In this document: piece by piece, positions 1 to 64,000 of the stretch | Layout of the letters: each line of letters begins with the position of its first letter | How positions within the stretch are numbered: the stretch's first letter is position 1 | NCBI GenBank assembly: GCA_945861715.1 | Contig: CAMAVK010000001.1 | Coordinates: 124,001 to 188,000, forward strand | From: Candidatus Woesearchaeota archaeon | GTDB taxonomy: Archaea; Nanobdellota; Nanobdellia; Woesearchaeales; GW2011-AR9 | Direction of reading: 5' to 3' | Length of the DNA stretch: 64,000 bases | Program-made: the position numbers and the translations under genes | Notes under the pieces: model-generated | Databases searched by the model: none | Seen by the model: the letters and a program-made list of their open reading frames with translations, nothing else | What the model was told of the DNA's origin: nothing

Positions 1-2043
1 ACCGGCCCATAGAGGATCAAAACCAGAAGAAACATCTGACATAAGTGCCTGTGTATTAAATTTAAACAATGTAGACAAAATATAAGTCTCATTTTGAGCA
101 ATAACAAGATTATCAACATTCAAAATAATATGCACACAACCTATTTCTTCAAGCGTTTTCTTTCCAACAACATCCTCATTCAATGTGCAATCATAAGGAA
201 GAATAATTTTGGTAAGACCATCCGCATCCTTCTTTAATTTCCCTTTTGCTAAATAACATCGAAGTGCCCATACTTTCTCAGCAGACACCAATTTCCAGTA
301 AAAAGTATATTCAGAATGAAGTGGAACTCCTAAAACCCTAGAAATACGTAACGCTTCTTCAAAAGTAGGAGACACAAATAAAGGATTCAAAACAAAACTC
401 GTCATAGCTTCGGAACTAATTCCCTCAACAGCACCATAACAAACAACATCATCCTTAATCAACTTCTTCTCCACTTCAACTGCCCACCACTCCGGACAAT
501 ATCCACACGGAACAAGCTTCTGACCATTTTCCGAAAAATCACCATAATTAAAGAGAATATCTCCTAAAAAAATAATTTCTTCAACTTCTTTGTTACATTT
601 TTTGGCCTCATCTTCAGAATTCAATTTCAATACGGTGCCATCAATAAGACGAACAATAGGTCCTTCCAATGTATCACATAAAGTGACGGTACCAGCTTTT
701 CCGGGTCTCTCTACTTTAAGCTGTGTTCCAATTGCAATGTACTTGTCAAGAACAATAAGAGTAGCAGGATGTAATGCTGTTGCCGAAAACCCTGATGTTC
801 TACCCCTACCATACCTAAGTCTAAACCCCCCTACCCCAAGAGGATGAGTTAGAATAGGACGCCCTGCAACCAAATCCATAATAAAAGTATTATTCGCTTT
901 TACTTTTGGCTTCTCAATCTCACCGGGTGCACCAGCAACTGCATCTTTTTTCACATCACTCTTAGAGTGCGTCGCGTGAATCTGTTCTTTAAGTTTGATA
1001 AAATCAGCCATAAAATCCCAATCTAAATCAAACTTCTTACCCCAATCAGACAACCGAATCCACAATTTCGGAGCCTTTTGACAGAGACCCTCAGCAAGAA
1101 CAAGCGCCACCCCACCACGAATCATATTAGTTTCAATACGTGGTTGATCTTTATAGTTAGATACTTCAATTCTCTCGGTAGGGTCCCCGTCCACTTCAAC
1201 AGGTAAATGTGAAACCATAAATTTCACTTCCTCTTCAGATGGACGATATTGAAGATTTGTGACCCGTTCATGATAATCTTGAATTTCAATAGCATAACGA
1301 TTAATTTCATTCTGATCAGGGTCGTATGGAAAATAACCCATTTGGACTCGAACATAATCACTTAAAATAACACATGTTGACGCAGCCGTCCCACCCGCAC
1401 CTCGAATAGGACCTGCAAACTGTACGGCAAAATACTCCTTACCATCTTTTCGTTTTTTAATTTTAAGCCCGATAAACCCTTCTAGTGGAGCTGAAACTAT
1501 ACCAAGAGTAAGATACGCAAATCCAACACGAATACCAACTTCAAGTGCTTCATTTTTATCTTTAAATTTGCAGTGTAGCTCTTTTGCAACTTCAACTGCT
1601 ATTTTAAGCCCAACACGCCAATCTAGTTGCCCATACTCTAATTCAAGTTCAGCAATACGTCCAGTAATATTCGTATTCAAAATTTGTGGAGCTACCACAG
1701 AAATAAGTCCAACTACTCGCTCCGCCATATTTTGCGCAAGTGGAATAGGAACATCGGGTTCTGGATCCAAATTCTTTGCTCGAGCAATTCTAGCCACATC
1801 ATATGCCCGTTTAATTTCATATTGAATAATATCAAAATAAGATTTAATAGTGGGTGATATCATAATACCTTGATAATCAATTTTTTCAGGAGTAATATAA
1901 ACGGGAATAGGCATCGACATAGGAGAAGAAGTTGAAACTGCATCCGATGGAAATACCGGTAAAGAAATAGGCAAAGACACTGGTAGAGAATTAGCTAAAG
2001 ATTCAGATGAAGAGATATCTTTATTTTTAGATACCTCAGCCAT
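1..2043 (-). CDS. polC: DNA polymerase II (family D) large subunit DP2, partial
   Basis: This is the catalytic subunit of the archaeal two-subunit replicative DNA polymerase D. The reading frame is open from an ATG at 2043 to the left edge, about 681 codons, so the C-terminal part with the catalytic centre lies outside the window. Conserved DP2 segments are visible: YFDIIQYEIKRAYDVAR (near residue 70), a PLAQNMAERVVGLI stretch (near 101) and the family hallmark FAGPIRGAGGTAAS (near 209). The first ~45 residues are a Ser/Pro-rich low-complexity extension before the conserved start, which is unusual. The ATG shares one base with the stop of DP1 (TAATG), so the two subunits are translationally coupled, as expected for a heterodimer. 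Confidence 0.93.
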   Translation of the reverse strand, partial: MAEVSKNKDISSSESLANSLPVSLPISLPVFPSDAVSTSSPMSMPIPVYITPEKIDYQGIMISPTIKSYFDIIQYEIKRAYDVARIARAKNLDPEPDVPIPLAQNMAERVVGLISVVAPQILNTNITGRIAELELEYGQLDWRVGLKIAVEVAKELHCKFKDKNEALEVGIRVGFAYLTLGIVSAPLEGFIGLKIKKRKDGKEYFAVQFAGPIRGAGGTAASTCVILSDYVRVQMGYFPYDPDQNEINRYAIEIQDYHERVTNLQYRPSEEEVKFMVSHLPVEVDGDPTERIEVSNYKDQPRIETNMIRGGVALVLAEGLCQKAPKLWIRLSDWGKKFDLDWDFMADFIKLKEQIHATHSKSDVKKDAVAGAPGEIEKPKVKANNTFIMDLVAGRPILTHPLGVGGFRLRYGRGRTSGFSATALHPATLIVLDKYIAIGTQLKVERPGKAGTVTLCDTLEGPIVRLIDGTVLKLNSEDEAKKCNKEVEEIIFLGDILFNYGDFSENGQKLVPCGYCPEWWAVEVEKKLIKDDVVCYGAVEGISSEAMTSFVLNPLFVSPTFEEALRISRVLGVPLHSEYTFYWKLVSAEKVWALRCYLAKGKLKKDADGLTKIILPYDCTLNEDVVGKKTLEEIGCVHIILNVDNLVIAQNETYILSTLFKFNTQALMSDVSSGFDPLWAG

Positions 2044-3839
2044 TATCCAAACCTCATCACTTTCACTTCACGAGTCTTCAAATTAATAATGGGAACACGT
2101 GCTGGCTCCGGTTCATGACCTAACTTCTCTTGAAATGACGTTTTTCCCTGCCAACAACTCCCTGACATCATCGTAATTCCTTTATAATTAGCAACACAAC
2201 AATAATGAATGTGACCGGTGATAAAAATGTCAGGAATTTTCTTAATAAGGAGTGGATCTTCCTCATGAGACGGATGATACGGAGTTGAAGAAAACGAAGG
2301 AGCTAGATGTCGTCGTTTAAGCAAGTATTTCATAATTAAATCAGACCGATGATACCCACCCCCAGTACGAATAGATTCAACATTTGCAACATAATAATCA
2401 AAACTATACCCGTGATACATTAACACATCAAACCCTTCAAAAGTAGCAGTTTTTCCAATATTTATCATAGCGGGGTTTGTAACAAGAGTAACATTAGGAA
2501 GTGCAATTAATTCAGATGCAAACTCAGAATAAAAAATAGGTTGAGGTTCAGCTAAATGAACTGCATCATGATTTCCAGGACAAATAACAATCTGTTTATC
2601 TTGAGGAATTTGTGAAATAAGACGAGTAAACTCCTTATATTGACCATCAATAGTTTTTATTTCTAATTCATCTTCTTGACTAGGGTAAATACCAATTCCA
2701 TCAACTAAATCCCCTGCAATGACGATATACTTGACTTTTTCCGCAATTGCCCGTTGCTCAGCAGAACCACCAAGCCCATTAAGCCACTTTAAAAATTTAG
2801 TAAATTCATCCCGAAGAAACAATTTAGAACCAACATGAATATCTGATAAAAAGATTGCATATTCCTCAACAGGGCCTTTTTTCATCTCATGATTGATTGG
2901 TACATCAGGCCATACTAGATTTTGTGCAAATATAAATTTTTCAGAACACATCCCCGTAATGGCAACTACTTCATCAACCACAAGATCTTTTGCTGCCATA
3001 AACAGATCTTTATCTTTCTTAGTAAAAACAACTTTTATTTTTCCTGTTGGATCCTCAAGAGTAACCATAACATTACCATTCTTAGTCTCACCAATTTCTT
3101 CAATTAAACCAATAGTTGTGACGGTATCCTTATCCTTTTTAGCCAGAATACGATTTATTGTCATAGCACCAGACAACTCTTGACGCGTCCGAAGTAAAGA
3201 TTCAATATACTTATAACGAGAGTAAAAAAAATTGGTAAAATCAGCGACAACAAATTTTTTTGGTTTATTTTGATATGAACACACTACTGTAATAGTAGAA
3301 GAATGAACACTTTCAATTAATGAAGGAATAGAAACACCCGACATACCTGTACCAGCCGTATCAGAATTTGATTGTATCATATTTTCTGTCATAGGAGACA
3401 AATCAGGTTCATTTGAAAAAAAATCATTGCTACTCTCAACGACTGAATGCTGTACAACAATATCCCCACTACCTAAATCATCTAATGTTGGCAAAGAAGT
3501 AATAGAAGAAGAGGAAGAAATCTGAGATTCAAGCGTAGTAGATAAATTCGGCGTAACGAATGTAGTCTGCACAGTTGCTATCCCTTGCAAATGTTCTTGA
3601 TACATACCATCATTACGACCTTTTTCACTTGCAACACGGTATGAATCCACATCATACCAATTAACCAAACTCTGTTGTGTGGTAAGTACCGATGAATAAT
3701 CTTGTGTAAGAACGAGCATATCACGTTCGAATTTTGTTTTATCTAATGCACTAATATCTAATTGAGAATCAAGGAAATCCTTACTAACTAAAATATCTTT
3801 ATCAAACAAGTCCTCTATTAATTTTTGTTTTTCATCCAT
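2043..3839 (-). CDS. polB: DNA polymerase II (family D) small subunit DP1, proofreading exonuclease
   Basis: DP1 is the 3'-5' exonuclease subunit of polymerase D and binds DP2, the next gene. An OB-fold region precedes a calcineurin-like phosphoesterase domain with its metal-binding motifs in order: LSDIHVGSKLF, IAGDLVDG, CPGNHDA and ITGHIHY. These predict an active exonuclease rather than the degenerate form found in eukaryotic B-subunits. I chose the ATG at 3839 (protein starts MDEKQKLIEDL, about 598 residues) because it matches the usual DP1 beginning; an in-frame ATG at 3881 would add 14 residues. A Ser/Thr-rich linker separates the N-terminal helical part from the OB-fold. The stop overlaps the DP2 start by one base. 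Confidence 0.93.
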   Translation of the reverse strand: MDEKQKLIEDLFDKDILVSKDFLDSQLDISALDKTKFERDMLVLTQDYSSVLTTQQSLVNWYDVDSYRVASEKGRNDGMYQEHLQGIATVQTTFVTPNLSTTLESQISSSSSITSLPTLDDLGSGDIVVQHSVVESSNDFFSNEPDLSPMTENMIQSNSDTAGTGMSGVSIPSLIESVHSSTITVVCSYQNKPKKFVVADFTNFFYSRYKYIESLLRTRQELSGAMTINRILAKKDKDTVTTIGLIEEIGETKNGNVMVTLEDPTGKIKVVFTKKDKDLFMAAKDLVVDEVVAITGMCSEKFIFAQNLVWPDVPINHEMKKGPVEEYAIFLSDIHVGSKLFLRDEFTKFLKWLNGLGGSAEQRAIAEKVKYIVIAGDLVDGIGIYPSQEDELEIKTIDGQYKEFTRLISQIPQDKQIVICPGNHDAVHLAEPQPIFYSEFASELIALPNVTLVTNPAMINIGKTATFEGFDVLMYHGYSFDYYVANVESIRTGGGYHRSDLIMKYLLKRRHLAPSFSSTPYHPSHEEDPLLIKKIPDIFITGHIHYCCVANYKGITMMSGSCWQGKTSFQEKLGHEPEPARVPIINLKTREVKVMRFG

Positions 3840-3948
3840 GTTTAAAATAACTATATAATTTTCAAAACCATATCCAATCATTTGTATTAAATAACCAGTT
3901 AAAGACCATCTATTATTGTTTTTATGTTAGGCAACCCATCACATTTTT

Positions 3949-5211
3949 CTATAATTGCAACGATTTTTCCAGTACCTCTTTAATTTTTGAAATAAGTCCA
4001 TCTTCTAAAGGAACTACAATCTCTCTCGTTCTTCCATACCTACCCTTTGAGATAATCTTCGCATTGATAATCCCAAACATATCAAGCTCCGCTAAAATAT
4101 CCGAAATACGCCGTTGTGTTAATACATTAAATTTTTCCTTTGTACAAAAAGTAAGATATGTATTGTAAATTTCCCCTGTAAAAAAACTACGCTTTGCTGG
4201 ACAATGAAATAGAATAGAATATAACACTGTTTGAAACTGTTTTGGCTGTGTAATAATACTAGTCAAAATCCTCTCAGATTCTACTTTCTTCTCTGCCTCA
4301 TCTAAATGCTCAATTTTTATGGTAAGACTGCCTGATCGTTCTGCAAGCTCACCTGCTACCCTTAGTAAATCAATAGCCCTACGTACATCTCCATGCTCAC
4401 GAGCAGCATAAGCAGCACATTTCTCAATAACACCAGGTTCAATTGTATTCTCTCGAAACGCCTTCTGAGCCCGTAATCGCAATATATCTTGGATTTGAAG
4501 TGCATTATACGGCGGGAAAATAATTTCCTCTTCAGAAAGAGAACTCTTAACCCGTGGATCCAAATTCTCCGCAAAAACCAAATTATTACTAATCCCAATC
4601 AAACAAATCTGAGATTGTTTAAGTTCACTATTGATTCGCGTTAAATTATAAAGAATATCATCACCCATTTTCTTCGTTAGTTGATCAATTTCATCTAACA
4701 CAAGCAAAACAGTCATTTTTTGAGAATCGAGCTTAGCATAAAAAATAGAGTATACTTCATCAGTAGGAAGACCTGTAGCCGGAACTTCATCCCCAAACTC
4801 CTTAATCAACTGAGCTATAAGTCTATATTCCGTATCAGCCACCCGCTTCAACTTACAATTAAGATAAATTGGTTTGATAGGAAGCCCGTTTTTTTGAGCC
4901 AATTCCTCAACAGACTTAAGAATATGTTTAACAGAAAGAGTCTTACCCGTACCAGTTTTACCATAGATAAAAAGATTGGAGGGTTTCTGCATACGCAATA
5001 CAGGAGCAAGAATATTAGCTGCCTCTTGTATTTGTTCTTCCCTATATTTAATCTCATGCGGATAATATGAAGAGAGTAAAACATCCTTATCAAGGAAAAA
5101 AGATTCCTTCTGAAGATAATTCTCAAAAAATTGATTTATTGACATCTCTGACCCCTTCATTTCCGATGGAAAACACGAAATTAAATTTTTGAAATCCCTC
5201 TTTTTACTCAT
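3949..5211 (-). CDS. cdc6: Orc1/Cdc6 replication initiator
   Basis: This AAA+ initiator recognises the archaeal origin and loads MCM. Walker A is GKTGTGKT (residues 84-91), Walker B is VLDEID (around 171-176), a sensor-type GISNN follows, and the C-terminal ~90 residues fit the winged-helix DNA-binding domain (RRISDILAELDMFG). At 420 residues it has normal length. The ATG at 5211 is preceded by GAGG seven bases upstream and by a TATA box at 5281-5289, giving a leader of roughly 45 nt. It reads away from a 1.3-kb repeat-rich intergenic region, the classic arrangement of an archaeal initiator beside its origin. DP1 and DP2 follow on the same strand. Confidence 0.95.
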   Translation of the reverse strand: MSKKRDFKNLISCFPSEMKGSEMSINQFFENYLQKESFFLDKDVLLSSYYPHEIKYREEQIQEAANILAPVLRMQKPSNLFIYGKTGTGKTLSVKHILKSVEELAQKNGLPIKPIYLNCKLKRVADTEYRLIAQLIKEFGDEVPATGLPTDEVYSIFYAKLDSQKMTVLLVLDEIDQLTKKMGDDILYNLTRINSELKQSQICLIGISNNLVFAENLDPRVKSSLSEEEIIFPPYNALQIQDILRLRAQKAFRENTIEPGVIEKCAAYAAREHGDVRRAIDLLRVAGELAERSGSLTIKIEHLDEAEKKVESERILTSIITQPKQFQTVLYSILFHCPAKRSFFTGEIYNTYLTFCTKEKFNVLTQRRISDILAELDMFGIINAKIISKGRYGRTREIVVPLEDGLISKIKEVLEKSLQL

Positions 5212-5264
5212 TTATAGCCTCGACAAAGCTCAAAATGATACCAAAGTAAGTATGATTATCTAAT

Positions 5265-5292
5265 TCTCTAGTGGAACTCTTTTATAAAATTA
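5265..5292 (-). promoter_or_regulatory. cdc6 promoter with ORB-like element
   Basis: On the minus strand the sequence TTTTATAAA (5281-5289) is a good TATA box about 70 nt upstream of the cdc6 ATG. Next to it, on the plus strand, CTAGTGGAAC (5268-5277) resembles the core of archaeal origin recognition boxes (CCAGTGGAAAC). Its position between TATA box and transcription start would allow Cdc6 to repress its own gene. The match is short and its function is inferred. Confidence 0.45.
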
Positions 5293-5312
5293 TAGTAATG
5301 ATAACATAAATG

Positions 5313-5719
5313 ATTAGGAATGAGTATAGAAAACATCCAACAAAACAAACAAACATAGCAGATCAACCAATATAGGCCAACCAAAACAACTCAAACTAAA
5401 CACATCAAACCATCCAATCAAACAACCCAATCAAACAACCCAATCAAACAACCCAATCAAACAATCCAATCTAACAATCCAACATAAACACAACAAAATA
5501 CCTATCCCCTAACTGACTTTCAAATATAATCAACCTTCGATATAAACAAATCACCTCACTCTAAAAACCACATATGTGACTAAAATATCAAAAAAAACTA
5601 AAATGAGGGGGTGAATTGCATTTAACCGCCCAAAATAGCCTTTAAATATTATAAAAATACCTTTATATTAGTCAGTTTTGAGTTTCTGTTTTCCTTTGCT
5701 CCTTGATCTCATTCCTAAT
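5313..5719. repeat. 12-bp perfect inverted repeat bracketing the 13-mers
   Basis: ATTAGGAATGAG at 5313-5324 is the exact reverse complement of CTCATTCCTAAT at 5708-5719. The sub-motif CATTCCTA recurs at about 5934. The two arms bracket the 13-mer array and the G-string element, so they may be paired protein-binding sites of the origin. Binding is inferred only from placement. Confidence 0.6.
5414..5478. repeat. Five tandem copies of a 13-bp repeat
   Basis: The unit CCAATCAAACAAC occurs five times head to tail (5414, 5427, 5440, 5453, 5466). The first three copies are identical, the fourth ends in T, and the fifth has a further substitution (CCAATCTAACAAT). The strand contains no G. Tandem 13-mers next to an initiator gene recall iterons or duplex-unwinding elements of replication origins. 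Confidence 0.9.
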
Positions 5720-5744
5720 TCAATTAGTGACTGTGAATAGTTGA

Positions 5745-5881
<137 letters not shown>

Positions 5882-6521
5882 AAACAGATTATCCAAAAAA
5901 AATCAGAACCATAAAGAATCAAACAACTAATTTCATTCCTATCTAAAGATAAACTGGCTGCCTTATTTGGTAGGATCACATTCAAGTTTTCTTTTATCCT
6001 TCTTCCATTATATAGTATTTGATTAATATAATATTATAGATTAGTATCTATTGCATTTAACAAATGTGTTTAATACTCTTTGGCTATAGAACAAATTATC
6101 TCTATCACGAAACTATCCTTCCAAACAAACCATCTCACCCTATACTAGCACCTCATCTCATATTTACCTTCGCAAGTCTCCCTACCATAAAAAAAATCAT
6201 GTCTTCATGGATATAATAATCTTCTATTTTTCCACATAAGGTCTAGTTCATTTAACGCATACAAAGATAATCCACCTACAAACAAAACATTTTTTTTGAA
6301 TTTCCCAATTCTCCATAAGAAATCAAGGGGTCACACCCTCCAAAATTTGAGCCTATTTCACAACAATAAAAAAGAGAACCCATCAACTCAAATATTTGTT
6401 AAATGCTATCTTCTACCTTATCTTCAAAAACAAAGGCAAAAATGCCCTTCAATTAACATTAACTCAAATCTTATATTAAATATTTCCTATGCAAATCATT
6501 CCCAATCCCGTTGTAGAAATG

Positions 6522-6530
6522 TTTATATAA
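6522..6530 (+). promoter_or_regulatory. TATA box of the SpoIIM-like gene (leaderless)
   Basis: TTTATATAA lies 25 nt (centre to A of ATG) before the ATG at 6551, the spacing at which archaeal transcription would start at or next to the start codon. This decides the start against a much longer open frame beginning at 6296. Confidence 0.75.
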
Positions 6531-6550
6531 CCTGTTTCTCTGACAAATAT

Positions 6551-7408
6551 ATGGTTTTAGAGAGCCTTTTCAATCCTTTTACAGTAAAAAAAAGACCGTG
6601 GGAGATGTTTGTTGCTGGTATTATCTACACTTACATAGCTCTCGGCTTATCTTACATGGTATTTGCCGAAGCAGCAGGCCTTCTCATGGTATTCCTTATC
6701 GTTCTTGCTTGTTCCCCCATGTTATATTACACTATTAAAAATGAAGAAGAATTAGACATGAAATCGGATCAAGAGTGGTTTCTTCTCAAAGAACATACTA
6801 AAGTGCTCGTATTCCTCATGTTTCTTTTTATGGGTATTACCTTAGCTTTAGTAGTGGCCTATGTAGCCCTTCCTGAACAAGTAGTAAACAATATATTTAG
6901 CTTGCAACAGCACGCAATTGGAATGGTTAATCAGAATGTACAAGATTCAATTACAGGTAACGTAACAAAACTTGACTTATTTAGTGGGATTCTATTTAAT
7001 AACATGAAAGTACTCTTTTTCTGCCTCATATTCTCCTTTTTATATGGAACTGGCGCAGTATTCATCTTGACTTGGAACGCATCTGTCATTGCAACTGCGA
7101 TGGGCACATTATTTCAAAGTAAAGTAATTGCTGGGGCTGCAACTGCCACAGGTGCTTTTGGCGGACACATCTTTAACGCTGCGTTATACAGTTTCTTTCG
7201 TTTTATGACCCATGGGTTACTTGAAATCGCGGCCTATTTCGTCGCAGGTTTAGCTGGAGGGATTATAAGTATCGCCTTAATTAAACATAACTTACAAGAA
7301 GATCGTGTTTTATTTGACTCATTAGATTTAATTCTAATTAGTATGGCTATGTTAATTGTAGCAGGCGTTGTAGAAGTATATATCACACCTGTTTTCTTTA
7401 CTGGATAA
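6551..7408 (+). CDS. Stage II sporulation protein M-like (SpoIIM/DUF95) membrane protein
   Basis: A polytopic membrane protein of 285 residues. Hydrophobic helices occur near residues 18-50, 78-105, 150-180, 190-215, 225-245 and 260-280. The segment FLYGTGAVFILTWNASVIATA followed by GAFGGHIFNAALYSFFRFMTHGLLEI (quoted in parts) resembles the SpoIIM family core, with its small-residue motifs and conserved H/E in the HGLLE segment. In bacteria SpoIIM acts in engulfment; the archaeal homologues have no assigned role, though many lie near membrane-remodelling or transport genes. The ATG at 6551 is supported by a correctly spaced TATA box. The gene converges on rpa. Confidence 0.75.
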   Translation: MVLESLFNPFTVKKRPWEMFVAGIIYTYIALGLSYMVFAEAAGLLMVFLIVLACSPMLYYTIKNEEELDMKSDQEWFLLKEHTKVLVFLMFLFMGITLALVVAYVALPEQVVNNIFSLQQHAIGMVNQNVQDSITGNVTKLDLFSGILFNNMKVLFFCLIFSFLYGTGAVFILTWNASVIATAMGTLFQSKVIAGAATATGAFGGHIFNAALYSFFRFMTHGLLEIAAYFVAGLAGGIISIALIKHNLQEDRVLFDSLDLILISMAMLIVAGVVEVYITPVFFTG

Positions 7409-7509
7409 GAAGTATTACTAACTCTCAATTTTTTCAGACTTAGATTAAATATCGCAACAAATGATCTAATATTGAATATCAACAAATCCCCAAGAAATAC
7501 TCAATTCCT

Positions 7510-8169
7510 CTATAACATTTTCACTTTACCTGGCTGGTTCTGAAAAATATCTCCTCTCTCAAGCATCTTATCAAGCCAACTTTGTGTATTATCAAATGGG
7601 GATTGTTCTAATAATTCTTCAATAAACACTCCATCCCCCTTATCCAAGGAACATATCAATTGCATAATTTTGTCACTTGGATGCATCTCCACCATATCTA
7701 CATCCTTTTTTACGTGAGTATTTCCTCCTACAATATCTCCATTTATAGGATTTTCACGTTGCGCAAGAGCACCTAGTTCTATCATCCTAACTTTAAGCCA
7801 AAGTGGATTTACTTTTTTGCATATTTCAGGTGAGACATATTTTTCCTCATTATACACTCGAACCTTCCCAATAACATGAACCACATCTCCTATTTGCATA
7901 TCATGTGCTGCTTGATTTTCTTCAAAAATACGGCAAGGTAAACGCGAGGTTGCATCATCAAGCAAAAAAATAGTCATAGTTCCAATCTCTTCCTTATACA
8001 CAATTGCAGCAATAAGGCTAACTTTGAATACTTGGTCTCCTAAAGATAGAATGTAGTTTGGATTTTGTTCTTTCTCCTGAACGTACTGCGCCTGCATAAC
8101 TCCTTGTAATGTCATCTTAATAGCGGGTGGTCGCGAAAAACCAACAGATGCAACTTGAGTATTTGCCAT
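7510..8169 (-). CDS. Single-stranded DNA-binding RPA-like protein, OB-fold plus winged helix
   Basis: A 219-residue protein with one OB-fold (roughly residues 45-135, including FKVSLIAAIVYKEE and IFLLDDATSRLPCRIFEE) and a C-terminal winged-helix-like part (roughly 160-219, ending in a WLDKMLERGDIFQ segment). This is the architecture of archaeal/eukaryotic RPA32-type subunits, which coat single-stranded DNA and recruit repair or replication partners. It lies on the same strand as MCM, 145 bp downstream of it, inside the replication block. A second, larger RPA-like protein is encoded at 46.0 kb and may be its partner. The ATG sits behind an AT-rich stretch without an obvious SD. Confidence 0.82.
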   Translation of the reverse strand: MANTQVASVGFSRPPAIKMTLQGVMQAQYVQEKEQNPNYILSLGDQVFKVSLIAAIVYKEEIGTMTIFLLDDATSRLPCRIFEENQAAHDMQIGDVVHVIGKVRVYNEEKYVSPEICKKVNPLWLKVRMIELGALAQRENPINGDIVGGNTHVKKDVDMVEMHPSDKIMQLICSLDKGDGVFIEELLEQSPFDNTQSWLDKMLERGDIFQNQPGKVKML

Positions 8170-8314
8170 TTTTAATATATTATTTAATACTACACCATTT
8201 TACAATAAAAATATGAAATGTATCAAACTCCCCTACAATTCCCTTTGCTATTCTAATGCTTTTTGCTTCTCCACAAGTACCAATATCTTCACAATCAATA
8301 TGAACCTATTTTTT

Positions 8315-10336
8315 CTACAACCGTTGAATAAATCCTCGTTTAGGCTCAAATATATCCCCTGATCTGCGTAATTTCTCTAAAGTTTCTTCCGTAACTTCGG
8401 CTGTAATATTCTTTTCCTTACAAGCTTCAATAACCAACTCCACCGAAAGTATTTTTGTTGCTTGCTGTTCTTCAAGAATATGGATGATATCTTTGATAAC
8501 ACTAATTGCGCTACGTTGTGTAGCTGTCATCCTTCCACCTAAACGATCAATGTCAATTTGCCCTGTTTCTGAATCCTTTGCAATTTGATTTAAACAATAA
8601 TCTGTCAGTTCAATTGCTTTTTGTGCATCTTTTTTTGTTACTGTTTTAGCCAATCTAATTTTTGCTGATGCTTCAGATAAACGAACTAATCCTTCCAATT
8701 GACGCGCAGTAATGGGAATAGATTTAATCCCTCCTTCTTGCCCTCCCCTACTATTCCTCATTGAGATATAATAATTTTTTAACTCATCAATTGCTTGGTC
8801 TGTCATCTTTGGGTTCATTTTGGCCCTAACATACATAAAATATTTTTTCAAAATATCAGTTGATATTTCTGAAGTAGCTTTTTCTGGATTTTGATGAAGA
8901 CTTAAAATAAATGTCGCAGTCAACTCATCTTTTTCTCGACTAGGCATATCTTTTATTGGAAAAATTAAATCAAATCTGTTAATTAATGTTGGAGGTAAAT
9001 CAATTTGATTCGCTACGAGATCATAAGGATCAAACCGACCAAATTTAGGGTTTGCGGCCGCAAGAACTGTTGTCTCACACCGTAGTGTTGCCTGAATATT
9101 TGCCTTTGCAATACTAATTGTTTGCTGTTCAAGTGCCTCATGCAATGCAGCTCTATCATCTTTACTCATCTTATCCATTTCATCAATAATAGCAAACCCA
9201 TGATTTGCTAAAACTAATGTACCTGCTTCTAAACTCCATCCACCAAGAAATTCATCTTTGACAACTGATGCTGTAAGCCCCGCCGCACTCGCACTTTTAC
9301 CCGACGTAAACCGTGCTTTTGGTGCAATTTTAGTCATGCGTTTCAGTAATTGACTTTTCCCCGAACCAGGGTCCCCAATTAAAAGAATATGCATATCTCC
9401 TCTCGTAACTACCCCATCAGGTCTTTCTTTTTTACATCCACCTGCTAATTGTAACACTAATGCTTCTTTAACACGATCATGTCCATAAATAGACGGGGCT
9501 AAGTTACTCGCAAGTGTTTGTAAAGGACTCGGTGTTTTTGCAATTTTGCGAATTTCTTCCATCTCCTCTTCAGTAATCTGCATAGTTGATTCATCATCAG
9601 ATGTAGACTCAATGTAATTTGCTTCCAAAATTAAATCATATTCTGTGGATTGACCACCTGTTTTCAGAACAACAGGAATTTCAGTGACCCATCCATAAAT
9701 TTTTGAGCGCGTACCAGGAGAACTGCGTCTCTCACTAATGGGGCTAACTAAATCATCTTTCAAAAAAACTTTTAATCGCTTTGGTTGAGCACCATCAAGA
9801 TCATCAGGCGATTCTTCAAGAACAAGACCTTGTCCATCAACGAGTTCCTTACTTATCTCCTTAAACTTCCCTTTTCGTCCACACGAGCATCGTGTTGGTT
9901 CCTTATATTTCTTATCCAATTGTAAAACATGCAAAATACTACCACAGGATGGACATTCAAATTTCGCTGACGTGACATGCGGTCGAACATCTGTTTTTTG
10001 TCGAACAATACCATCTGTCCACACAAACTTCGCCAAATGTTTTGATCGCACTTCACTAATCTTAATTTTTTGAGAGTCTGGTAAATTTTTGAATCGTACA
10101 TTAAATTTAGAAATTTTCTTAGGCAAATCAAATTCACGAATTGCAAGTTCTCCTGCTTTAACAAGTTCTTCAGGTTGCTCCAGAATTTCATCACAAATTT
10201 CAGGATTAAACTTTGTTAGAACCGCAAAATCAAGAACGAGAAATGAATTACCTTTTCGAACTGTTTCTAAGAGCTCTGCATGGTAGTTCTGTTCAATAAA
10301 GTCCCGAAAAATACGAACTTGTTCTTCTACTTCCAT
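8315..10336 (-). CDS. mcm: Replicative helicase MCM
   Basis: The minichromosome maintenance helicase unwinds DNA ahead of polymerase D. The N-terminal domain carries a C4 zinc finger (C128, C131, C150, C152). The AAA+ core has Walker A GDPGSGKS (321-328), Walker B IIDEMDKM (D385, E386) and the arginine-finger motif NRFDLIF (R454); a C-terminal winged helix follows. Length 673 residues is normal. The ATG at 10336 is chosen because GGAGGGGG lies directly upstream at ideal SD spacing; the longer frame starting at 10357 would put that SD inside the coding region. The gene sits between TBP and RPA on the same strand. Confidence 0.96.
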   Translation of the reverse strand: MEVEEQVRIFRDFIEQNYHAELLETVRKGNSFLVLDFAVLTKFNPEICDEILEQPEELVKAGELAIREFDLPKKISKFNVRFKNLPDSQKIKISEVRSKHLAKFVWTDGIVRQKTDVRPHVTSAKFECPSCGSILHVLQLDKKYKEPTRCSCGRKGKFKEISKELVDGQGLVLEESPDDLDGAQPKRLKVFLKDDLVSPISERRSSPGTRSKIYGWVTEIPVVLKTGGQSTEYDLILEANYIESTSDDESTMQITEEEMEEIRKIAKTPSPLQTLASNLAPSIYGHDRVKEALVLQLAGGCKKERPDGVVTRGDMHILLIGDPGSGKSQLLKRMTKIAPKARFTSGKSASAAGLTASVVKDEFLGGWSLEAGTLVLANHGFAIIDEMDKMSKDDRAALHEALEQQTISIAKANIQATLRCETTVLAAANPKFGRFDPYDLVANQIDLPPTLINRFDLIFPIKDMPSREKDELTATFILSLHQNPEKATSEISTDILKKYFMYVRAKMNPKMTDQAIDELKNYYISMRNSRGGQEGGIKSIPITARQLEGLVRLSEASAKIRLAKTVTKKDAQKAIELTDYCLNQIAKDSETGQIDIDRLGGRMTATQRSAISVIKDIIHILEEQQATKILSVELVIEACKEKNITAEVTEETLEKLRRSGDIFEPKRGFIQRL

Positions 10337-10591
10337 ACCCCCTCCTTTATTATTCATGTGAAAAATAAGATAATATTTTTTTCTTATTTCTTGTCAAAAT
10401 ACCTTCTTTACCTAATTCAACTTTATGTTTATACTCCCTTCTTTTAATGCTTTATGTTATGCACACTAAAAATTCACTCATCCTGGTGTTCCCTTATTAA
10501 TCATTTTTGGCATGCTAACTAACCAATATCCACCTCGTGTGTAAATTCACTATTAAAAATAAAAACTAATAAAAAGAAAAAATGTAAAAAA

Positions 10592-11143
10592 TTACTTTGC
10601 AAGTACTTTCTTAAGATTTTCAATGAGTTTATCCGTTGCATCATTAACTTCTTTTTCAGTTTTAGTACCAGTACATACAATCTTTCCATTACTAAAGAGC
10701 AAAAACGTCGCATTTGTTCCTTTTAATTTATGAACAAGACCTGGAAATTGTTCCGGTTCGTACTCAGTATTTGGGAGTTTAATTCCAAGAACGTTCAAAT
10801 TCAAATCCATTCCAATGGAACCTGACGCAACAATATTTTGAACTGTCACTTCTGGCTTAATTTTAACATTAATATCTAATTTTTTCAAGCTACGAATAAT
10901 ACTCTGGATTGATTTTTCGACATCTTCCATCGTACGCGCACCAGTACATACAACCTTACCTGATGAAAAAATAAGAGCAGACGTCTTAGGATCTTTAATT
11001 CTCAGAACTAATCCTGGGAATTGTTCTGGATTATATTCTGTATTTGGCAACGTTGCTGCCATTTTTTCAAGCGGAATATCTACCTCGAGTGCAGTTGATA
11101 CGACAATATTTACAATGCGTATACTTTTTAGATTTTTAGCCAT
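10592..11143 (-). CDS. tbp: TATA-box-binding protein (TBP)
   Basis: The general transcription factor that binds archaeal TATA boxes and recruits TFB and RNA polymerase. The protein is 183 residues and consists of the two expected direct repeats: LPNTEYNPEQFPGLVLRI with SGKVVCTGA in the first half and LPNTEYEPEQFPGLVHKL with NGKIVCTGT in the second. The start at 11143 (MAKNLKSIRIVN) is preferred over 11164 because it matches family starts and has AGAGGGG about 7-13 nt upstream. It lacks the acidic C-terminal tail seen in some euryarchaeal TBPs and ends in a Lys-rich helix. It is upstream of mcm on the same strand. Confidence 0.96.
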   Translation of the reverse strand: MAKNLKSIRIVNIVVSTALEVDIPLEKMAATLPNTEYNPEQFPGLVLRIKDPKTSALIFSSGKVVCTGARTMEDVEKSIQSIIRSLKKLDINVKIKPEVTVQNIVASGSIGMDLNLNVLGIKLPNTEYEPEQFPGLVHKLKGTNATFLLFSNGKIVCTGTKTEKEVNDATDKLIENLKKVLAK

Positions 11144-11448
11144 GCGCGTTCCCCTCTTTTCCACCGATGTGTATATTTCCCTTACGTGATTAACATATAC
11201 GCATTATTTGACCATAAATACTCTAATTAATCAATATGCCTTTATAAAGGAAGGAGGGGTTTTTAAATATTCCTTTTTAAACAACTCTATATCCTAACCC
11301 CCCTTATTGCAGTATATATCCTTATTTTTACCCTTATTAATACAATAAAGACAAAAATACCCCTTTTTACCATTTTCTAATCTGTGTTATTCCCAAAAAG
11401 TACAAAATGAACAGGAATCCTTTTAAAAAAGATGAAATCAATCCCATT
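11144..11448. promoter_or_regulatory. Divergent promoter region between tbp and the thiI-like gene
   Basis: For tbp (minus), GTATATGTTA (11191-11200) would place transcription start near 11170, just before the SD; a second candidate lies in the palindrome CCTTTATAAAGG (11239-11250). For the plus strand, TTTTAAAAAA (11421-11430) is 24 nt before the ATG at 11449, and GTTTTTAAATATTCC (11259-11273) is a further TATA-like stretch next to a GGAAGGAGGGG purine run. TBP autoregulation through overlapping TATA sites is possible but inferred. Confidence 0.45.
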
Positions 11449-12294
11449 ATGTCATTCCTTTTGCTTCGATATGGTGAACTCTTCCTAAAAGGAGGAAATC
11501 AGTATCAATTTATCCGCGCATTGTGTTCTAACATCAAAGCAATTACTAACCACGGTGCCCAAATTAATCAAGGTCGTCTTAATATGAATTATTTTGATGA
11601 ACATTCATTGCTTCAAAACATCTTTGGGCTTGTCTCCTACTCTATTGTTCAGAAAGTAAACTCAGATCTTTCCACGATAACCCAAAAAGCAACCGAAATG
11701 CTCGAATCAAAAAAAGGCACTTTTCGTATTGACACCAAACGCTCAGACAAACGTTTTCCAACAACCTCCCTTGATGTCAACCGTCATATTGGCGAACACA
11801 TCGAAACCCACACAAAACTTTCATTTTCACTTAAAGACCCACAAAATATCCTCCGAATCGAAATCAACAACACTGGAACCTATCTCTTCTTCGACGAAAA
11901 CACATATGCCTGCCACGGCGGCTTACCAACTGGAATCGAAGGTCGAGTTGGCCTATTAGTTGAAGACGAATTAAGTGCCTTAGCAGGCATTCTCATCATG
12001 CGCCGAGGCTGTGGAGTATATCCAATTATTCTCGAGTCAAACCAAAATCCATTTATTGAAGAAAAAACCATAGCCAAATTGCAAAAATACAGCCCATCAC
12101 CTGTCCTACTCACGAAGTGTACAACATATGAAGAAATAGATCAATTCGTAAAAGAAAAAAGACTCGCATGCCTCATTACATCATCAACCCAGCTAAATCC
12201 AAGAACATATTCTCTATCATGTGTTATTCTTCATCCCCTCATTTGCGAATCCCAAGAAAAAATTACAGAATTAAAGAAAAAATATCTTAGCTAG
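11449..12294 (+). CDS. ThiI-like protein with THUMP domain and eroded PP-loop
   Basis: ThiI makes 4-thiouridine in tRNA with an N-terminal ferredoxin-like domain, a THUMP tRNA-binding domain and a PP-loop AMP-transferase. Here the start LLLRYGELFLKGGNQ and the THUMP part (FRIDTKRSDKRFP) are clear. The junction HGGLPTGIEGRVGLL also matches ThiI, but the ATP-binding SGGxDS is replaced by VEDELSA (residues 171-177), and only ~100 residues follow instead of the usual ~200. The catalytic function is therefore probably lost, leaving a possible tRNA-binding protein. The ATG at 11449 fits family starts and has a TATA-like box 24 nt upstream; an ATG at 11407 would add 14 residues. It diverges from tbp and lies beside a second thiolation gene set. 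Confidence 0.8.
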   Translation: MSFLLLRYGELFLKGGNQYQFIRALCSNIKAITNHGAQINQGRLNMNYFDEHSLLQNIFGLVSYSIVQKVNSDLSTITQKATEMLESKKGTFRIDTKRSDKRFPTTSLDVNRHIGEHIETHTKLSFSLKDPQNILRIEINNTGTYLFFDENTYACHGGLPTGIEGRVGLLVEDELSALAGILIMRRGCGVYPIILESNQNPFIEEKTIAKLQKYSPSPVLLTKCTTYEEIDQFVKEKRLACLITSSTQLNPRTYSLSCVILHPLICESQEKITELKKKYLS

Positions 12295-12344
12295 AATCAT
12301 TATTAAAAAACAAAATTAAAAAATGAATAAATCTTGCTGCAATA

Positions 12345-12602
12345 TTACTTTTGATAGGTATCGTTTATACATTTCTGATTATATTTGATACCGTGAATGA
12401 GTGCCCATCCTGCAGGAATAGTCATAAGTGCTATTTGTGCTGCTGCCGCACCATATCTACCTTCTACAAATCTTTCAGTAATTGAACTTAAAAGGGTGCC
12501 CGTTCCAAATGCTCCTGCCGCTACTTGCATCAAATTTCCATCTCTTTCTAAAAATCGATCTGAAAGCAAATATCCAACAACATTGTCTATTGTTTGTACC
12601 AT
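12345..12602 (-). CDS. Small membrane-associated protein of unknown function
   Basis: An 85-residue protein I do not recognise. It has Ala/Gly-rich helices (AAGAFGTGTLLSS) and one likely membrane segment near residues 54-71 (AAQIALMTIPAGWALIHGI). A TATA box, TTTATAAAT on the minus strand at 12622-12631, lies 25 nt before the ATG, which supports a real leaderless gene rather than a chance frame. It lies just downstream of the ThiF/TtuA genes but has its own promoter. Confidence 0.6.
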   Translation of the reverse strand: MVQTIDNVVGYLLSDRFLERDGNLMQVAAGAFGTGTLLSSITERFVEGRYGAAAAQIALMTIPAGWALIHGIKYNQKCINDTYQK

Positions 12603-12650
12603 AAACTTCTGAAACCCACTATATTTATAAATTTTACTACTTAATAATAC

Positions 12651-13652
12651 TCAATTCCCAACTAACTTCGCATACACACTTATCGCTTCCTCTTTCGTCT
12701 TCGCTTTCACCAGCGCTCGCCCATCGCGAAATAACGAAATAGATGGCAAATGAATTGCCACCTCATCAAACGAAAACCCTGCATACATTGACCATTTTTT
12801 CTTCAAAATTTCAAACTGTGAACTCTTCCACCCTACTCCTGCAGGTATTTGAAATCGTCCAGTCGAACAAAATTGCACCACACCCTCAGTCTTAGAATTC
12901 AAGTATTCATACTCCCCACAACAAGTCTTACACGTAGCAGACTTCTTCACCGCAAGCGTGGCAATAGACCCATCTCGTAAATTAATCTTCTTGAGCACAC
13001 TCTCAACTTTCATACCAATAAGTATTTGCATCGCAAACTGCACTTGCAACGTGGCAACCATCATTGTCGCTGTCCCTAAAACACCTGCTAAATCACACGT
13101 CTCAAGTTGTGCCGGTTTCAAAAAACAAGATAAACACGCCCCGCCAGGGACTATTGGCATCACAAAACCTTGATCCCGAAGCGCCGCACCATATATCCAA
13201 GGAATTTTATTTTTTCGAGCGAAATCATTAATCAAAAAACGCGTATTCAAATTATCCGTTGCATCAATAATCACATCGCACTTTTGAAGAAGAGAAATAT
13301 TCCCCGAGTTCAAATGCATCGCATGCGCAACAACCCGAACATCTGAGTTAACATCCAGTAATCTTTTCTTAATTGTCTCAGCTTTACTTTTTCCCACATC
13401 CTCCTCACAAAACAAAACCTGCCTTTGTAAATTAGAAAGTTCAATCACATCGCGATCAACAATATTCAAACCACCTACTCCAGCTCGAGCAAGCAACTCC
13501 GCAGCAACTGTTCCTAGCGCTCCCCCACCCACTATCCCAACACAAGCCTTCTGCAATTTTTTCTGACCAACACTTCCAATCACAAGTTCTTGACGATGAT
13601 ATCTTCCATCAGTTCCGTTTATTTTTGATTGTTCTTTTTTTGCAGTTGCCAT
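12651..13652 (-). CDS. E1-like adenylyltransferase (ThiF/MoeB/TtuC family)
   Basis: It adenylates the C-terminal glycine of ubiquitin-like sulfur carriers so that they can accept sulfur. The Rossmann motif GIVGGGALG (39-47), the NLQRQ segment that binds ATP, the DATDNLNTRFLIND stretch, the likely active-site cysteine in LETCDLAGVLG, and zinc cysteine pairs (CLSC, CKTC) are all present. A C-terminal ~90-residue extension resembles a rhodanese-like or unknown small domain (SMYAGFSFDEVAIHLPSIS). The frame could also begin at a GTG at 13667 that overlaps the TtuA stop (GTGA); the ATG at 13652 is the alternative used here. Neighbouring thiolase and carrier genes point to tRNA thiolation rather than molybdopterin or thiamine synthesis. 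Confidence 0.88.
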   Translation of the reverse strand: MATAKKEQSKINGTDGRYHRQELVIGSVGQKKLQKACVGIVGGGALGTVAAELLARAGVGGLNIVDRDVIELSNLQRQVLFCEEDVGKSKAETIKKRLLDVNSDVRVVAHAMHLNSGNISLLQKCDVIIDATDNLNTRFLINDFARKNKIPWIYGAALRDQGFVMPIVPGGACLSCFLKPAQLETCDLAGVLGTATMMVATLQVQFAMQILIGMKVESVLKKINLRDGSIATLAVKKSATCKTCCGEYEYLNSKTEGVVQFCSTGRFQIPAGVGWKSSQFEILKKKWSMYAGFSFDEVAIHLPSISLFRDGRALVKAKTKEEAISVYAKLVGN

Positions 13653-13663
13653 GGGTAATAAAA

Positions 13664-14725
13664 TCACTTTATGTTCTTTTTCTTCTCATTATTTGTTTTC
13701 TTCTTTTCACTCTTTGTCTTTGTAATTATCAATACCCTCTTTGGTTTCAATGAAGTCTTTTTTGGACTCACTTCCACCTTCTTCGCACCACGTGACATTC
13801 CATCCAACGCTTCTTTAATTTTACACGCATTACATACATCATTATTTGTTGGTTCCCCACACACTAAACACATATTGAGTTGCTGGGGCTTTTTCATTTC
13901 TCTCTCTTTAATAAGCGGCATGACATTCAAGAAACTATTAATTATCCCCTGTTTTGTACCAGGGTAGCGTGCTTCAACATCATTAAGCATATCACGCACA
14001 TACGCACGAAGTCCCTCTTGCGCATTTGGACATTCAGTAAAACTAACATCAAATTTCTTCAACAATGCATAGAGGCGTGTCTCTTTCTCAGTACAAAAAT
14101 ACAACGGTTTCACTCGACTTGCAAATTGTTCATGTTCCTCAACCCCGCTTTGTGGACCAAGGTGGGCCATCAGTGTGGTATTTGCTTTAAACATATTCAT
14201 CAATACCACTTGAGCTTCATCATCTAAATTATGACCCGTAATCACTTTCGTTGCCCCATATTTCTTGGCATATTTATTTAACAAGAATCGTCGCCAAACA
14301 CCACAAATATTACATGCTTTTTTCTGTTGCAATTTCTTTATTTTTGGTGCCGCTTGATCAAGTGTATATCCAAATTCTTCCTTAGAAGAAATAATATGCA
14401 AATCAATCTCATGTTTAGTACAAAATGTTTTAAGATCACGAAGTGTCGATTTGCGATAGTTCTTAATCCCTTCATCAACCGACAATGCAAACAATGTACA
14501 CGGCAATTGGTACCGAAGCAAATATTTCTTTGTCAAATACAACACTGTCAAAGAATCTTTTCCTCCCGACGCTGCAACACACAGCGAATCAGCACGATCT
14601 ATAAGTCGAAATTTATTAATTGTTTTTTCAACCTTCTCTTCAAAATAGGCTAAAAAGTGCGCATCGCAAAGTCCTGAATGTTGCAACACAATAACTGCCT
14701 TTCTATCGCACTTGTGACATAGCAT
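13664..14725 (-). CDS. tRNA 2-thiolation enzyme (TtuA/NcsA/Ctu1 family)
   Basis: This PP-loop ATPase transfers sulfur to U54 or U34 of tRNA. Visible are an N-terminal zinc site (CHKC, with C20 and H23), the PP-loop SGGKDS (53-58), the iron-sulfur or catalytic CNICG motif, the GHNLDDEAQ motif, and a second C-terminal zinc finger (CLVC...CNAC). The last ~40 residues are a Lys-rich tail absent from most family members. The length of 353 residues is slightly above typical for that reason. It sits between the sulfur-carrier gene and the ThiF gene, with a GTGA overlap to the latter, so carrier, activating enzyme and thiolase form one transcription unit. Confidence 0.92.
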   Translation of the reverse strand: MLCHKCDRKAVIVLQHSGLCDAHFLAYFEEKVEKTINKFRLIDRADSLCVAASGGKDSLTVLYLTKKYLLRYQLPCTLFALSVDEGIKNYRKSTLRDLKTFCTKHEIDLHIISSKEEFGYTLDQAAPKIKKLQQKKACNICGVWRRFLLNKYAKKYGATKVITGHNLDDEAQVVLMNMFKANTTLMAHLGPQSGVEEHEQFASRVKPLYFCTEKETRLYALLKKFDVSFTECPNAQEGLRAYVRDMLNDVEARYPGTKQGIINSFLNVMPLIKEREMKKPQQLNMCLVCGEPTNNDVCNACKIKEALDGMSRGAKKVEVSPKKTSLKPKRVLIITKTKSEKKKTNNEKKKNIK

Positions 14726-14781
14726 TTAGCAGTTACCCACAAATTCAGTATTCCATAAAATAACAAAAATAATCCTCATCC

Positions 14782-14982
14782 TTAGCCACCACTAATAACA
14801 CTTAAAATTTCCAAAGTATCGTCAGCAGATATCTTCTCATCTTCTGTAATGACCTCATTATTACGTGTCACAATAATCGTTTCGGGGTTTAACCCTAGCT
14901 CCTTAAGAAGTAGTGCAAGCGTCTTCGCACTCGAATTAACATTACGAGTGGTGTTGTTCTTTTCAAAATGTACCGTAACCAT
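14782..14982 (-). CDS. Ubiquitin-like sulfur carrier (TtuB/MoaD/ThiS family)
   Basis: A 66-residue beta-grasp protein ending in the diagnostic ISGG, whose terminal glycine would be adenylated and thiocarboxylated by the ThiF protein two genes downstream. The sequence VTRNNEVITEDEKISADDTL matches the ThiS/MoaD fold. GGAAGGAGAG lies about 6-14 nt upstream of the ATG, a strong SD. Placement before the TtuA-type thiolase suggests it donates sulfur for tRNA thiolation; some archaeal homologues (SAMPs) also modify proteins, which cannot be excluded. Confidence 0.9.
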   Translation of the reverse strand: MVTVHFEKNNTTRNVNSSAKTLALLLKELGLNPETIIVTRNNEVITEDEKISADDTLEILSVISGG

Positions 14983-15109
14983 AATCTCTCTCCTTCCGTC
15001 TTTTAATAAGGCGGTTGTTAAATGGTATAAATCATCACTCTTTTATAAAATTTCACTCTCAAAAATAGCATAACAACGTTTTTAAGTCTACTGTTTTTAT
15101 AGTATTATC

Positions 15110-15631
15110 ATGGACATTTATTTCCTCTGCCCTTCCAGTATTGAACTATCAGACTTAGCAAAGAACTTTGGTTACACCCGTGCACTTTTCCAAAATAAAG
15201 ATTTTGTATACGCCGAAATTAAAACCGTTAAAGACGCACAGAAATTAGTCGGCCTTGCAGGATCACTTAAAGTCCCTTCCATTGCAAGAATTACCTCTGA
15301 TAATTACCGTGAAATCATCGAAAAAGTAGGCATCACCATCATCACAGGTATAGACCAAATTGCATCATCAGATAGTTTACATCAAGTACGTGGTGGCGTA
15401 GATCAAATCATCGCACCATTACTTAAAACTCGAGACATTACTATTTTTGTGCCATTTACCGACATTCTCCATAACCCTTCAGCAAAAACGATTGCTCGCA
15501 TGCGCTTCAACCTTAACGTGGCCAAGAAATACAAAGTAAACATCATCCAAAGTAGTTTGTGTCAATCAAAACACGACATCAGATCAGTAAAAGATATTGA
15601 AACCTTCTTCAGAACACTTGAAAAGAAATAA
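15110..15631 (+). CDS. rnp3: RNase P protein component 3 (Rpp30)
   Basis: Rpp30 is a TIM-barrel-like protein subunit of archaeal RNase P, which trims tRNA 5' ends. Family features include the early MDIYFLCPSS segment, the central VRGGVDQIIAPLL stretch, IFVPFTDILH and the RMRFNLNVAKKYKV helix. At 173 residues it is clearly shorter than most archaeal Rpp30 proteins (usually over 200). A TATA-like GTTTTTAAG about 30 nt before the ATG suggests a leaderless transcript. T-rich runs after the stop may terminate it. No RNase P RNA was recognised in the window. Confidence 0.8.
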   Translation: MDIYFLCPSSIELSDLAKNFGYTRALFQNKDFVYAEIKTVKDAQKLVGLAGSLKVPSIARITSDNYREIIEKVGITIITGIDQIASSDSLHQVRGGVDQIIAPLLKTRDITIFVPFTDILHNPSAKTIARMRFNLNVAKKYKVNIIQSSLCQSKHDIRSVKDIETFFRTLEKK

Positions 15632-15680
15632 ACCATTTTTCCTTTCTAATTCCTTATTTTTCAATTATCCCGTCTTTTTC

Positions 15681-15745
15681 AAATCCTATAAGTTGCTAAC
15701 TTTATACACCTCAATAGATATGAATTCCATATGGGTCGATATTGA
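15681..15745 (+). repeat. Duplicated promoter and start of the giant surface-protein gene
   Basis: This 65-bp stretch is nearly the same as 18124-18188, the promoter and first codons of the 1,812-residue protein. It keeps the TATA box (CTTTATACAC, 15700-15709) and the ATG at the same spacing (15731), but the frame reads only M-G-R-Y before a stop at 15743-15745. It is a relic 5' end of a gene copy, placed just beyond the 3' end of the lipoprotein pair. If still active, the promoter would fire antisense into both lipoprotein genes. Confidence 0.85.
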
Positions 15746-15769
15746 ACATGTCTGTTCATAGAAACATTC

Positions 15770-16915
15770 CTATTCCTCTGTTCTAAATCCTGCAAGTTGA
15801 AACGGAGCAAATAGTTTCTTTCCATCAACTTCCGGATATGTAAATCCACTATTTAACATTAAATTATTATTTCGGTCAAATATCTTCTCCAGATTAAGTA
15901 TGAACACATCATGTTTTGGTACATACACTAATTGGGTAAATGAAACCACTTCAGGAAGTAAGACTTCTTCCACTATTCGTGAAGACGCTCCATACGGAAT
16001 AACACATAACCGATTTGTATTGTCTCCTTGTTGTTTACACGGCGCATAAACTCCTGTTTGACCATTATATCCCCAATGTGAAGGATCAATAAATTGAAGA
16101 GAAGTCCCTAATAGTTCATAATTTGAATGTGCTACATCACTTGTACTCATTACAAAGAATTCATCCCCTCGAATATCTGCTGTACAAATTTCCCGTGGAC
16201 TGTTTATTTCAGTAATATTGTAATTCTCTCTCTCTCTTTCTGCCCTTTCTATATTCTCTTTTGGGACACAATCATATGCAAGGACCTTCTTAATCCCTAC
16301 ATCCAATACTGATATGTTCATAGTAAACTGTTGGAGGGGGAACGACTGTATTGTTGTAACATTTCCATTATGGTATCGGTACAAACTCGTTGTTAAGAAT
16401 CCATCTTGCTCTGAAGATGCCGCCATGATAAAGGTGTTATCATCTTCCCACGTAAATCGCGTATCAAATTTAGTGGGCATAATCAACTTTGATTCTCCTA
16501 CTGCCAAATCATACATTTCAACACTGTACCCCTCCCCAATTTTATGGGTGTAAACTATTTTAATACCTGTGGGTGATAGAACTGGGTTACCAATATTAGT
16601 GATATCCACGATGTTCTCTTTTTGATCCACCATCCCCTGTGTTTTTGGAATGGCAGTATCATACTGAAGAAAATTATTTTCACGTTGGGTACCTACTCCT
16701 GCTGTAAAATAAATAATTCCCGGAAACCTTGTAGGAACCATCGCATCCGCAGCCATCGCATCTTCAAGTGACGCATCCTGCGCCGCACCAACACATTCCC
16801 CACTCATCGGATCCCACACACGACCCGGCTTACAATCAGTCGAATCCGCAGGACTCGAAGAACTGCCACAGGCAGCAAGTATAGTACTAAGTGTCAAAAT
16901 CGGAGTATATTTCAT
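15770..16915 (-). CDS. Lipoprotein with probable beta-propeller, copy B
   Basis: A 381-residue exported lipoprotein: signal peptide MKYTPILTLSTILAAC with the lipobox cysteine at C16, a Ser-rich spacer, a two-cysteine loop (CKPGRVWDPMSGEC), an Ala/Asp-rich linker, then a beta-rich body starting FPGIIYFTAG. The segment PVLSPTGIKIVYTHKIGEG resembles TolB/PD40-type propeller blades. It is a tandem paralogue of the preceding gene and shares a 4-nt ATGA overlap with it, so they are co-transcribed. Both proteins have exactly 381 residues. The signal peptide and linker are almost identical at DNA level while the bodies have diverged strongly. Confidence 0.75.
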   Translation of the reverse strand: MKYTPILTLSTILAACGSSSSPADSTDCKPGRVWDPMSGECVGAAQDASLEDAMAADAMVPTRFPGIIYFTAGVGTQRENNFLQYDTAIPKTQGMVDQKENIVDITNIGNPVLSPTGIKIVYTHKIGEGYSVEMYDLAVGESKLIMPTKFDTRFTWEDDNTFIMAASSEQDGFLTTSLYRYHNGNVTTIQSFPLQQFTMNISVLDVGIKKVLAYDCVPKENIERAERERENYNITEINSPREICTADIRGDEFFVMSTSDVAHSNYELLGTSLQFIDPSHWGYNGQTGVYAPCKQQGDNTNRLCVIPYGASSRIVEEVLLPEVVSFTQLVYVPKHDVFILNLEKIFDRNNNLMLNSGFTYPEVDGKKLFAPFQLAGFRTEE

Positions 16916-18057
16916 TTTGGTTTAAATCCTATCACTAGCATCTTTCCTATCTCATATCCATCAACTTTAAGAGGTGGTAAATTCAAAGGAATAAACTCTC
17001 GAAGCCCAATATCATAAACATATTTACTACCTAATAATATTGAATGAAAGTCAGGCATAGCTACCATAAAATTAAATGAAGTATCTTGTGGGAGGGGAGT
17101 AACATTTTTTATTCGTGGAAAGTCCGAATACATGATTTCACATAGTGATTTAACTTCCTCCTTATCACACAGTGCATAAATGGCTAATTCGTGTTTGAAC
17201 TCACCTGAATTCTCACTCGTTCTATACCCCCATATCATTGGTTGCCCAGTTAAAACAAGTCCACTTCCCAAAAGATTTGTAGTTCCCATCGGGAAAAAAT
17301 CTGTTCCTCGAATATCGGCCATACATAATTCAAGTCTATCATTAATCGACCTGTCATAATTATCTCTTGTTACTCTTGCATGTTCTATATCTTCTTTAGA
17401 AACACATTGATACACAATTGAAGTATTGAGGTCTGTTGTCGTGACATTTACATTCATAAAAAATCCTTGTAAGGGGAAGTTTTGTAATTCATATGATGAA
17501 TTCCCATCCCATCGATAAATCGAAGTTGTACGGTATCCTTGTGTCTCAGAACTATCAGCATAAATTACTGTCTCCTCATCTTCAAATGTAATATTACTGC
17601 CACTTTTAGATGGCGCAATTTTAATATTTTTACCTAACTGTAAATCATACATCTGGATCCAATTTTTCTCTCCCCGAGTTGAAATATATGCAATCTTGGA
17701 AAAATGTGGTGAGATACTAAAGGCCCACGGATCTTGTCCAAATTCCACAATACTACCTTGGCTATCCGCCACCCGTTCTGCTCGTCGCAATTCTGTATCA
17801 AACGTAAAGAGTGAATATCCATCACTTGTAGCTCCCGTAAAATAAATAATACCTGGGAATCTTGTCTCAACCGCGGCATCAACATCCAACATCGCATCTT
17901 CCAAAGACGCATCTTGTATGGGTTTTATACATTCACCTGACATTGGATCCAACACCCGACCATTCTTACAAGTTGGATCACTTTGATCCGCAGGACTCGA
18001 AGAACTGCCACACGCAGCAAGTATTGTACTTAGTGTCAAAATAGGAGTATATTTCAT
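16912..18057 (-). CDS. Lipoprotein with probable beta-propeller, copy A
   Basis: The first gene of a tandem pair; same layout as its neighbour: signal peptide with lipobox LAAC (C16), CKNGRVLDPMSGEC loop, acidic Ala-rich linker, then a beta-rich domain (FPGIIYFTG, SISPHFSKIAYISTRGEK) that looks like TolB/PD40 propeller blades. It would be membrane-anchored and face outward. It diverges from the giant surface-protein gene at 18174, only 116 bp away, and may be controlled together with it. No catalytic motif is visible, so ligand or peptidoglycan-like binding cannot be stated. The C-terminal halves of the two copies agree only in scattered motifs. Confidence 0.75.
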   Translation of the reverse strand: MKYTPILTLSTILAACGSSSSPADQSDPTCKNGRVLDPMSGECIKPIQDASLEDAMLDVDAAVETRFPGIIYFTGATSDGYSLFTFDTELRRAERVADSQGSIVEFGQDPWAFSISPHFSKIAYISTRGEKNWIQMYDLQLGKNIKIAPSKSGSNITFEDEETVIYADSSETQGYRTTSIYRWDGNSSYELQNFPLQGFFMNVNVTTTDLNTSIVYQCVSKEDIEHARVTRDNYDRSINDRLELCMADIRGTDFFPMGTTNLLGSGLVLTGQPMIWGYRTSENSGEFKHELAIYALCDKEEVKSLCEIMYSDFPRIKNVTPLPQDTSFNFMVAMPDFHSILLGSKYVYDIGLREFIPLNLPPLKVDGYEIGKMLVIGFKPK

Positions 18058-18123
18058 AATAAGAACTACTCGGAAGGAGTATTTAATCTTTATGGAAGAA
18101 AAATTCCAACGGGCACAAAATCA

Positions 18124-18188
18124 AAATCCTATAAGTCGCTAGCTTTATATACCTCAATAGATATGAATTCCCCATGGGTAAATATAGA
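18124..18188 (+). promoter_or_regulatory. Promoter and start of the giant surface-protein gene (repeat copy 2)
   Basis: TATA box CTTTATATAC (18143-18152) lies 26 nt before the ATG at 18174, predicting a leaderless transcript. The whole stretch is a near-identical direct repeat of 15681-15745. Confidence 0.8.
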
Positions 18189-21100
18189 GGGTTGATGGTA
18201 GTAGTTATTATTCTACTCTTAATCCTATTACCCACCGCTTTGGCAATCCCTATTCAGTGTGAATCTCAATATACCCAAGCAGCTTGCCAAGGGTATGGTT
18301 GTGATTGGGTAGACAATCCTCAATTAATAGGAAGACTCATAGTCCACCATTATTCCTGTTCTGGTGGGGAAAAAGATGTCACTAGCAGTATTTCATCTGA
18401 TGGTGATTTTCTGTTTGAACGAGCTTTAGGAGTATATTTTGGTGATGGGGGGAAAAAAGATCGTTGTGGTGATCCAGTCCCCTATCCTATATCTCATACT
18501 TTTCTATTTGAGACATATACTGATACAACACTCAGTAATCTTTTTATGCTGCGAAAGGGAAGTGAATGGGCAACTTGGAACGGTTTACCCTATGGAGTAG
18601 CACAACAAAGAGGGTGTTATTTCATTTCTGAAGAAAAGGATGATAATGCTAATGATGCAGCATTAGTTCAGGCTCCCCTCGGTAAGACAATTGGGAACAT
18701 TCCAACCACAGCAGAAATCCTTTTCTTCGGTAAAAAAGATGATGAAACCCTCAGGCAAAATAGTCACCTTGGACTTTTTCCTAATAGGGATTATGATGCT
18801 GAAGGAAACGAGATGGATAGTGTTTCTGATAATCATGGGTGGTGTGGTATTAGAGCCGCTCAAATTTCTTCAAGCGATATGTATATCTGTCAACGGTCAG
18901 TTAGCAAACCAGAAGCCAAAGTATGGTATATCTGCGATAGAAATCATTTGACCAAGGACACGGGAAAATATTTACCTTATTATGTACCAAAAGATACTCC
19001 TCCAAATGAAGATGATGCTGCCGCCCCACCTACCCCTGCTGACGCACTTCCAACAAATGATCCCGCTATGGTTGGTTCTGCTCCAAGTGTTCTGGGTATA
19101 GGTGATGTAAAAATTGATCCTACATGGGGGATATCTTGTACCGAAAACGGAGTTGGAGAATATGTATGGGAACCACAGGAAATTACTTGTGAGATGAATC
19201 CAAAGCTATGTGCAACAACAAAAACGGGTTGCGAAGCAAACGGTTATTCATGGGGTGTTCAAGGTGTTACTGCAACCGAAGAACAAAATGCTTGCTGTGG
19301 AGATGATCCAGATGACTATGGACTTTTGAACCAAGCAGGTGATAGAATCTGTCTTCCTGTAAATGATAATAACTTTGCTGTTGGGAGTGCCAATAATATC
19401 TTCTCTGAAATGGTCTCAGGGCAAACTGCATCTTGTGTTGGCACAACCACTTGTTGGCTTGAAGCAAAATCATCAAACACCGCCGTAACAAATCCCACAT
19501 CTACTATTCTAACTATTCGAGCATCAGGTAAACTCCCTTTTGATATTGTGTCTGATAGTCAAATTTGGAGGGTCTGTGACGAAAGTTTAGGCGAGACGGC
19601 GATTACCAATACGGAAACTATCGAGCAAGCATCACGTGCGAGTGTTAACGGGTTATATTGTTTTAAAGAAGGTAATCATTGGTCTTGGGCACAATGCCGA
19701 TCACCGGAAGAATCTCCTGAATCCACCGGCAACGGACTGTCATCAATTCCTACTTCTATCAAAACTCGGTTTGCAGGTGACAATTTATATTCAATATTCC
19801 TAGATCCTTCCTTCACAAATACTCCTCGTGATTCATACACAATCAAACCCACCGATGCAGGTTTACATATGACTGAGTATTATGGACCTAATACTTATTT
19901 TGATTTTAGTGGATATACGGAATTAGATTTGTATATTCAACTCTATCTTCCCGAAAATGAGTTTCCTGCTACCCTTGAGCAATTGAAGACCATTTTACCA
20001 CTTGACATTAATATAAAGTTGTATGGACCTTCATCACCCGGCGAAGAACCTGTAATCTATCTCGATCAATTTATATTAGGTGACGTTGTAGGTACACCAT
20101 ATTGGAATACTCCACTTTTTGAAGGAGAAAACTACAAAGATAATTATCTTCATATCAAAGTACCAATTCCAAATAATTTAGAAGGCATTTCTCAACTAAG
20201 CATTACACCTTCATCTGGTATTTATATTAAAATAAAAAACATAAACTTAAACAAAGACACTCTCTCACCTATTTGTTCTGGTTTTGAAAGTGGAAAAGTT
20301 CCAACGAATTGGCTTATAGATTTCGACGATGCTAACAAAGACTTACCCGGTGAAAGAATGTGCACCTCTCAATTCGGCCCCAACGCATGGCTCGGTTACG
20401 ATGAAGTAAAAGATAATGACCAAGCCCATTGTTGCGGTGACGACGGCGCAGAATACTACTCCGGCGACAGCGCACCAATGGGCAATTCAGAAAATCCCGA
20501 TCCAGCATCATTAAGTCACTTTGGTTGCTTCAATGGCCAGCCAATTAAACATGGGGATAGTAGTGCATTGATTGATGTAGTATTAAATTATTCTTCTATC
20601 CAATATATTCCTCAAGATAACCCGATTCTTATCCAAACAAATTTAGGAGTAGCACGTGGTGATGTCAATCTGAATTTAAATCCGTTCGAGCCTACGCGCG
20701 AGTTCTTCTCAATTGAAATCCCTTCATCATGCATTCAACATTATGTAGGCAAAGATGGACTAAGTTGTCATGAGTGGAATTTAGCAAGGATGAAAGAAGT
20801 TTGGTGGCAACCTGGGTACAAGTACTCAGAGAATCCTAATCGCAAAGAGACCATTGATTATCTGGATGGTTATATTCTCGAAAAGAATTCCGGTAAAAGA
20901 GTAGGCACAATAGTCAGTGATCATGGTTTATTTACCTATCTTTTAACGGAAGAAGAGCTATTGGAATCATCTACAGGGCCATATAATTTAGTTTACTACA
21001 TAAATACCAAACCTGAAGCAGTATCATTAACCAACGCTTTTACTCTTCATGCAATTAAAGAAAGAAGTGTATTTCACTTTTCATGCTCATCATCTGAGTG

Positions 21101-23612
21101 CTTAATTCCTCTTCCTCCAACAACAAGCAATGTGTTTAATCCTAATCCTGGTCAATATGATCTTTATGTAATTCGAAATAATGGAATAACTAGTTTTGTG
21201 GGTAACAAGGGTTTAGATCCGTTTGACAATTACCAAGATTTAGGACATGCTCCTGCTGGTCCTTCCTCGCTCCTCGTACGTCGCGTCCCGAAACAAGTCA
21301 TCTTCTTTAATCCAAACGATGCCGACACGACGTTATCCGAAGCAGACAGAGCAAAGACACACGGATTCTATTCCTGTGGCCAATCAACCGAAATAATAGA
21401 TAATAATAATGATAAAGTCACCATCCAAGAAGCAAACCGTTGCCAAGTCCTCACTAATAATTTCTGCGCACCAAGCGTTTCAAATAAAGGAAAAACCCAA
21501 ATCAACAGCTGGGATACCAATCCAATCACCAGATTAGGCTACAAAGACCCAACAAACCAAGCAGACTTCGAAGACGGACTTGATTTATTAACTGAAGGTT
21601 TCCCAACTAAACAACTCGACCCTACTCTCCCCGACCTCACCTGGGGAGTACGAGACCGAACCACATTAGCAAAAGCCGTCCCTGCACGAAACATCTTACC
21701 TAATTCAGAATTCAAATACGACTCAACCCTCACCATTTCAGAACAACTAAGTGACTTGCCATATTGGACTATCTTCAAAGACGGCACACCAATTGGTCCT
21801 GAGAATGAACGCCAAGACGGTGAACATATTTTTGTTACATCTGCAAGTAATGTCAACAGCATTACTCTTCCACCCCAATATACACTAAGATCGGATCGAG
21901 TACCTATTGAACAGCTAGAGAGTTCAGAAAAATTCAATCTTATTTTCTCAGCATTTTCCACTTGCAAACCAAATTTAATATTACTAAAATCCGATGGCTC
22001 AAAAAGTACTGAGACTGAAGGATACAACATACTTGACGCATTACAACTAGCTATAGGTCAAAGAGTCGAGTTTACAAAAGAGTATATCGCAGCCTATGTA
22101 GAATTTTCAGCAGAAAACAGAGAGTGTAGGATTTCGGTCCCTAATCTCCAATATGTCTACAAGGACCAAGAACCAGCCGCATACACCGATGAGTCAGAAC
22201 TCACAAGATCAACCGAACCATCCCGTTCCGGCGTCTCCTGCTGTCCAAATAACGGCTGTTGGAATGGCTATGCCTGCGTGCAAGAATTTACCCAATCATC
22301 CTTCCTCGTGGAGAAAACAGGAAAAGATAACAAATACCGTTGCACCAAAGGCGAATGGACCAATGAACCAGTCAAGTACGATTGGCTAGGAAAAAATTAC
22401 GGATACTGCCCAGCAAAAACTGATTGCTTCGTATTAAGCTCCCTCAAACAAACTGAAGCCAGCACAATAGTAGGACTTCCAGACAAAGGACCTATAGATT
22501 TTTACAAAGGTTTCATCCCAATGTGTATCCCAGACAAAACCTTTATCCTCGATCACTTCTGTGACGCAGGAGATTGGACAAGTAGAACTGGTTACGTCGC
22601 AAGCGCCATGATGGATATAGCAAGCAATGAAGATACATATTCCCTATTCTGCGGTTTACCAACCCAAGTTGCAGGAAAAACCATCGAAATAGGTTCACTT
22701 GAAGAAGACGCCATTTTTGGCTCAGATGCAGTCGTGATTGAGAATGCGCCTGCCGGTGGGCTTATTGGTGAAGACACCCCCGCCGGTCCAATATCTGTAA
22801 CCGGTTGTTATCCCCAAATGATTGCTGCTGCAGGCGAACTTGTTCAAGAAAATGAAAACACCTGTATCAACAAAATGTGTGTCTTAAAAAAGAACGACGG
22901 CACAGTCTATTTCGCAACGAGTCTCAATCCAAATCCTGAAGAAGATATCGCAGAAGATCCAGCCGTAGATCCAAACATATTCAATCATCCATTCTTCAAA
23001 GCAGTCCAAGTTAATGACCCAAATGCGGTAAATTGTGGTGACATAAATGACGACAATTATCAAAAATGTCAAATCACAGGCGACCTCATTCCTGCTGAAA
23101 TGGGTATAAAATATTCACCCTCACTCAACATCACAATCTACGGACCAAATTTGGCTCCTCGTGGAATCCAAGCCGCATGGGGTGCATTAAAAACATTCTT
23201 TACCAGTCTCTTCGGCTCAAATAGAGATGCGGATTTAACTGAAGCACTCTTCCTCAACCACTCCAGAAACATCGACGGTGTTTATGTATTTAAATCACCA
23301 GAGAAAAACATCCAAGCCATCAAAGAGCGTATATCAAACGGACAGGGCTCCATCGTTATCAACGCCACATTTGATGGTTACACCACTCCGATCTGCCCGT
23401 ACACTGAGTATATTCGAAATATAGCTAAGGACAAACTTCCATGGCAAGCAGTGAGCGGTGAAGTATTAGAAGAAGCAGATCGTGGTCAAAGATTAAAATG
23501 CCAAGTAGATAGCGGTGTCCAACGCGTCGAGCTAACCACAAGCGCAAAAGAGTCAAACGATGCAAATAGTTTCTTTGGCGAACTAACAGCTAAATTAAGA
23601 GTGCAAGAATAA
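18174..23612 (+). CDS. Giant Cys-rich secreted surface protein (1,812 residues)
   Basis: An N-terminal signal peptide (about residues 1-26, LLLILLPTALA) leads into a mature protein with many cysteines. An early C-x(n)-C-GYGCDWV motif, and repeated motifs CCGDDPDDYG (near residue 373), CCGDDGAEYY (near 754) and CCPNNGCWNG (near 1,356) mark repeated disulfide-rich modules; the regions between look beta-rich. No C-terminal membrane anchor is evident, so it may be secreted or held by partners. I recognise no enzyme domain. It has its own promoter and starts the large plus-strand surface locus. Its 3' end abuts a truncated BRO-type gene with only one base between the two stops, suggesting a recombination junction. 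Confidence 0.8.
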   Translation: MGKYRGLMVVVIILLLILLPTALAIPIQCESQYTQAACQGYGCDWVDNPQLIGRLIVHHYSCSGGEKDVTSSISSDGDFLFERALGVYFGDGGKKDRCGDPVPYPISHTFLFETYTDTTLSNLFMLRKGSEWATWNGLPYGVAQQRGCYFISEEKDDNANDAALVQAPLGKTIGNIPTTAEILFFGKKDDETLRQNSHLGLFPNRDYDAEGNEMDSVSDNHGWCGIRAAQISSSDMYICQRSVSKPEAKVWYICDRNHLTKDTGKYLPYYVPKDTPPNEDDAAAPPTPADALPTNDPAMVGSAPSVLGIGDVKIDPTWGISCTENGVGEYVWEPQEITCEMNPKLCATTKTGCEANGYSWGVQGVTATEEQNACCGDDPDDYGLLNQAGDRICLPVNDNNFAVGSANNIFSEMVSGQTASCVGTTTCWLEAKSSNTAVTNPTSTILTIRASGKLPFDIVSDSQIWRVCDESLGETAITNTETIEQASRASVNGLYCFKEGNHWSWAQCRSPEESPESTGNGLSSIPTSIKTRFAGDNLYSIFLDPSFTNTPRDSYTIKPTDAGLHMTEYYGPNTYFDFSGYTELDLYIQLYLPENEFPATLEQLKTILPLDINIKLYGPSSPGEEPVIYLDQFILGDVVGTPYWNTPLFEGENYKDNYLHIKVPIPNNLEGISQLSITPSSGIYIKIKNINLNKDTLSPICSGFESGKVPTNWLIDFDDANKDLPGERMCTSQFGPNAWLGYDEVKDNDQAHCCGDDGAEYYSGDSAPMGNSENPDPASLSHFGCFNGQPIKHGDSSALIDVVLNYSSIQYIPQDNPILIQTNLGVARGDVNLNLNPFEPTREFFSIEIPSSCIQHYVGKDGLSCHEWNLARMKEVWWQPGYKYSENPNRKETIDYLDGYILEKNSGKRVGTIVSDHGLFTYLLTEEELLESSTGPYNLVYYINTKPEAVSLTNAFTLHAIKERSVFHFSCSSSECLIPLPPTTSNVFNPNPGQYDLYVIRNNGITSFVGNKGLDPFDNYQDLGHAPAGPSSLLVRRVPKQVIFFNPNDADTTLSEADRAKTHGFYSCGQSTEIIDNNNDKVTIQEANRCQVLTNNFCAPSVSNKGKTQINSWDTNPITRLGYKDPTNQADFEDGLDLLTEGFPTKQLDPTLPDLTWGVRDRTTLAKAVPARNILPNSEFKYDSTLTISEQLSDLPYWTIFKDGTPIGPENERQDGEHIFVTSASNVNSITLPPQYTLRSDRVPIEQLESSEKFNLIFSAFSTCKPNLILLKSDGSKSTETEGYNILDALQLAIGQRVEFTKEYIAAYVEFSAENRECRISVPNLQYVYKDQEPAAYTDESELTRSTEPSRSGVSCCPNNGCWNGYACVQEFTQSSFLVEKTGKDNKYRCTKGEWTNEPVKYDWLGKNYGYCPAKTDCFVLSSLKQTEASTIVGLPDKGPIDFYKGFIPMCIPDKTFILDHFCDAGDWTSRTGYVASAMMDIASNEDTYSLFCGLPTQVAGKTIEIGSLEEDAIFGSDAVVIENAPAGGLIGEDTPAGPISVTGCYPQMIAAAGELVQENENTCINKMCVLKKNDGTVYFATSLNPNPEEDIAEDPAVDPNIFNHPFFKAVQVNDPNAVNCGDINDDNYQKCQITGDLIPAEMGIKYSPSLNITIYGPNLAPRGIQAAWGALKTFFTSLFGSNRDADLTEALFLNHSRNIDGVYVFKSPEKNIQAIKERISNGQGSIVINATFDGYTTPICPYTEYIRNIAKDKLPWQAVSGEVLEEADRGQRLKCQVDSGVQRVELTTSAKESNDANSFFGELTAKLRVQE

Positions 23613-23613
23613 A

Positions 23614-23922
23614 CTATCCCTTCGGTGATGGAATAGATTGAATTAAACGTAAAAGTTGTTCTGTGGTTGCTACGTCAGTTAATCGTTGTTTCCCGTCTTC
23701 TGCCTCCATTTTCAACTGGTTACAATTTGTAACCGTTTGATTTCCCTCTTCTAACAGACGATGCTTTAACACCGTCCAATAATTTCTTGCTCCTTGGAAA
23801 TCACTTTCAGTCAAAACAGAAACCACATCAACAATCGAAAAATACCACTCTTCTTTATCTGCATCCCATATCGCACGTACCTTTTGATCTTGAAATAATC
23901 GAATGGCATTTTCTTTATTCAT
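23614..23922 (-). pseudogene. Truncated BRO-N family (antirepressor-like) protein
   Basis: The 102 residues match the N-terminal part of BRO-N/DinD-like proteins: RAIWDADKEEWYFSIVDVV, then NYWTVLKHRL, TNCNQLKM and TTEQLLRLIQSIPSPK. Full-length relatives continue well beyond the SIPSPK motif with roughly another 150 residues; here a stop follows immediately. The start is intact, with CAGGTGAT as SD about 6 nt upstream of the ATG and a TATA-like TTTATAAG further up. The break coincides with the end of the giant surface-protein gene. BRO-N proteins are typical of viruses and mobile elements, so this is probably a relic of transferred DNA. Confidence 0.75.
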
Positions 23923-24027
23923 AGTATCACCTGTTATACAAGACCAAAATCCTTCTTATAAACCTTAGTCGCGCCTGTCCTGTGCGGGAGTGGCTTCCAC
24001 CTCGCTTCTCATCCCCATAAACAAAGT

Positions 24028-24038
24028 AAATTTATAAC
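24028..24038 (+). promoter_or_regulatory. TATA box of the 897-residue pilin-like gene
   Basis: AAATTTATAAC lies 29 nt before the ATG at 24063, giving a near-leaderless transcript. Confidence 0.65.
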
Positions 24039-24062
24039 CCCCCCTCACCTACCAAACAAAAT

Positions 24063-26756
24063 ATGAGAAGTAACACAAGATGTATAGATCTAAGTACAAA
24101 CAAGGGTCAAGTAACTATCTTCATTATCGTAGGCATCATCGTCGCAGCTATTTTCTTCTTCGTTATCTCAACTACTACTGAAATCCAAAATGAAAAATTA
24201 CAATCTGAAAAAGAAAAAGTAGTAACCAAAGTCTTTCGCAAAGAAGCACTTCGAATTGCAGTTGACGATTGCTTAAAAGATGAAATGTCCCACGCATTAA
24301 TCGTACTTGGAAAACAAGGCGGAAAATTCTGGGCAGGTGAGCCCGGCGGAATCGAAGCATTTAATGACGGAATCAACGGCATCACCGTCGCATCCGCCGA
24401 GGGTGAATCCAAAGTCATGTATGGGATAACCAAAGGAACAGAAAAGTATCCATGTATTTCCAACCCAGCAGACCCCGCGGACCCCGCCGCATGTATCAAC
24501 TCCTACAAATTTCCCTCTCAAGCTTCTGACGTAGGCTACGGCGCAAGACCACTCTTAACCAAAGGGTACATAGAATCTCAACTCCAAGCCTACATGGTAG
24601 CAAAAGGCGGAACCTGTGTTGAACGAGTACTCAAAGAAAAGGTCGGCGCAGTCGACATCATCAATTCCGTTCCTAAAATTGAAGTATCACTCACTGACGA
24701 AGGCATCAACGTCAAAGCAAATTATGAAATGACATTAAGTATAGCGGGCGTTGAACAATTCGAACTCACTCAGTTTGATTTTACCTATCCAACTGCATTC
24801 AATAGATTCCTACGTGCCGCAGTCACCAACCCACTCAAGTGGGATTGGAAGTATGTTGATTTCAAATTTGATCAAGCAACACTTAACAAAGACAATATCA
24901 ATTTCCCCTTTGCGTCCCCCATTGACATCGTTGGAGCAGATTGTGTACAAGAAAATCCAATCATACCTCACAACCCGCTCTTCAATTGTCGAAAACCAAC
25001 CTTCCACGACGATTGGGACCAACTCCAAATCACAATGGTGAAACGAGAAATTCCCGACTCACACGGTGACGACCTCTTCCTATACACCATGCCAATAGAA
25101 ATGATTGCTCCTGGTGCAGAAGAAGCAGTAGACCAATACGAGTTTGTCATCGCAAGACAGAATCGCCCCCCCGCTTTAGATTACATATCACGAAATGCGT
25201 GCCCCGGAGAAAATGGATATGATTATTTAGTAATTCCTGGAAGTACTGACGTCGGAACAGATGGAACTCCATTGGGTGAAGTAAAGATAAGTTTTAATGC
25301 AAGAGACCCCGACGAGGATTCAGTGAGTGAAGAAGAAATAAAGTATCAATTCAGATCAAACCCCGATTCACCTTGGATAGGAGTTATCGAAAATCAATTT
25401 GATCTATCTCCTCTTTTACCTAACAATCCCCCTTTACGGGTAGTAGGAGATTTTACGTATTTTGATGTATCTTCTAAGGACAAACACGAAGCACGTGACG
25501 AGCAAGAAATAAAAATTTTCATTGACCAAGGGTTAAGTTCTTCATTAAAGGGTTCCCTGATGGCTGACACTTCAACAGTTGTAACATCCAGTGGAAATAA
25601 CGGTCCTCTCATTATTTCTCGAGAAGATCCTATTAAAATTACGTTGGAGTTGCCAGAACAGTCTGAAAGTAGAACAATTAAAAATTTAAAAGTAATATAC
25701 ACTAGTAAAACAATCCCCTTACATACTGAAGAGTTATTTAAGATTCAAGATTTAGAAACAAGTTTCGCATCTCCTCTTAGTGTTGGAATACCGGCTTCAA
25801 CGAGTGAGGAAAGCGGTTCAATGATTGAAGATTATCTTGTAGAGAGTAACATTATTGATATTAGTGGTAGCAAGTTAGCCTCTTTAGATATTGGAGACGG
25901 CACAATTGATGTTCAATATACTTCCTCATACTGTAATGGGGCATCGGATCAAATCGCAACCGTCTCAATTGATGTTAATGTAGTTGAATGTCTCGCTCAT
26001 GATAATCCAGATTATCCTTTCTCCTACCCATTCAATAACATTAAAGAAGAAACGTCTGAAGCCGGTAGTTCTCAATATTCCTTGAATCCTCCAGATGAAT
26101 CAAATCCTTTTACTGCTACTCACAGTTGTTGTATCACTCCAACTCCAGCAAACGCCGATACCAAAATTGGCCAAATTGCCGGACCAGAACAAGAGTGTGG
26201 TCAAAATGTTCCTGATTGTTATGGAAAAATACAAGGTCTTACAAAAGTTAATGATGATCCTAACTCCTTTGGAGGTTATGTATTAGAAAAACAATCAATT
26301 ATGTGTACGGGTAACCGCGGTAATTATTGCGATGGTTCAAGAAAATATGAGCTTGTAAGAAACGCCAAAGGACTAATGTTATGTGGAAAAAATAGTCAAA
26401 ATTGTATACGTAGTATCCCTACCGCATGCCAAAATAATCCTGCATACGGATATGTTGATACAAATAACGATAACAAATTGGATAGTTGGTGTAACGGAAA
26501 AATGGGTTGTGAGAAGCCATGTTCGGGGCCGGTTGTATACACAGGTGATGGCGCCGCTCTTAATATGATAGAAGTTAACAAGAAAGCTCAGAGAGATCCA
26601 TATTTCAAAGACAGTGATGCATTAAAATACTTCTGCGGCTGTGCAAATCACAACGAAAAATCATGCGATTCCAACTTCGACGGAACTTTTGGTGGAACCT
26701 GTAACGCAGGTGGCAATTGTATTGGTGATGATGAAGGAGATCCTGCTGCACCATGA
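24063..26756 (+). CDS. Large prepilin-like surface protein (897 residues)
   Basis: The N-terminus has the layout of an archaeal class III (prepilin) signal: a short leader ending in K14-G15, then Q16-VTIFIIVGIIVAAIFFF, a hydrophobic helix. In such proteins prepilin peptidase cuts before the helix, which packs into a filament core. The rest is a large extracellular part: beta-rich in the middle (with an acidic stretch NARDPDEDSVSEEEIKYQF) and Cys-rich near the C-terminus (ending CNAGGNCIGDDEGDPAAP). At ~900 residues it is far larger than a usual pilin and could be a tip or adhesin subunit. Its TGA overlaps the next ATG (ATGA at 26753). Confidence 0.75.
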   Translation: MRSNTRCIDLSTNKGQVTIFIIVGIIVAAIFFFVISTTTEIQNEKLQSEKEKVVTKVFRKEALRIAVDDCLKDEMSHALIVLGKQGGKFWAGEPGGIEAFNDGINGITVASAEGESKVMYGITKGTEKYPCISNPADPADPAACINSYKFPSQASDVGYGARPLLTKGYIESQLQAYMVAKGGTCVERVLKEKVGAVDIINSVPKIEVSLTDEGINVKANYEMTLSIAGVEQFELTQFDFTYPTAFNRFLRAAVTNPLKWDWKYVDFKFDQATLNKDNINFPFASPIDIVGADCVQENPIIPHNPLFNCRKPTFHDDWDQLQITMVKREIPDSHGDDLFLYTMPIEMIAPGAEEAVDQYEFVIARQNRPPALDYISRNACPGENGYDYLVIPGSTDVGTDGTPLGEVKISFNARDPDEDSVSEEEIKYQFRSNPDSPWIGVIENQFDLSPLLPNNPPLRVVGDFTYFDVSSKDKHEARDEQEIKIFIDQGLSSSLKGSLMADTSTVVTSSGNNGPLIISREDPIKITLELPEQSESRTIKNLKVIYTSKTIPLHTEELFKIQDLETSFASPLSVGIPASTSEESGSMIEDYLVESNIIDISGSKLASLDIGDGTIDVQYTSSYCNGASDQIATVSIDVNVVECLAHDNPDYPFSYPFNNIKEETSEAGSSQYSLNPPDESNPFTATHSCCITPTPANADTKIGQIAGPEQECGQNVPDCYGKIQGLTKVNDDPNSFGGYVLEKQSIMCTGNRGNYCDGSRKYELVRNAKGLMLCGKNSQNCIRSIPTACQNNPAYGYVDTNNDNKLDSWCNGKMGCEKPCSGPVVYTGDGAALNMIEVNKKAQRDPYFKDSDALKYFCGCANHNEKSCDSNFDGTFGGTCNAGGNCIGDDEGDPAAP

Positions 26757-27853
26757 CAGCCTCCCCCCTCAAATTCACCCTCGTACTCCTCCTCCCCCTC
26801 CTCATAATCCCATTAGCCCAAGCATTAGCCCAAGCAACCACATCATCAACAGGTTGTTTTCTCTACGAGGACTCCCCCTATTATTGTAAGGACATCTCCG
26901 AGTCCCAAGCAAAAGAAGAATGTAATTTGCAAGGGTGTAACCTACAAACCGTCTACAAACAACAGTTCTGCGCAACTTTACCTAAAGAAATCTCCTGCGC
27001 AAAAGTACTCTGTAAAAGCACATGTACGACTATCCCCGCGCAAGACTGTACTGCAGGAGCAGTTCCAACCGGAGAAGAAAGTCTCTGGTGCCAACCTGGG
27101 TGCTGCAAATACCAATCTCTTGAAGATACCATCTGTATTGGAACAGTCAATCGGAACAGCTGCCTTCAAACCGCTAAAAGTGGTCAAGCAACAACATACG
27201 AATACCTTCCCACTTCAACCTCATGCACTCTTGAATGCAATCGCGGTTTAACAAATAGCATCAAAGGAACAATTAACAGCTCAAAAACATCAATACAAAC
27301 CAAAACCAACCCACCCTCTGACTCTCAACCACCAAGTACCGATTCACCCATGACCACTATCTTCCTCAGCATTCTCATTTTCATCATTCTTGCAACAGCA
27401 TTAGTCATCTTCAAAATTATGCAAGCAAAAAAATCAACATCAACAAAAACAAAACAAAAATCCTACGCGGAGAATGATCCTGGAGAAAAAATTCAACAAA
27501 CACAACCAGCAACACATCACCCAATCAACCCAACACCTCAAATAAACGAAGTAGAGCAATCCCATCATCCATCTAAAAAAGCGCATGAGCTCAATCGTCT
27601 CCACGCCTTTGAAAATTTTAAACCAAATCATCATGAAACAAACAAATCTGCATTTAATAAACTAAATAAAATCAACGAATCAAAACGGACATCAATAGAA
27701 AGATTAGCCGACCTCAATAAAGATAATCCAAACTCCAAAAACACAACCAAGAGTGCATTCAACAAAGAAAAAAATACTTCCACACAAACCAAAGAACCAA
27801 AAAAGAGTTCCCTAGATGACCTACGTAAAATCGCCAGCAAAAAAAGAGAATAA
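26753..27853 (+). CDS. Cys-rich single-pass membrane protein with basic cytoplasmic tail
   Basis: Signal peptide (about residues 1-27), a Cys-rich ectodomain (GCFLYEDSPYYC, GCCKYQSLEDTIC) similar to the start of the 2,037-residue protein encoded next, a Thr/Pro/Ser-rich stalk, one membrane helix near residues 200-222, and a ~140-residue polar tail. The tail repeats a short amphipathic motif (AFNKLNKINES, SIERLADLNKD, SLDDLRKIASK) also found in the next protein's tail. The ATG overlaps the preceding stop (ATGA), so translation is coupled. I recognise no known family. Topology suggests a receptor-like link between the surface layer and a cytoplasmic partner. Confidence 0.75.
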   Translation: MTASPLKFTLVLLLPLLIIPLAQALAQATTSSTGCFLYEDSPYYCKDISESQAKEECNLQGCNLQTVYKQQFCATLPKEISCAKVLCKSTCTTIPAQDCTAGAVPTGEESLWCQPGCCKYQSLEDTICIGTVNRNSCLQTAKSGQATTYEYLPTSTSCTLECNRGLTNSIKGTINSSKTSIQTKTNPPSDSQPPSTDSPMTTIFLSILIFIILATALVIFKIMQAKKSTSTKTKQKSYAENDPGEKIQQTQPATHHPINPTPQINEVEQSHHPSKKAHELNRLHAFENFKPNHHETNKSAFNKLNKINESKRTSIERLADLNKDNPNSKNTTKSAFNKEKNTSTQTKEPKKSSLDDLRKIASKKRE

Positions 27854-27921
27854 TCATAAATCAACGGATAAACTAGAATTCTTCCAAATTCCCTCTCAAA
27901 TCCCTCCTCTAAAGCTCGATA

Positions 27922-27933
27922 GGTTTATAAATC
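27922..27933 (+). promoter_or_regulatory. TATA box of the 2,037-residue protein gene
   Basis: GGTTTATAAATC is centred 28 nt before the ATG at 27956; no SD is present, so the transcript is probably leaderless. Confidence 0.7.
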
Positions 27934-27955
27934 ATGAAAGCTTGTTTTCTCCTAG

Positions 27956-30900
27956 ATGCAACGTAAAATGCGTGTGATAGGTGTACTTGTAGTTCTATCT
28001 CTATTATTTATCATAAACCAAGCCGCAGCATCCTGTCTTCTCTATGATCAAGACGAATCCTTATACTGCGTAGACCCAGCAACCCGTGGTGGAAACTGTG
28101 GCCCAGATGGGTGCGACCAATTCACTACCCCCCAAAATTGTGATCAAGTACCTGACGGTAAATGCAATGTCATTCAATGTGACGTAGATTGCCAAGATCA
28201 CACTCAGGGATTCTGTGAAAAACTCGGCGGCAGTGCAGTAACCGACGAAGCTGAACAATGTGGCCCAGCTTGTTGTCAAATCGAACGTGCAAGCAGTTGT
28301 TCAATTGTCCAATCAAAATTCGAGTGTGGCCAAAAAGCCATCAGCTTTGGTCTCCAAACAAATAATATTTTCTTCGACACATCAATTGCTACAGAAGAGG
28401 CCTGTCACCAGAAATGTAATGCAGGATCCGTTGATCCCGGGGTTCGTCAAGAAGCCGGAGAGGCAACCTTAATTGTAACCATCCAAGGGGACAGTAGCAA
28501 CGGGATCACAGTCTTCGCTCGAGGACCAAACGTCAAATCCGCTCTTACGGTTAGTGGGGTAGCAACACTTACTGAACTCGCTCCCGGCTCATATCAAATT
28601 AGCGCAAGTAAAATCGGATATCGTTCTGAAACAGAAACAGTTCGAGTAACGCAAGACGGTCCAAACACAGTAACAATCACACTCTCTCCGATCGAACAAC
28701 ATGCAATCACTGGAACAATCACATATGAAAGTATCGGTGGTGATTCACCCGTTGCAGCAGGTGCAAAAGTCTATTTAAACGGATCATTCAAAGGTGTAAC
28801 AAACGGCGAAGGAAAATACACTATACAATCAGACGCACTCATCCCAGGTGATTACTCAATTAAATCCAGTATCACTGTTGATGGCACAACCTATTCTCAT
28901 GAAACAATCTTCACAATTATAGAAAACCAAAATCCTGACCCACAAGATCTAATATTAACTCCGGAAGTACCTGAGTGTGGCCCAGACAGTCTGCAAAAAA
29001 TGGTCGATACATTTACTGCGCACCATGTCCTCGGAGAAAAGAAAGTTCGTTTAACATGGATAAAACCGTGTAAAGAAGTCACACGATATAAAATAACCAA
29101 AGATCCACTTGGTCCAAAAACCAGTGTCGCAGCAGAACACTATGAAGATGCAGCTGTTGGCACATTTATCGATGAAGATGTTCTATGGGGTACAAAATAT
29201 ACCTACACTATCAGGGCTATTTACAGTAACGGAGTTAGTGAAGTCGAGTCTGAAGCAAAACCTGCTGAAATAACCCTCGGAAACGAAAAATGCGAAGGTA
29301 AATACCATGCAGACACCAATTGGGAAAGCTTCTGTATCGTAGGAGATCAAGCAAGTTCCAAATTCACCTTCACCTGTGATAATAAAAACACACTCATTCC
29401 AAACGCGTGCCAAGCTGATTCCGAACGAGTAAACGCAGAAACAGGACAAACTGCCAGATTCTTTTGTGCACCTTCCAGTGCCAGATCCGCAACATGTAAA
29501 GATGCTGGTCCATGTGCTCTTCCTCGAAATAATCCATTCTCATTATACTATAATCAGAATACCTGTCTTGGCATAAACGGACAAGCACGAAGAGAAGAAA
29601 TACCTAATTTCTGTTACTATGACTACAGTCCAAGTATTGTAGACAGATGTAACACATGTGAAACTGTGCAAAGTTGTTTCGCCTACAAAGGCAAAGACGC
29701 CTGTGAACTCAACACCTGTTTAACCGATGAATGTCAATGGGTGAACGCCGCAGCTAACCAAGACGAGCGAGATAGAGAATTAATTGACTACTCATCATTA
29801 TTTGATGGGGATATTCCCACCACCACCTCGCAAGAAACCGGGGTTGGATATTGTACTCCAAAAGACTACAAAAAAGAAGATCACTGTGCTGACTGTTCAC
29901 AAGGGGCACCACTCTTTGGCGATTATTATTGTACCGCGCAAGTCTGCGCATCCTTAGGAAGATGTCTATCAAATCCACCTGTTGACGGACCAGCACTTAC
30001 ATCATGCTCCGCATGCGGCGAAAAATCAAACCTTGACATCAACTGTTATAGCTACACCTCGCGCTTAGAATGTACCGGCTCACCAGAATCCAACTCCGTT
30101 GGAATAATGAAAAACGATCAAGAGCAACTCACACTAAGTGAGGACCAATGTGGCTGGAACAGATGCAAATGGACCAGCAACAAAGACGCAGGAAATTTCT
30201 GTGTCAAAGACGGCGACGCAAATGACCAAGGAGACTGCGAACATTTTGAAGCAGGAGATCACGAAGCCTGTGTAGCGGATACCGACGCACCAACAAGTGT
30301 AGGCCCAGACGGTCTAACTATTATTTCCACCATAAACCCAAATATCACGCTTCAAAGTATTGATCAAGAAGCAACACTCGATCACATCAGTGTATGTACC
30401 CAAAGTGCAGCCGCTGCTCTTGCAACACCATGTACGGAGTTCATTCCAATTGCATTTAGTACACGTCTACGCGACGAAACAATTCAAGTTCCTATCCTCA
30501 CCAAAGACGAAACAACTGGTTTACTAGGAGATGAAAAAATTGCAGGTGAAAATTATAACCTCATCTATTTTGCAACTGACAAATTCTCAAACCAAGAACA
30601 ACCACACTCTATATTATTATATGTGGACAACCAAGAGCCACTCTTCGATATTGAAAAAGAGGTCACCACGGTTGCCGATACTTCCTCTATCACTCTCACT
30701 CTTATTCCGCAAGTTGACAATGGTAAAAATAAATGCGGAGTTGATCTCCTCTCCATCATTCCGAGTGGAGAAAAACTACATCAAGATATTGCCGAAGACA
30801 TTGAGCCTAAAACAACAACCTTCGAAAACCTCAAAGGAATAAGTTACTTAGCAAATATAACCTGCGTCGACGAATTTGGAAACAGTGGGAACAAAGAAAA

Positions 30901-33900
30901 AGCAATTGTCACAAATCCTGATCAAACAATTACTATCGTAAGCCCAGAGCTAGACACGACTCTTTCCATCCCCCAACTTACCTTCGAAATAAGCACCACC
31001 GTTGGTGGTTTCTGTAAATTATATTATGATAACACCTATGCTTCCGACTTCGTAACCGATGAAGAAGGAAAACGTCACGTCTTAGAGAATCAAGTTGTAC
31101 CTGGCATCTTTGAAAACGCAAGTGTCCAAATACCCTACTACTCAGTCATCTGTCAAGAATTCCTCGCACAAACAGAACACGCTGCCGCCTTCAGCTTCAC
31201 AATCGATACGCTAGGCCCATCTACATTAATCCATTTAACTGAAGGAGCACGAGAGCTCGAAAAAGGAAGATCAAATTGGGAAGAACATTTCATTCGTGGT
31301 GCAACCGTTGACTTTGAATGCAGATCCGACGGCTTCCCGTGTGCATCAACTCAATTCTGTGTCGGCCAAGATTGTAAATTCGCTCCATTCACCGCTCCAT
31401 TCGTCGTAGATAAAACAAACCGCATTTGTTACTTCTCAAACGACACCGAGCAACATGCCGAAGGTGTCAAGTGTGGAACAATAAACATTGATGGTTTCGG
31501 CATAACCTTAGAACATCCCGAACCATATACATTCCAAGATCAAATATGGGGTATTAGCGATTCAAACACCTTCGAGTGGAAATTCTACACCAAAGTTCCG
31601 ACCACCGAATGTAAATATGACTTTGTACCAAATTCAAACTACGACGCAATCCCTCGAGCAAGAACTCTCTACCCAACTCCTGAAAAACGCTACATCGTAG
31701 GCGAGTTCCCAACCGACGCTGGAGTAAGTCCATACGGTGAAGACGGTGGAACAAAAGAACTCTACGTAAAATGTATCAACAGCGAAGAAGAAATAAGTCC
31801 TGAACAAAAATTCAACTTAGAGTTTGACCCAAGCGCACCAACTATTCTCAGTGCAACTGCAAACCCTACTCTACTCCTTGAAGGAACTACTGTGCAACTC
31901 ACGGTCACAACCGATGACAAAACAACATGTAAATTCAATGACGAAGCAAGTGGGGAGTACGATACCATGCCTCACGAGTTCCCTGGCACAACTGAACATA
32001 TCCTCAACACAACACACATCATATCTTATAACGCGAACACCTTCATCGGCTTAACACACAACTTCGAGATTCAAGTCCAATGTAAAAACGGCGCAGGACT
32101 TCTCTCAGAAACAACCATTATTCCATTCCAAGTAGACTACAGCGCAATTGGTGCAATCGAATCTGTCTCACCTGATGGCGGCATTTTCACTGTAACCGAG
32201 CTCCCACTTGAAGTACAAACATCAAAATCCGCCGTGTGTGATTACCAAGAAAACGAAACATATATCGGACTCGCAGGTGCATTCTCGCGATCTCACGCCG
32301 GATCACTAAGCAACCTTCCCGAAGGCGACCTCAGATTTCCAATTCGCTGTCAAATGGGAGATCATACAGCTGAAGCTCTCTCTGCGTTCACAATTGACCG
32401 AACTCCACCCCAAGTACGTGACATCAACGACGGAAATATCACCTGTGGAAGGACACCCATATCTATTCTTGCTTCAACCACCGACGCCCAAATCGTCTCT
32501 TATTATTACGAAGTCTACGATCTCGGTTTACAAGGCTTACCAACTCAAACCAGACGGTCTGATCTAAATGCCCGTTCAAGTGGATCCCAAACTCCATCCC
32601 CTAATTCACCCACACCAACCCCTGATCAAGCAACTCCTGCACCCGTACTCACAGGCGGAACACTAATTCTAAACAGTACTGCAAATCCTGTTATGCCTCT
32701 ACTTATTCCAACTGATATGTTCAATTTAACAGATAATCAATCACGAAAACTCTATGTCAAACTCAAAGCAACCGACGCAGCCGGTCTCCAAGGTCCATTC
32801 AACACCTCCGATGGCGTACTTGTTGTAGGAGAAAACTTCAGTGTATGTAAAGAAGACACAAGTCCTCCATCAATTCGACTTTTCATTGAAGACAATGAAA
32901 GTTGTTCACGCGTTCTTGCTTCCATGACCTGCCAAGATACTACTGGTTGTTTCAATCTAACCTATGGTCAAACAGACGCTGAAAAAAGTTGCATTGCAAA
33001 TCAATCATACTCCGGCCAAAAATTATCATATTCCAAAAAAGGCTTCCTTTGTTATAATGTAGAAGACAATGTAGGTAACATTGGAAAAGGCGTATTCTCC
33101 GTACCATTCCTTGACACTGATGGTGACGGGGTCATGAATCGCTGTGACAATTGTAGTACAACTGGTGCCGGTGCAATAGCAGGAGCCACCGGATGCGCTC
33201 ATAACGATCCACTCCCAGTTGATTTAATCAAAGACACCGATGGAGATCGCCTCCTTGACGCCTTCGAGAAAAAATACAGTTCCTGTGGTATGGATTACCT
33301 CAAAGTTGACACCGACAAAAACAACATCAAAGATTCAGATGAAGACCCAGACAAAGATGGACGAACAAATTTAGAAGAAATGCTCTCGGAATCTGATCCA
33401 TGTACGCTTGATGAGCCAACAAAACCATGGGTACCTGGTGGCGATACAACAAACAACGAAACGCCAAACAAGAAAACCAACACTTCCAAAAAAGAGATCA
33501 CCCCAATAGATGAATCTAGTGGTTCAAGTATCCCAATAATAACCTTGATCAGTGGACTCGTGTTACTCCTTGGCGGCCTTAGCTATTTAATATACAAATA
33601 CAACAACCTAGGATCCAAAAAATCATCATCAAATGGTTCAACCTCTTCAAGCGCGAATGACAACTCAAACCCATTAAGCAGTGCTGTTGATTCCGTAACC
33701 AGTACCGTCAAAGACGCATTCGGTGGATTTGATAAATGGAAATCATCCAAAGCCAAAGACACCAGCAGAAAAAACGTCTTCGACGCGTTTCACAGTAAAT
33801 CCGCCGAGATTCCACACGTAGGCCCACTCATATCAAACAAATCAAATACGCCAGCAGCACTCCAAGAAGTAGCAAAGAAATATGTCGAACATAAAGACGA

Positions 33901-34069
33901 AATAGCTCCGGGTTTAAAACGAGAAGAAAAAGGCATATTTGCAAAACTCGAGTCGATTGCCAAGAAAACCAAAGACGCACCCGTTGAAACCATAGTAAAA
34001 AAGGACGAAGCAAAAGATATCATGGGACAACTCCGCGACATCAGCAAAAACAGAAAGAAGAAGCCGTGA
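27956..34069 (+). CDS. Giant multidomain membrane-anchored surface protein (2,037 residues)
   Basis: After a signal peptide (1-25) comes a Cys-rich head paralogous to the preceding protein, then a PEGA-like beta domain (~165-248), a carboxypeptidase-regulatory-like domain (~248-335, KVYLNGSFKGVTNGEGKYTI), an FN3-like domain (~345-438), Cys/Trp-rich modules, several Ig-like repeats, and calcium-binding thrombospondin type 3-like repeats (~1,718-1,821, DTDGDGVMNRCDNC, DEDPDKDGRTNLEE). A single membrane helix (~1,858-1,880) is followed by a ~155-residue tail with IFAKLESIAKK and IMGQLRDISKN motifs. It looks like an adhesin or scaffold anchored in the membrane. It could start at M1 or M5. The next gene starts inside its stop (GTGA). 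Confidence 0.8.
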   Translation: MQRKMRVIGVLVVLSLLFIINQAAASCLLYDQDESLYCVDPATRGGNCGPDGCDQFTTPQNCDQVPDGKCNVIQCDVDCQDHTQGFCEKLGGSAVTDEAEQCGPACCQIERASSCSIVQSKFECGQKAISFGLQTNNIFFDTSIATEEACHQKCNAGSVDPGVRQEAGEATLIVTIQGDSSNGITVFARGPNVKSALTVSGVATLTELAPGSYQISASKIGYRSETETVRVTQDGPNTVTITLSPIEQHAITGTITYESIGGDSPVAAGAKVYLNGSFKGVTNGEGKYTIQSDALIPGDYSIKSSITVDGTTYSHETIFTIIENQNPDPQDLILTPEVPECGPDSLQKMVDTFTAHHVLGEKKVRLTWIKPCKEVTRYKITKDPLGPKTSVAAEHYEDAAVGTFIDEDVLWGTKYTYTIRAIYSNGVSEVESEAKPAEITLGNEKCEGKYHADTNWESFCIVGDQASSKFTFTCDNKNTLIPNACQADSERVNAETGQTARFFCAPSSARSATCKDAGPCALPRNNPFSLYYNQNTCLGINGQARREEIPNFCYYDYSPSIVDRCNTCETVQSCFAYKGKDACELNTCLTDECQWVNAAANQDERDRELIDYSSLFDGDIPTTTSQETGVGYCTPKDYKKEDHCADCSQGAPLFGDYYCTAQVCASLGRCLSNPPVDGPALTSCSACGEKSNLDINCYSYTSRLECTGSPESNSVGIMKNDQEQLTLSEDQCGWNRCKWTSNKDAGNFCVKDGDANDQGDCEHFEAGDHEACVADTDAPTSVGPDGLTIISTINPNITLQSIDQEATLDHISVCTQSAAAALATPCTEFIPIAFSTRLRDETIQVPILTKDETTGLLGDEKIAGENYNLIYFATDKFSNQEQPHSILLYVDNQEPLFDIEKEVTTVADTSSITLTLIPQVDNGKNKCGVDLLSIIPSGEKLHQDIAEDIEPKTTTFENLKGISYLANITCVDEFGNSGNKEKAIVTNPDQTITIVSPELDTTLSIPQLTFEISTTVGGFCKLYYDNTYASDFVTDEEGKRHVLENQVVPGIFENASVQIPYYSVICQEFLAQTEHAAAFSFTIDTLGPSTLIHLTEGARELEKGRSNWEEHFIRGATVDFECRSDGFPCASTQFCVGQDCKFAPFTAPFVVDKTNRICYFSNDTEQHAEGVKCGTINIDGFGITLEHPEPYTFQDQIWGISDSNTFEWKFYTKVPTTECKYDFVPNSNYDAIPRARTLYPTPEKRYIVGEFPTDAGVSPYGEDGGTKELYVKCINSEEEISPEQKFNLEFDPSAPTILSATANPTLLLEGTTVQLTVTTDDKTTCKFNDEASGEYDTMPHEFPGTTEHILNTTHIISYNANTFIGLTHNFEIQVQCKNGAGLLSETTIIPFQVDYSAIGAIESVSPDGGIFTVTELPLEVQTSKSAVCDYQENETYIGLAGAFSRSHAGSLSNLPEGDLRFPIRCQMGDHTAEALSAFTIDRTPPQVRDINDGNITCGRTPISILASTTDAQIVSYYYEVYDLGLQGLPTQTRRSDLNARSSGSQTPSPNSPTPTPDQATPAPVLTGGTLILNSTANPVMPLLIPTDMFNLTDNQSRKLYVKLKATDAAGLQGPFNTSDGVLVVGENFSVCKEDTSPPSIRLFIEDNESCSRVLASMTCQDTTGCFNLTYGQTDAEKSCIANQSYSGQKLSYSKKGFLCYNVEDNVGNIGKGVFSVPFLDTDGDGVMNRCDNCSTTGAGAIAGATGCAHNDPLPVDLIKDTDGDRLLDAFEKKYSSCGMDYLKVDTDKNNIKDSDEDPDKDGRTNLEEMLSESDPCTLDEPTKPWVPGGDTTNNETPNKKTNTSKKEITPIDESSGSSIPIITLISGLVLLLGGLSYLIYKYNNLGSKKSSSNGSTSSSANDNSNPLSSAVDSVTSTVKDAFGGFDKWKSSKAKDTSRKNVFDAFHSKSAEIPHVGPLISNKSNTPAALQEVAKKYVEHKDEIAPGLKREEKGIFAKLESIAKKTKDAPVETIVKKDEAKDIMGQLRDISKNRKKKP

Positions 34070-34833
34070 TACCTGTGACACATAATAATTCACAAAAAAA
34101 CCCATCTCATAACCTATCTCGTGACCAATCCGGTAGCCAATCCACTCCCATGACACAATCATTCCAAAAAAGTATCACGCACAAAAGAATAAAACGTCTT
34201 ACTAAAAAAGCCCAAGTCATTGGCCAAGTCTTCGTATATATTCTCGCCGCCGTCACATTCGTACTCATCTCTCTCTTTGGCTACAACGCCATAACCCAAT
34301 TCGTTGGCAATTCCGAGCAAGTTGAGTTCCTCTCATTCAAAAATAGTTTCGAGCGATCCGTAAAAGATATTTATACCGAGTACGGCGCAGTACGACAAGA
34401 AAAATACAGCTTACCCGCCGAGTATAGCAAAATTTGTTTAGTAAACCTTAATGCCGGATCCGATAAATTTACTCCTGATAAAGTAGAAGAACTCTGCTCT
34501 CATAACGCCCTAGCTTGTTCAGTTGTAAATGAGATGCTCTCTCAAGACAATGGTAATGCTAACGGTCTTGCCTACGGAAAATTCGACTCCAACGTATTCC
34601 TCTCCCCAACCAGCCCATACCCAATCAAACTCTATCGTTTCACCTTATGTGATATACACCCTGATGGCACATGCACAGAAATTCCTTATCTCTGCACCCC
34701 ACTCCGTTCAGGGCTTCTTAATCTTGTACTCGAAGGCAAAGGCGATCATACTGAAATCTCTCTCCCTCAATCATCCTCAACCGAAGAAGTTTCACAAGGT
34801 GACGATTTCGCAGACGTTAGCATTAGCAATTAG
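34066..34833 (+). CDS. Prepilin-like protein (255 residues)
   Basis: A Ser/His-rich basic leader ends in KK-A49, followed by Q50-VIGQVFVYILAAVTFVLIS, the hydrophobic helix expected after a class III cleavage site. The exported domain has pairs of cysteines (CLVNL, CSHNALAC, CDIHPDGTC, PYLC). The GTG start at 34066 overlaps the upstream stop as GTGA; an in-frame ATG at 34150 would leave a 21-residue leader closer to the family norm and is a serious alternative. It is the first of a run of similar genes reading to 45.4 kb. Confidence 0.7.
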   Translation: MIPVTHNNSQKNPSHNLSRDQSGSQSTPMTQSFQKSITHKRIKRLTKKAQVIGQVFVYILAAVTFVLISLFGYNAITQFVGNSEQVEFLSFKNSFERSVKDIYTEYGAVRQEKYSLPAEYSKICLVNLNAGSDKFTPDKVEELCSHNALACSVVNEMLSQDNGNANGLAYGKFDSNVFLSPTSPYPIKLYRFTLCDIHPDGTCTEIPYLCTPLRSGLLNLVLEGKGDHTEISLPQSSSTEEVSQGDDFADVSISN

Positions 34834-34841
34834 GCAACCCC

Positions 34842-36083
34842 ATGGTCATCCCTCATCACAAAAAATCTCGAACACATCAAAACTCCAAAGGTCAAGTAGA
34901 ACTTGTATTCAACTGGATGTATATACTCATAGCCGGTGGAGTCATTCTTCTATTCTTCGTTGGTATTGTCATGCGACAAAAAGACATCTCCGAGCAACAA
35001 TTAGGCGATCAAGTAATTCACATCCTCCAATCCATATTCACTGGTTCTGGCGTCTCCGAAAATACGAAGAATTTCATTGACACTTCCGGTTTGCAACACT
35101 ACGAATTTGAATTCTCTTGTACCGACGGGGTGAGTCGATTTGGAATCGTAGGGCAAGGTGGAACAGTTGAAGATACTGTACAACCTATCTTCTCCCCCGA
35201 ACGCCTCCAAACCCCAAGACTTATTCTATGGAGCTTACCCTACAAATTACCTTACAAAGTAACCGACTTTCTTTTCGTTACCTCACAAAACACCCAATAT
35301 GCCATATTTGGTGAGGACGAATTCGCTGCCGAGTTTGTAAAAGCAACCGGAGGGGATAGCAGTAAACCAGTAGACCCAGCCGCTTCACCTGCACCAGCTT
35401 CCTCTTCATCAAACAGCAACAAAGAACTTTCTTTCAATGTCAAATCCTACGATGATGACCAATATGAAGACATCGATATTGGAAAACAATATCAAATCAG
35501 AATCGTTGATATTGGCGGACTTCAAATAAGCCCAGATAAAGAAGTACCAATTTCACTCAAAAACACTCCTGACATCAAAGCAACAGCCGTCGTGATAAGC
35601 GCTGACCATAGCACCGCAACATTCTATCGCAAGCGCGCAAATTTGTGGAAACAATGGAGCGACCCAATTCCAATTATCTCTATTACTCCAGATGACGAAA
35701 AAGACGCAGCCGCCTACGCCGCAATATTTGCAGGAAGTCCAGAGCTGTACATCTGTAATATGCAAAAAGCTTTTGCTCGTATACCATATGTAACTAAAAT
35801 ATATGCAGGAGAAAACATCGCATCCGCGCAACCAGGTGGAAAACTAAACATGTTAATAGATAGTTATCCAGACCTATCTGAATGTCGTAACGCCTACACC
35901 AAGTCAGACCCAAACATAATTCAAACACTTCAAACACATTTCATAGCAAGTCTTGCATGTATTCAAGAAATAAAAGCAACAAGTACAATTGGGTCATGCA
36001 CAACCCTCATTCAAACCGCATCAGAGTTAAACACGATGAACTCTGACACTTTAGTATCACAAGGATGTACAACTCTTTATTAA
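34842..36083 (+). CDS. Prepilin-like protein (413 residues)
   Basis: The leader ends in K16-G17, then Q18-VELVFNWMYILIAGGVILLFF, a class III-type junction with the Glu at a position similar to E5 of pilins. The extracellular part is mixed alpha/beta with a Ser/Ala/Pro-rich linker (DPAASPAPASSSSNSN) at about residues 178-195 and four or five cysteines near the C-terminus. It starts 8 nt after the preceding stop, so the two genes are surely co-transcribed. Function unknown; probably a minor or structural subunit of the same surface assembly. Confidence 0.72.
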   Translation: MVIPHHKKSRTHQNSKGQVELVFNWMYILIAGGVILLFFVGIVMRQKDISEQQLGDQVIHILQSIFTGSGVSENTKNFIDTSGLQHYEFEFSCTDGVSRFGIVGQGGTVEDTVQPIFSPERLQTPRLILWSLPYKLPYKVTDFLFVTSQNTQYAIFGEDEFAAEFVKATGGDSSKPVDPAASPAPASSSSNSNKELSFNVKSYDDDQYEDIDIGKQYQIRIVDIGGLQISPDKEVPISLKNTPDIKATAVVISADHSTATFYRKRANLWKQWSDPIPIISITPDDEKDAAAYAAIFAGSPELYICNMQKAFARIPYVTKIYAGENIASAQPGGKLNMLIDSYPDLSECRNAYTKSDPNIIQTLQTHFIASLACIQEIKATSTIGSCTTLIQTASELNTMNSDTLVSQGCTTLY

Positions 36084-36146
36084 ACAAATTACCAATAATC
36101 AAACATAACAACCACCCACAAAAATAACCACTTACCCCAACATCAA

Positions 36147-36725
36147 ATGAAACTATTCCCCATAAACCGCAAAGCCCAGCACATGACGGAAACAATTGCC
36201 GTCCTCTTCATCTTCTTCGTATTGGTGGCCTTTGGTCTAATTTTTTATTTCAAATGGCATGAAGGCGCAATCAAAGAGGAACAAACCCAAGCTAGAGCAA
36301 GTCGAGCCATGGATACTACTCTTCGTGTCCTCTTCCTCCCTGAACTTATGTGCACACGTGGTGATGCCGTCCCTGAAGACAACTGTGTTGATATGATGAA
36401 AGTACGCTCGCTAATTGGCCAAGACATTCCGACTATCCCCCCAAATCCAGCTCCTATTCTCGACCCATCACAGTCATATTTCATGCGCAACCAACAATAT
36501 TATTACGACGTTTTTGGTGTTGCAAAAGTCGTATTGCATAACCTCGACAATTCGGAAAATATCGTATTATATGACAAAAGCCTTTCTCCTGACCCCACAA
36601 AGCAAATCATCTACGAACCAACATATTTCATCGTCGCACTACGTGATATCGATGATTCAACTCATCAATCTAAATACGGTTTCGGCTACCTTGAAGTAGG
36701 TGTATATGGGGAGGTTATCCAATGA
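36147..36725 (+). CDS. Prepilin-like protein (192 residues)
   Basis: The start MKLFPINRKA is followed by Q11-HMTETIAVLFIFFVLVAFGLIF. The K-A/Q junction and TET at +4 to +6 fit class III signals closely (Q-x-x-x-E pattern of archaeal pilins). The remaining ~150 residues form a compact exported domain with two cysteines (MCTRGD, EDNC). Its TGA overlaps the next ATG (ATGA at 36722). No SD is seen; a weak TATA-like AAAAATAAC lies about 25 nt upstream. Confidence 0.72.
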   Translation: MKLFPINRKAQHMTETIAVLFIFFVLVAFGLIFYFKWHEGAIKEEQTQARASRAMDTTLRVLFLPELMCTRGDAVPEDNCVDMMKVRSLIGQDIPTIPPNPAPILDPSQSYFMRNQQYYYDVFGVAKVVLHNLDNSENIVLYDKSLSPDPTKQIIYEPTYFIVALRDIDDSTHQSKYGFGYLEVGVYGEVIQ

Positions 36726-37333
36726 CCACCTTCTTTGATAAACGAAAAGGAAACCTTCGAGGCCAAATGGAAATCATGGGCCTCGTAGTAATAGTTATCC
36801 TCATCAGCCTTGGCATGCTCTTCATGGTAAAGTTCGCAATAGATGACGATCCCGCAAAAAAAATATTCACCCGAAAAGGTTTAGCATATAGTACCGTAAG
36901 TGCCGTCATGAAAAACACAATAGAAGACTCAACCTGTTTCGCTCCAGGGATCACAACAAGACCAATAGCCATAGGATCTGAACTCTTCGATGATTGCTCT
37001 CTTTACATTGCAAATAAACCAGATGACGCAGCCGAATCCGGTGCAGGATTCTCACTGTATCAATGTCAAGGAGAACACAGTTGCCGATTCCTACGGGACC
37101 ATATCACTCTCAACCTCCAAAACACCCTTGGGACATGGAATAAAAAATACACCTTTGAGTCCAGCCTGTACAGCCCAAACAACCCCAACCAACAAAAACT
37201 AACATTATTCACCATAAACGGCGTAAAAGGTGGATGCACGGCAAAGGCAACAAACAAAGACAGCTCCGGAATCTACCCCCTAAGTAATCTCCAAGGTGGT
37301 GAAGTCCAAAACATATTATATATCTGCGAGTAA
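36722..37333 (+). CDS. Prepilin-like protein (203 residues)
   Basis: The leader contains two possible processing points, K9-G10 and R13-G14, the second followed by Q15-MEIMGLVVIVILISLGMLF. The exported part has six or more cysteines (DSTCFAPG, DDCSLY, YQCQGEHSC, GGCTAK, final YICE), suggesting a disulfide-stabilised small domain. It is coupled to the gene before it by an ATGA overlap. The two similar-sized proteins may be a pair of subunits. Confidence 0.72.
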   Translation: MTTFFDKRKGNLRGQMEIMGLVVIVILISLGMLFMVKFAIDDDPAKKIFTRKGLAYSTVSAVMKNTIEDSTCFAPGITTRPIAIGSELFDDCSLYIANKPDDAAESGAGFSLYQCQGEHSCRFLRDHITLNLQNTLGTWNKKYTFESSLYSPNNPNQQKLTLFTINGVKGGCTAKATNKDSSGIYPLSNLQGGEVQNILYICE

Positions 37334-37406
37334 ATCCCCGTAATCCGAGTCAGAACAGTATTCCTCTTTATTTTCCCATTCTCTCCCCACCACCACCCAC
37401 ACAAAG

Positions 37407-37469
37407 CTTTATATACACTCTCCCCCTAATCCTTATATCACGCTACTAGCGCTAAAAAGAGGTGTATAA
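37407..37469 (+). promoter_or_regulatory. Promoter with SD leader for the 115-residue prepilin-like gene
   Basis: A TATA box GCTTTATATAC (37407-37417) and a second candidate CCTTATATC (37431-37439) precede a leader ending in AAAAAGAGGTGTATAA. GAGGTG is a strong SD about 6 nt before the ATG. This promoter marks a new transcript inside the surface locus, and its leader motif recurs before 51600, 55045 and 61113. Confidence 0.65.
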
Positions 37470-37817
37470 ATGTTATCAAGAAAAGGTCAAGGGCTATCCT
37501 TAAACGTCATTATTATCGCAGCCCTCGCATTAATTGTATTAGTTGTTCTCGTTGCAATCTTCACAGGTCAAATAGGTGGTTTTAAGACGGGAGTCGACAA
37601 AAGTGGCGACGTTGAATTAACACAAATGAGAATCTCCTACGGAGACTGTCATCCAACAACCGCAAGAGAATCTGAATTCTCAACACAAATTGCACGAGCA
37701 CCAACCAGCGACGAAAAAGATCGAGAGCGTCAAGTATTTGAAGACGAAATTTCCCGTTGCGATGAAGTCTCAAGCGAAAAAAGCCTCTGCGAATCCAGTG
37801 GTTGCAAGTGGCAATAA
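37470..37817 (+). CDS. Small prepilin-like protein (115 residues)
   Basis: A textbook class III start: MLSRKG, then Q7-GLSLNVIIIAALALIVLVVLVAIF. The mature part is only ~85 residues, charged, and ends in a short cysteine cluster (SRCDEVSSEKSLCESSGCKW). With its own strong promoter and SD, short length and canonical signal, it is the best candidate for the main structural (major) pilin of the locus. That ranking is inferred. Confidence 0.75.
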   Translation: MLSRKGQGLSLNVIIIAALALIVLVVLVAIFTGQIGGFKTGVDKSGDVELTQMRISYGDCHPTTARESEFSTQIARAPTSDEKDRERQVFEDEISRCDEVSSEKSLCESSGCKWQ

Positions 37818-37864
37818 ATTATTTTCTCTTTATTTTTAAAATATAAATAAGTTCAACGCACAAA

Positions 37865-38233
37865 ATGGCATTCCACCTTCCTAAACTATCCCAAAAGGGA
37901 GAAGCAATGTGGTGGATAATCATTGGCGCCGTTCTTGCATTAATTGTTCTCATCGTTATGGTTGTCATGTTCACAGATAAAGGCAACGGCATAAAACAAG
38001 GTTTAGATTCATGTACTGGCATCTGCACTGGCGGTGGAACAAATGAAAAAAATTGTCCAGTTGGGACCCAATCCAGTGGAGCCTTCACCTGTCAAACTGG
38101 TGGATCATGTTGCATCGGCTTTGCCAAAGAATGTAATACTGGGGCCGATGGTCCAAAGTGTGATGAAAAAACGGAACATTGTGGCATTGTAGGAACTAGT
38201 GGTAAATCATATTGTCTTGATAAGCCAAATTAA
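37865..38233 (+). CDS. Small Cys-rich prepilin-like protein (122 residues)
   Basis: The leader ends in K11-G12, followed by E13-AMWWIIIGAVLALIVLIVMVVMF. The mature domain is very Cys-rich (about 11 cysteines in 75 residues, e.g. CTGICTGG, CCIGFAKEC, KCDEKTEHC), pointing to a disulfide knot. The KG-x-x-MWWII signature is shared with the proteins at 38398 and 41855, a subfamily of this locus. A TATA-like AAAATATAAATAAG (37836-37849) precedes it; T-runs after both flanking genes may be terminators. Confidence 0.72.
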   Translation: MAFHLPKLSQKGEAMWWIIIGAVLALIVLIVMVVMFTDKGNGIKQGLDSCTGICTGGGTNEKNCPVGTQSSGAFTCQTGGSCCIGFAKECNTGADGPKCDEKTEHCGIVGTSGKSYCLDKPN

Positions 38234-38237
38234 TAGA

Positions 38238-38245
38238 TTTTTTTT
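38238..38245 (+). terminator. Poly-T archaeal terminator
   Basis: A T8 run directly follows the stop of the 122-residue gene, as expected for archaeal intrinsic termination. Confidence 0.4.
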
Positions 38246-38288
38246 ATTATCAAAATCTCTCACAAACATATCTCCAAAGGAACTCCCA

Positions 38289-38420
38289 ATGAATAAAAAA
38301 GGTATAGATTGGCAATCCCCTGAAACCCTTATTGTAATCATCCTTATCGTTCTATTCGGAATTCTCATGGTCTCAATATTATACACAAAAATAAAAGGTG
38401 GAATACTTGGCCTCGCGTAA
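38289..38420 (+). CDS. Very small prepilin-like protein (43 residues)
   Basis: The ATG at 38289 has AAAGGA about 9 nt upstream. The product, MNKKG then IDWQSPETLIVIILIVLFGILMV, is little more than a class III leader and a membrane helix, with a short basic tail (YTKIKGGILGLA). A longer frame from 38199 overlaps the preceding gene and is not needed. It overlaps the next gene by 23 nt in another frame. Tiny helix-only proteins like this could be assembly adaptors. Confidence 0.65.
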   Translation: MNKKGIDWQSPETLIVIILIVLFGILMVSILYTKIKGGILGLA

Positions 38421-38592
38421 CAACATCACTCAAAAGAAATCACCTACTACCTTAAACCAAAAAGGGATGGAGATGTGGCAAATCATATTCATCATCCTCG
38501 CAATCATTCTCTTATTTTTCATGCTTATCTGGTCCGGTGCACTTGGAACAAAAATGGAAACCGCCCTTAATGGATTTGGGAGTATGTTTTAA
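38398..38592 (+). CDS. Small prepilin-like protein (about 64 residues)
   Basis: There is no ATG at the right place: the frame must start at GTG 38398 or TTG 38407, inside the end of the previous gene. The product has the leader ending LNQKG, then MEMWQIIFIILAIILLFFMLIW and a short end (TALNGFGSMF). The KG-x-E-MW signature matches the proteins at 37865 and 41855. The stop shares one base with the next ATG (TAATG). The conserved signal argues that this is a real gene despite the weak start codon. Confidence 0.65.
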   Translation: MEYLASRNNITQKKSPTTLNQKGMEMWQIIFIILAIILLFFMLIWSGALGTKMETALNGFGSMF

Positions 38593-40607
38593 TGGCCGCC
38601 GATAAACCCATTTGGAATTACGTCCTCCCTCTCATCGCTTTTTTTGTACTTGGTTCTATGTGGTATTTAGGTGATGGTAGTCTATTCGAAGGAGCAAAAC
38701 AAGCATTCGAGTTTGCATATGAAAATTATGTACCAGATATCACTGTCGGTGAACGATCACTTAAATCAGGCAAAACCACCCTGGAAGGCTCAACTTTAGA
38801 ATCCGCCGATTCACTCAAAGCTACTCTCACCGCTCTCTCAGATCCTAAAACAGGAAAGAATTGCTTTGCCAGATACGCCCCATTCACAACCGACATGGGA
38901 GATAATGCAGGAACAGCGATGTTCCAGTTTGATTACGATGACACACATGACCTAACCCACGTCATCATCTGGAAACGAAAAGACGTTGTTGCAAGCAAAT
39001 TTGATGTTCCTAAAATGAAACCATGTGTCATTGCTGGCCGAGAAGGCAACATCGAAATCGCCAAGAATTTCCGCCAAGCAATAGAACGAGGGGACATAAA
39101 TAAAGCAACCATCCCCTATACCTATACCGTTGACACACTTCATATCCAATACTCTCAAAACTATCGAAATGGCAATCGTATCTTCATTGACCAGTTAGCT
39201 CGAGGTGCAGCACCTGACCCAGAAGTAGTCAACGATGAATCCAAAAACTTCGAAGAGGGCGGCCTCATCTTCAAAGGACCTGACAACGAATTATGCTTCT
39301 TCCCAACCAATTGGATAAAAGATGCTGACGAAGATGGTTTAAATAATGATTACGTCCAAGAATTAGGAAATAAATTCGATAACGGTGACCCTTCTGTACC
39401 ACAGTGTCATCTCGAAAAAGGATTTGATGCAATTACACTTACCTCCAATATGGAAAGTTCTTCAAATCGAAATACCCTCGAGTGTAAAAGTACAAAAACA
39501 AATCTTCCTCTCGATTCTAATTCCAAGCGAGTCCAACTAACAAATACACACCAATACTTTAAAGGACTATCAACCTCATGCAGTTTCTTACTACCCACTG
39601 AAAAACCAAACCAAGGCTGCCTTGCCCTTATTCAAAATCCACAGTATTCAACAACTCAGGGCTGTGCAAGCACGGTTGTTCAAGAAGGAGAAGTAATCCC
39701 ATCCACAAACGCAGAGTACGGTTTAAAACCATACCTCAACAATCCTTCCTTTGCATCGCCAAGTGCCTATTGCGCAATCAGTCAAGGAGAATGGTTCACA
39801 CAGAATGAAAATAGCTTACTCTGCGCAAATACAAATTGGAATGAATGCTCAAAAGAGTCCCTCAACAACGAAATAACAGTTGCAGTGAATCAAAAACCCG
39901 TCATATATCAATGTACCACTGATGGTGATCATTATTCCTGGACAAAAAAATCAGGAGACCTAAACTTCGCTCAATACCGAGGAATAGAAATTGCTGGACG
40001 GGCTTTAGGTGCATATCCCCTTGGATGTGACTCCGAGTTCAACATCATAAACTCCAAATGTGATCTCAATGGAATAATGGGAGTCACCTCACCTTCAAGC
40101 AAAACAGGAACCTTCATCTGTCCATCATATAAAGGAATTTGTAACGATGAAAGCGAATTCCCAAGTATGGACCAATTATCACCAGAAGGATGCCAGGTAT
40201 TCATCTCAGCAGATCTTTACTCCAACAATAATTGTGCAAGAGCCCTCATTCCTTTTGGAACAGTTCTAAGCAAAAACCACGAGACCTCATTATACAACTG
40301 TGGTGATCAGCCAAATTGCCCTTTTGGTCCAATTGAAGTGAACCTCCCAGAAGCCCAAGACAACAATCTAGCGGTCGGCTGTCTTCTCAACCACCAATGG
40401 ACTCTACCCGAGACAGAACAAGGTGACCTTCTCTGCAGCAAAGCCTTCAACGATCAAGATGGAGTCTGGAATGAATGCAACCAAAGAGTCGTCGGCCGCT
40501 GCCTCACAACCCAAACCCCCACCGGACCAAAGCAATTCTGCTGTAACCTTAATAAAGGGGAAAATACATTCCGCTTTATAGAAACGCCAAAAGTGAGTTC
40601 AGAGTAG
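38592..40607 (+). CDS. Large Cys-rich membrane-anchored protein (671 residues)
   Basis: An N-terminal membrane helix (about residues 8-28, VLPLIAFFVLGSMWYL) without a K-G leader sets it apart from its neighbours. The extracellular part has an acidic, possibly calcium-binding loop (DADEDGLNNDYVQE near 240) and many cysteines in the second half (CANTNWNEC, CPSYKGIC, CGDQPNCPFG, CCNLNKG). The TAATG overlap with the preceding small gene indicates coupling. No enzyme domain recognised; it may be an anchor or adhesin subunit of the locus. Confidence 0.7.
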   Translation: MAADKPIWNYVLPLIAFFVLGSMWYLGDGSLFEGAKQAFEFAYENYVPDITVGERSLKSGKTTLEGSTLESADSLKATLTALSDPKTGKNCFARYAPFTTDMGDNAGTAMFQFDYDDTHDLTHVIIWKRKDVVASKFDVPKMKPCVIAGREGNIEIAKNFRQAIERGDINKATIPYTYTVDTLHIQYSQNYRNGNRIFIDQLARGAAPDPEVVNDESKNFEEGGLIFKGPDNELCFFPTNWIKDADEDGLNNDYVQELGNKFDNGDPSVPQCHLEKGFDAITLTSNMESSSNRNTLECKSTKTNLPLDSNSKRVQLTNTHQYFKGLSTSCSFLLPTEKPNQGCLALIQNPQYSTTQGCASTVVQEGEVIPSTNAEYGLKPYLNNPSFASPSAYCAISQGEWFTQNENSLLCANTNWNECSKESLNNEITVAVNQKPVIYQCTTDGDHYSWTKKSGDLNFAQYRGIEIAGRALGAYPLGCDSEFNIINSKCDLNGIMGVTSPSSKTGTFICPSYKGICNDESEFPSMDQLSPEGCQVFISADLYSNNNCARALIPFGTVLSKNHETSLYNCGDQPNCPFGPIEVNLPEAQDNNLAVGCLLNHQWTLPETEQGDLLCSKAFNDQDGVWNECNQRVVGRCLTTQTPTGPKQFCCNLNKGENTFRFIETPKVSSE

Positions 40608-40704
40608 ATAATTATCAACATTTGCAATTTTCCTCGGCCTCGTTGCCAAGAATTGTAATTGCATCTAACAAGCTCTAAACCACCGCCCGCGTTCTGGTGA
40701 TATT

Positions 40705-41808
40705 ATGTCAAACCCCATCCTACCCCTAATCCTCAAAAGAAAAGCAACCACTTCTCTAGGAAAAAAGGCTGAAATGGGCGTATTAGTAGCTATCATAATT
40801 TCTATTGCATCCTTTTTCGTTCTAGCAGGAGTCATATCCAAATTTCTCATATCAGCTGATGACGTCACCGCAGAAAACGCCTGTCGTGACTCTATTGCCT
40901 TGCGTGCTGCAACCGCATTTCGAATTGGTGCTGAAGATTCCGCAATCCAATCCACGCAAATAAAAGCCATCCCAAAAGTGTGTAAAACAATTGACAAAAA
41001 AATAGAAGGAGACCGAGAAGAAATAAAAAAGCAAATGGCCACAAAAATAGCACGCTGTTGGTGGCAATTTGGCGATGGTAGATATGAAGAGATCTTAAAA
41101 AACAGTGACACCTCCATCATGCCATTAATTTATGGTACTGGAAGTCAAAAAAATCAATGTTTCGTCTGTTACGTTATGATCGTAGATCAAGACAAAATCG
41201 AACCCGATGACAAAGCAGATTGCAGACAATATGGCGATAACTGTCCAATAAGTTCCCAAGAATTTATCAGTTACCTGTACGACACTCCATACAAAACAAA
41301 GCAAGAGAAATGCACTGGCAACGATTGCATTCCTTGTGAGACCAACGACCAATGTTCAGACGGTGCTATCTGTCAAAACAGCAAATGTCAGCCTGTTCAA
41401 ACTCTATCATATCTTGAATATGTTCAATCCTATGGTGGACCAGGACAAATCGGATTCCTAACTGACAACATTGAAGCAGGAAACACATATGCCATAACAT
41501 TTTTACCTAAAAATAGGCCAGTTGGCGGCACTTGGTGGGGTGCTGCTGCAGCAGTTGGTGGCGTTATCGTTTCAGGTCTAGCCTGCACTGCAACCCTTCC
41601 AGTATGTTTAGTTGGCGCAGCTGTAGGAACAACCATTGCCGGGTTCGGCGGAGCTGCTGTAGGGATGGAAGCCTCAAAGTCAAAAAGTTTTGTTGATTAT
41701 GATAAGTTAGACCGTATCTTCAAAGAGCGCGAGTACTCATCAATTTATGTAAGCGACTTAACAACCGCGCAGCATTTCTGTGCTGATGGCGACATATTAG
41801 GAAACTAA
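40705..41808 (+). CDS. Prepilin-like protein with second hydrophobic region (367 residues)
   Basis: The leader ends in KK-A22, then E23-MGVLVAIIISIASFFVLAGVI. The mature domain has cysteines (NQCFVCYV, CTGNDCIPCETNDQC) and a Gly/Ala-rich hydrophobic stretch near residues 270-325 (AAAVGGVIVSGLACTATLPVCLVGAA) that could be a hairpin membrane insertion. GGTGAT five bases before the ATG is an exact match to the archaeal anti-SD, and the 97-bp gap before it suggests a separate promoter. Confidence 0.7.
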   Translation: MSNPILPLILKRKATTSLGKKAEMGVLVAIIISIASFFVLAGVISKFLISADDVTAENACRDSIALRAATAFRIGAEDSAIQSTQIKAIPKVCKTIDKKIEGDREEIKKQMATKIARCWWQFGDGRYEEILKNSDTSIMPLIYGTGSQKNQCFVCYVMIVDQDKIEPDDKADCRQYGDNCPISSQEFISYLYDTPYKTKQEKCTGNDCIPCETNDQCSDGAICQNSKCQPVQTLSYLEYVQSYGGPGQIGFLTDNIEAGNTYAITFLPKNRPVGGTWWGAAAAVGGVIVSGLACTATLPVCLVGAAVGTTIAGFGGAAVGMEASKSKSFVDYDKLDRIFKEREYSSIYVSDLTTAQHFCADGDILGN

Positions 41809-41854
41809 ACTCCATAAGACCAAATGAACCATAAAAACTAAAGGTGAACAAATA

Positions 41855-42151
41855 ATGAAAAAAATCATACCACAAAAAATCAACAAAAAAGGCACTGAAA
41901 TGTGGTGGATCATCGTCATGGGCATCATCGCACTCATAGCAGTAATTGTGATTGTCATTTTCTTCAACGACTCTGTTGGCAAATCAAAAGATATCGTCAA
42001 AGACAAGTTTGACGGTTTTGGCGACAGCGATTGTGATAAAGTTGCAGACTTCACTGACGTTTGCCCAAAAGATAAAAACATTCAAACAAAAGATCAACTT
42101 GGCACCGGTACTTGCGGCCCCGCTACACCGTGCCCCGCATCAACAACTTAA
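41855..42151 (+). CDS. Small prepilin-like protein with TSP3-like loop (98 residues)
   Basis: The leader ends in KK-G13, then T14-EMWWIIVMGIIALIAVIVIVIFF. The short mature part contains GDSDCDKVADFTDVCPKDKN, like a single thrombospondin type 3 calcium-binding repeat, and ends in a Cys/Pro-rich tail (CGPATPCPAS). AAAGGTGAACAAATA before the ATG supplies an SD. Same KG-x-E-MWW subfamily as 37865 and 38398. Confidence 0.7.
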   Translation: MKKIIPQKINKKGTEMWWIIVMGIIALIAVIVIVIFFNDSVGKSKDIVKDKFDGFGDSDCDKVADFTDVCPKDKNIQTKDQLGTGTCGPATPCPASTT

Positions 42152-42198
42152 CTTACCCCTAAAGATAATAAAAATAACAAATCCGAACAAAATAATTC

Positions 42199-42849
42199 AT
42201 GGCAAAAGGCTCATTCATTAGTTTAGAAGCAATACTTGGAATAATCTTCGCCCTAATTATCATTGTACCAATTGTACTTCTGGTCAGTAATTTCACAAGC
42301 ACCTCAGGTCAGGCAACAGATAATTTTCAAGAATTCACCGGAGCACTCGAGTCAATGTCTCACTCAGAAAACACGGACGATCGCAAGAGTCATCTCCTCA
42401 TCATGGACGACCTAACCATGATTACCTATTTCACAGATAGAATGATAAACGTCCAAGTAGACACCACCGCAACAACGCTCTCATCATACTCAATCTACAT
42501 CGAACGTCCTGCCGCCTGTACCAAAACCCCCTGTATCTGTTTAATCCAAGAAGCAGAAGTTGAAACCATACCCGCTCAAAGTAGTGTAAAAGTGAGCCCT
42601 CTAAAGAGTACCTGCAATGAACTCACCTACACTGTATCTTACAAAGCAGGCGATAACCAATGTGGTATAGGCGAAAGTACCAACGGGGCCTCATACACTT
42701 GCAGTGGGGGCTGGTTCATCGACCGAGGACTAATTAAAGACGAGCTATTAGTCTCAGCATATTTCTCAGTTCAACGAAGAACCCCCCTCATCCTCGGACC
42801 AATTGAAGATGGTGTCCAATTCGCGCAAACCAGAAAGGAGTTGAAATAA
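42199..42849 (+). CDS. Prepilin-like protein (216 residues)
   Basis: MAKG, then S5-FISLEAILGIIFALIIIVPIVLL; the Glu five or six residues after the presumed cut fits the pilin pattern. The mature domain has six cysteines in the middle (ACTKTPCICL, KSTCNEL, NQCGIGES, YTCSGG). A TATA-like AATAAAAATAAC about 27 nt upstream suggests its own promoter. Its TAA shares one base with the next ATG (TAATG). Confidence 0.7.
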   Translation: MAKGSFISLEAILGIIFALIIIVPIVLLVSNFTSTSGQATDNFQEFTGALESMSHSENTDDRKSHLLIMDDLTMITYFTDRMINVQVDTTATTLSSYSIYIERPAACTKTPCICLIQEAEVETIPAQSSVKVSPLKSTCNELTYTVSYKAGDNQCGIGESTNGASYTCSGGWFIDRGLIKDELLVSAYFSVQRRTPLILGPIEDGVQFAQTRKELK

Positions 42850-43292
42850 TGCATCAACCGTGTTCATTTCATCTCCCAAAACTAAACAACAAAGGCTCCC
42901 ATCTTCTCTTTGTCATCATGAATCTCATCTTCGTAGCCGTCGCAGTCTACCTTATATTCCTCTTCGCCATCCGATCTGGTTCATCAAAAGAAGTAGCTGT
43001 CAATAATCTCGCCTATGAATTCACCTCAATGATCAACGTGCTTGCAGGCGATGACAATAAAATAATCGTTGGCTACCCCCAAGACCTCTCAACCTACGGT
43101 CTCATCCTGACCCCTAATTCAATCATCATCTACAACCTCGATAAAGAAAATGGAGACTTCAAAAGTGAAAAACAATTCACCCTACCAACTACTATCACTG
43201 CAACGGGAGCAGTAGAAGCAGTTGCAAACGTCTGCCTTACCAAAAAAGACAATCTCATTCTACTAGGACAATGTCAGGAGGTAACCAAGTGA
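42849..43292 (+). CDS. Prepilin-like protein (147 residues)
   Basis: The leader ends in K15-G16, then S17-HLLFVIMNLIFVAVAVYLIFLF. The compact mature domain (about 105 residues, beta-rich: ILTPNSIIIYNLDKENGDF) has only two cysteines near its C-terminus. It begins in the stop of the previous gene (TAATG), and its TGA overlaps the GTG of the next (GTGA). Confidence 0.7.
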   Translation: MHQPCSFHLPKLNNKGSHLLFVIMNLIFVAVAVYLIFLFAIRSGSSKEVAVNNLAYEFTSMINVLAGDDNKIIVGYPQDLSTYGLILTPNSIIIYNLDKENGDFKSEKQFTLPTTITATGAVEAVANVCLTKKDNLILLGQCQEVTK

Positions 43293-43792
43293 ACTCCAAA
43301 GCACAAAGTGCCTTCACCCTCATGTACAAAGTTGTATTTGGGACTATTGCAATGATTGTTATAACCATGATTTTTATGGGACTCGTCTCATTAGTATACA
43401 GCTACAAAGGTAACGTTCTACAAGACCCTGAGCAAGTCACAGCAGACACCATTGCGTACCGATTTACTCATTCAAGCGATTGCTTCGCCTACATTAACAC
43501 AGCAGAACAAACTGTCACCCCATCTATTGACATAACCAAATTCAACACTGACCAACTCAACGTATGCTATCCGGTAACCGGCGAGAAAGACTACGAAAAA
43601 TACAACTTCAAATTAATTCTCAAATCATCAGGCCAAGAAATAAAATCCGCAAATTATTATGAAGCACCAGACTTCACCTTATACTACACCATCCCAGTTC
43701 ACGAAAATGATGCATGGACAAAAGACACCATCACCATCTACGTTCAGAAACCATTTAAGGATAAACCATTGAATGGGAGAGTGAACCCATGA
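43289..43792 (+). CDS. Prepilin-like protein (167 residues)
   Basis: I place the start at GTG 43289 because GGAGGT lies 7 nt upstream and the resulting leader, (M)NSKA then Q6-SAFTLMYKVVFGTIAMIVITMIF, is a canonical class III signal; the ATG at 43271 would put that SD inside the coding sequence. The mature part has two cysteines (SDCFAY, NVCYPV) and a beta-rich C-terminus. Coupled to both neighbours by GTGA (43289) and ATGA (43789) overlaps. Confidence 0.72.
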   Translation: MNSKAQSAFTLMYKVVFGTIAMIVITMIFMGLVSLVYSYKGNVLQDPEQVTADTIAYRFTHSSDCFAYINTAEQTVTPSIDITKFNTDQLNVCYPVTGEKDYEKYNFKLILKSSGQEIKSANYYEAPDFTLYYTIPVHENDAWTKDTITIYVQKPFKDKPLNGRVNP

Positions 43793-44199
43793 TCAATAAA
43801 CTCATTCTAAGCAACAGCCATAAACACCAAGGCGTTGCCCCAGGAAAGCATTATCGCTTATTACATCTAAACAACAAAGGTATTTTAGACGAGCCCCTCG
43901 ACCTCATCGTGTTAATCATTGGAGGCATTGTCATATTCTCTGTACTCTATCTTATTCTCATGGCAGGAAAAGAGGATGCAAAAGTAGCCTCAACTGACCT
44001 TGCCACCAAAACCAGCATGATGAGTACAAAATTAGCAGAATGGAAGATCAATCTCGAGGAAGGGAAAATAATCAAACCAAAAACAAGACTCGAAAGCGAC
44101 CTCAAAGTTATTGCCAGAACCGGATACGACCCAAACAATGACCCGCTCCAAAGTCAACCAAACTCACCAGAGGAAGCAAAACCAGGATTCAAGTCATAA
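43789..44199 (+). CDS. Prepilin-like protein (136 residues)
   Basis: A long 31-residue basic leader rich in His/Asn ends in NNK30-G31, then I32-LDEPLDLIVLIIGGIVIFSVLYLIL. The mature part is short and charged, without cysteines (ATKTSMMSTKLAEWKINLE), mostly alpha-helical. ATGA overlap with the gene before. A cysteine-free, helical partner among Cys-rich proteins suggests a different position in the assembly. Confidence 0.68.
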   Translation: MINKLILSNSHKHQGVAPGKHYRLLHLNNKGILDEPLDLIVLIIGGIVIFSVLYLILMAGKEDAKVASTDLATKTSMMSTKLAEWKINLEEGKIIKPKTRLESDLKVIARTGYDPNNDPLQSQPNSPEEAKPGFKS

Positions 44200-44244
44200 T
44201 TTGAAAAATAAGTAACTTCCCAAAATATAACAGTCAAATAAATC

Positions 44245-45426
44245 ATGAAACCATTAAACAAAAAAGGCGCCCTGTACCATTGGATATTAATAGCATTAAT
44301 TCCAGCCATAGCTATTTTCATCTATCTCTCAGTTGATCTCCCAACCTACGGTGCTAAAGGTACATGGGCAATCAGTGTCGAACGAGCTTCAATCCTCGCA
44401 CAAACAGATACCCTCTCCATTGAAAACCAAGCACGTCAAGTACTCAAAACCGTTTCACTTGACATCGAAGAACAAGCATTATTACAGGACTACGGGTGCG
44501 GAACATATCGTGGACGCTCAGTACTAAACAATCAACAAGGTCCATGTCAAATCACACCAAAACTCCAAACCGATTTCCAAGAAAAAGCAAATCGAGAAGT
44601 AACACGCGTAGTCGACATCCCATTCAACATCATATTCAGCAACGGAAAAATAATTGGCACGGCCACTCAACCAAAAACCATTGGTTCCTTTGACGCTATC
44701 CCCATGCGAGAAAGCGACGCAAGTAACGAACTCGTCTACAGCATCCGACCATTCAAATTAGAATATAATTACCTACCTTCATTTGAAATCACCACTCCTT
44801 TATTTGAAAAGATAAACAAATACCGCCAGGACGCACCAAAAATAGTCCAAACATGTCAAAATCAGGAATCCGTTTTAACCTGCGAGTTAGATACCTACAC
44901 CATATGTAACGTCGAAATAAAAAATAACAAAAGACTCGCTTTAATCTGCGAGAAAGGAACTCAGGATGGCATTTTCGCACTCGACCTTACTCCCACCGCC
45001 CCAATCCCCATAAGTGAATATACAGTTGAAGAATCAGATTCTACATTCACATTTAAAATTCCCACCGACACGTTAGTTGATGGGTATAACCTATATCTCA
45101 CTAATGCCGACCGCATCGCTCTCGAGTTCAACCAACCAAAAGACCCAACCGAAATCTTCAGCACCATCTCAGAAAACTTCAACGAATTCTATATCAAAAT
45201 ACCACTCACCTTAGAGCAAGCAAACCTTTGCCCCCAAAACAAAGAAAACAACAAGCCCTATCTTTGCGCAAACGAGTTATATTATATCATAAACAATGAA
45301 AAGATAATCCCCGGCGAAACATATTATATTGGTATCACCTCCACAAAAAATCAAAAAGAATCAACCTTAGATTTTGTAAAACCAATTCAACTCCAAACAC
45401 ATTCACCAATCCAAGTTCCTTCATAA
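44245..45426 (+). CDS. Prepilin-like protein (393 residues), last of the array
   Basis: MKPLNKKG, then A9-LYHWILIALIPAIAIFIYLS. The extracellular domain is beta-rich with cysteines at YGCGTYRG, GPCQIT, CQNQESVLTC, CNVEIKN, LICEKG and late NLCPQ/LCANE. It looks like several Ig- or FN3-like sandwiches (SEYTVEESDSTFTFKIPTD). It closes the plus-strand surface locus, 46 bp after the previous gene; the ParB-fold gene follows 9 bp later. Confidence 0.7.
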   Translation: MKPLNKKGALYHWILIALIPAIAIFIYLSVDLPTYGAKGTWAISVERASILAQTDTLSIENQARQVLKTVSLDIEEQALLQDYGCGTYRGRSVLNNQQGPCQITPKLQTDFQEKANREVTRVVDIPFNIIFSNGKIIGTATQPKTIGSFDAIPMRESDASNELVYSIRPFKLEYNYLPSFEITTPLFEKINKYRQDAPKIVQTCQNQESVLTCELDTYTICNVEIKNNKRLALICEKGTQDGIFALDLTPTAPIPISEYTVEESDSTFTFKIPTDTLVDGYNLYLTNADRIALEFNQPKDPTEIFSTISENFNEFYIKIPLTLEQANLCPQNKENNKPYLCANELYYIINNEKIIPGETYYIGITSTKNQKESTLDFVKPIQLQTHSPIQVPS

Positions 45427-45435
45427 TCTTCCACC

Positions 45436-45882
45436 ATGAAAAAAGAAATTACCCAAAACGCAAAAAAATCAGTCCCTCTCTCTTCCAAGACTCCCAAAAT
45501 TATCCAAGAAGTCGGTTTTGATTTTGATTGGGACTCCAAAAAAGTATGGGCACTCAAGATTCCAACAGTAAGTATGCCAATCAAACATCTCCTTTGGCAC
45601 TTCGACATCCCCTTTTGGGAAAAACAACACACCAACAACTACAATCTCACTCCATATCAAGTTATAGAACATCCAACAAAACATCCTCTCCATTACAATA
45701 AAATAAAACGTGCACGCTTGAAATACCCTATCGATATCATGAAAAACAAAGGTCGATGGCTCATTCTGGATGGATTACACCGTCTCACCAAAGCACATAT
45801 GCAGGGCTTAATCAAAGTCCAAGTAAGAAAAATTCCAAGAAAACAAATTCCTCTAATCATCAGCTCGAAATCAAAAAAATAA
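45436..45882 (+). CDS. ParB/sulfiredoxin-fold domain protein
   Basis: A 148-residue cytoplasmic protein with the ParB-type motif LILDGLHRLTKAHMQG (the DGxHR core) and the preceding YPIDIMKNKGRW segment. The N-terminal half (FDFDWDSKKVWAL, WHFDIPFW) is shared by an archaeal single-domain ParB-like family. ParB-fold proteins bind nucleotides or DNA; no helix-turn-helix domain follows, so chromosome partitioning is unlikely. It lies 9 bp after the surface array and may be co-transcribed with it. A regulatory or nucleotide-dependent enzymatic role is only inferred. Confidence 0.7.
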   Translation: MKKEITQNAKKSVPLSSKTPKIIQEVGFDFDWDSKKVWALKIPTVSMPIKHLLWHFDIPFWEKQHTNNYNLTPYQVIEHPTKHPLHYNKIKRARLKYPIDIMKNKGRWLILDGLHRLTKAHMQGLIKVQVRKIPRKQIPLIISSKSKK

Positions 45883-45990
45883 ATCCTACTCCTTCCATAC
45901 AAATACCAGTAGTACAAATCACACAAACCAACCATTTAATACCAAGTACCATATACCTCGTTTGATACTATCTTTACATATTCACAAATT

Positions 45991-46000
45991 CTTATAAAGG
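45991..46000 (+). promoter_or_regulatory. TATA box of the RPA-like gene
   Basis: CTTATAAAGG is centred 26 nt before the ATG at 46021, the leaderless spacing. Confidence 0.65.
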
Positions 46001-46020
46001 GGTGATCCTCCCAAAAACCC

Positions 46021-47001
46021 ATGTTCAAAGTCCCATACGCACAATTACGAGAAAAACTCATCGCGAGCGGAAAAATAACCCCACGCGAACTTGACGACAA
46101 AATCAAAGCCAAAATTAACGACCTCTCCGGTCTCATTTCTGAAGAAGGAGCAGCACACATCATCGCGAACGAGCTAGGAATACAAATAGCACAATCAAAC
46201 GATGAGCGACTTAAAGTCAAAGAAATCATGCCAGGCATGCGCAACGTAAACCTCGCAGGAAAAATAGTACGAAAATACGACGTGCGCGAATTCACCAAAG
46301 GCGAAACCAAAGGCAAAGTTGCATCCATTCTTCTCGGTGACGAAACAGGAAGTTTACGTATCGTCTTTTGGAACGATCAAGTAAATATCTTCGATGGCCT
46401 AGCTGAAGGTGACATTGTATTAGTCAAAGAAGGATATGTCAAAGAAAGTGCAGCTGGAAAAGAGGTCCACATCGGTGATAGAGCAAGTGTGGAAGTAAAC
46501 CCGCAAGGTATTGAAATTTCAAATGTACGCACAACACCAACAGCACAAAGAAAAACAATTGCAAAAATCGAACCAGACGAACAATGTGAATTATTTGGCA
46601 CCGTTGTACAAATATTTGATCCAAGATATTGGAATACCTGCCCAACATGTAACAAAAAAGTGGTAGAAACAAACGGCACATACACCTGCAACGAGCACGC
46701 TCAAGTAACTCCCGGAATTGGCTACGTCATGAACGCCGTCATTGACGATGGAACGGGCAACATTCGTTGTGTCTTTTGGAAACAACAAACCAACAGTCTA
46801 ACTCAAAGGCAAGAACCAGACTATGCAAAAATTCGAGAGAACCCAAGCACAATTGAAGAGATAAAGACCGAACTGTTAGGGGAACAAATAAAACTCGTTG
46901 GCAAAGTTCAAAAAAATGAAATGTTTGCAAGACTCGAGTTCAACGTATCAAGTGTTGAGCGAGCAAGACCAGAAGACGAATTAAAAAGACTAGAAAAATA
47001 A
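46021..47001 (+). CDS. Replication protein A large-subunit-like protein (OB-folds and zinc finger)
   Basis: A 326-residue single-stranded DNA-binding protein. An N-terminal helical segment is followed by an OB-fold (about 75-165: VNLAGKIVRKYDVREF, DETGSLRIVFW), and then a zinc-finger OB-fold (about 188-320) with C207, C210, C223 and H226 in CPTC...TCNEH. This is the build of archaeal RPA41/RPA70-type proteins. Together with the RPA32-like protein near mcm it could form a two-subunit RPA, encoded 38 kb apart. It has its own TATA box, and a T9 run follows the stop. Confidence 0.85.
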   Translation: MFKVPYAQLREKLIASGKITPRELDDKIKAKINDLSGLISEEGAAHIIANELGIQIAQSNDERLKVKEIMPGMRNVNLAGKIVRKYDVREFTKGETKGKVASILLGDETGSLRIVFWNDQVNIFDGLAEGDIVLVKEGYVKESAAGKEVHIGDRASVEVNPQGIEISNVRTTPTAQRKTIAKIEPDEQCELFGTVVQIFDPRYWNTCPTCNKKVVETNGTYTCNEHAQVTPGIGYVMNAVIDDGTGNIRCVFWKQQTNSLTQRQEPDYAKIRENPSTIEEIKTELLGEQIKLVGKVQKNEMFARLEFNVSSVERARPEDELKRLEK

Positions 47002-47020
47002 GTATCCTCGTATTTTTCCA

Positions 47021-47029
47021 TTTTTTTTT
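47021..47029 (+). terminator. Poly-T terminator after the RPA-like gene
   Basis: Nine consecutive T bases 20 nt after the stop codon, preceded by a T5 run, fit archaeal intrinsic termination. Confidence 0.45.
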
Positions 47030-47056
47030 CCATTCTAAAAAAAATATTCCACCACC

Positions 47057-47965
47057 ATGAAAGTCGTAGAACATCTAGCAAAGGCTACCGAACCACTCAT
47101 CAGTTTTGAAGTCATTCCCCCGCTTCGTGGTTCACCATTCTCACAGTTAAAAGAAACTTTAACCATTCTTGCAAAATATAACCCTCCATTTATTGACGTT
47201 ACAAGTCACGCCTCAGGAAATGGAACCAGACGTGCACGACCAGGCACATTAGGTATCTGTTCCTACATCCAACAATCTCTACGAATTGATGCTGTCCCTC
47301 ACATTTTATGTCACGGTTTTACTCGAGAAGAAACAGAAGACCTCCTAGTTGATCTCAACTACATGGAAATTCATAACGCTCTAGCACTACAAGGAGATAA
47401 AAAACATGAACCAAAACCTATCCCCCAAAGCAGATCAGAAAACGTGTACGCTTCAGACCTTGTCACTCAAATCGCATCCATGAATAGCGGCGTGTATCTC
47501 GAAGCAAGAAGTGATAGCAAAACAAATTTTTGTATTGGTGTAGCAGGATATCCAGAAAAACATTCTCCTGCCTCAAGCTGGGAATTCGAAATAAATAACC
47601 TTCAGAGAAAATTATCCAACGGTGCATCATACATAGTAACTCAAATGTTCTTTGATAATGAAAAATACTTCGACTTCGTCTCAAAATGCAGATCGCAAGG
47701 AATTACCGCACCCATCATTCCTGGCTTAAAAGTAATTACCTCAGCAAATCAAAGAACCTCTCTTCCAAACATCTTCGGATGCAACATCCCTCCAGGCCTC
47801 GAAGAAGAACTTAACAGAAATCCACAACACGCATATGATATAGGGATCCATCACACTATACAACAATCTCAAGACTTACTATCTCGCGGAGTTCCCGCAT
47901 TACACTTTTACGTCATGTCACGTGCCGACGCTGTAACAAAAGTACTTTCAGGACTTGGAAAATAA
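47057..47965 (+). CDS. metF: 5,10-methylenetetrahydrofolate reductase (MetF family)
   Basis: A flavoprotein TIM barrel that reduces methylene-tetrahydrofolate (or a tetrahydromethanopterin analogue) to the methyl form for methionine synthesis. Recognisable elements are ISFEVIPPLRG at the start, AVPHILCHGFTREETE, NALALQGDK, IGVAGYPEKH, TQMFFDNEKYFDFV, IIPGLKVIT and the closing GVPALHFYVMSR. At 302 residues the length is typical. It is a metabolic gene between RPA and a putative RNA, with no pathway neighbours in the window. Confidence 0.9.
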   Translation: MKVVEHLAKATEPLISFEVIPPLRGSPFSQLKETLTILAKYNPPFIDVTSHASGNGTRRARPGTLGICSYIQQSLRIDAVPHILCHGFTREETEDLLVDLNYMEIHNALALQGDKKHEPKPIPQSRSENVYASDLVTQIASMNSGVYLEARSDSKTNFCIGVAGYPEKHSPASSWEFEINNLQRKLSNGASYIVTQMFFDNEKYFDFVSKCRSQGITAPIIPGLKVITSANQRTSLPNIFGCNIPPGLEEELNRNPQHAYDIGIHHTIQQSQDLLSRGVPALHFYVMSRADAVTKVLSGLGK

Positions 47966-47994
47966 ATTCTACCCCAAAAATACAAATCAAATAA

Positions 47995-48195
47995 GCAGGT
48001 ATCCCCTGGATTCTTCCCCGGGAGGAATACAAGTTTCACATTGGGATACCGCTATATTTGATTCAAGAAAGACTGTTGTCTTTCTGGCCAGAAATGAACT
48101 TGTTGGATCATTTCTTGTTTAGAAAATCCGTGTTAGAAAAGGGGCGAAAATTCCCGTCCCCGTGGGGCGGGGATAGCCCCTTTTCAGGATTTTCT
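47995..48195 (+). ncRNA. Putative structured non-coding RNA
   Basis: The 310-bp gap after metF holds a run of strong stem-loops. Stem 1 pairs 47998-48005 with 48043-48050 (GGTATCCC/GGGATACC) and encloses an 8-bp hairpin at 48010-48028. Hairpin 2 is 48066-48085 (AGAAAGAC/GTCTTTCT), hairpin 3 is 48090-48115 (AGAAATGA/TCATTTCT). A final arm has a 9-bp stem (48121-48129 with 48187-48195), a 10-bp stem (48136-48145 with 48176-48185) and a GC-rich tip (48153-48171). GC content is far above the surroundings. It does not show the conserved motifs of RNase P or SRP RNA. The strand is assigned only tentatively, because the stems are symmetric. An open frame inside it (48058-48255) is considered spurious. 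Confidence 0.65.
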
Positions 48196-48241
48196 TTAAA
48201 ATCCATTAAAATTAAATTTAAAAGTACCATCCCAAAAAACA

Positions 48242-48252
48242 AACTATATAAC
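48242..48252 (+). promoter_or_regulatory. TATA box of the YdjM-like gene
   Basis: AACTATATAAC is centred 29 nt before the ATG at 48276, so this gene is transcribed independently of the structured RNA. Confidence 0.65.
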
Positions 48253-48275
48253 TAACTCCTCATAACCAAAAGGCA

Positions 48276-48737
48276 ATGCTCTTTCCCACCCACTTATTAA
48301 TTGGCATCATTTTCTTCTTGAACACATATCAATTCTTCAAAGGAGGAAACCTCATACTTTTTTTCATCATCACCATGTTTTTCAGTATATTCCCCGATAT
48401 TGATGAACCAAACAGCAAAATAAACAAAGCAACTGGGCCAATTGGCATCCTCATCGCAGGTATTTCTAAGCATCGCGGAGTATTCCATAGTCTACCCTTA
48501 TACCTAATCTTGTTTGGCCTCTGTACATATTTCTGGTCAAACTACTACGCATGGGCTATCATCATTGGATACCTTGCCCATCTCCTTGGCGACATCATAA
48601 CACCAATGGGTGTAACCCCATTCTATCCATTTTCCACCTGGCGCATGCGCGGACTTATACGAGCTGGCGGCCTCGTAGAAGGCATTATTCTTATCTGCCT
48701 CATCCTCATTGTAATTTGGACTTTATTGTTCTCATAA
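48276..48737 (+). CDS. YdjM/DUF457-family membrane-bound metal-dependent hydrolase-like protein
   Basis: A 153-residue protein with about four membrane helices. Family motifs are PTHLLIGI near the start, SIFPDIDEP, HRGVFHSLPLY and GYLAHLLGDIITPMGV, with the conserved His and Asp residues that are thought to bind metal. Members in bacteria include SOS-regulated inner-membrane proteins; the chemical activity has not been settled. It has its own TATA box. Confidence 0.82.
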   Translation: MLFPTHLLIGIIFFLNTYQFFKGGNLILFFIITMFFSIFPDIDEPNSKINKATGPIGILIAGISKHRGVFHSLPLYLILFGLCTYFWSNYYAWAIIIGYLAHLLGDIITPMGVTPFYPFSTWRMRGLIRAGGLVEGIILICLILIVIWTLLFS

Positions 48738-48794
48738 AGCAAGAATTTAACACACAACCAAAACAGTTATTAATCCTTAACATCAACATAACCC

Positions 48795-49028
48795 ATGGTA
48801 TACTTACATCTCGTTGCACAAGATTTAGCAGTAGTACGCATTCTCTAGGAAGGATTAAACCCATCGTCATCCATTGAATTAGACTCATTAGGAACATTAG
48901 AGCTCATCACCAAAACAGGCAAACCACAATCAAATCCAACGTGGGATCAAATCGCTCAAGCTCATAGGCAATACGGAGAAGTAATCATCCACTACACCCC
49001 TAAAGAACAAAATTCATACCATCTCTAA
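48795..49028 (+). pseudogene. Small gene interrupted by one in-frame TAG
   Basis: From ATG 48795 (TATA-like GTTATTAATC 24 nt upstream) the frame reads MVYLHLVAQDLAVVRIL, then TAG (48846-48848), then a further 59 sense codons (EGLNPSSSIELDSLGTLEL..., HRQYGEVIIHYTPKEQN) to TAA at 49026-49028. Both halves look protein-like and stay in one frame. Neither half alone is long. The simplest reading is a recent nonsense mutation or a sequencing error; UAG readthrough is less likely because other genes here stop at TAG. I do not recognise the family. Confidence 0.55.
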
Positions 49029-50956
49029 GAAAAATCCACTTTCCTATACACAATATCACATTCGCAAAAATCAAGAACCATTGAAAACTTACTAATCTCT
49101 CCTCGTAACACCAAACTCGTAAGTTGCGCATCTATTTTCACATCACCCTCAACTTTCGCATACACTGGTTTACGTAAAAATTGTGTTCCCATCCCTAACT
49201 CCCTCAATTCAGCTTTTCGATCTTCATCCGGGTCTATAATGAGTTTACCTTTGACCCGATCAACTAAAATAGGGAAGTCAAACCCATGCTGTTGCACCTG
49301 AAATAGCGTCGCAGGAATTGAATATGTCGTAATCTTAGAAATCGGTCGACTTGAAGCCAGTTCAATATCCCTCAGAGTTAATTTTGGCATAACCACAAGT
49401 CCTGCACCTTCAAACTGCGCGGCTTCTTCCATCACCTTTGGCGCATACTCATCATCACGTTCATCATGTCCAGTTTGTTGCACCACCTTCGTTTCCACTC
49501 TTGGTAATGTACTTTGACTATGAACACCTTCCTCCACTCGGGTCTTGTCTTTGTATTCATCTCTCCCCGACGATTCAAACGCAACTGGCGTTTGCGAAAT
49601 CATATCTACAGCATGTCCACCATGTTGACTCTTACGTGGTCGAATCTCAACCATCAATGGTCGATCAACAATTCCACACACAAGTGCTGACCCAATACTT
49701 AAATTTTGAATTTCATCTTCTGTATGACTTGTTACTCCTTCAAGCGCGCCTGTCACCGCTCTCAAATCATTGGGATTTGTAATCTTCATAATAATCTGCG
49801 TACTACATTGCGCCAAAATAGATTTCTGAACCAAAGCAGGTCGCTGGGACACAACGCAAAGTCCAAACCCAAACTTACGCCCTTCCGACGAGATCAGCCG
49901 AATAACATCTAAACTCTTTGTTTTCCCAACCCCCTTTTCAGGACAGAAATTATGTGCTTCTTCTATAATGCAAAAGAACGGTGCAATCTTTCCTTGTTTG
50001 CGTGCTAAAAATAAATCTTTTAACAATCGATAGACAATCACATCTTGTACTTCAGGTGTAATCCCCCGCAAATTCACAATCGATCCTTTACCTGGTCGAA
50101 TAATTTCCGACAGAGGCGTCGGGCTTGAAGAAAAAATCCGAAGATTACGCAAATACGTTAGCGTATCAATAATATTCCACTTCGATGATGAATTCATCTG
50201 TTCAAGACCTAAAATAATATTATCAAAATTAATCTCCTCTAAATCCTTAACAACTGAGAACAACACTGCTTCTTGTGATTGCGATAAATTAATTGGAAGT
50301 ATTTTCATCAACTCATAACTCGACATCTTCTCATCAAGCTTCAACGGTTTTACATCCGGGTTCGTTGTCACATCCCCAAATTCTTGCAATCGACTTCCAT
50401 ATGTTTGCGGCTCCAAATTCCATCGAGCCAGCTTCTCACGTTCGCCAGACGGAAATTTCATCGACGAATATTCACCATGGGGGTCAATAATAAGAAGCGG
50501 AATACCTCGCTCCAAAATCTCTTCAATAAGCACACCAACCGTATATGATTTACCCGCCCCAGATTTCGCAAGCACACACAAATGTTTCGTAAGGACTTTC
50601 TGTAAATCCAATCGCACAAGAATATTTTTTCCTTCCAGTCGACCAAGAAGTGCACCTTCGCCACCAATCTTCACAATACCCTCAACAAAATCATCCTCTG
50701 CTTCCAGAATTTCAGCTCCTACATGAAACGGCGAGCGTGGTGTACGAATTGATCCTTCCGAATCCTTGTACCCAATAACAACACAATGTGCCAGAAGTTG
50801 ATCAGAAGTTCGCTCCAGCTCACCGATTTGACAAAGAACAAACCCATACTCCGCATGATGAACTTGAACAAACTGATATTTACGCGTAAGCGTACTCGAT
50901 GACAGCATATCAAACTGCATCGTCGTCACCTTACCTACTATCTTGCCAAGCATCAT
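49025..50956 (-). CDS. herA: HerA-family hexameric ATPase/DNA translocase
   Basis: HerA pumps double-stranded DNA and usually works with the nuclease NurA, Mre11 and Rad50 in end resection. An N-terminal HAS-barrel-like domain is followed by the RecA/FtsK-type core with Walker A AKSGAGKS (130-137), IIDPHGEY, Walker B CIIEEAHNF and the SEGRKFGFGLCVVSQRP segment. A long acidic, low-complexity linker (about 440-525) separates the core from a C-terminal domain of ~115 residues, which is unusual for HerA. No nurA, mre11 or rad50 gene is adjacent. The stop overlaps the end of the interrupted small gene. Confidence 0.85.
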   Translation of the reverse strand: MMLGKIVGKVTTMQFDMLSSSTLTRKYQFVQVHHAEYGFVLCQIGELERTSDQLLAHCVVIGYKDSEGSIRTPRSPFHVGAEILEAEDDFVEGIVKIGGEGALLGRLEGKNILVRLDLQKVLTKHLCVLAKSGAGKSYTVGVLIEEILERGIPLLIIDPHGEYSSMKFPSGEREKLARWNLEPQTYGSRLQEFGDVTTNPDVKPLKLDEKMSSYELMKILPINLSQSQEAVLFSVVKDLEEINFDNIILGLEQMNSSSKWNIIDTLTYLRNLRIFSSSPTPLSEIIRPGKGSIVNLRGITPEVQDVIVYRLLKDLFLARKQGKIAPFFCIIEEAHNFCPEKGVGKTKSLDVIRLISSEGRKFGFGLCVVSQRPALVQKSILAQCSTQIIMKITNPNDLRAVTGALEGVTSHTEDEIQNLSIGSALVCGIVDRPLMVEIRPRKSQHGGHAVDMISQTPVAFESSGRDEYKDKTRVEEGVHSQSTLPRVETKVVQQTGHDERDDEYAPKVMEEAAQFEGAGLVVMPKLTLRDIELASSRPISKITTYSIPATLFQVQQHGFDFPILVDRVKGKLIIDPDEDRKAELRELGMGTQFLRKPVYAKVEGDVKIDAQLTSLVLRGEISKFSMVLDFCECDIVYRKVDFS

Positions 50957-50994
50957 ATCAAAAGCAGCAGACCAAGAGTGATTTATTAAGATTT

Positions 50995-51082
50995 ATGCTG
51001 TGCGTTCCCCATTATCATAGTTTCAACGCACAGCATTATCTGAAAGAACGAACAAGAAAGTAAAAATATTTCGTTCTTTCAG
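50995..51082. other. Two adjacent long perfect hairpins
   Basis: Arm 50995-51006 pairs perfectly with 51025-51036 (core GCTGTGCGTT/AACGCACAGC, 12 bp, 18-nt loop). Arm 51040-51052 pairs perfectly with 51070-51082 (core CTGAAAGAACGA/TCGTTCTTTCAG, 13 bp, 17-nt loop). They lie between the small membrane gene and herA, both on the minus strand, and could form a small RNA, a 5' leader structure of herA, or recombination sites. Confidence 0.7.
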
Positions 51083-51152
51083 TATATGTCCGAAAGGATA
51101 GTATAATAATCACATTACACGAATAACTCTAACCCAATCAAAAACCAAAGAC

Positions 51153-51374
51153 CTATCTCCAAAATTGCAACAACTGCATCCGCCACAGCAAGAAACAAAT
51201 CCACCCAGTTAGAATAACATACAGAACTGCAAAGGTCTTCTCAAATGGAATATACGCAGATAACCAATGACTACTTTGCTTATGCAACCATCCTCGCGTA
51301 AACGTCATCACAAAAAACACCAGCGCATCAAGAGCAAAGAGATATCCAATAAGACCTTCGGTATAAATGGGCAT
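51153..51374 (-). CDS. Small two-helix membrane protein
   Basis: A 73-residue protein with membrane helices near residues 8-27 (GLIGYLFALDALVFFVMTF) and 46-66 (FAVLYVILTGWICFLLW), joined by a polar loop. The ATG at 51374 is favoured over the upstream TTG because TATA box GATTAAAAATAG (minus strand, about 51392-51404) is centred 24 nt before it. Function unknown. Confidence 0.6.
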   Translation of the reverse strand: MPIYTEGLIGYLFALDALVFFVMTFTRGWLHKQSSHWLSAYIPFEKTFAVLYVILTGWICFLLWRMQLLQFWR

Positions 51375-51546
51375 AACCCCCAAGAGCTGAGTCTATTTTT
51401 AATCTTATCTATGATTGATTCATATCTAATCATCAACAACCGTTTACAACATCCACCACCTCTTCTTAGCATGATCAAGACCAAAGAGACATCACCACTC
51501 CCCTGTTAACTGCACTCCTTTCAGTTAAAAATAGAGAGCAAAAACC

Positions 51547-51599
51547 AAAATATATAAAAAGTAAAGCCACCCTATACCAATAAAAAAGAGGTATTATAC
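51547..51599 (+). promoter_or_regulatory. Promoter and SD leader of the Cys-rich lipoprotein gene
   Basis: The TATA box AAAATATATAAAAAG (51547-51561) predicts a start near 51580, giving a short leader ending in AAAAAAGAGGTATTATAC. GAGGT is the SD. The leader shares the AAAAAGAGG core with genes at 37470, 55045 and 61113. The rest of the gap from 51375 shows no credible gene. Confidence 0.65.
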
Positions 51600-52961
51600 A
51601 TGAAACTATCAAAATTATTAATAGTTGTAGCCCTTCTTGCAACAGTGCTTCTCATTGCCGGTTGTCCTAAACCTGGTGAGAATGTACTTGCAAAAAGTAG
51701 TCCTGAAACCGCAGACGCAGCAGGAGCAGTTGCTGGTCAAGCAGTAACGACTGGTACCAGTAACGTGTACAGTTGTACCAAACTTGCAACCGGAGTCAAA
51801 ATCAAAACAACCAAGAATGCTGCAGAGCAACCCTTCTCAAATGGTTGTGTTGGAAAGAATCTATTAAAGTATGAATGTACTTCTTCAACTCAAACCAGAG
51901 TTTTCACCGATGACTGTAATGGAAAAGGATGTATGAATGGCGCATGTAGAGTTAGAGCAGCACCCGCACCAGTATGTGACGCAAATCATTTGAATTTATG
52001 TAATAACCAAGCAAATTGTACTACTGCAAATGGTGATTTCATTCGTAATTCATGTGTTGAAAAATGTCAACCCAATACTTTCAGAAATGATTTAAATCAG
52101 TGTGACCAGGGTGAATTAATAAGCGGACAAGTTTATTTCGACTCTGGTAGAGTTGACGTGTGTACTAATATCCCTAATGGTGTTACTATACAGATTGGGA
52201 ATGCAACCGTTAATCAAGAAAACAGTTGTAATGCAAATGGTGCAGTTTTAGCATTTAAATGTAGTAATTCAAGAAGAAATATATTTTTACATGCAACCAT
52301 CCCTTGTCCAGCAGGACAAACATGCCAAAATGGAGCATGTCGCGTCCCAGAGTTAGTTCCAAATGTAAGATCATGCTCGAACAATGGTCAAGGAGCAGCC
52401 ATATTGTATGTTGACTTAAATAATAATCAAAGTGATGATATGGGTTCAAAGACTAATGGTTGTGCACCTGTTACTGTAAGTAGTCCACCAAACGGTCAAG
52501 TGGTAACATACACCTGTCAAACAAATGGAATACCTGCAGCGTTAAATGGTGATGGCGCCCAAGTTAAAGTTGATAGGACCACCTGTACTGCTGGTCAAAG
52601 TTGTTCTAATGGTGCCTGCATTCAAGATAACGGTGTATGTGCAGCATCAGAGCGGGCAAACATTGAACCACTTCCAAGTGCTGCTGTAGGTGAAAGAAGA
52701 TGTGGTGGCGCTTCTTTAAGCATGTCCCTATCTAAATCCGCAACATGTACAAGCGTGAATGGCAACCCTCAGTGGCAACTCCAACTCTGTGGTCCAAAAG
52801 AATTGTGTTCCACTGCAACCGGAAGTTGTGTACCCGCAGCTAACATTGCGGGCGACATCGATCGCGATGGTGTTGAGAATGGTATTGACAATTGTGCATG
52901 GATAAACAACAACCAAGCAGATTCCAATCACAACGGCATTGGCGATTTCTGCGACCAATAA
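51600..52961 (+). CDS. Modular Cys-rich lipoprotein with C-terminal TSP3 repeat
   Basis: The signal peptide ends in lipobox LIAGC (C22), so the 453-residue protein should be lipid-anchored outside the cell. The body has three or four tandem ~75-90-residue modules, each beginning with a lone Cys-containing strand and ending in a motif of the type C-xx-GxxCxNGAC (CNGKGCMNGACR, CPAGQTCQNGACR, CTAGQSCSNGACI, then CGPKELCSTATGSC). The C-terminus is a calcium-binding thrombospondin type 3 repeat (DIDRDGVENGIDNCAW, DSNHNGIGDFCD). A strong promoter and SD suggest high expression. Role unknown; likely adhesion or surface structure. Confidence 0.8.
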   Translation: MKLSKLLIVVALLATVLLIAGCPKPGENVLAKSSPETADAAGAVAGQAVTTGTSNVYSCTKLATGVKIKTTKNAAEQPFSNGCVGKNLLKYECTSSTQTRVFTDDCNGKGCMNGACRVRAAPAPVCDANHLNLCNNQANCTTANGDFIRNSCVEKCQPNTFRNDLNQCDQGELISGQVYFDSGRVDVCTNIPNGVTIQIGNATVNQENSCNANGAVLAFKCSNSRRNIFLHATIPCPAGQTCQNGACRVPELVPNVRSCSNNGQGAAILYVDLNNNQSDDMGSKTNGCAPVTVSSPPNGQVVTYTCQTNGIPAALNGDGAQVKVDRTTCTAGQSCSNGACIQDNGVCAASERANIEPLPSAAVGERRCGGASLSMSLSKSATCTSVNGNPQWQLQLCGPKELCSTATGSCVPAANIAGDIDRDGVENGIDNCAWINNNQADSNHNGIGDFCDQ

Positions 52962-52971
52962 GAATTAAATC

Positions 52972-52988
52972 TTTTTTTCTTTTTTTTT
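52972..52988 (+). terminator. Poly-T terminator after the lipoprotein gene
   Basis: A near-continuous T tract (7 T, then CT, then 8 more T) starts 10 nt after the stop, typical of archaeal intrinsic terminators. Confidence 0.6.
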
Positions 52989-53072
52989 AAATTTTCATCG
53001 AAACCTATTTTAAACAACCTATCCTATCCCGAGCAATAATCTTAATATACTCAATTCAAGCTTAAAATCAAC

Positions 53073-53693
53073 ATGAACAGAACCTTTTTAATCCTATTTC
53101 TACTCATTCTCCTCTCAACTGCAGTTCTCGCCCTCCCAATCCTTGACGTCCAATCATCCATCCCAAAGACACATACCTGTAGCAATTACATCTCATCAAA
53201 CAAAACATTCATCGCAGACCACGAAACTATTTACACCGGTCTTGCGTGTAAACCAACCGCAACCCTCACACTCTATGCAATCAAAAACCAAAACAAAGAG
53301 TTCATCACCAATGCAACCAAAGTAAACGGACGACTTCCTAAATTCATCAATTACCAATTAGAAGAAAAATTCTACTACGAATGCTATTCTTGTAAAGATC
53401 TAACCCAAAATACCAAACCAATTCTCACATCACCAGACAAAATCACAAGAAAAGAAGGCGAATCCCTCGAATTCACATACACCTGCACTGACCCAGATGG
53501 TGACCTCACTTTCTCAAAAATAAACGGAAAATTCACCGGCGAAAAACGCATTGCAACAAGAGCAGACGTGGGTTCATATACCACTGCTATAGAATGCCGT
53601 GACGAATATGGAGCAAAGGTTGAAAAGAATATACAGCTAATCATAACTGCAAACAATGCTGCCCCCATCATTACTGGCATAAACACTCAATAA
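53073..53693 (+). CDS. Secreted protein with Ig/cadherin-like domain
   Basis: Signal peptide (residues 1-21, LLSTAVLALP) and a 185-residue mature part. Residues ~113-195 (SPDKITRKEGESLEFTY, DPDGDLTFSKINGKF, YTTAIECRDEYGAKVEKN) have the rhythm of an Ig-like or cadherin-like domain: a P-x-I-x-EGE start, DPDGD turn and DxYG-x-x-V strand. Four to six cysteines may form disulfides. The TATA box CTTAATATAC (53041-53050) gives a leaderless start. Confidence 0.7.
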   Translation: MNRTFLILFLLILLSTAVLALPILDVQSSIPKTHTCSNYISSNKTFIADHETIYTGLACKPTATLTLYAIKNQNKEFITNATKVNGRLPKFINYQLEEKFYYECYSCKDLTQNTKPILTSPDKITRKEGESLEFTYTCTDPDGDLTFSKINGKFTGEKRIATRADVGSYTTAIECRDEYGAKVEKNIQLIITANNAAPIITGINTQ

Positions 53694-53719
53694 TGGGATC
53701 ATTGTAAGCATCCAACCCT

Positions 53720-54394
53720 ATGGTCCCAGCTGAAGAACAAAGTATATTTGAACTCGCGCGAACCGCGTACATGACCAAGAAGATAGAATCATTCATAGAG
53801 GCTCATGGCGTTCTTCCCCCACTTGCAAGTACCTTTGTTGATGCTGCCATGTTTCACGGTGATGTAAGCCCTGTGGACATATTCGTTGCAAGGCGAAAAT
53901 GGGCACATGAATGGAAATCACCTATTCTAGAACAAATTGCTACCGGCCAACCATTAACCTACGAAAAGGAAGTACTAAAAAATCTCCTCGAATACGGCTT
54001 CATCACACCAGCAGAAGTAAAAATAGCCACCCTGCAAGGAATAACCGAGCGTCCAATTCGAGCAATAGAAGCCCTCACAAATAAAGGACCAGGACTTCTA
54101 CCCGAGCAACAACGTACTGCATTCGCATCAAAACTAGAATTTATCTCAGACCAAGTAGCCATCGATCCAATCAAACCCACAAAAGGTAATTGGATTGAAG
54201 AAAACATAACCCGCTATTTAAATGAAGGAATAAAACGGGGGATGTACACGCAAAATGACATCAACAATGCTTGCTTCAATAGTCTCCAACATCAAGCATT
54301 AAAACAAGTATCAATTCTCACAACAAAACGAGAATTCACACCACAAGATCTCTTCCTAGTTGACCTCGCATCCTACATGGGTTTTTTAGAATAA
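53720..54394 (+). CDS. Predicted all-helical cytoplasmic protein, unknown function
   Basis: A 224-residue protein with no signal peptide, membrane helix or cysteine cluster. It appears mostly alpha-helical, with two similar short stretches (ILEQIATGQPLTYEKEVLKN and ILTTKREFTPQDLFLVDLA). I do not recognise the family. It begins 26 nt after the secreted protein gene and may share its transcript, although no SD is visible. Confidence 0.6.
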   Translation: MVPAEEQSIFELARTAYMTKKIESFIEAHGVLPPLASTFVDAAMFHGDVSPVDIFVARRKWAHEWKSPILEQIATGQPLTYEKEVLKNLLEYGFITPAEVKIATLQGITERPIRAIEALTNKGPGLLPEQQRTAFASKLEFISDQVAIDPIKPTKGNWIEENITRYLNEGIKRGMYTQNDINNACFNSLQHQALKQVSILTTKREFTPQDLFLVDLASYMGFLE

Positions 54395-54404
54395 AGAATA
54401 CTAA

Positions 54405-54845
54405 TTATCGCCGTAATTTAATCTTTGGTCTCGGCAATGCAATATGTCTATCAATGGCACAATATAACAGGGGTAACCCAAATTGTGCTCTACTCTCAGG
54501 GAGAGGAACATAACTCGAAATTATTCCTTTCAGTATATTTTCCTCTGTTATTTCTTCAATACGAAAATATTCTAACCGTACTTGGGGGAGTACCTGTCGT
54601 TGCAATCGACTTTGTGCAAATGGCAAAATGAGTTTACTCTCTAGCCCTTGTTGCTTTCCAAGATTTCTCACACACAATGATACTGGTGTAAGTTCCATGT
54701 TTCCAAGAAGGGGATCTATCAAATACAGTCCCCCTGTAAACTCTGTAGATTCTTCGTTTTGAGGAAGCAAAATTCCCTGTACCATAACAAATCCATTACT
54801 AGAATAAGTGGGATTAAGGTATCGCTTTCTTACAACATAGGCCAT
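54405..54845 (-). CDS. Unknown protein, beta-rich, 146 residues
   Basis: No recognised motif. The protein is rich in predicted beta strands (NGFVMVQGILLPQ, FTGGLYLIDPLLGNMELTPVSLCV) and ends in a basic tail (RPKIKLRR). The TATA box on the minus strand (GCTTTAAAAATAGC, 54863-54876) is centred 25 nt before the ATG, which supports it as a real leaderless gene. It converges with the helical gene 10 bp away. Confidence 0.55.
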   Translation of the reverse strand: MAYVVRKRYLNPTYSSNGFVMVQGILLPQNEESTEFTGGLYLIDPLLGNMELTPVSLCVRNLGKQQGLESKLILPFAQSRLQRQVLPQVRLEYFRIEEITEENILKGIISSYVPLPESRAQFGLPLLYCAIDRHIALPRPKIKLRR

Positions 54846-54957
54846 AGTCGCTTAGAATCAATGCTATTTTTAAAGCTTAGCTATGTACTTATTCAATAGT
54901 GATACTTCATCCCCCACACCCTACAATACCTATTCTAATCAATACTCCACAGACCAT

Positions 54958-54970
54958 AACTATAAAAAGC
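54958..54970 (+). promoter_or_regulatory. TATA box for the 119-residue protein gene
   Basis: AACTATAAAAAGC lies about 80 nt before the ATG at 55045; the leader in between ends in AAAAAAGAGGCGTATG with a GAGG SD. Confidence 0.6.
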
Positions 54971-55044
54971 ACCGTTCATTCAACAATATCATAAAACAGT
55001 ATCATTAAACAAAGTAAGAGTAATACACAAAAAAGAGGCGTATG

Positions 55045-55404
55045 ATGGCAAGCGACAAATCACTACTAGGCAAAATTAAAAATATATTATCACCTCAGGA
55101 AGTTGAATCAACACCAAAATGGAATCAAAAAGACTGGATTGAAATAAAAGTACCAACCGGAAGTCAACCAGCAAAACCAGTCCAACAAGTCCCCCGGGGT
55201 CTTCCAGCTTCACAGCAACCTACTTCTCACTCTCGTGGCCCAATAGTACCTCAGGCAACACATCACGTGAGACCAACAACCAAAGATCGTATACAACAAG
55301 AGCGAACCTCATTCTCTGGCAGAGACCCAGCAAAACCAGTTGAACGCATGTCGGCTGACGACTTAAAGAAAAAGTGGCCAGGCGCCTTCGACGGCAAAAG
55401 ATAA
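55045..55404 (+). CDS. Small, largely disordered protein
   Basis: About 119 residues: a short amphipathic start (SLLGKIKNILSPQ), a Trp-containing segment (KWNQKDWIEIKVPTG), a long Pro/Gln/Ser/His-rich linker and a conserved-looking end (SADDLKKKWPGAF). Two ATGs overlap at 55042 and 55045; by comparison with other leaders carrying the same AAAAAGAGG motif, the second has the better SD spacing. No family recognised. A T-rich stretch follows the stop. Confidence 0.6.
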   Translation: MASDKSLLGKIKNILSPQEVESTPKWNQKDWIEIKVPTGSQPAKPVQQVPRGLPASQQPTSHSRGPIVPQATHHVRPTTKDRIQQERTSFSGRDPAKPVERMSADDLKKKWPGAFDGKR

Positions 55405-55433
55405 TTTTTTCTTTTATAATTGTTGAATAAAAC

Positions 55434-56207
55434 ATGAAAAATCTACTTCCATGGGAAATAGCACTAAATAAATTTCTAAATAAGTGGAAAAATAAAAAGG
55501 AAGTTATTGGTGCAATAGTTTGTGGAAGTTATATCACAGGAAATCCAACCAAACATTCCGATATCGATCTCCATATCATTTTAGATACAAAGACCACATG
55601 GCGAGAAAGGGGAAACGAAATAGTCAATGGAATTTTAATCGAGTATTTTGCCAATCCACTAACTAAACATAAGGACTATGATGTAGAAGATTTTAAAGAT
55701 CGAAGAAAAGTTCATGCGCATATGCTTTGCACCGGCAAAATCCTATTCGACAAGACAGGTGAATTAAAACAGTTAGTCCAAGATTCGAAGAAATATCTAC
55801 TCAAAAAATACCCTAAACAAAACTTAATATCAGTTGAGTTAGCTAAATATCAGTTATGGGACATGTGTGATAATTTAAAAGAGGTGTTTGAATCAAATTC
55901 TGAAGATTTTTTCTACGTTTATCACAATAATCTCACTGATTTATTTGAGACTTACTCCAAATTTCTCCAATTTGACTCCTTCCCTGCTCACAAATTAAGA
56001 CGATGTCTTGAGAATGAAAAAGACAAGAAAAAATATCATGTTCGCAACTTCCCCGATCAAACGTTTGCATTAAAGTTTGTATCACTACTCAAGCAAACAG
56101 ACAAATCAAAAGCAATTACTGATTTTCATAAATTAACAAACCATGTTCTCAAAAGAATGGGCGGGTTTAACATTAACGGTTGGAAACTAAGAAGTTCAGC
56201 CAAGTGA
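55434..56207 (+). CDS. Nucleotidyltransferase of the Pol-beta superfamily
   Basis: The N-terminal domain has the signature VCGSYITGNPTKHSDIDLHII (quoted in parts: G31-S32 and metal-binding D43 and D45), followed by a likely third acidic residue in the GILIEYFAN strand. The C-terminal ~130 residues are helical (LWDMCDNLKEVFESN). Such proteins transfer nucleotides to proteins, antibiotics or RNA; relatives occur in MNT/HEPN toxin-antitoxin pairs. Here one protein carries both a transferase and a helical domain, and no separate HEPN gene is adjacent. The substrate is unknown. Confidence 0.75.
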   Translation: MKNLLPWEIALNKFLNKWKNKKEVIGAIVCGSYITGNPTKHSDIDLHIILDTKTTWRERGNEIVNGILIEYFANPLTKHKDYDVEDFKDRRKVHAHMLCTGKILFDKTGELKQLVQDSKKYLLKKYPKQNLISVELAKYQLWDMCDNLKEVFESNSEDFFYVYHNNLTDLFETYSKFLQFDSFPAHKLRRCLENEKDKKKYHVRNFPDQTFALKFVSLLKQTDKSKAITDFHKLTNHVLKRMGGFNINGWKLRSSAK

Positions 56208-56263
56208 TGAATCCCTATTAAATTATCAAATCCCACATATCTCCTCACTCCAACAAGTGAATC

Positions 56264-56295
56264 TTTTTATACTCCTCCCCCCCCCCACTTCTCAA
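56264..56295 (+). promoter_or_regulatory. TrpRS promoter with C10 tract
   Basis: TATA box TTTTTATAC (56264-56272) is 28 nt before the ATG at 56296. Ten consecutive C bases (56277-56286) sit in the spacer between TATA box and start. Confidence 0.7.
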
Positions 56296-57417
56296 ATGGC
56301 AACAGTCACTCCGTGGGAAGTCAAAGGCAATATCGACTACGATAAACTCATCAAAGAGTTTGGCGTCTCAAAAATAGATCAACCTACATTAGCACGAATT
56401 CAAAAACATACCAAAGAACTACACCCATTTTTACGAAGAAGCATTTTCTTTGCGCATCGCGATTTGAACTGGGCGCTCGACCAATACGAAAAAGGCAATA
56501 AATTCTTCCTCTATACCGGCAGATCACCCTCTGGACCTGTTCACATCGGTCACCTTGTACCCTGGATGTTCACCAAGTGGCTCCAGGACAAATTTGACGT
56601 TGAACTCTATTTCCAATTTCCTGATGAAGAAAAATTCCTCTTTAAAGATAATCTCACATTCGTTCAAGCGCAAGATTCATTACATGACAACATGCTTGAC
56701 GTCATTGCCTGCGGATTTAATCCAAAGAAAACACACTTTATCGTTGACACCAAACACGCGAACCTCATGTATCCAGAAGCTATCAAAGTCGCAAAAAAGA
56801 TCACCTTCTCAACGGTCAAAGCAGCTTTCGGCTTAACCAACGAACATAACATCGGCGCTATCTTCTACACTTCCATGCAAGCCGTACCAGCATTCTTACC
56901 AAGTGTCATAGCCAAAAAGAAAATCCCTTGCCTCATCCCACATGCAATCGACCAAGATCCACACTTCCGCGTGTCACGCGACGTTATACCAAAACTAGGC
57001 TATGACAAACCAGCTTCAATTCAATGTCGATTCCTCCCAGGTCTTGGTGGCATGACAACAGATGGAAAAATGTCATCTTCTGCCGAACACACCGCAATCT
57101 ACGCAACCGATGATGCCAAGACAATAAAAAACAAAATCAACAAATACGCTTTTAGCGGTGGTCAAGCAACCGTTGAAGAACACCGCAAACTCGGCGGCAA
57201 TCCTGATGTAGATATTGCGTATCAATGGCTTATGTTCTTTGAACCAGACGACAAAAAATTGCAACAAATCCATGATGACTACAAGAGCGGCAAACTCCTA
57301 TCAGGTGAAATAAAAGCCATCCTCATTGAACGTGTCCAAACATTCCTAGCAGAACATCAAGCCAGACGAAAAGACGCGGCCAAAATGATTGACCAGTTCA
57401 TGCTCAAAGTGAAATAA
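56296..57417 (+). CDS. trpS: Tryptophanyl-tRNA synthetase, archaeal/eukaryotic type
   Basis: Charges tRNA-Trp. The class I motifs are GRSPSGPVHIGH (HIGH at 83-86) and KMSSS (258-262); the archaeal-type segments FQFPDEEKFLF, IPHAIDQDPHFRVSRD and FLPGLGGMTTDGKMSS are all present. The length of 373 residues is typical. The ATG at 56296 is chosen over an upstream GTG (56257) because a TATA box lies 28 nt before it. It stands alone, converging with the redox operon. Confidence 0.95.
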   Translation: MATVTPWEVKGNIDYDKLIKEFGVSKIDQPTLARIQKHTKELHPFLRRSIFFAHRDLNWALDQYEKGNKFFLYTGRSPSGPVHIGHLVPWMFTKWLQDKFDVELYFQFPDEEKFLFKDNLTFVQAQDSLHDNMLDVIACGFNPKKTHFIVDTKHANLMYPEAIKVAKKITFSTVKAAFGLTNEHNIGAIFYTSMQAVPAFLPSVIAKKKIPCLIPHAIDQDPHFRVSRDVIPKLGYDKPASIQCRFLPGLGGMTTDGKMSSSAEHTAIYATDDAKTIKNKINKYAFSGGQATVEEHRKLGGNPDVDIAYQWLMFFEPDDKKLQQIHDDYKSGKLLSGEIKAILIERVQTFLAEHQARRKDAAKMIDQFMLKVK

Positions 57418-57468
57418 ATCATCCAATCATGCCATTTTTTTCCTTTACACTTCTAACACTGATCATAC

Positions 57469-58578
57469 CTAACCAAATGTAAATGTATACACTTTCACCC
57501 CGGGTGACATCGTTCGAATTTCTATTTCGTGCTCCCCATACATGGGCAGGTCAACAAGCGTGTACAACCCACTATCTTTAATCGCAACTTTACCGTACTC
57601 AACGCCATCCAAGTATATCACCGCCTCAACCATTGTATCAGCCGATGCCACAATATTCACCTGTCGAGCCCCATACCGTAAAGAGAGTGTTGAGTTTGAA
57701 CCAACCGATTCCATATTATCTGCATTATTTCTCCACAGCCCATTCAAATAAAACTTATTTTTATCTCGTTTCATCACGCCAAGAAAATCCACTGTCTGAG
57801 CAGGATGCCAACCTTCAATATTACCCATCTGAGCACGAGAGAACTCATATCCCAAATAAATCTCTGGAGTCGAGACTTGAGTAACAGATTTTGCAATGGT
57901 ATCACTTACCATCCCATCCCTTACACCACCCTCAGACCCATTCATCCCTAACACTTCTCGCCTCTCATCAAGCAATTTCTGAATCACCACTTCAGTTTCA
58001 TCATATCCCCCTTCCCCAATATGATCGTATACCACAAACCCATCTATATCGATGAGGTATTTTCGAGGCCAATATTGATTACGGTAGCTACGCCAAATCT
58101 GCATGTCATTATCTTGAACGACCGGGTATGTCAAATTAAACTTGCTAATAGCACGAGCTACATTAGCTTGGTCTTTCTCAAATTCAAATTCTGGTGAATG
58201 AATACCAATCACAAGCAATCCATCTTCTTTGTATTTCTCATACCATCCTTCAATATACGGGAGCGTTCGCTGACAGTTTATGCAGCTATACGTCCAAATA
58301 TCAAGAAGTATAACCTCGCGACCAATATGATCGCGAAGAAAAATAGGTTGACCATCCGTGTTATGATACACTTCCGGACTAACCAACTCGACGGCACGAG
58401 AATAATGATTCTCTTTATATTGTAGTCGACTCGAGTTGCCAACCTCAGACCCAAGAGCTACACTCTGAAATTCATTGTTTACCGTCGATCCTGTTTTAAA
58501 ATGTTGAATGAAAAAAATAACCAACACAATACACAATACTGCTACCCCCAGTAAAATATTTCTGGTAGATTTCTTCAT
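57469..58578 (-). CDS. DipZ/TlpA-like membrane-anchored thioredoxin
   Basis: A single N-terminal membrane helix (residues 8-24) anchors an extracytoplasmic thioredoxin-fold domain with CxxC active site C99-INC102 in IWTYSCINCQRTLPYIEGWY, followed by IGIHSPEFEFEKD. The C-terminal ~150 residues form a second, beta-sandwich domain (TPEIYLGYEF, FYLNGLWRNN) as in DipZ proteins. It would take electrons from CcdA and reduce or isomerise disulfides in exported proteins. The ATG at 58578 overlaps the ccdA stop as ATGA; the GTG at 58590 is less likely. Last gene of a five-gene operon. Confidence 0.88.
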   Translation of the reverse strand: MKKSTRNILLGVAVLCIVLVIFFIQHFKTGSTVNNEFQSVALGSEVGNSSRLQYKENHYSRAVELVSPEVYHNTDGQPIFLRDHIGREVILLDIWTYSCINCQRTLPYIEGWYEKYKEDGLLVIGIHSPEFEFEKDQANVARAISKFNLTYPVVQDNDMQIWRSYRNQYWPRKYLIDIDGFVVYDHIGEGGYDETEVVIQKLLDERREVLGMNGSEGGVRDGMVSDTIAKSVTQVSTPEIYLGYEFSRAQMGNIEGWHPAQTVDFLGVMKRDKNKFYLNGLWRNNADNMESVGSNSTLSLRYGARQVNIVASADTMVEAVIYLDGVEYGKVAIKDSGLYTLVDLPMYGEHEIEIRTMSPGVKVYTFTFG

Positions 58579-59282
58579 GATAACACCCACTTATTTAAAA
58601 TTGAAAAGTTTGCAATTGCACTAAGCGACTGAGTAAACACCAATATCCCCAAGATAATGAGTAAAATTCCTACCACTATATTGAAGTACCTAAACGCGAC
58701 TCGAAATTTCTGAATAAATAAAATCACCTGAGACGCAAATACGCCCGCTAGCAAAAACGGAATTCCAAGACCAAGAGCATAAAGTAGCAATAATACAAAG
58801 CTCGTACCCGGTTGAGCCACCGCAAGCGAAAGGACGGACCCCAAAAGAGCACCTACACATGGTGACCAGCCAACAGCAAACGCCGCTCCAAAAATGAAAG
58901 ATCCAAAATAAGTATAACGGTACCGTTTTCCAGTATCAATTCTGTGATCTTGGTCTAAAAATGGAATTTTCAACAATCCTAGCAAAAATAATCCGAACAC
59001 AATAATAATCAGACCACCAATGCGACCAAGCCATTCTTGAACACCATAGGAGACATGTTCCAAAACGGTATTAAGCAACACCCCAAGCAATGCAAAGACC
59101 ATCGAAAAACCTAAAACAAAAAATAAACTATTCAAAAATATTTTCCATCGAGCCCCCTTTGCATCTTTTGGCGCAGTACCACTCAAATACGCAATATAAC
59201 CTGGAATGATGGGGAGAACACACGGACTCAGAAACGATAAAATCCCTGCTACAAATGCCGCAATAAATGATATAGTTGTCAT
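58575..59282 (-). CDS. ccdA: CcdA/DsbD-type membrane thiol-electron carrier
   Basis: Six-helix membrane protein that moves reducing power from cytoplasmic thioredoxin to the outside. The two redox cysteines are C21 in FLSPCVLPIIPGY and C142 in GWSPCVGALLG, both with the conserved Pro context. At 235 residues it is typical for CcdA. It is coupled to the DipZ-like gene (ATGA) and follows the thioredoxin lipoprotein by 15 bp, so it is the electron hub for both. Confidence 0.93.
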   Translation of the reverse strand: MTTISFIAAFVAGILSFLSPCVLPIIPGYIAYLSGTAPKDAKGARWKIFLNSLFFVLGFSMVFALLGVLLNTVLEHVSYGVQEWLGRIGGLIIIVFGLFLLGLLKIPFLDQDHRIDTGKRYRYTYFGSFIFGAAFAVGWSPCVGALLGSVLSLAVAQPGTSFVLLLLYALGLGIPFLLAGVFASQVILFIQKFRVAFRYFNIVVGILLIILGILVFTQSLSAIANFSILNKWVLS

Positions 59283-59297
59283 AGTTAAATCCCTACT

Positions 59298-59840
59298 TTA
59301 TTGTGAAGCGTCCGTTAATTCCACAAGATATCGTTCCTTATCCCATCTTTCTCCTGATTTTTGAATTCTCTTACCGTCTTTCAAAATTACTTTAGTATGC
59401 TGATATGAAATTCCAAATTCCCTTGCAAGCTCTACTTCAGCCAAATCAGTATCACTATCTTTGTAATTCACACGAAAACCAACTACTCTAGAATCATTTA
59501 AATCGGTAAATGCATCATATACTGCCTGTTGTTCTGCCATGCATTCAGGACACCAGCTCGCATAGAAAAAAAGCAGGATTACGTTGCCATCCTGTTGCGC
59601 CTGTTTATAATCAGTCTCACTAAACTCAGAGTATGTTGATGTCGTCCCTGCAAGAAGGAGTTGACCCTCATCTCCTCCTATCATGGTATTCTCCTTCATC
59701 ATGGTATTATCTTGACTCAGGTCAGGTTGGTTCATCATTTCAGCACCAATTTCCTCTTTAATATCCGCCTTTTGTTGACAAGCAACCACACCAAGTAATA
59801 CAAAGAGTGCTATAGCTATAATAAATATTGTCTTCATCAT
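59298..59840 (-). CDS. Thioredoxin-like lipoprotein
   Basis: The signal peptide ends in lipobox GVVAC (C21). After a Met/Gln/Asp-rich linker (to about residue 65) comes a thioredoxin-fold domain with active site WCPEC (C97, C100) and a later VILKDGKRIQ strand. It would sit on the outer face of the membrane and accept electrons from CcdA. The ATG at 59840 has a perfect GGAGGT five bases upstream; the frame from 59852 is therefore rejected. The upstream gene ends three bases before this ATG. Confidence 0.88.
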   Translation of the reverse strand: MMKTIFIIAIALFVLLGVVACQQKADIKEEIGAEMMNQPDLSQDNTMMKENTMIGGDEGQLLLAGTTSTYSEFSETDYKQAQQDGNVILLFFYASWCPECMAEQQAVYDAFTDLNDSRVVGFRVNYKDSDTDLAEVELAREFGISYQHTKVILKDGKRIQKSGERWDKERYLVELTDASQ

Positions 59841-59842
59841 GT

Positions 59843-60121
59843 TTACCTCCACGAAATAAAATTAAGCACGATTAATGCAACCGTTTGTAACCCTGTAAGT
59901 ATGAGCACATGAAGTTCAGCCATCATAGCAAACGACTTCATCTCGGTAACTGCCATAAACAACGATGCTGCATTTTGAACGAATAATATTGATGCAAAAA
60001 GCAGTAACCCTACCGTAAATGCGGCACGAACCTTTAACAAATTACGAACATAAATTATCAATAATGCCCCTAATAATACCAGGTTTGCTGCCGTCAAACA
60101 AAACACATATGTTTCAAACAT
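59843..60121 (-). CDS. Small three-helix membrane protein of the redox operon
   Basis: A 92-residue protein with helices near residues 5-25, 32-56 and 66-90. No cysteine pair or other catalytic motif is visible. Small membrane proteins of this kind are often found beside winged-helix regulators in archaea. Position between regulator and thioredoxin suggests a sensory or accessory role, which is inferred. Confidence 0.65.
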   Translation of the reverse strand: MFETYVFCLTAANLVLLGALLIIYVRNLLKVRAAFTVGLLLFASILFVQNAASLFMAVTEMKSFAMMAELHVLILTGLQTVALIVLNFISWR

Positions 60122-60143
60122 GATTCATCACCATTAATACTCT

Positions 60144-60443
60144 TTATTTACTTTTTCCCAAATCAGACCCAAATTGGGCCCAAATGTCACCAAATTCTAG
60201 CCACAATATTTCTAATTCTGGGCATATTATGTACATCTGGCCATAATTATCAGGATTAATAGCTACCACCAACCGATGCTTTACCATCAGTAAAAGATGG
60301 TGCTGGACAGTTTTATAGTCAAAACCCAAATCTACTGCTAACTGATGCGCATTTCGTGGTCGCATTTTCAGCTCCCACAATATCCTTGCACGCGTGGGTC
60401 CGCCCCGTGAACCAGCAAGAAGATACCACACTATATTTTTCAT
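60144..60443 (-). CDS. ArsR-like winged-helix transcription regulator
   Basis: A 99-residue winged-helix protein: GGPTRARILWELKMRPRNAHQLAVDL is followed by the recognition segment FDYKTVQHHLLLMVKHRLV and a wing (NPDNYGQMYII), the layout of ArsR-type archaeal regulators. The C-terminal helix is rich in Trp and Phe. It heads the redox operon, with TATA-like GTTTTAAATG (minus strand, about 60468-60477) 29 nt upstream, so it probably autoregulates the operon in response to redox or metal state. No metal-binding cysteine pair is obvious. Confidence 0.8.
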   Translation of the reverse strand: MKNIVWYLLAGSRGGPTRARILWELKMRPRNAHQLAVDLGFDYKTVQHHLLLMVKHRLVVAINPDNYGQMYIICPELEILWLEFGDIWAQFGSDLGKSK

Positions 60444-60591
60444 TTCATTGTGTGAACTAAAATTACATTTAAAACTTCTGCACCTTCAGACAAACCAAGA
60501 CGTGCTACAACAAAGTGACTTAATAGCACCTTGATCCGAAATAACGAAGACTCCTTAAATCAGCACGAAAAATCACCAGAAATAACTGTGT

Positions 60592-60963
60592 TTACAATCT
60601 GCGTTTGTAATACACCCACACAACAAAAAAGAGGACAAAAATTCCAAGTACCACCCATGCAAATGGTGAGGTCCCATGAGCAATGGAAAGAATGGTTCCC
60701 AAAATGGCTGAGCTTGACCACACTATCTTAAGTGTAAGCATCGTGTCATATGTCTCCCATCCCTTATTTTTAAGCAACAACGATGTACCCCCAATCCCTA
60801 TAAAAGCCGCTGCAACGAGACGAGCAACTAAAACATCTGCTCCCATAAAACCTAACATTGAAAGCATCCATACCGGAGCAATCATGAGTGGAATTGCAAA
60901 TAACATATCCGCAATAAAGTGAAATGCAAACCACATACGAAGAGATGAAGGAACTTGTTTCAT
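60592..60963 (-). CDS. Four-helix membrane protein, unknown function
   Basis: About 123 residues from the ATG at 60963, with hydrophobic helices near residues 11-35, 37-60, 75-95 and 98-118. A longer frame from 61044 would add a basic amphipathic stretch (FGRNGKLIAWFYFG); the divergent TATA region (61048-61060) lies too close to 61044 for a leaderless start there, so the shorter form is preferred. It looks like a small DoxX- or DUF-type membrane protein, but no motif decides this. Confidence 0.6.
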   Translation of the reverse strand: MKQVPSSLRMWFAFHFIADMLFAIPLMIAPVWMLSMLGFMGADVLVARLVAAAFIGIGGTSLLLKNKGWETYDTMLTLKIVWSSSAILGTILSIAHGTSPFAWVVLGIFVLFFVVWVYYKRRL

Positions 60964-61047
60964 TTTAAGTAATATCACTCGATCATTCTTTAATCTTTCG
61001 CCAAAATAAAACCATGCAATCAATTTTCCATTACGCCCAAACATAAA

Positions 61048-61110
61048 CGTTTAAATATCCATATTGTTTCATCTATAAAGGATAAGTTCATCAATCCAAA
61101 AGAGGAGATA
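61048..61110. promoter_or_regulatory. Bidirectional TATA region
   Basis: GTTTAAATATCC (from about 61048) reads as a TATA box in both directions. To the right, a 5' leader follows and ends in CCAAAAGAGGAGATACC with SD AGAGGAG before the ATG at 61113; to the left it could serve the four-helix protein. Confidence 0.45.
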
Positions 61111-61112
61111 CC

Positions 61113-61391
61113 ATGGTTACACATTCAAAATCAAAAAAAACAACCCAAAAATCAACTAAAACAGTTTCAAAGGCTTCCAAACAAGAACCCTCATTCGAAA
61201 AAAAATGGGGATGGCATCCAAAACCACTCAAAGCCTCTTTCATGGCATTTTCAATCATTGGATTCTTAGTAAGTGCATACATGATATTTCCAAAAAGTCT
61301 CAATTGGGGTTTCTCTTTCATGTTAATCTTCACTTTGATGTTCATCGCTTCAATAATCTCAATGACCAAAGCACCCATAATAGAAAAATAA
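61113..61391 (+). CDS. Small two-helix membrane protein with basic N-terminus
   Basis: A 92-residue protein: a Lys/Ser/Thr-rich cytoplasmic start (HSKSKKTTQKSTKTVSKAS), a WGWHPKPLKA segment, then two membrane helices near residues 41-60 and 64-84. SD AGAGGAG is well placed. It is followed after 4 bp by the PH-like gene, so the two are probably one transcript. Function unknown. Confidence 0.65.
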   Translation: MVTHSKSKKTTQKSTKTVSKASKQEPSFEKKWGWHPKPLKASFMAFSIIGFLVSAYMIFPKSLNWGFSFMLIFTLMFIASIISMTKAPIIEK

Positions 61392-61395
61392 ACAT

Positions 61396-61884
61396 ATGAC
61401 ACCCAGTTTAAAAAAAAAGTCTGTACCAAAAGAATCATCAAACACGAACCACACCTGGTCATACCCAACTAAAAATCAATTTTGGCATCGTATGGAATGT
61501 TGGTGGGTCGCAATAATAAGTATCCTTCTCTTCATGTTAAGTTATGTAACCAATCATAAAATATCAAATTCAATCCTCTATGTATTACTATACATTGGGC
61601 TCTACATGGTAATATCTGCAATTGTAAAAACCATCCGAAACGCGCAACACATCTACACCATCTCTCCAACACATATGGAAATAAAACGATCATCCTGTTT
61701 TGGCTTAACCAATGACAAGTTCAAATTAACCGACATAAAACGTCATAAATTAAGTTCAACTTTATTAGCAGGAACCATCCATACCAAAAAAACCAGACAT
61801 CCTCTTTATTTCAACACAAAAGATGAACTTAAAAAATACGAACAATTCATTGTAAAACATCATTCAAAATTAAAGAAAAAATAG
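61396..61884 (+). CDS. Membrane protein with bacterial PH-like domain
   Basis: Two membrane helices near residues 36-50 and 58-78 precede a cytoplasmic domain (about 85-160: HIYTISPTHMEIKRSSCFGL, LTDIKRHKLSSTLLAGTI, HPLYFNTKDELKKY) that resembles bacterial PH (bPH/YdbT-like) domains. Such domains organise membrane complexes. The gene follows a small membrane-protein gene by 4 bp. Confidence 0.6.
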   Translation: MTPSLKKKSVPKESSNTNHTWSYPTKNQFWHRMECWWVAIISILLFMLSYVTNHKISNSILYVLLYIGLYMVISAIVKTIRNAQHIYTISPTHMEIKRSSCFGLTNDKFKLTDIKRHKLSSTLLAGTIHTKKTRHPLYFNTKDELKKYEQFIVKHHSKLKKK

Positions 61885-61912
61885 ACCACAACAAAATACT
61901 CCTCACCCTTCA

Positions 61913-62206
61913 CTATTTCTGCAAATCAAATCTTTCCTTCGCCATATTTTCTTTATGATACACCACATGCGATGCTCTCTTCTCAAATAACGCAACCGAC
62001 AGCAACCCCACTGTTTCTTCCGTATTAATACCGTAGCGAATCGCTACACTCTTCGCATCTGCCACACACTCGGTCATAATCTTAATATTCTCCCGTCTAC
62101 ATTCATCTTCAACCGCCTTCTCTTCTTCACTATCTAGTCGAACCTCTTCCCAGATTGGATAGTTTGTTCCTGCAATTTGTTTTGGAAAGGTCTTTGAAAA
62201 TCCCAT
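61913..62206 (-). CDS. Small conserved-looking soluble protein, unknown function
   Basis: A 97-residue helical, highly charged protein (SEEEKAVEDECRRENIK, ECVADAKSVAIRYGI) without membrane helices. Strong SD GGAGG eight bases before the ATG (ACAGGAGGATTAAT) and a TATA-like AATTATATTAAAA upstream show that it is a real gene. It lies 50 bp downstream of the MutS-family gene. I do not recognise the family. Confidence 0.65.
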   Translation of the reverse strand: MGFSKTFPKQIAGTNYPIWEEVRLDSEEEKAVEDECRRENIKIMTECVADAKSVAIRYGINTEETVGLLSVALFEKRASHVVYHKENMAKERFDLQK

Positions 62207-62256
62207 ATTAATCCTCCTGTTTTTTTAATATAATTAAAAGGGTCCGATAATCATCC

Positions 62257-63999
62257 TCACTTCTTAATCTTCTCCTTTGAAATACTCTTAAGTTGTGTAT
62301 GCAAATGAATAAAATACTCCTTCTTCTTGAGCGTAGCCAACCTCTCCACAATCAACTCCGGTGTCGAATTAGCAAGCTGACCTAAGACAGGATTATGGCA
62401 CACCATCAAATTCATGTCAGCGTCCAACCCCGAGGCCGAAATCCCATCCACTCGAGCGCCTGACGGCAAATGTGTAATAATCTCTTCTCCCAAGTGCGTT
62501 GCAATAACAAGATAACATCCCTTTGACATAAAATACGAACACGTTGACGCAATAATGTGTGCCGCAACTCCTGGCTCCGTCACTGCCTCCATCTCATCTG
62601 CTAAAATCAACGTACCCATCCCACCAGAAATACCTGCGAGTTGTGTGAGCATTGTCTCAAACGCACCCTTACTAGTCGATCCTTTATTTTTTGCAAAATA
62701 ATAAACAGAATCAAACACACCAATCCCCACCCGCCCACGAATTGGCAATCCCATCTGCGCTAGCGTTATAGTTTGAATAATATGTTCCAGCAGTGTCGTC
62801 TTCCCACCACTATTTGCCCCCGTCATAATAGAACACTTAATCTGAGAGTCCAAAAAAAACGTAATCGGCTCTGGCTTTTCAAGGAACATATTGGAACATT
62901 CATCCATCAAAAGACCCTTCCCAACACCAAGTTCAGCATGCGACCCATCAAAGCTTGCGCGCAGGGCACACACAAAATCCGCATACACTAAAAACGTTTG
63001 CAACCGTTCAACAAATGCAGGAACACCGGAAAGTAACGTCGCATGCGTTTTCAACTGACGTACAAAGGAATCAATCCCCTGCTGTACTAGGCGACCTCGT
63101 TCACGCTCAAACTCCTTCTCATCGATAGTAATCGGGAGCGCTTCAACAAATAGTGCTCGCGAATGCCCACACCCAGCAATTGAGCGCGAAATAATCTGCT
63201 TAATCTCAGCTGGCATCGTGCCTGACGAAAGTGCCGCAACCAACGCATCACCTTGCAGAGTAAGAGACTTCACCTGCACTCGTACAGACGCATTCAATTC
63301 AAGACATACCTTCTCAAGTTCCGCACGGCTAATAGGTTTTTTATCCTCACCACCAGCACCAAAGATAGACAATGCACTACTATATTGATCAAGTAAAACC
63401 ACCAATTCCGCGTCAATTCGCCCCACCTCATCTCGATGCAAAATCAAATCATGCACAACCCCACTCCATAGCGCCAGCTCCTCAACATACTGCTCAGGAT
63501 ATACCACCTCCTCGCCAACTTCAACAGCGCAATCCATCTCTCGCGCCCAAGAAGACACTTCATCTCCCTTAATTGTATACACCACGGCATATTTCTCAAG
63601 TGATCGCAATTCTCCTCGCTGTTGCAACAACAGAACCGGCAACTTCCGAGCCTTCAACCGAGAATAGAGTCGCTCATCAGCAACCGCAATAATGGCTTGA
63701 TATGGCAATTTCCAATTCGCACGGGGTTCTCTCAACTTTCGTAGAAACACAGGCGACACCGTAGGAATAGAATCAAAGAATACTCTTCTTTCTGCAATAA
63801 CCTGCGCATCAGCCACCGGTTCAAACCGTGATAACACTGAAATGGAATCCTCAAACACACACTCAGCTGCAACCCTATCTCGTATCCTTCGAAAAACAGC
63901 GCGAGCTTCCTTGGTTTTGAATATGGATTCACTTTTACTCTCACCAACATGAATCTCCGGCATAATATGAGTACTCTTACTCACCCCTTTAAACGGCAC
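62257..63999 (-). CDS. MutS-family ATPase (archaeal MutS-like), 5' end uncertain
   Basis: The C-terminal part is the MutS ABC-type ATPase: Walker A TGANSGGKTTLLEHI, the signature region SKGAFETMLTQL (serine loop), Walker B TLILADEMEAVTEPG and the switch histidine in VIATHLGEE. The N-terminal ~350 residues are helical core and clamp-like domains without the mismatch-binding Phe-x-Glu of MutS1, so canonical mismatch repair is unlikely; relatives are the archaeal MutS2/MutS5-like proteins. A HhH domain common at the N-terminus of such proteins is not seen. The frame runs to the window edge; an internal ATG at 63963 with a TATA-like GTTTAAAGG about 23 nt upstream is a possible true start. Confidence 0.8.
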   Translation of the reverse strand: MPFKGVSKSTHIMPEIHVGESKSESIFKTKEARAVFRRIRDRVAAECVFEDSISVLSRFEPVADAQVIAERRVFFDSIPTVSPVFLRKLREPRANWKLPYQAIIAVADERLYSRLKARKLPVLLLQQRGELRSLEKYAVVYTIKGDEVSSWAREMDCAVEVGEEVVYPEQYVEELALWSGVVHDLILHRDEVGRIDAELVVLLDQYSSALSIFGAGGEDKKPISRAELEKVCLELNASVRVQVKSLTLQGDALVAALSSGTMPAEIKQIISRSIAGCGHSRALFVEALPITIDEKEFERERGRLVQQGIDSFVRQLKTHATLLSGVPAFVERLQTFLVYADFVCALRASFDGSHAELGVGKGLLMDECSNMFLEKPEPITFFLDSQIKCSIMTGANSGGKTTLLEHIIQTITLAQMGLPIRGRVGIGVFDSVYYFAKNKGSTSKGAFETMLTQLAGISGGMGTLILADEMEAVTEPGVAAHIIASTCSYFMSKGCYLVIATHLGEEIITHLPSGARVDGISASGLDADMNLMVCHNPVLGQLANSTPELIVERLATLKKKEYFIHLHTQLKSISKEKIKK

Positions 64000-64000
64000 A

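Follow-up and report, generated by a model that had tools for sequence, protein, structure and literature searches.

A conserved Woesearchaeota operon of prepilin-like genes that may encode a many-part surface machine

Archaeal type IV pili are built from class III prepilins by means of a VirB11/GspE-family ATPase, a TadC platform protein and an A24 peptidase, and their accessory parts include S-layer-like proteins and adhesins; their loci carry several minor pilins, and most genomes with the methanococcal-type system have five or more (Makarova, Koonin and Albers 2016, PMC4858521). The system described here resembles these pili in that class III prepilins, a GspE-family ATPase, a TadC-like platform protein and an A24 peptidase are common to both. 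It differs in having up to sixteen class III genes in a single operon, none of which matches a curated pilin family, in being without a motor at the locus, in encoding a giant companion protein that is anchored at its C-terminus and has a conserved cytoplasmic tail, and in including helix-only subunits of 38-41 aa. Known archaeal systems also include pilin genes that lie apart from the motor (PMC4858521), and the missing motor linkage is therefore not taken to be a defining difference.

In the dark-matter islands of DPANN, uncharacterised secreted proteins have been read as 'diverse pilins' (Makarova, Wolf and Koonin 2019, PMC6393860, Fig. 2A), a reading which, according to the passages of that paper on the islands, rests on signal peptides together with nearby FlaI, TadC and surface proteins. 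These islands include motor genes, which the present operon is without, and the text of the paper describes neither a fixed gene order nor modules, and neither cysteine parity nor predicted folds (PMC6393860). The kind of system reported here was anticipated by the 'diverse pilins' islands and the orphan nanoarchaeal ATPases of Makarova et al. 2016 and 2019 (PMC4858521, PMC6393860). Saccharibacteria (CPR), being ultra-small host-dependent cells, carry type IV pili for episymbiosis, of which a thin pilus contributes to host binding (PMC12206443). This is a bacterial system and provides an analogy in role only.

Minor-pilin tip complexes, such as GspH-I-J-K and FimU-PilV-W-X with PilY1, are made of several distinct helix-anchored subunits. 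Their likeness to the operon is by analogy only, with 34842 (genes and proteins being named by the first coordinate of the gene) in the place of GspK as a protein with a large extra domain, and 27956 in that of PilY1 as a large non-pilin adhesin. They differ in that no sequence or Foldseek match was obtained, in that 27956 has a C-terminal membrane anchor and a cytoplasmic tail, and in that the operon has several times more subunits.

The operon and its class III signals

An earlier note on this DNA had claimed sixteen prepilin-like genes in one locus, and an ORF check of the window (the whole stretch of 64,000 nucleotides that was analysed) combined with a class III motif test confirmed all sixteen, each at or adjoining the position claimed for it. 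Together with three genes that are not class III (26753, 27956 and 38592) they constitute a single head-to-tail run, the intervals between neighbouring genes ranging from -23 to 136 bases, and form one operon:

24063..26756 (+): class III, 897 aa, KG|QVTIFIIVGIIV, first core-module gene (motif test)
26753..27853 (+): secreted, with C-terminal TM and a basic cytoplasmic tail like that of 27956; not class III
27956..34069 (+): giant protein of 2037 aa, not class III (Pfam, tail conservation)
34066..34833 (+): core class III, KKA|QVIGQVFVYIL (67/76 loci)
34842..36083 (+): core class III, 413 aa, SKG|QVELVFNWMYI (73/76 named loci)
36147..36725 (+): core class III, 192 aa, RKA|QHMTETIAVLF (52/60 relatives)
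36722..37333 (+): core class III, LRG|QMEIMGLVVIVI (66/76 loci)
37470..37817 (+): second-module class III, 109 aa mature, small-helix paralogue group (motif test)
37865..38233 (+): second-module class III, QKG|EAMWWIIIGAVLA, 10 Cys, small-helix paralogue group (motif test, Cys count)
38289..38420 (+): helix-only class III, 38 aa mature (family in 16 named loci)
38398..38592 (+): helix-only class III, 41 aa mature, QKG|MEMWQII (family in 11 named loci)
38592..40607 (+): 671 aa, one N-terminal TM, without class III motif, Cys-rich exported part
40705..41808 (+): class III, GKKA|EMGVLVAIIIS, 16 Cys (motif test)
41855..42151 (+): class III, KKG|TEMWWIIVMGII, small-helix paralogue group (motif test)
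42199..42849 (+): class III, AKG|SFISLEAILGII (motif test)
42849..43292 (+): class III, NKG|SHLLFVIMNLIF (motif test)
43289..43792 (+): class III, SKA|QSAFTLMYK, GTG start overlapping the preceding stop (ORF list)
43789..44199 (+): class III, NKG|ILDEPLDLIVLI (motif test)
44245..45426 (+): class III, 393 aa, KKG|ALYHWILIALI, last in the array (motif test)

Six of these genes (24063, 27956, 34066, 34842, 36147 and 36722) make up a core that is a widespread module, and a second module consists of eleven prepilins, with a family-level distribution. Both this split and the giant 27956 had been overlooked in the earlier note, which had also described the exported parts as completely different; this does not hold for 37470, 37865, 38398 and 41855, which share a helix family. 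Each subunit is encoded by one gene, and the array contains no clear major pilin, 37470 being a candidate major subunit.

Every array protein begins with a short basic leader, the last two residues of which are K/R-G/A, and continues into a single hydrophobic helix. The class III assignment is based on a simple motif test, which asks for [KR][GA] and, no more than 7 residues further on, for a hydrophobic window of 18 residues with hardly any charge; 16/16 of the array proteins passed it. A background sample was drawn from sixteen other parts of the genome, each of 20 kb (320 kb in all; 299 ORFs of at least 100 aa), where nine ORFs passed, eight of them being multi-pass or otherwise false by eye and the sole real one being a paralogue of 24063. 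In the rest of the window only 18174, which has an ordinary signal peptide, and three multi-pass ORFs passed.

The cleavage motif in relatives, K-K-[G/A]|Q, is kept across families, with Q at +1 in 90% of the 36147-family and 87% of the 36722-family proteins; for 36722 itself, comparison with relatives led to ..LRG|QMEI being preferred over KRKG as the cut site. In mature subunits a Glu at +5 is typical of bacterial pilins and not strict in archaea. It occurs in 36147 of the window (at +6 in 88% of relatives) and was absent from most other array families in a residue tally of the relatives, the 36722 family having Glu at +3 in 85% and the 34066 family Gln at +5 in 57%.

Relatives, folds and assembly genes

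The related loci, almost all of which are named Candidatus Woesearchaeota, keep the gene order in 68 of 72 cases, the four exceptions being duplications. The 24063 family occurs in 40/76 named loci, where it mostly precedes the giant gene, and a second copy of 24063 is present in the genome at L166:10879-13293. Among the most constant companions of the operon are the giant secreted proteins of ~2,000 aa to which 27956 belongs (66/76 named loci), whose cytoplasmic tail is conserved in relatives. 27956 comprises an N-terminal signal peptide, CarboxypepD_reg (PF13620, 6.2e-9), fn3-like and weak TSP3 domains, a C-terminal TM and the tail, and is likely an adhesin or scaffold. In distant relatives an S-layer gene (PF05124) lies directly 3' of the core; this ~760-aa gene had been considered as an ATPase or TadC, and it is neither. 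The downstream RPA/OB-fold gene 46021 is conserved as well.

An even number of mature cysteines was counted in 16/16 array proteins, 24063 having 26 and the 34842 family having invariant Cys93, 305, 348 and 409; in relatives, 418 even counts stand against 20 odd ones (controls 97:82). The exported parts are disulfide-rich, and their exported topology is shown by this parity. A pilin fold has a long N-terminal helix that packs against an antiparallel sheet. AF2 models, both with a globular head, consist of a 54-residue N-terminal helix and a four-stranded sheet for 36147 (pLDDT 88.9) and of a 56-residue N-terminal helix and a mixed head for 34842 (pLDDT 91.2), and Foldseek searches of both against the PDB returned no pilin and no significant match. 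Searches of the operon proteins against Pfam and NCBIfam gave no pilin match, no Pfam archaellin match and nothing meaningful except the CarboxypepD_reg domain, the Pilin_N match of 43289 being sub-threshold (E=0.47); PDB profile searches started from two core families or from the platform protein described below likewise gave nothing meaningful. Archaella, for comparison, have FlaH, FlaF/G and archaellin genes together with FlaI/FlaJ.

The genome contains one A24 prepilin peptidase (C3:120366-120698(-), over the Pfam cut-off, with the GGGD motif in its translation), which is found in 54/60 relatives and in 39/41 good genomes. It also contains one GspE/FlaI-type ATPase (C2:97852-100197(-)), the best PDB match of which is 2oap (3.6e-32), the archaeal type II secretion ATPase, with CpaF and FlaI next. 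This ATPase is found in 58/60 relatives and, since it is near universal in the class (181/187 genomes, vs 124/187 for the 34842 family), its co-occurrence with the core is uninformative; the motor may serve other pilins. A PF00482 profile search of the genome gave nothing at E<=1, and the resulting reading that there is no platform protein was overturned by gene context and homologues: a divergent TadC/FlaJ protein (L003:2066-4249(-); PF00482 E=0.5 alone) has homologues of which 5/12 match PF00482 (best 3.5e-4), and of twenty loci from relatives about ten have a protein of this type encoded beside or close to the ATPase. Its identity is weak by sequence and stronger by context. In the 76 named loci no ATPase or TadC gene was found beside the operon, over flanks of as much as 10 kb on each side, nor was the operon near the ATPase in the relatives' ATPase loci examined. 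The earlier note's statement of no assembly machinery is right for the locus and wrong for the genome, and its expectations of machinery encoded elsewhere, of a prepilin peptidase in the genome and of a shared gene order in related genomes were all borne out; none of the three outcomes that the note had named as refuting it came about.

The proposed machine and its alternatives

With a probability of roughly two in three, we consider the operon to encode a hetero-oligomeric surface machine of Woesearchaeota that resembles a type IV filament. Approximately sixteen prepilin-like subunits would be inserted in the membrane, leader inside, and cut at K/R-G/A| by the single A24 peptidase, after which their N-terminal helices would hold them in the membrane with the exported domains disulfide-bonded. 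The GspE/FlaI-type ATPase and the TadC-like platform would pull the helices into a bundle, which may be a pseudopilus or a short pilus with a complex tip. 27956 would be the reach or adhesin part, anchored by its C-terminal helix, and the most likely use would be crossing the S-layer and attachment to other cells or surfaces. The genes with their signals and order, the exported topology and the presence of peptidase, ATPase and platform protein are demonstrated; subunit processing, bundling, the use of the single ATPase, a dedicated motor link and the role in the cell are what we infer. The multi-subunit envelope structure put forward in the earlier note is partly supported: the signals, the order and the machinery elsewhere have stood, while the contact device, the bundling and the single-copy subunits are still proposals.

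These genes could instead encode an envelope complex that is static and not extruded, with the class III proteins, once cut, serving as helix-anchored scaffold spokes under or through the S-layer and with the ATPase working for other pilins. Such an S-layer-associated scaffold has been proposed for the sugar-binding proteins of the Sulfolobus bindosome, and it would suit the one gene per subunit, the lack of an obvious major pilin, the very unequal mature sizes of the sixteen proteins (38-882 aa), the giant single-pass companions with cytoplasmic tails, the S-layer gene adjoining the core in distant relatives and the operon being unlinked to motor genes in the loci examined. We nevertheless regard it as unlikely, as class III cleavage normally serves the packing of helices into a filament and as ATPase and peptidase are retained in almost all genomes. 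A transport pseudopilus, which would secrete proteins or take up DNA by means of a piston like that of type II secretion or competence systems, appears decidedly improbable: the abundance of minor-pilin-like subunits whose heads are large, the closest solved ATPase being one of archaeal type II secretion, and the conserved gene 46021 speak for it, but this RPA gene is of a housekeeping kind and may simply be a bystander at the locus, and DNA uptake via a ComEC-type channel found no support (0/40 relatives, a weak test considering that archaeal controls were also without match).

The chance that unrelated exported proteins merely have prepilin-like N-termini, an outcome that the earlier note had allowed for as ordinary signal anchors, is judged to be very slight. 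The calls do come from a simple motif test and not from a trained predictor; however, the motif is kept in relatives, where the -3 and +1 preferences are conserved across families beyond hydrophobicity alone, the A24 peptidase is retained in nearly all genomes, and the class III reading is favoured because sixteen signals occur in one operon vs one in 320 kb of genome.

Within the surface-machine reading, the conserved operon of this tiny, uncultured archaeon points to a many-part device that may serve for touching or holding other cells. More tentatively, and with considerable doubt on our part, it could be a heteropolymeric contact device without a major pilin, in which ~fifteen helix-anchored subunits, including helix-only 'micropilins' (38-41 residues), form a bundle of fixed composition through the S-layer, tied to giant single-pass adhesins that signal via their conserved cytoplasmic tail, and would be the principal organelle for contact with hosts in a large part of the Woesearchaeota and related lineages. 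DPANN surface genes are mostly unannotated. The present analysis defines conserved families in a fixed order, identifies the sole motor, platform and peptidase genes on which the operon would have to rely, and offers candidate pilins for the nanoarchaeal assembly ATPases to which earlier work could assign none. A set of sixteen distinct subunits, including two that are hardly more than a membrane helix, would, if true, widen the range of parts from which type IV filaments can be built.

Single genes of the array

The leader of 34066 is 49 aa long in the window and usually short in relatives, and the real start of this gene and of several others probably lies further in. 40705 has a possible second TM close to its C-terminus. 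The small gene 38289 is contained in the 38199 ORF, and 43289 is a GTG start within the 43271 ORF. For 43789 the position is kept and the sequence is not, many relatives having an unassigned class III gene at the same position.

Class III signals of the operon

In the window, C1:124001-188000 of the source genome (1.30 Mb in 8 contigs, 98% complete), the region 24063-45426 consists of nineteen plus-strand genes arranged head to tail with intergenic gaps of -23 to 136 bases, sixteen of which, as determined by a class III (prepilin-type) motif test, specify an N-terminal short basic leader, K/R-G/A and a single hydrophobic helix. The other three, named like all genes and families here by start position, are:

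26753 (+), signal peptide and C-terminal membrane helix
27956 (+), signal peptide and C-terminal membrane helix
38592 (+), one N-terminal membrane helix

As background for this test, sixteen 20-kb stretches elsewhere in the source genome, encompassing 299 ORFs of at least 100 aa, were used. Nine of these ORFs passed, eight being multi-pass or otherwise false by eye and the sole true class III protein being a paralogue of 24063 (L166:10879-13293); the clustering of class III genes in the operon is therefore not due to chance. Two of the sixteen proteins, 38289 and 38398, have mature lengths of 38 and 41 residues, barely beyond the helix itself.

Cut-site conservation and cysteine parity provide two checks independent of the motif search. 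In relatives, position -3 is mostly Lys, -1 is Gly or Ala, and +1 is Gln in 90%, 87% and 57% of the 36147, 36722 and 34842 families, respectively; since rows were aligned on [KR][GASN], the alignment itself fixes or favours the residues at -2 and -1 but has no bearing on the preferences at -3 and +1. Paired cysteines are the expectation for oxidised, exported domains, and the mature cysteine count is even in 16/16 class III proteins of the window.

Mature cysteines of the class III proteins (gene, count)
24063, 26; 34066, 6; 34842, 6; 36147, 2
36722, 6; 37470, 4; 37865, 10; 38289, 0
38398, 0; 40705, 16; 41855, 4; 42199, 6
42849, 2; 43289, 2; 43789, 0; 44245, 8

Across thirteen families in relatives, the count is even in 418 rows, odd in 20 and zero in 31, the rows being related by descent so that 418:20 is not a probability; fifteen of the odd rows come from the 42199 family, and twelve of the thirteen families agree on an even count. 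The control, other ORFs of the same loci, gave an even:odd ratio of 97:82. Judging from these sequence features, the class III signal is genuine and the proteins exported. At 57469-59852 (minus strand), 12 kb from this cysteine-rich operon, a CcdA-like membrane protein (58575-59282, by eye) stands among secreted or anchored proteins and perhaps contributes to disulfide formation.

Conservation, modules and predicted structures

Homologues of the window genes nearly all carry the name Candidatus Woesearchaeota, which places the source organism in this group of DPANN archaea. The operon, or at minimum its core, is recognisable in loci of 20 relatives. The 36147 family occurs in 52/60 relatives (38/41 good genomes) and that of 34842, with four invariant cysteines, in 124/187 genomes of the class. 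Families 27956, 34066, 34842, 36147 and 36722 were each found in 66 to 73 of 76 named loci, and 24063 in 40, many loci ending short on its side. Gene order is strict in 68 of the 72 loci with at least three families, the four exceptions being duplications.

Two modules can be distinguished: a core (24063, the giant 27956, 34066, 34842, 36147 and 36722), found even in distant Woesearchaeota, and a second module (37470 to 44245), best kept at family level. Their junction is broken exactly by unrelated reverse-strand genes in three relatives' loci (L081, L084, L088), and is occupied by an S-layer gene (PF05124) in distant relatives (L133, L143, L146 of archaeon GW2011_AR20, and L151).

Of two confident AlphaFold2 models, that of 36147 (pLDDT 88.9; helix 9-62, strands thereafter, final four-strand group 126-189) has the predicted layout of a type IV pilin, and that of 34842 (pLDDT 91.2) comprises helix 16-71 followed by a beta-rich and a helical part. 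Foldseek searches against the PDB returned a significant match for neither model, leaving them candidate members of the pilin fold.

Several further genes were also observed:

46021-47001, RPA-type OB-fold gene (PF01336, PF08646), kept downstream of the operon in many relatives, either as a housekeeping neighbour or through a functional link
15770-18057 (-), two tandem lipoprotein-like genes, 381 aa each, with nearly identical N-termini (MKYTPILTLSTILAACGSSSS...)
L166:10879-19046 (contig C3 of the source genome), second small cassette: the 24063 paralogue (804 aa), then secreted 1114-aa and 771-aa proteins
23614-23922 (-) and L166:9912-10733 (+), KilA-N/BRO-like genes (by eye) directly upstream of both 24063-family genes of the source genome, a hint of mobile-element traffic at both sites

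Motor, platform and peptidase

The earlier note had supposed the assembly machinery to be encoded elsewhere, and an ATPase, a TadC/FlaJ-like protein and an A24 prepilin peptidase were indeed located outside the operon. The one secretion ATPase of the source genome (C2:97852-100197), with 2oap (a type II secretion ATPase from an archaeon, 3.6e-32), CpaF and FlaI as its nearest solved relatives, is present in 58/60 relatives, with ~65-75% identity over most of the family. Near it, a 727-aa membrane protein (L003:2066-4249) represents a divergent TadC/FlaJ; the Pfam search of the source genome does not detect it, PF00482 is matched by 5/12 of its homologues, and of the loci of twenty relatives about ten have its gene beside the ATPase or close to it. 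The single A24 peptidase, on C3, carries a GGGD motif and belongs to a family present in 54/60 relatives.

In many relatives (L057-L076), as at C2:88500-108400 (L003), the ATPase is flanked by three conserved ~190-aa membrane proteins and two opposite-strand genes, possibly unrecognised motor parts:

L003 15457-16080 (-), ~190-aa membrane protein
L003 16166-16747 (-), ~190-aa membrane protein
L003 17087-17650 (-), ~190-aa membrane protein
L003 13478-14038 and 13920-14648, two opposite-strand genes flanking the ATPase

In four relatives' genomes (G002, G032, G035, G043) the ATPase ORFs reach about 1263-1333 aa, and the match falls into two parts around residues 524-572, a pattern suggesting that an intein or some other insert sits within the ATPase domain.

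Proposed structure and its use

The product of the operon is probably a pilus or pseudopilus, short and heteropolymeric, and the main rival reading is a static scaffold that is not extruded. Motor genes (ATPase/TadC) and operon were joined in no locus examined, and the ATPase, which is nearly universal, could work for other pilins; it is the only one of its type in many members of the family. For assembly of the pilus or pseudopilus, subunits would be inserted with the leader inside, leaders would be cut off by the A24 peptidase, and ATPase/TadC would drive helix packing, the heads differing because each would hold its own place in the structure. Contact between the structure and the S-layer is suggested by the S-layer gene that adjoins the core in distant relatives. 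Its most likely use would be attachment, on the model of archaeal adhesive pili and of Saccharibacteria, in which a thin type IV pilus has a share in host binding (PMC12206443).

The general idea is not new, considering that Makarova et al. 2016 (PMC4858521) described archaeal pili whose components include a number of minor pilins as well as S-layer proteins and adhesins, and also nanoarchaeal ATPases for which no pilins were found, and that DPANN islands of secreted dark-matter proteins were read as diverse pilins by Makarova et al. 2019 (PMC6393860). A literature search, with most subscription journals and preprints outside its scope, found no published description of the operon, its modules, its helix-only subunits or how widely it occurs.

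The giant 27956 may reach outward, while its cytoplasmic tail, conserved in relatives (..KLESIAKK..EAKDIFAKLKKISKKRKK), would dock on something inside. The C-terminal cytoplasmic tails of 26753-27853 and 27956-34069 finish in a similar basic motif (LDDLRKIASKKRE and MGQLRDISKNRKKKP), which takes the form F.KL..I..K, present twice, in relatives and may be where a cytoplasmic partner docks.
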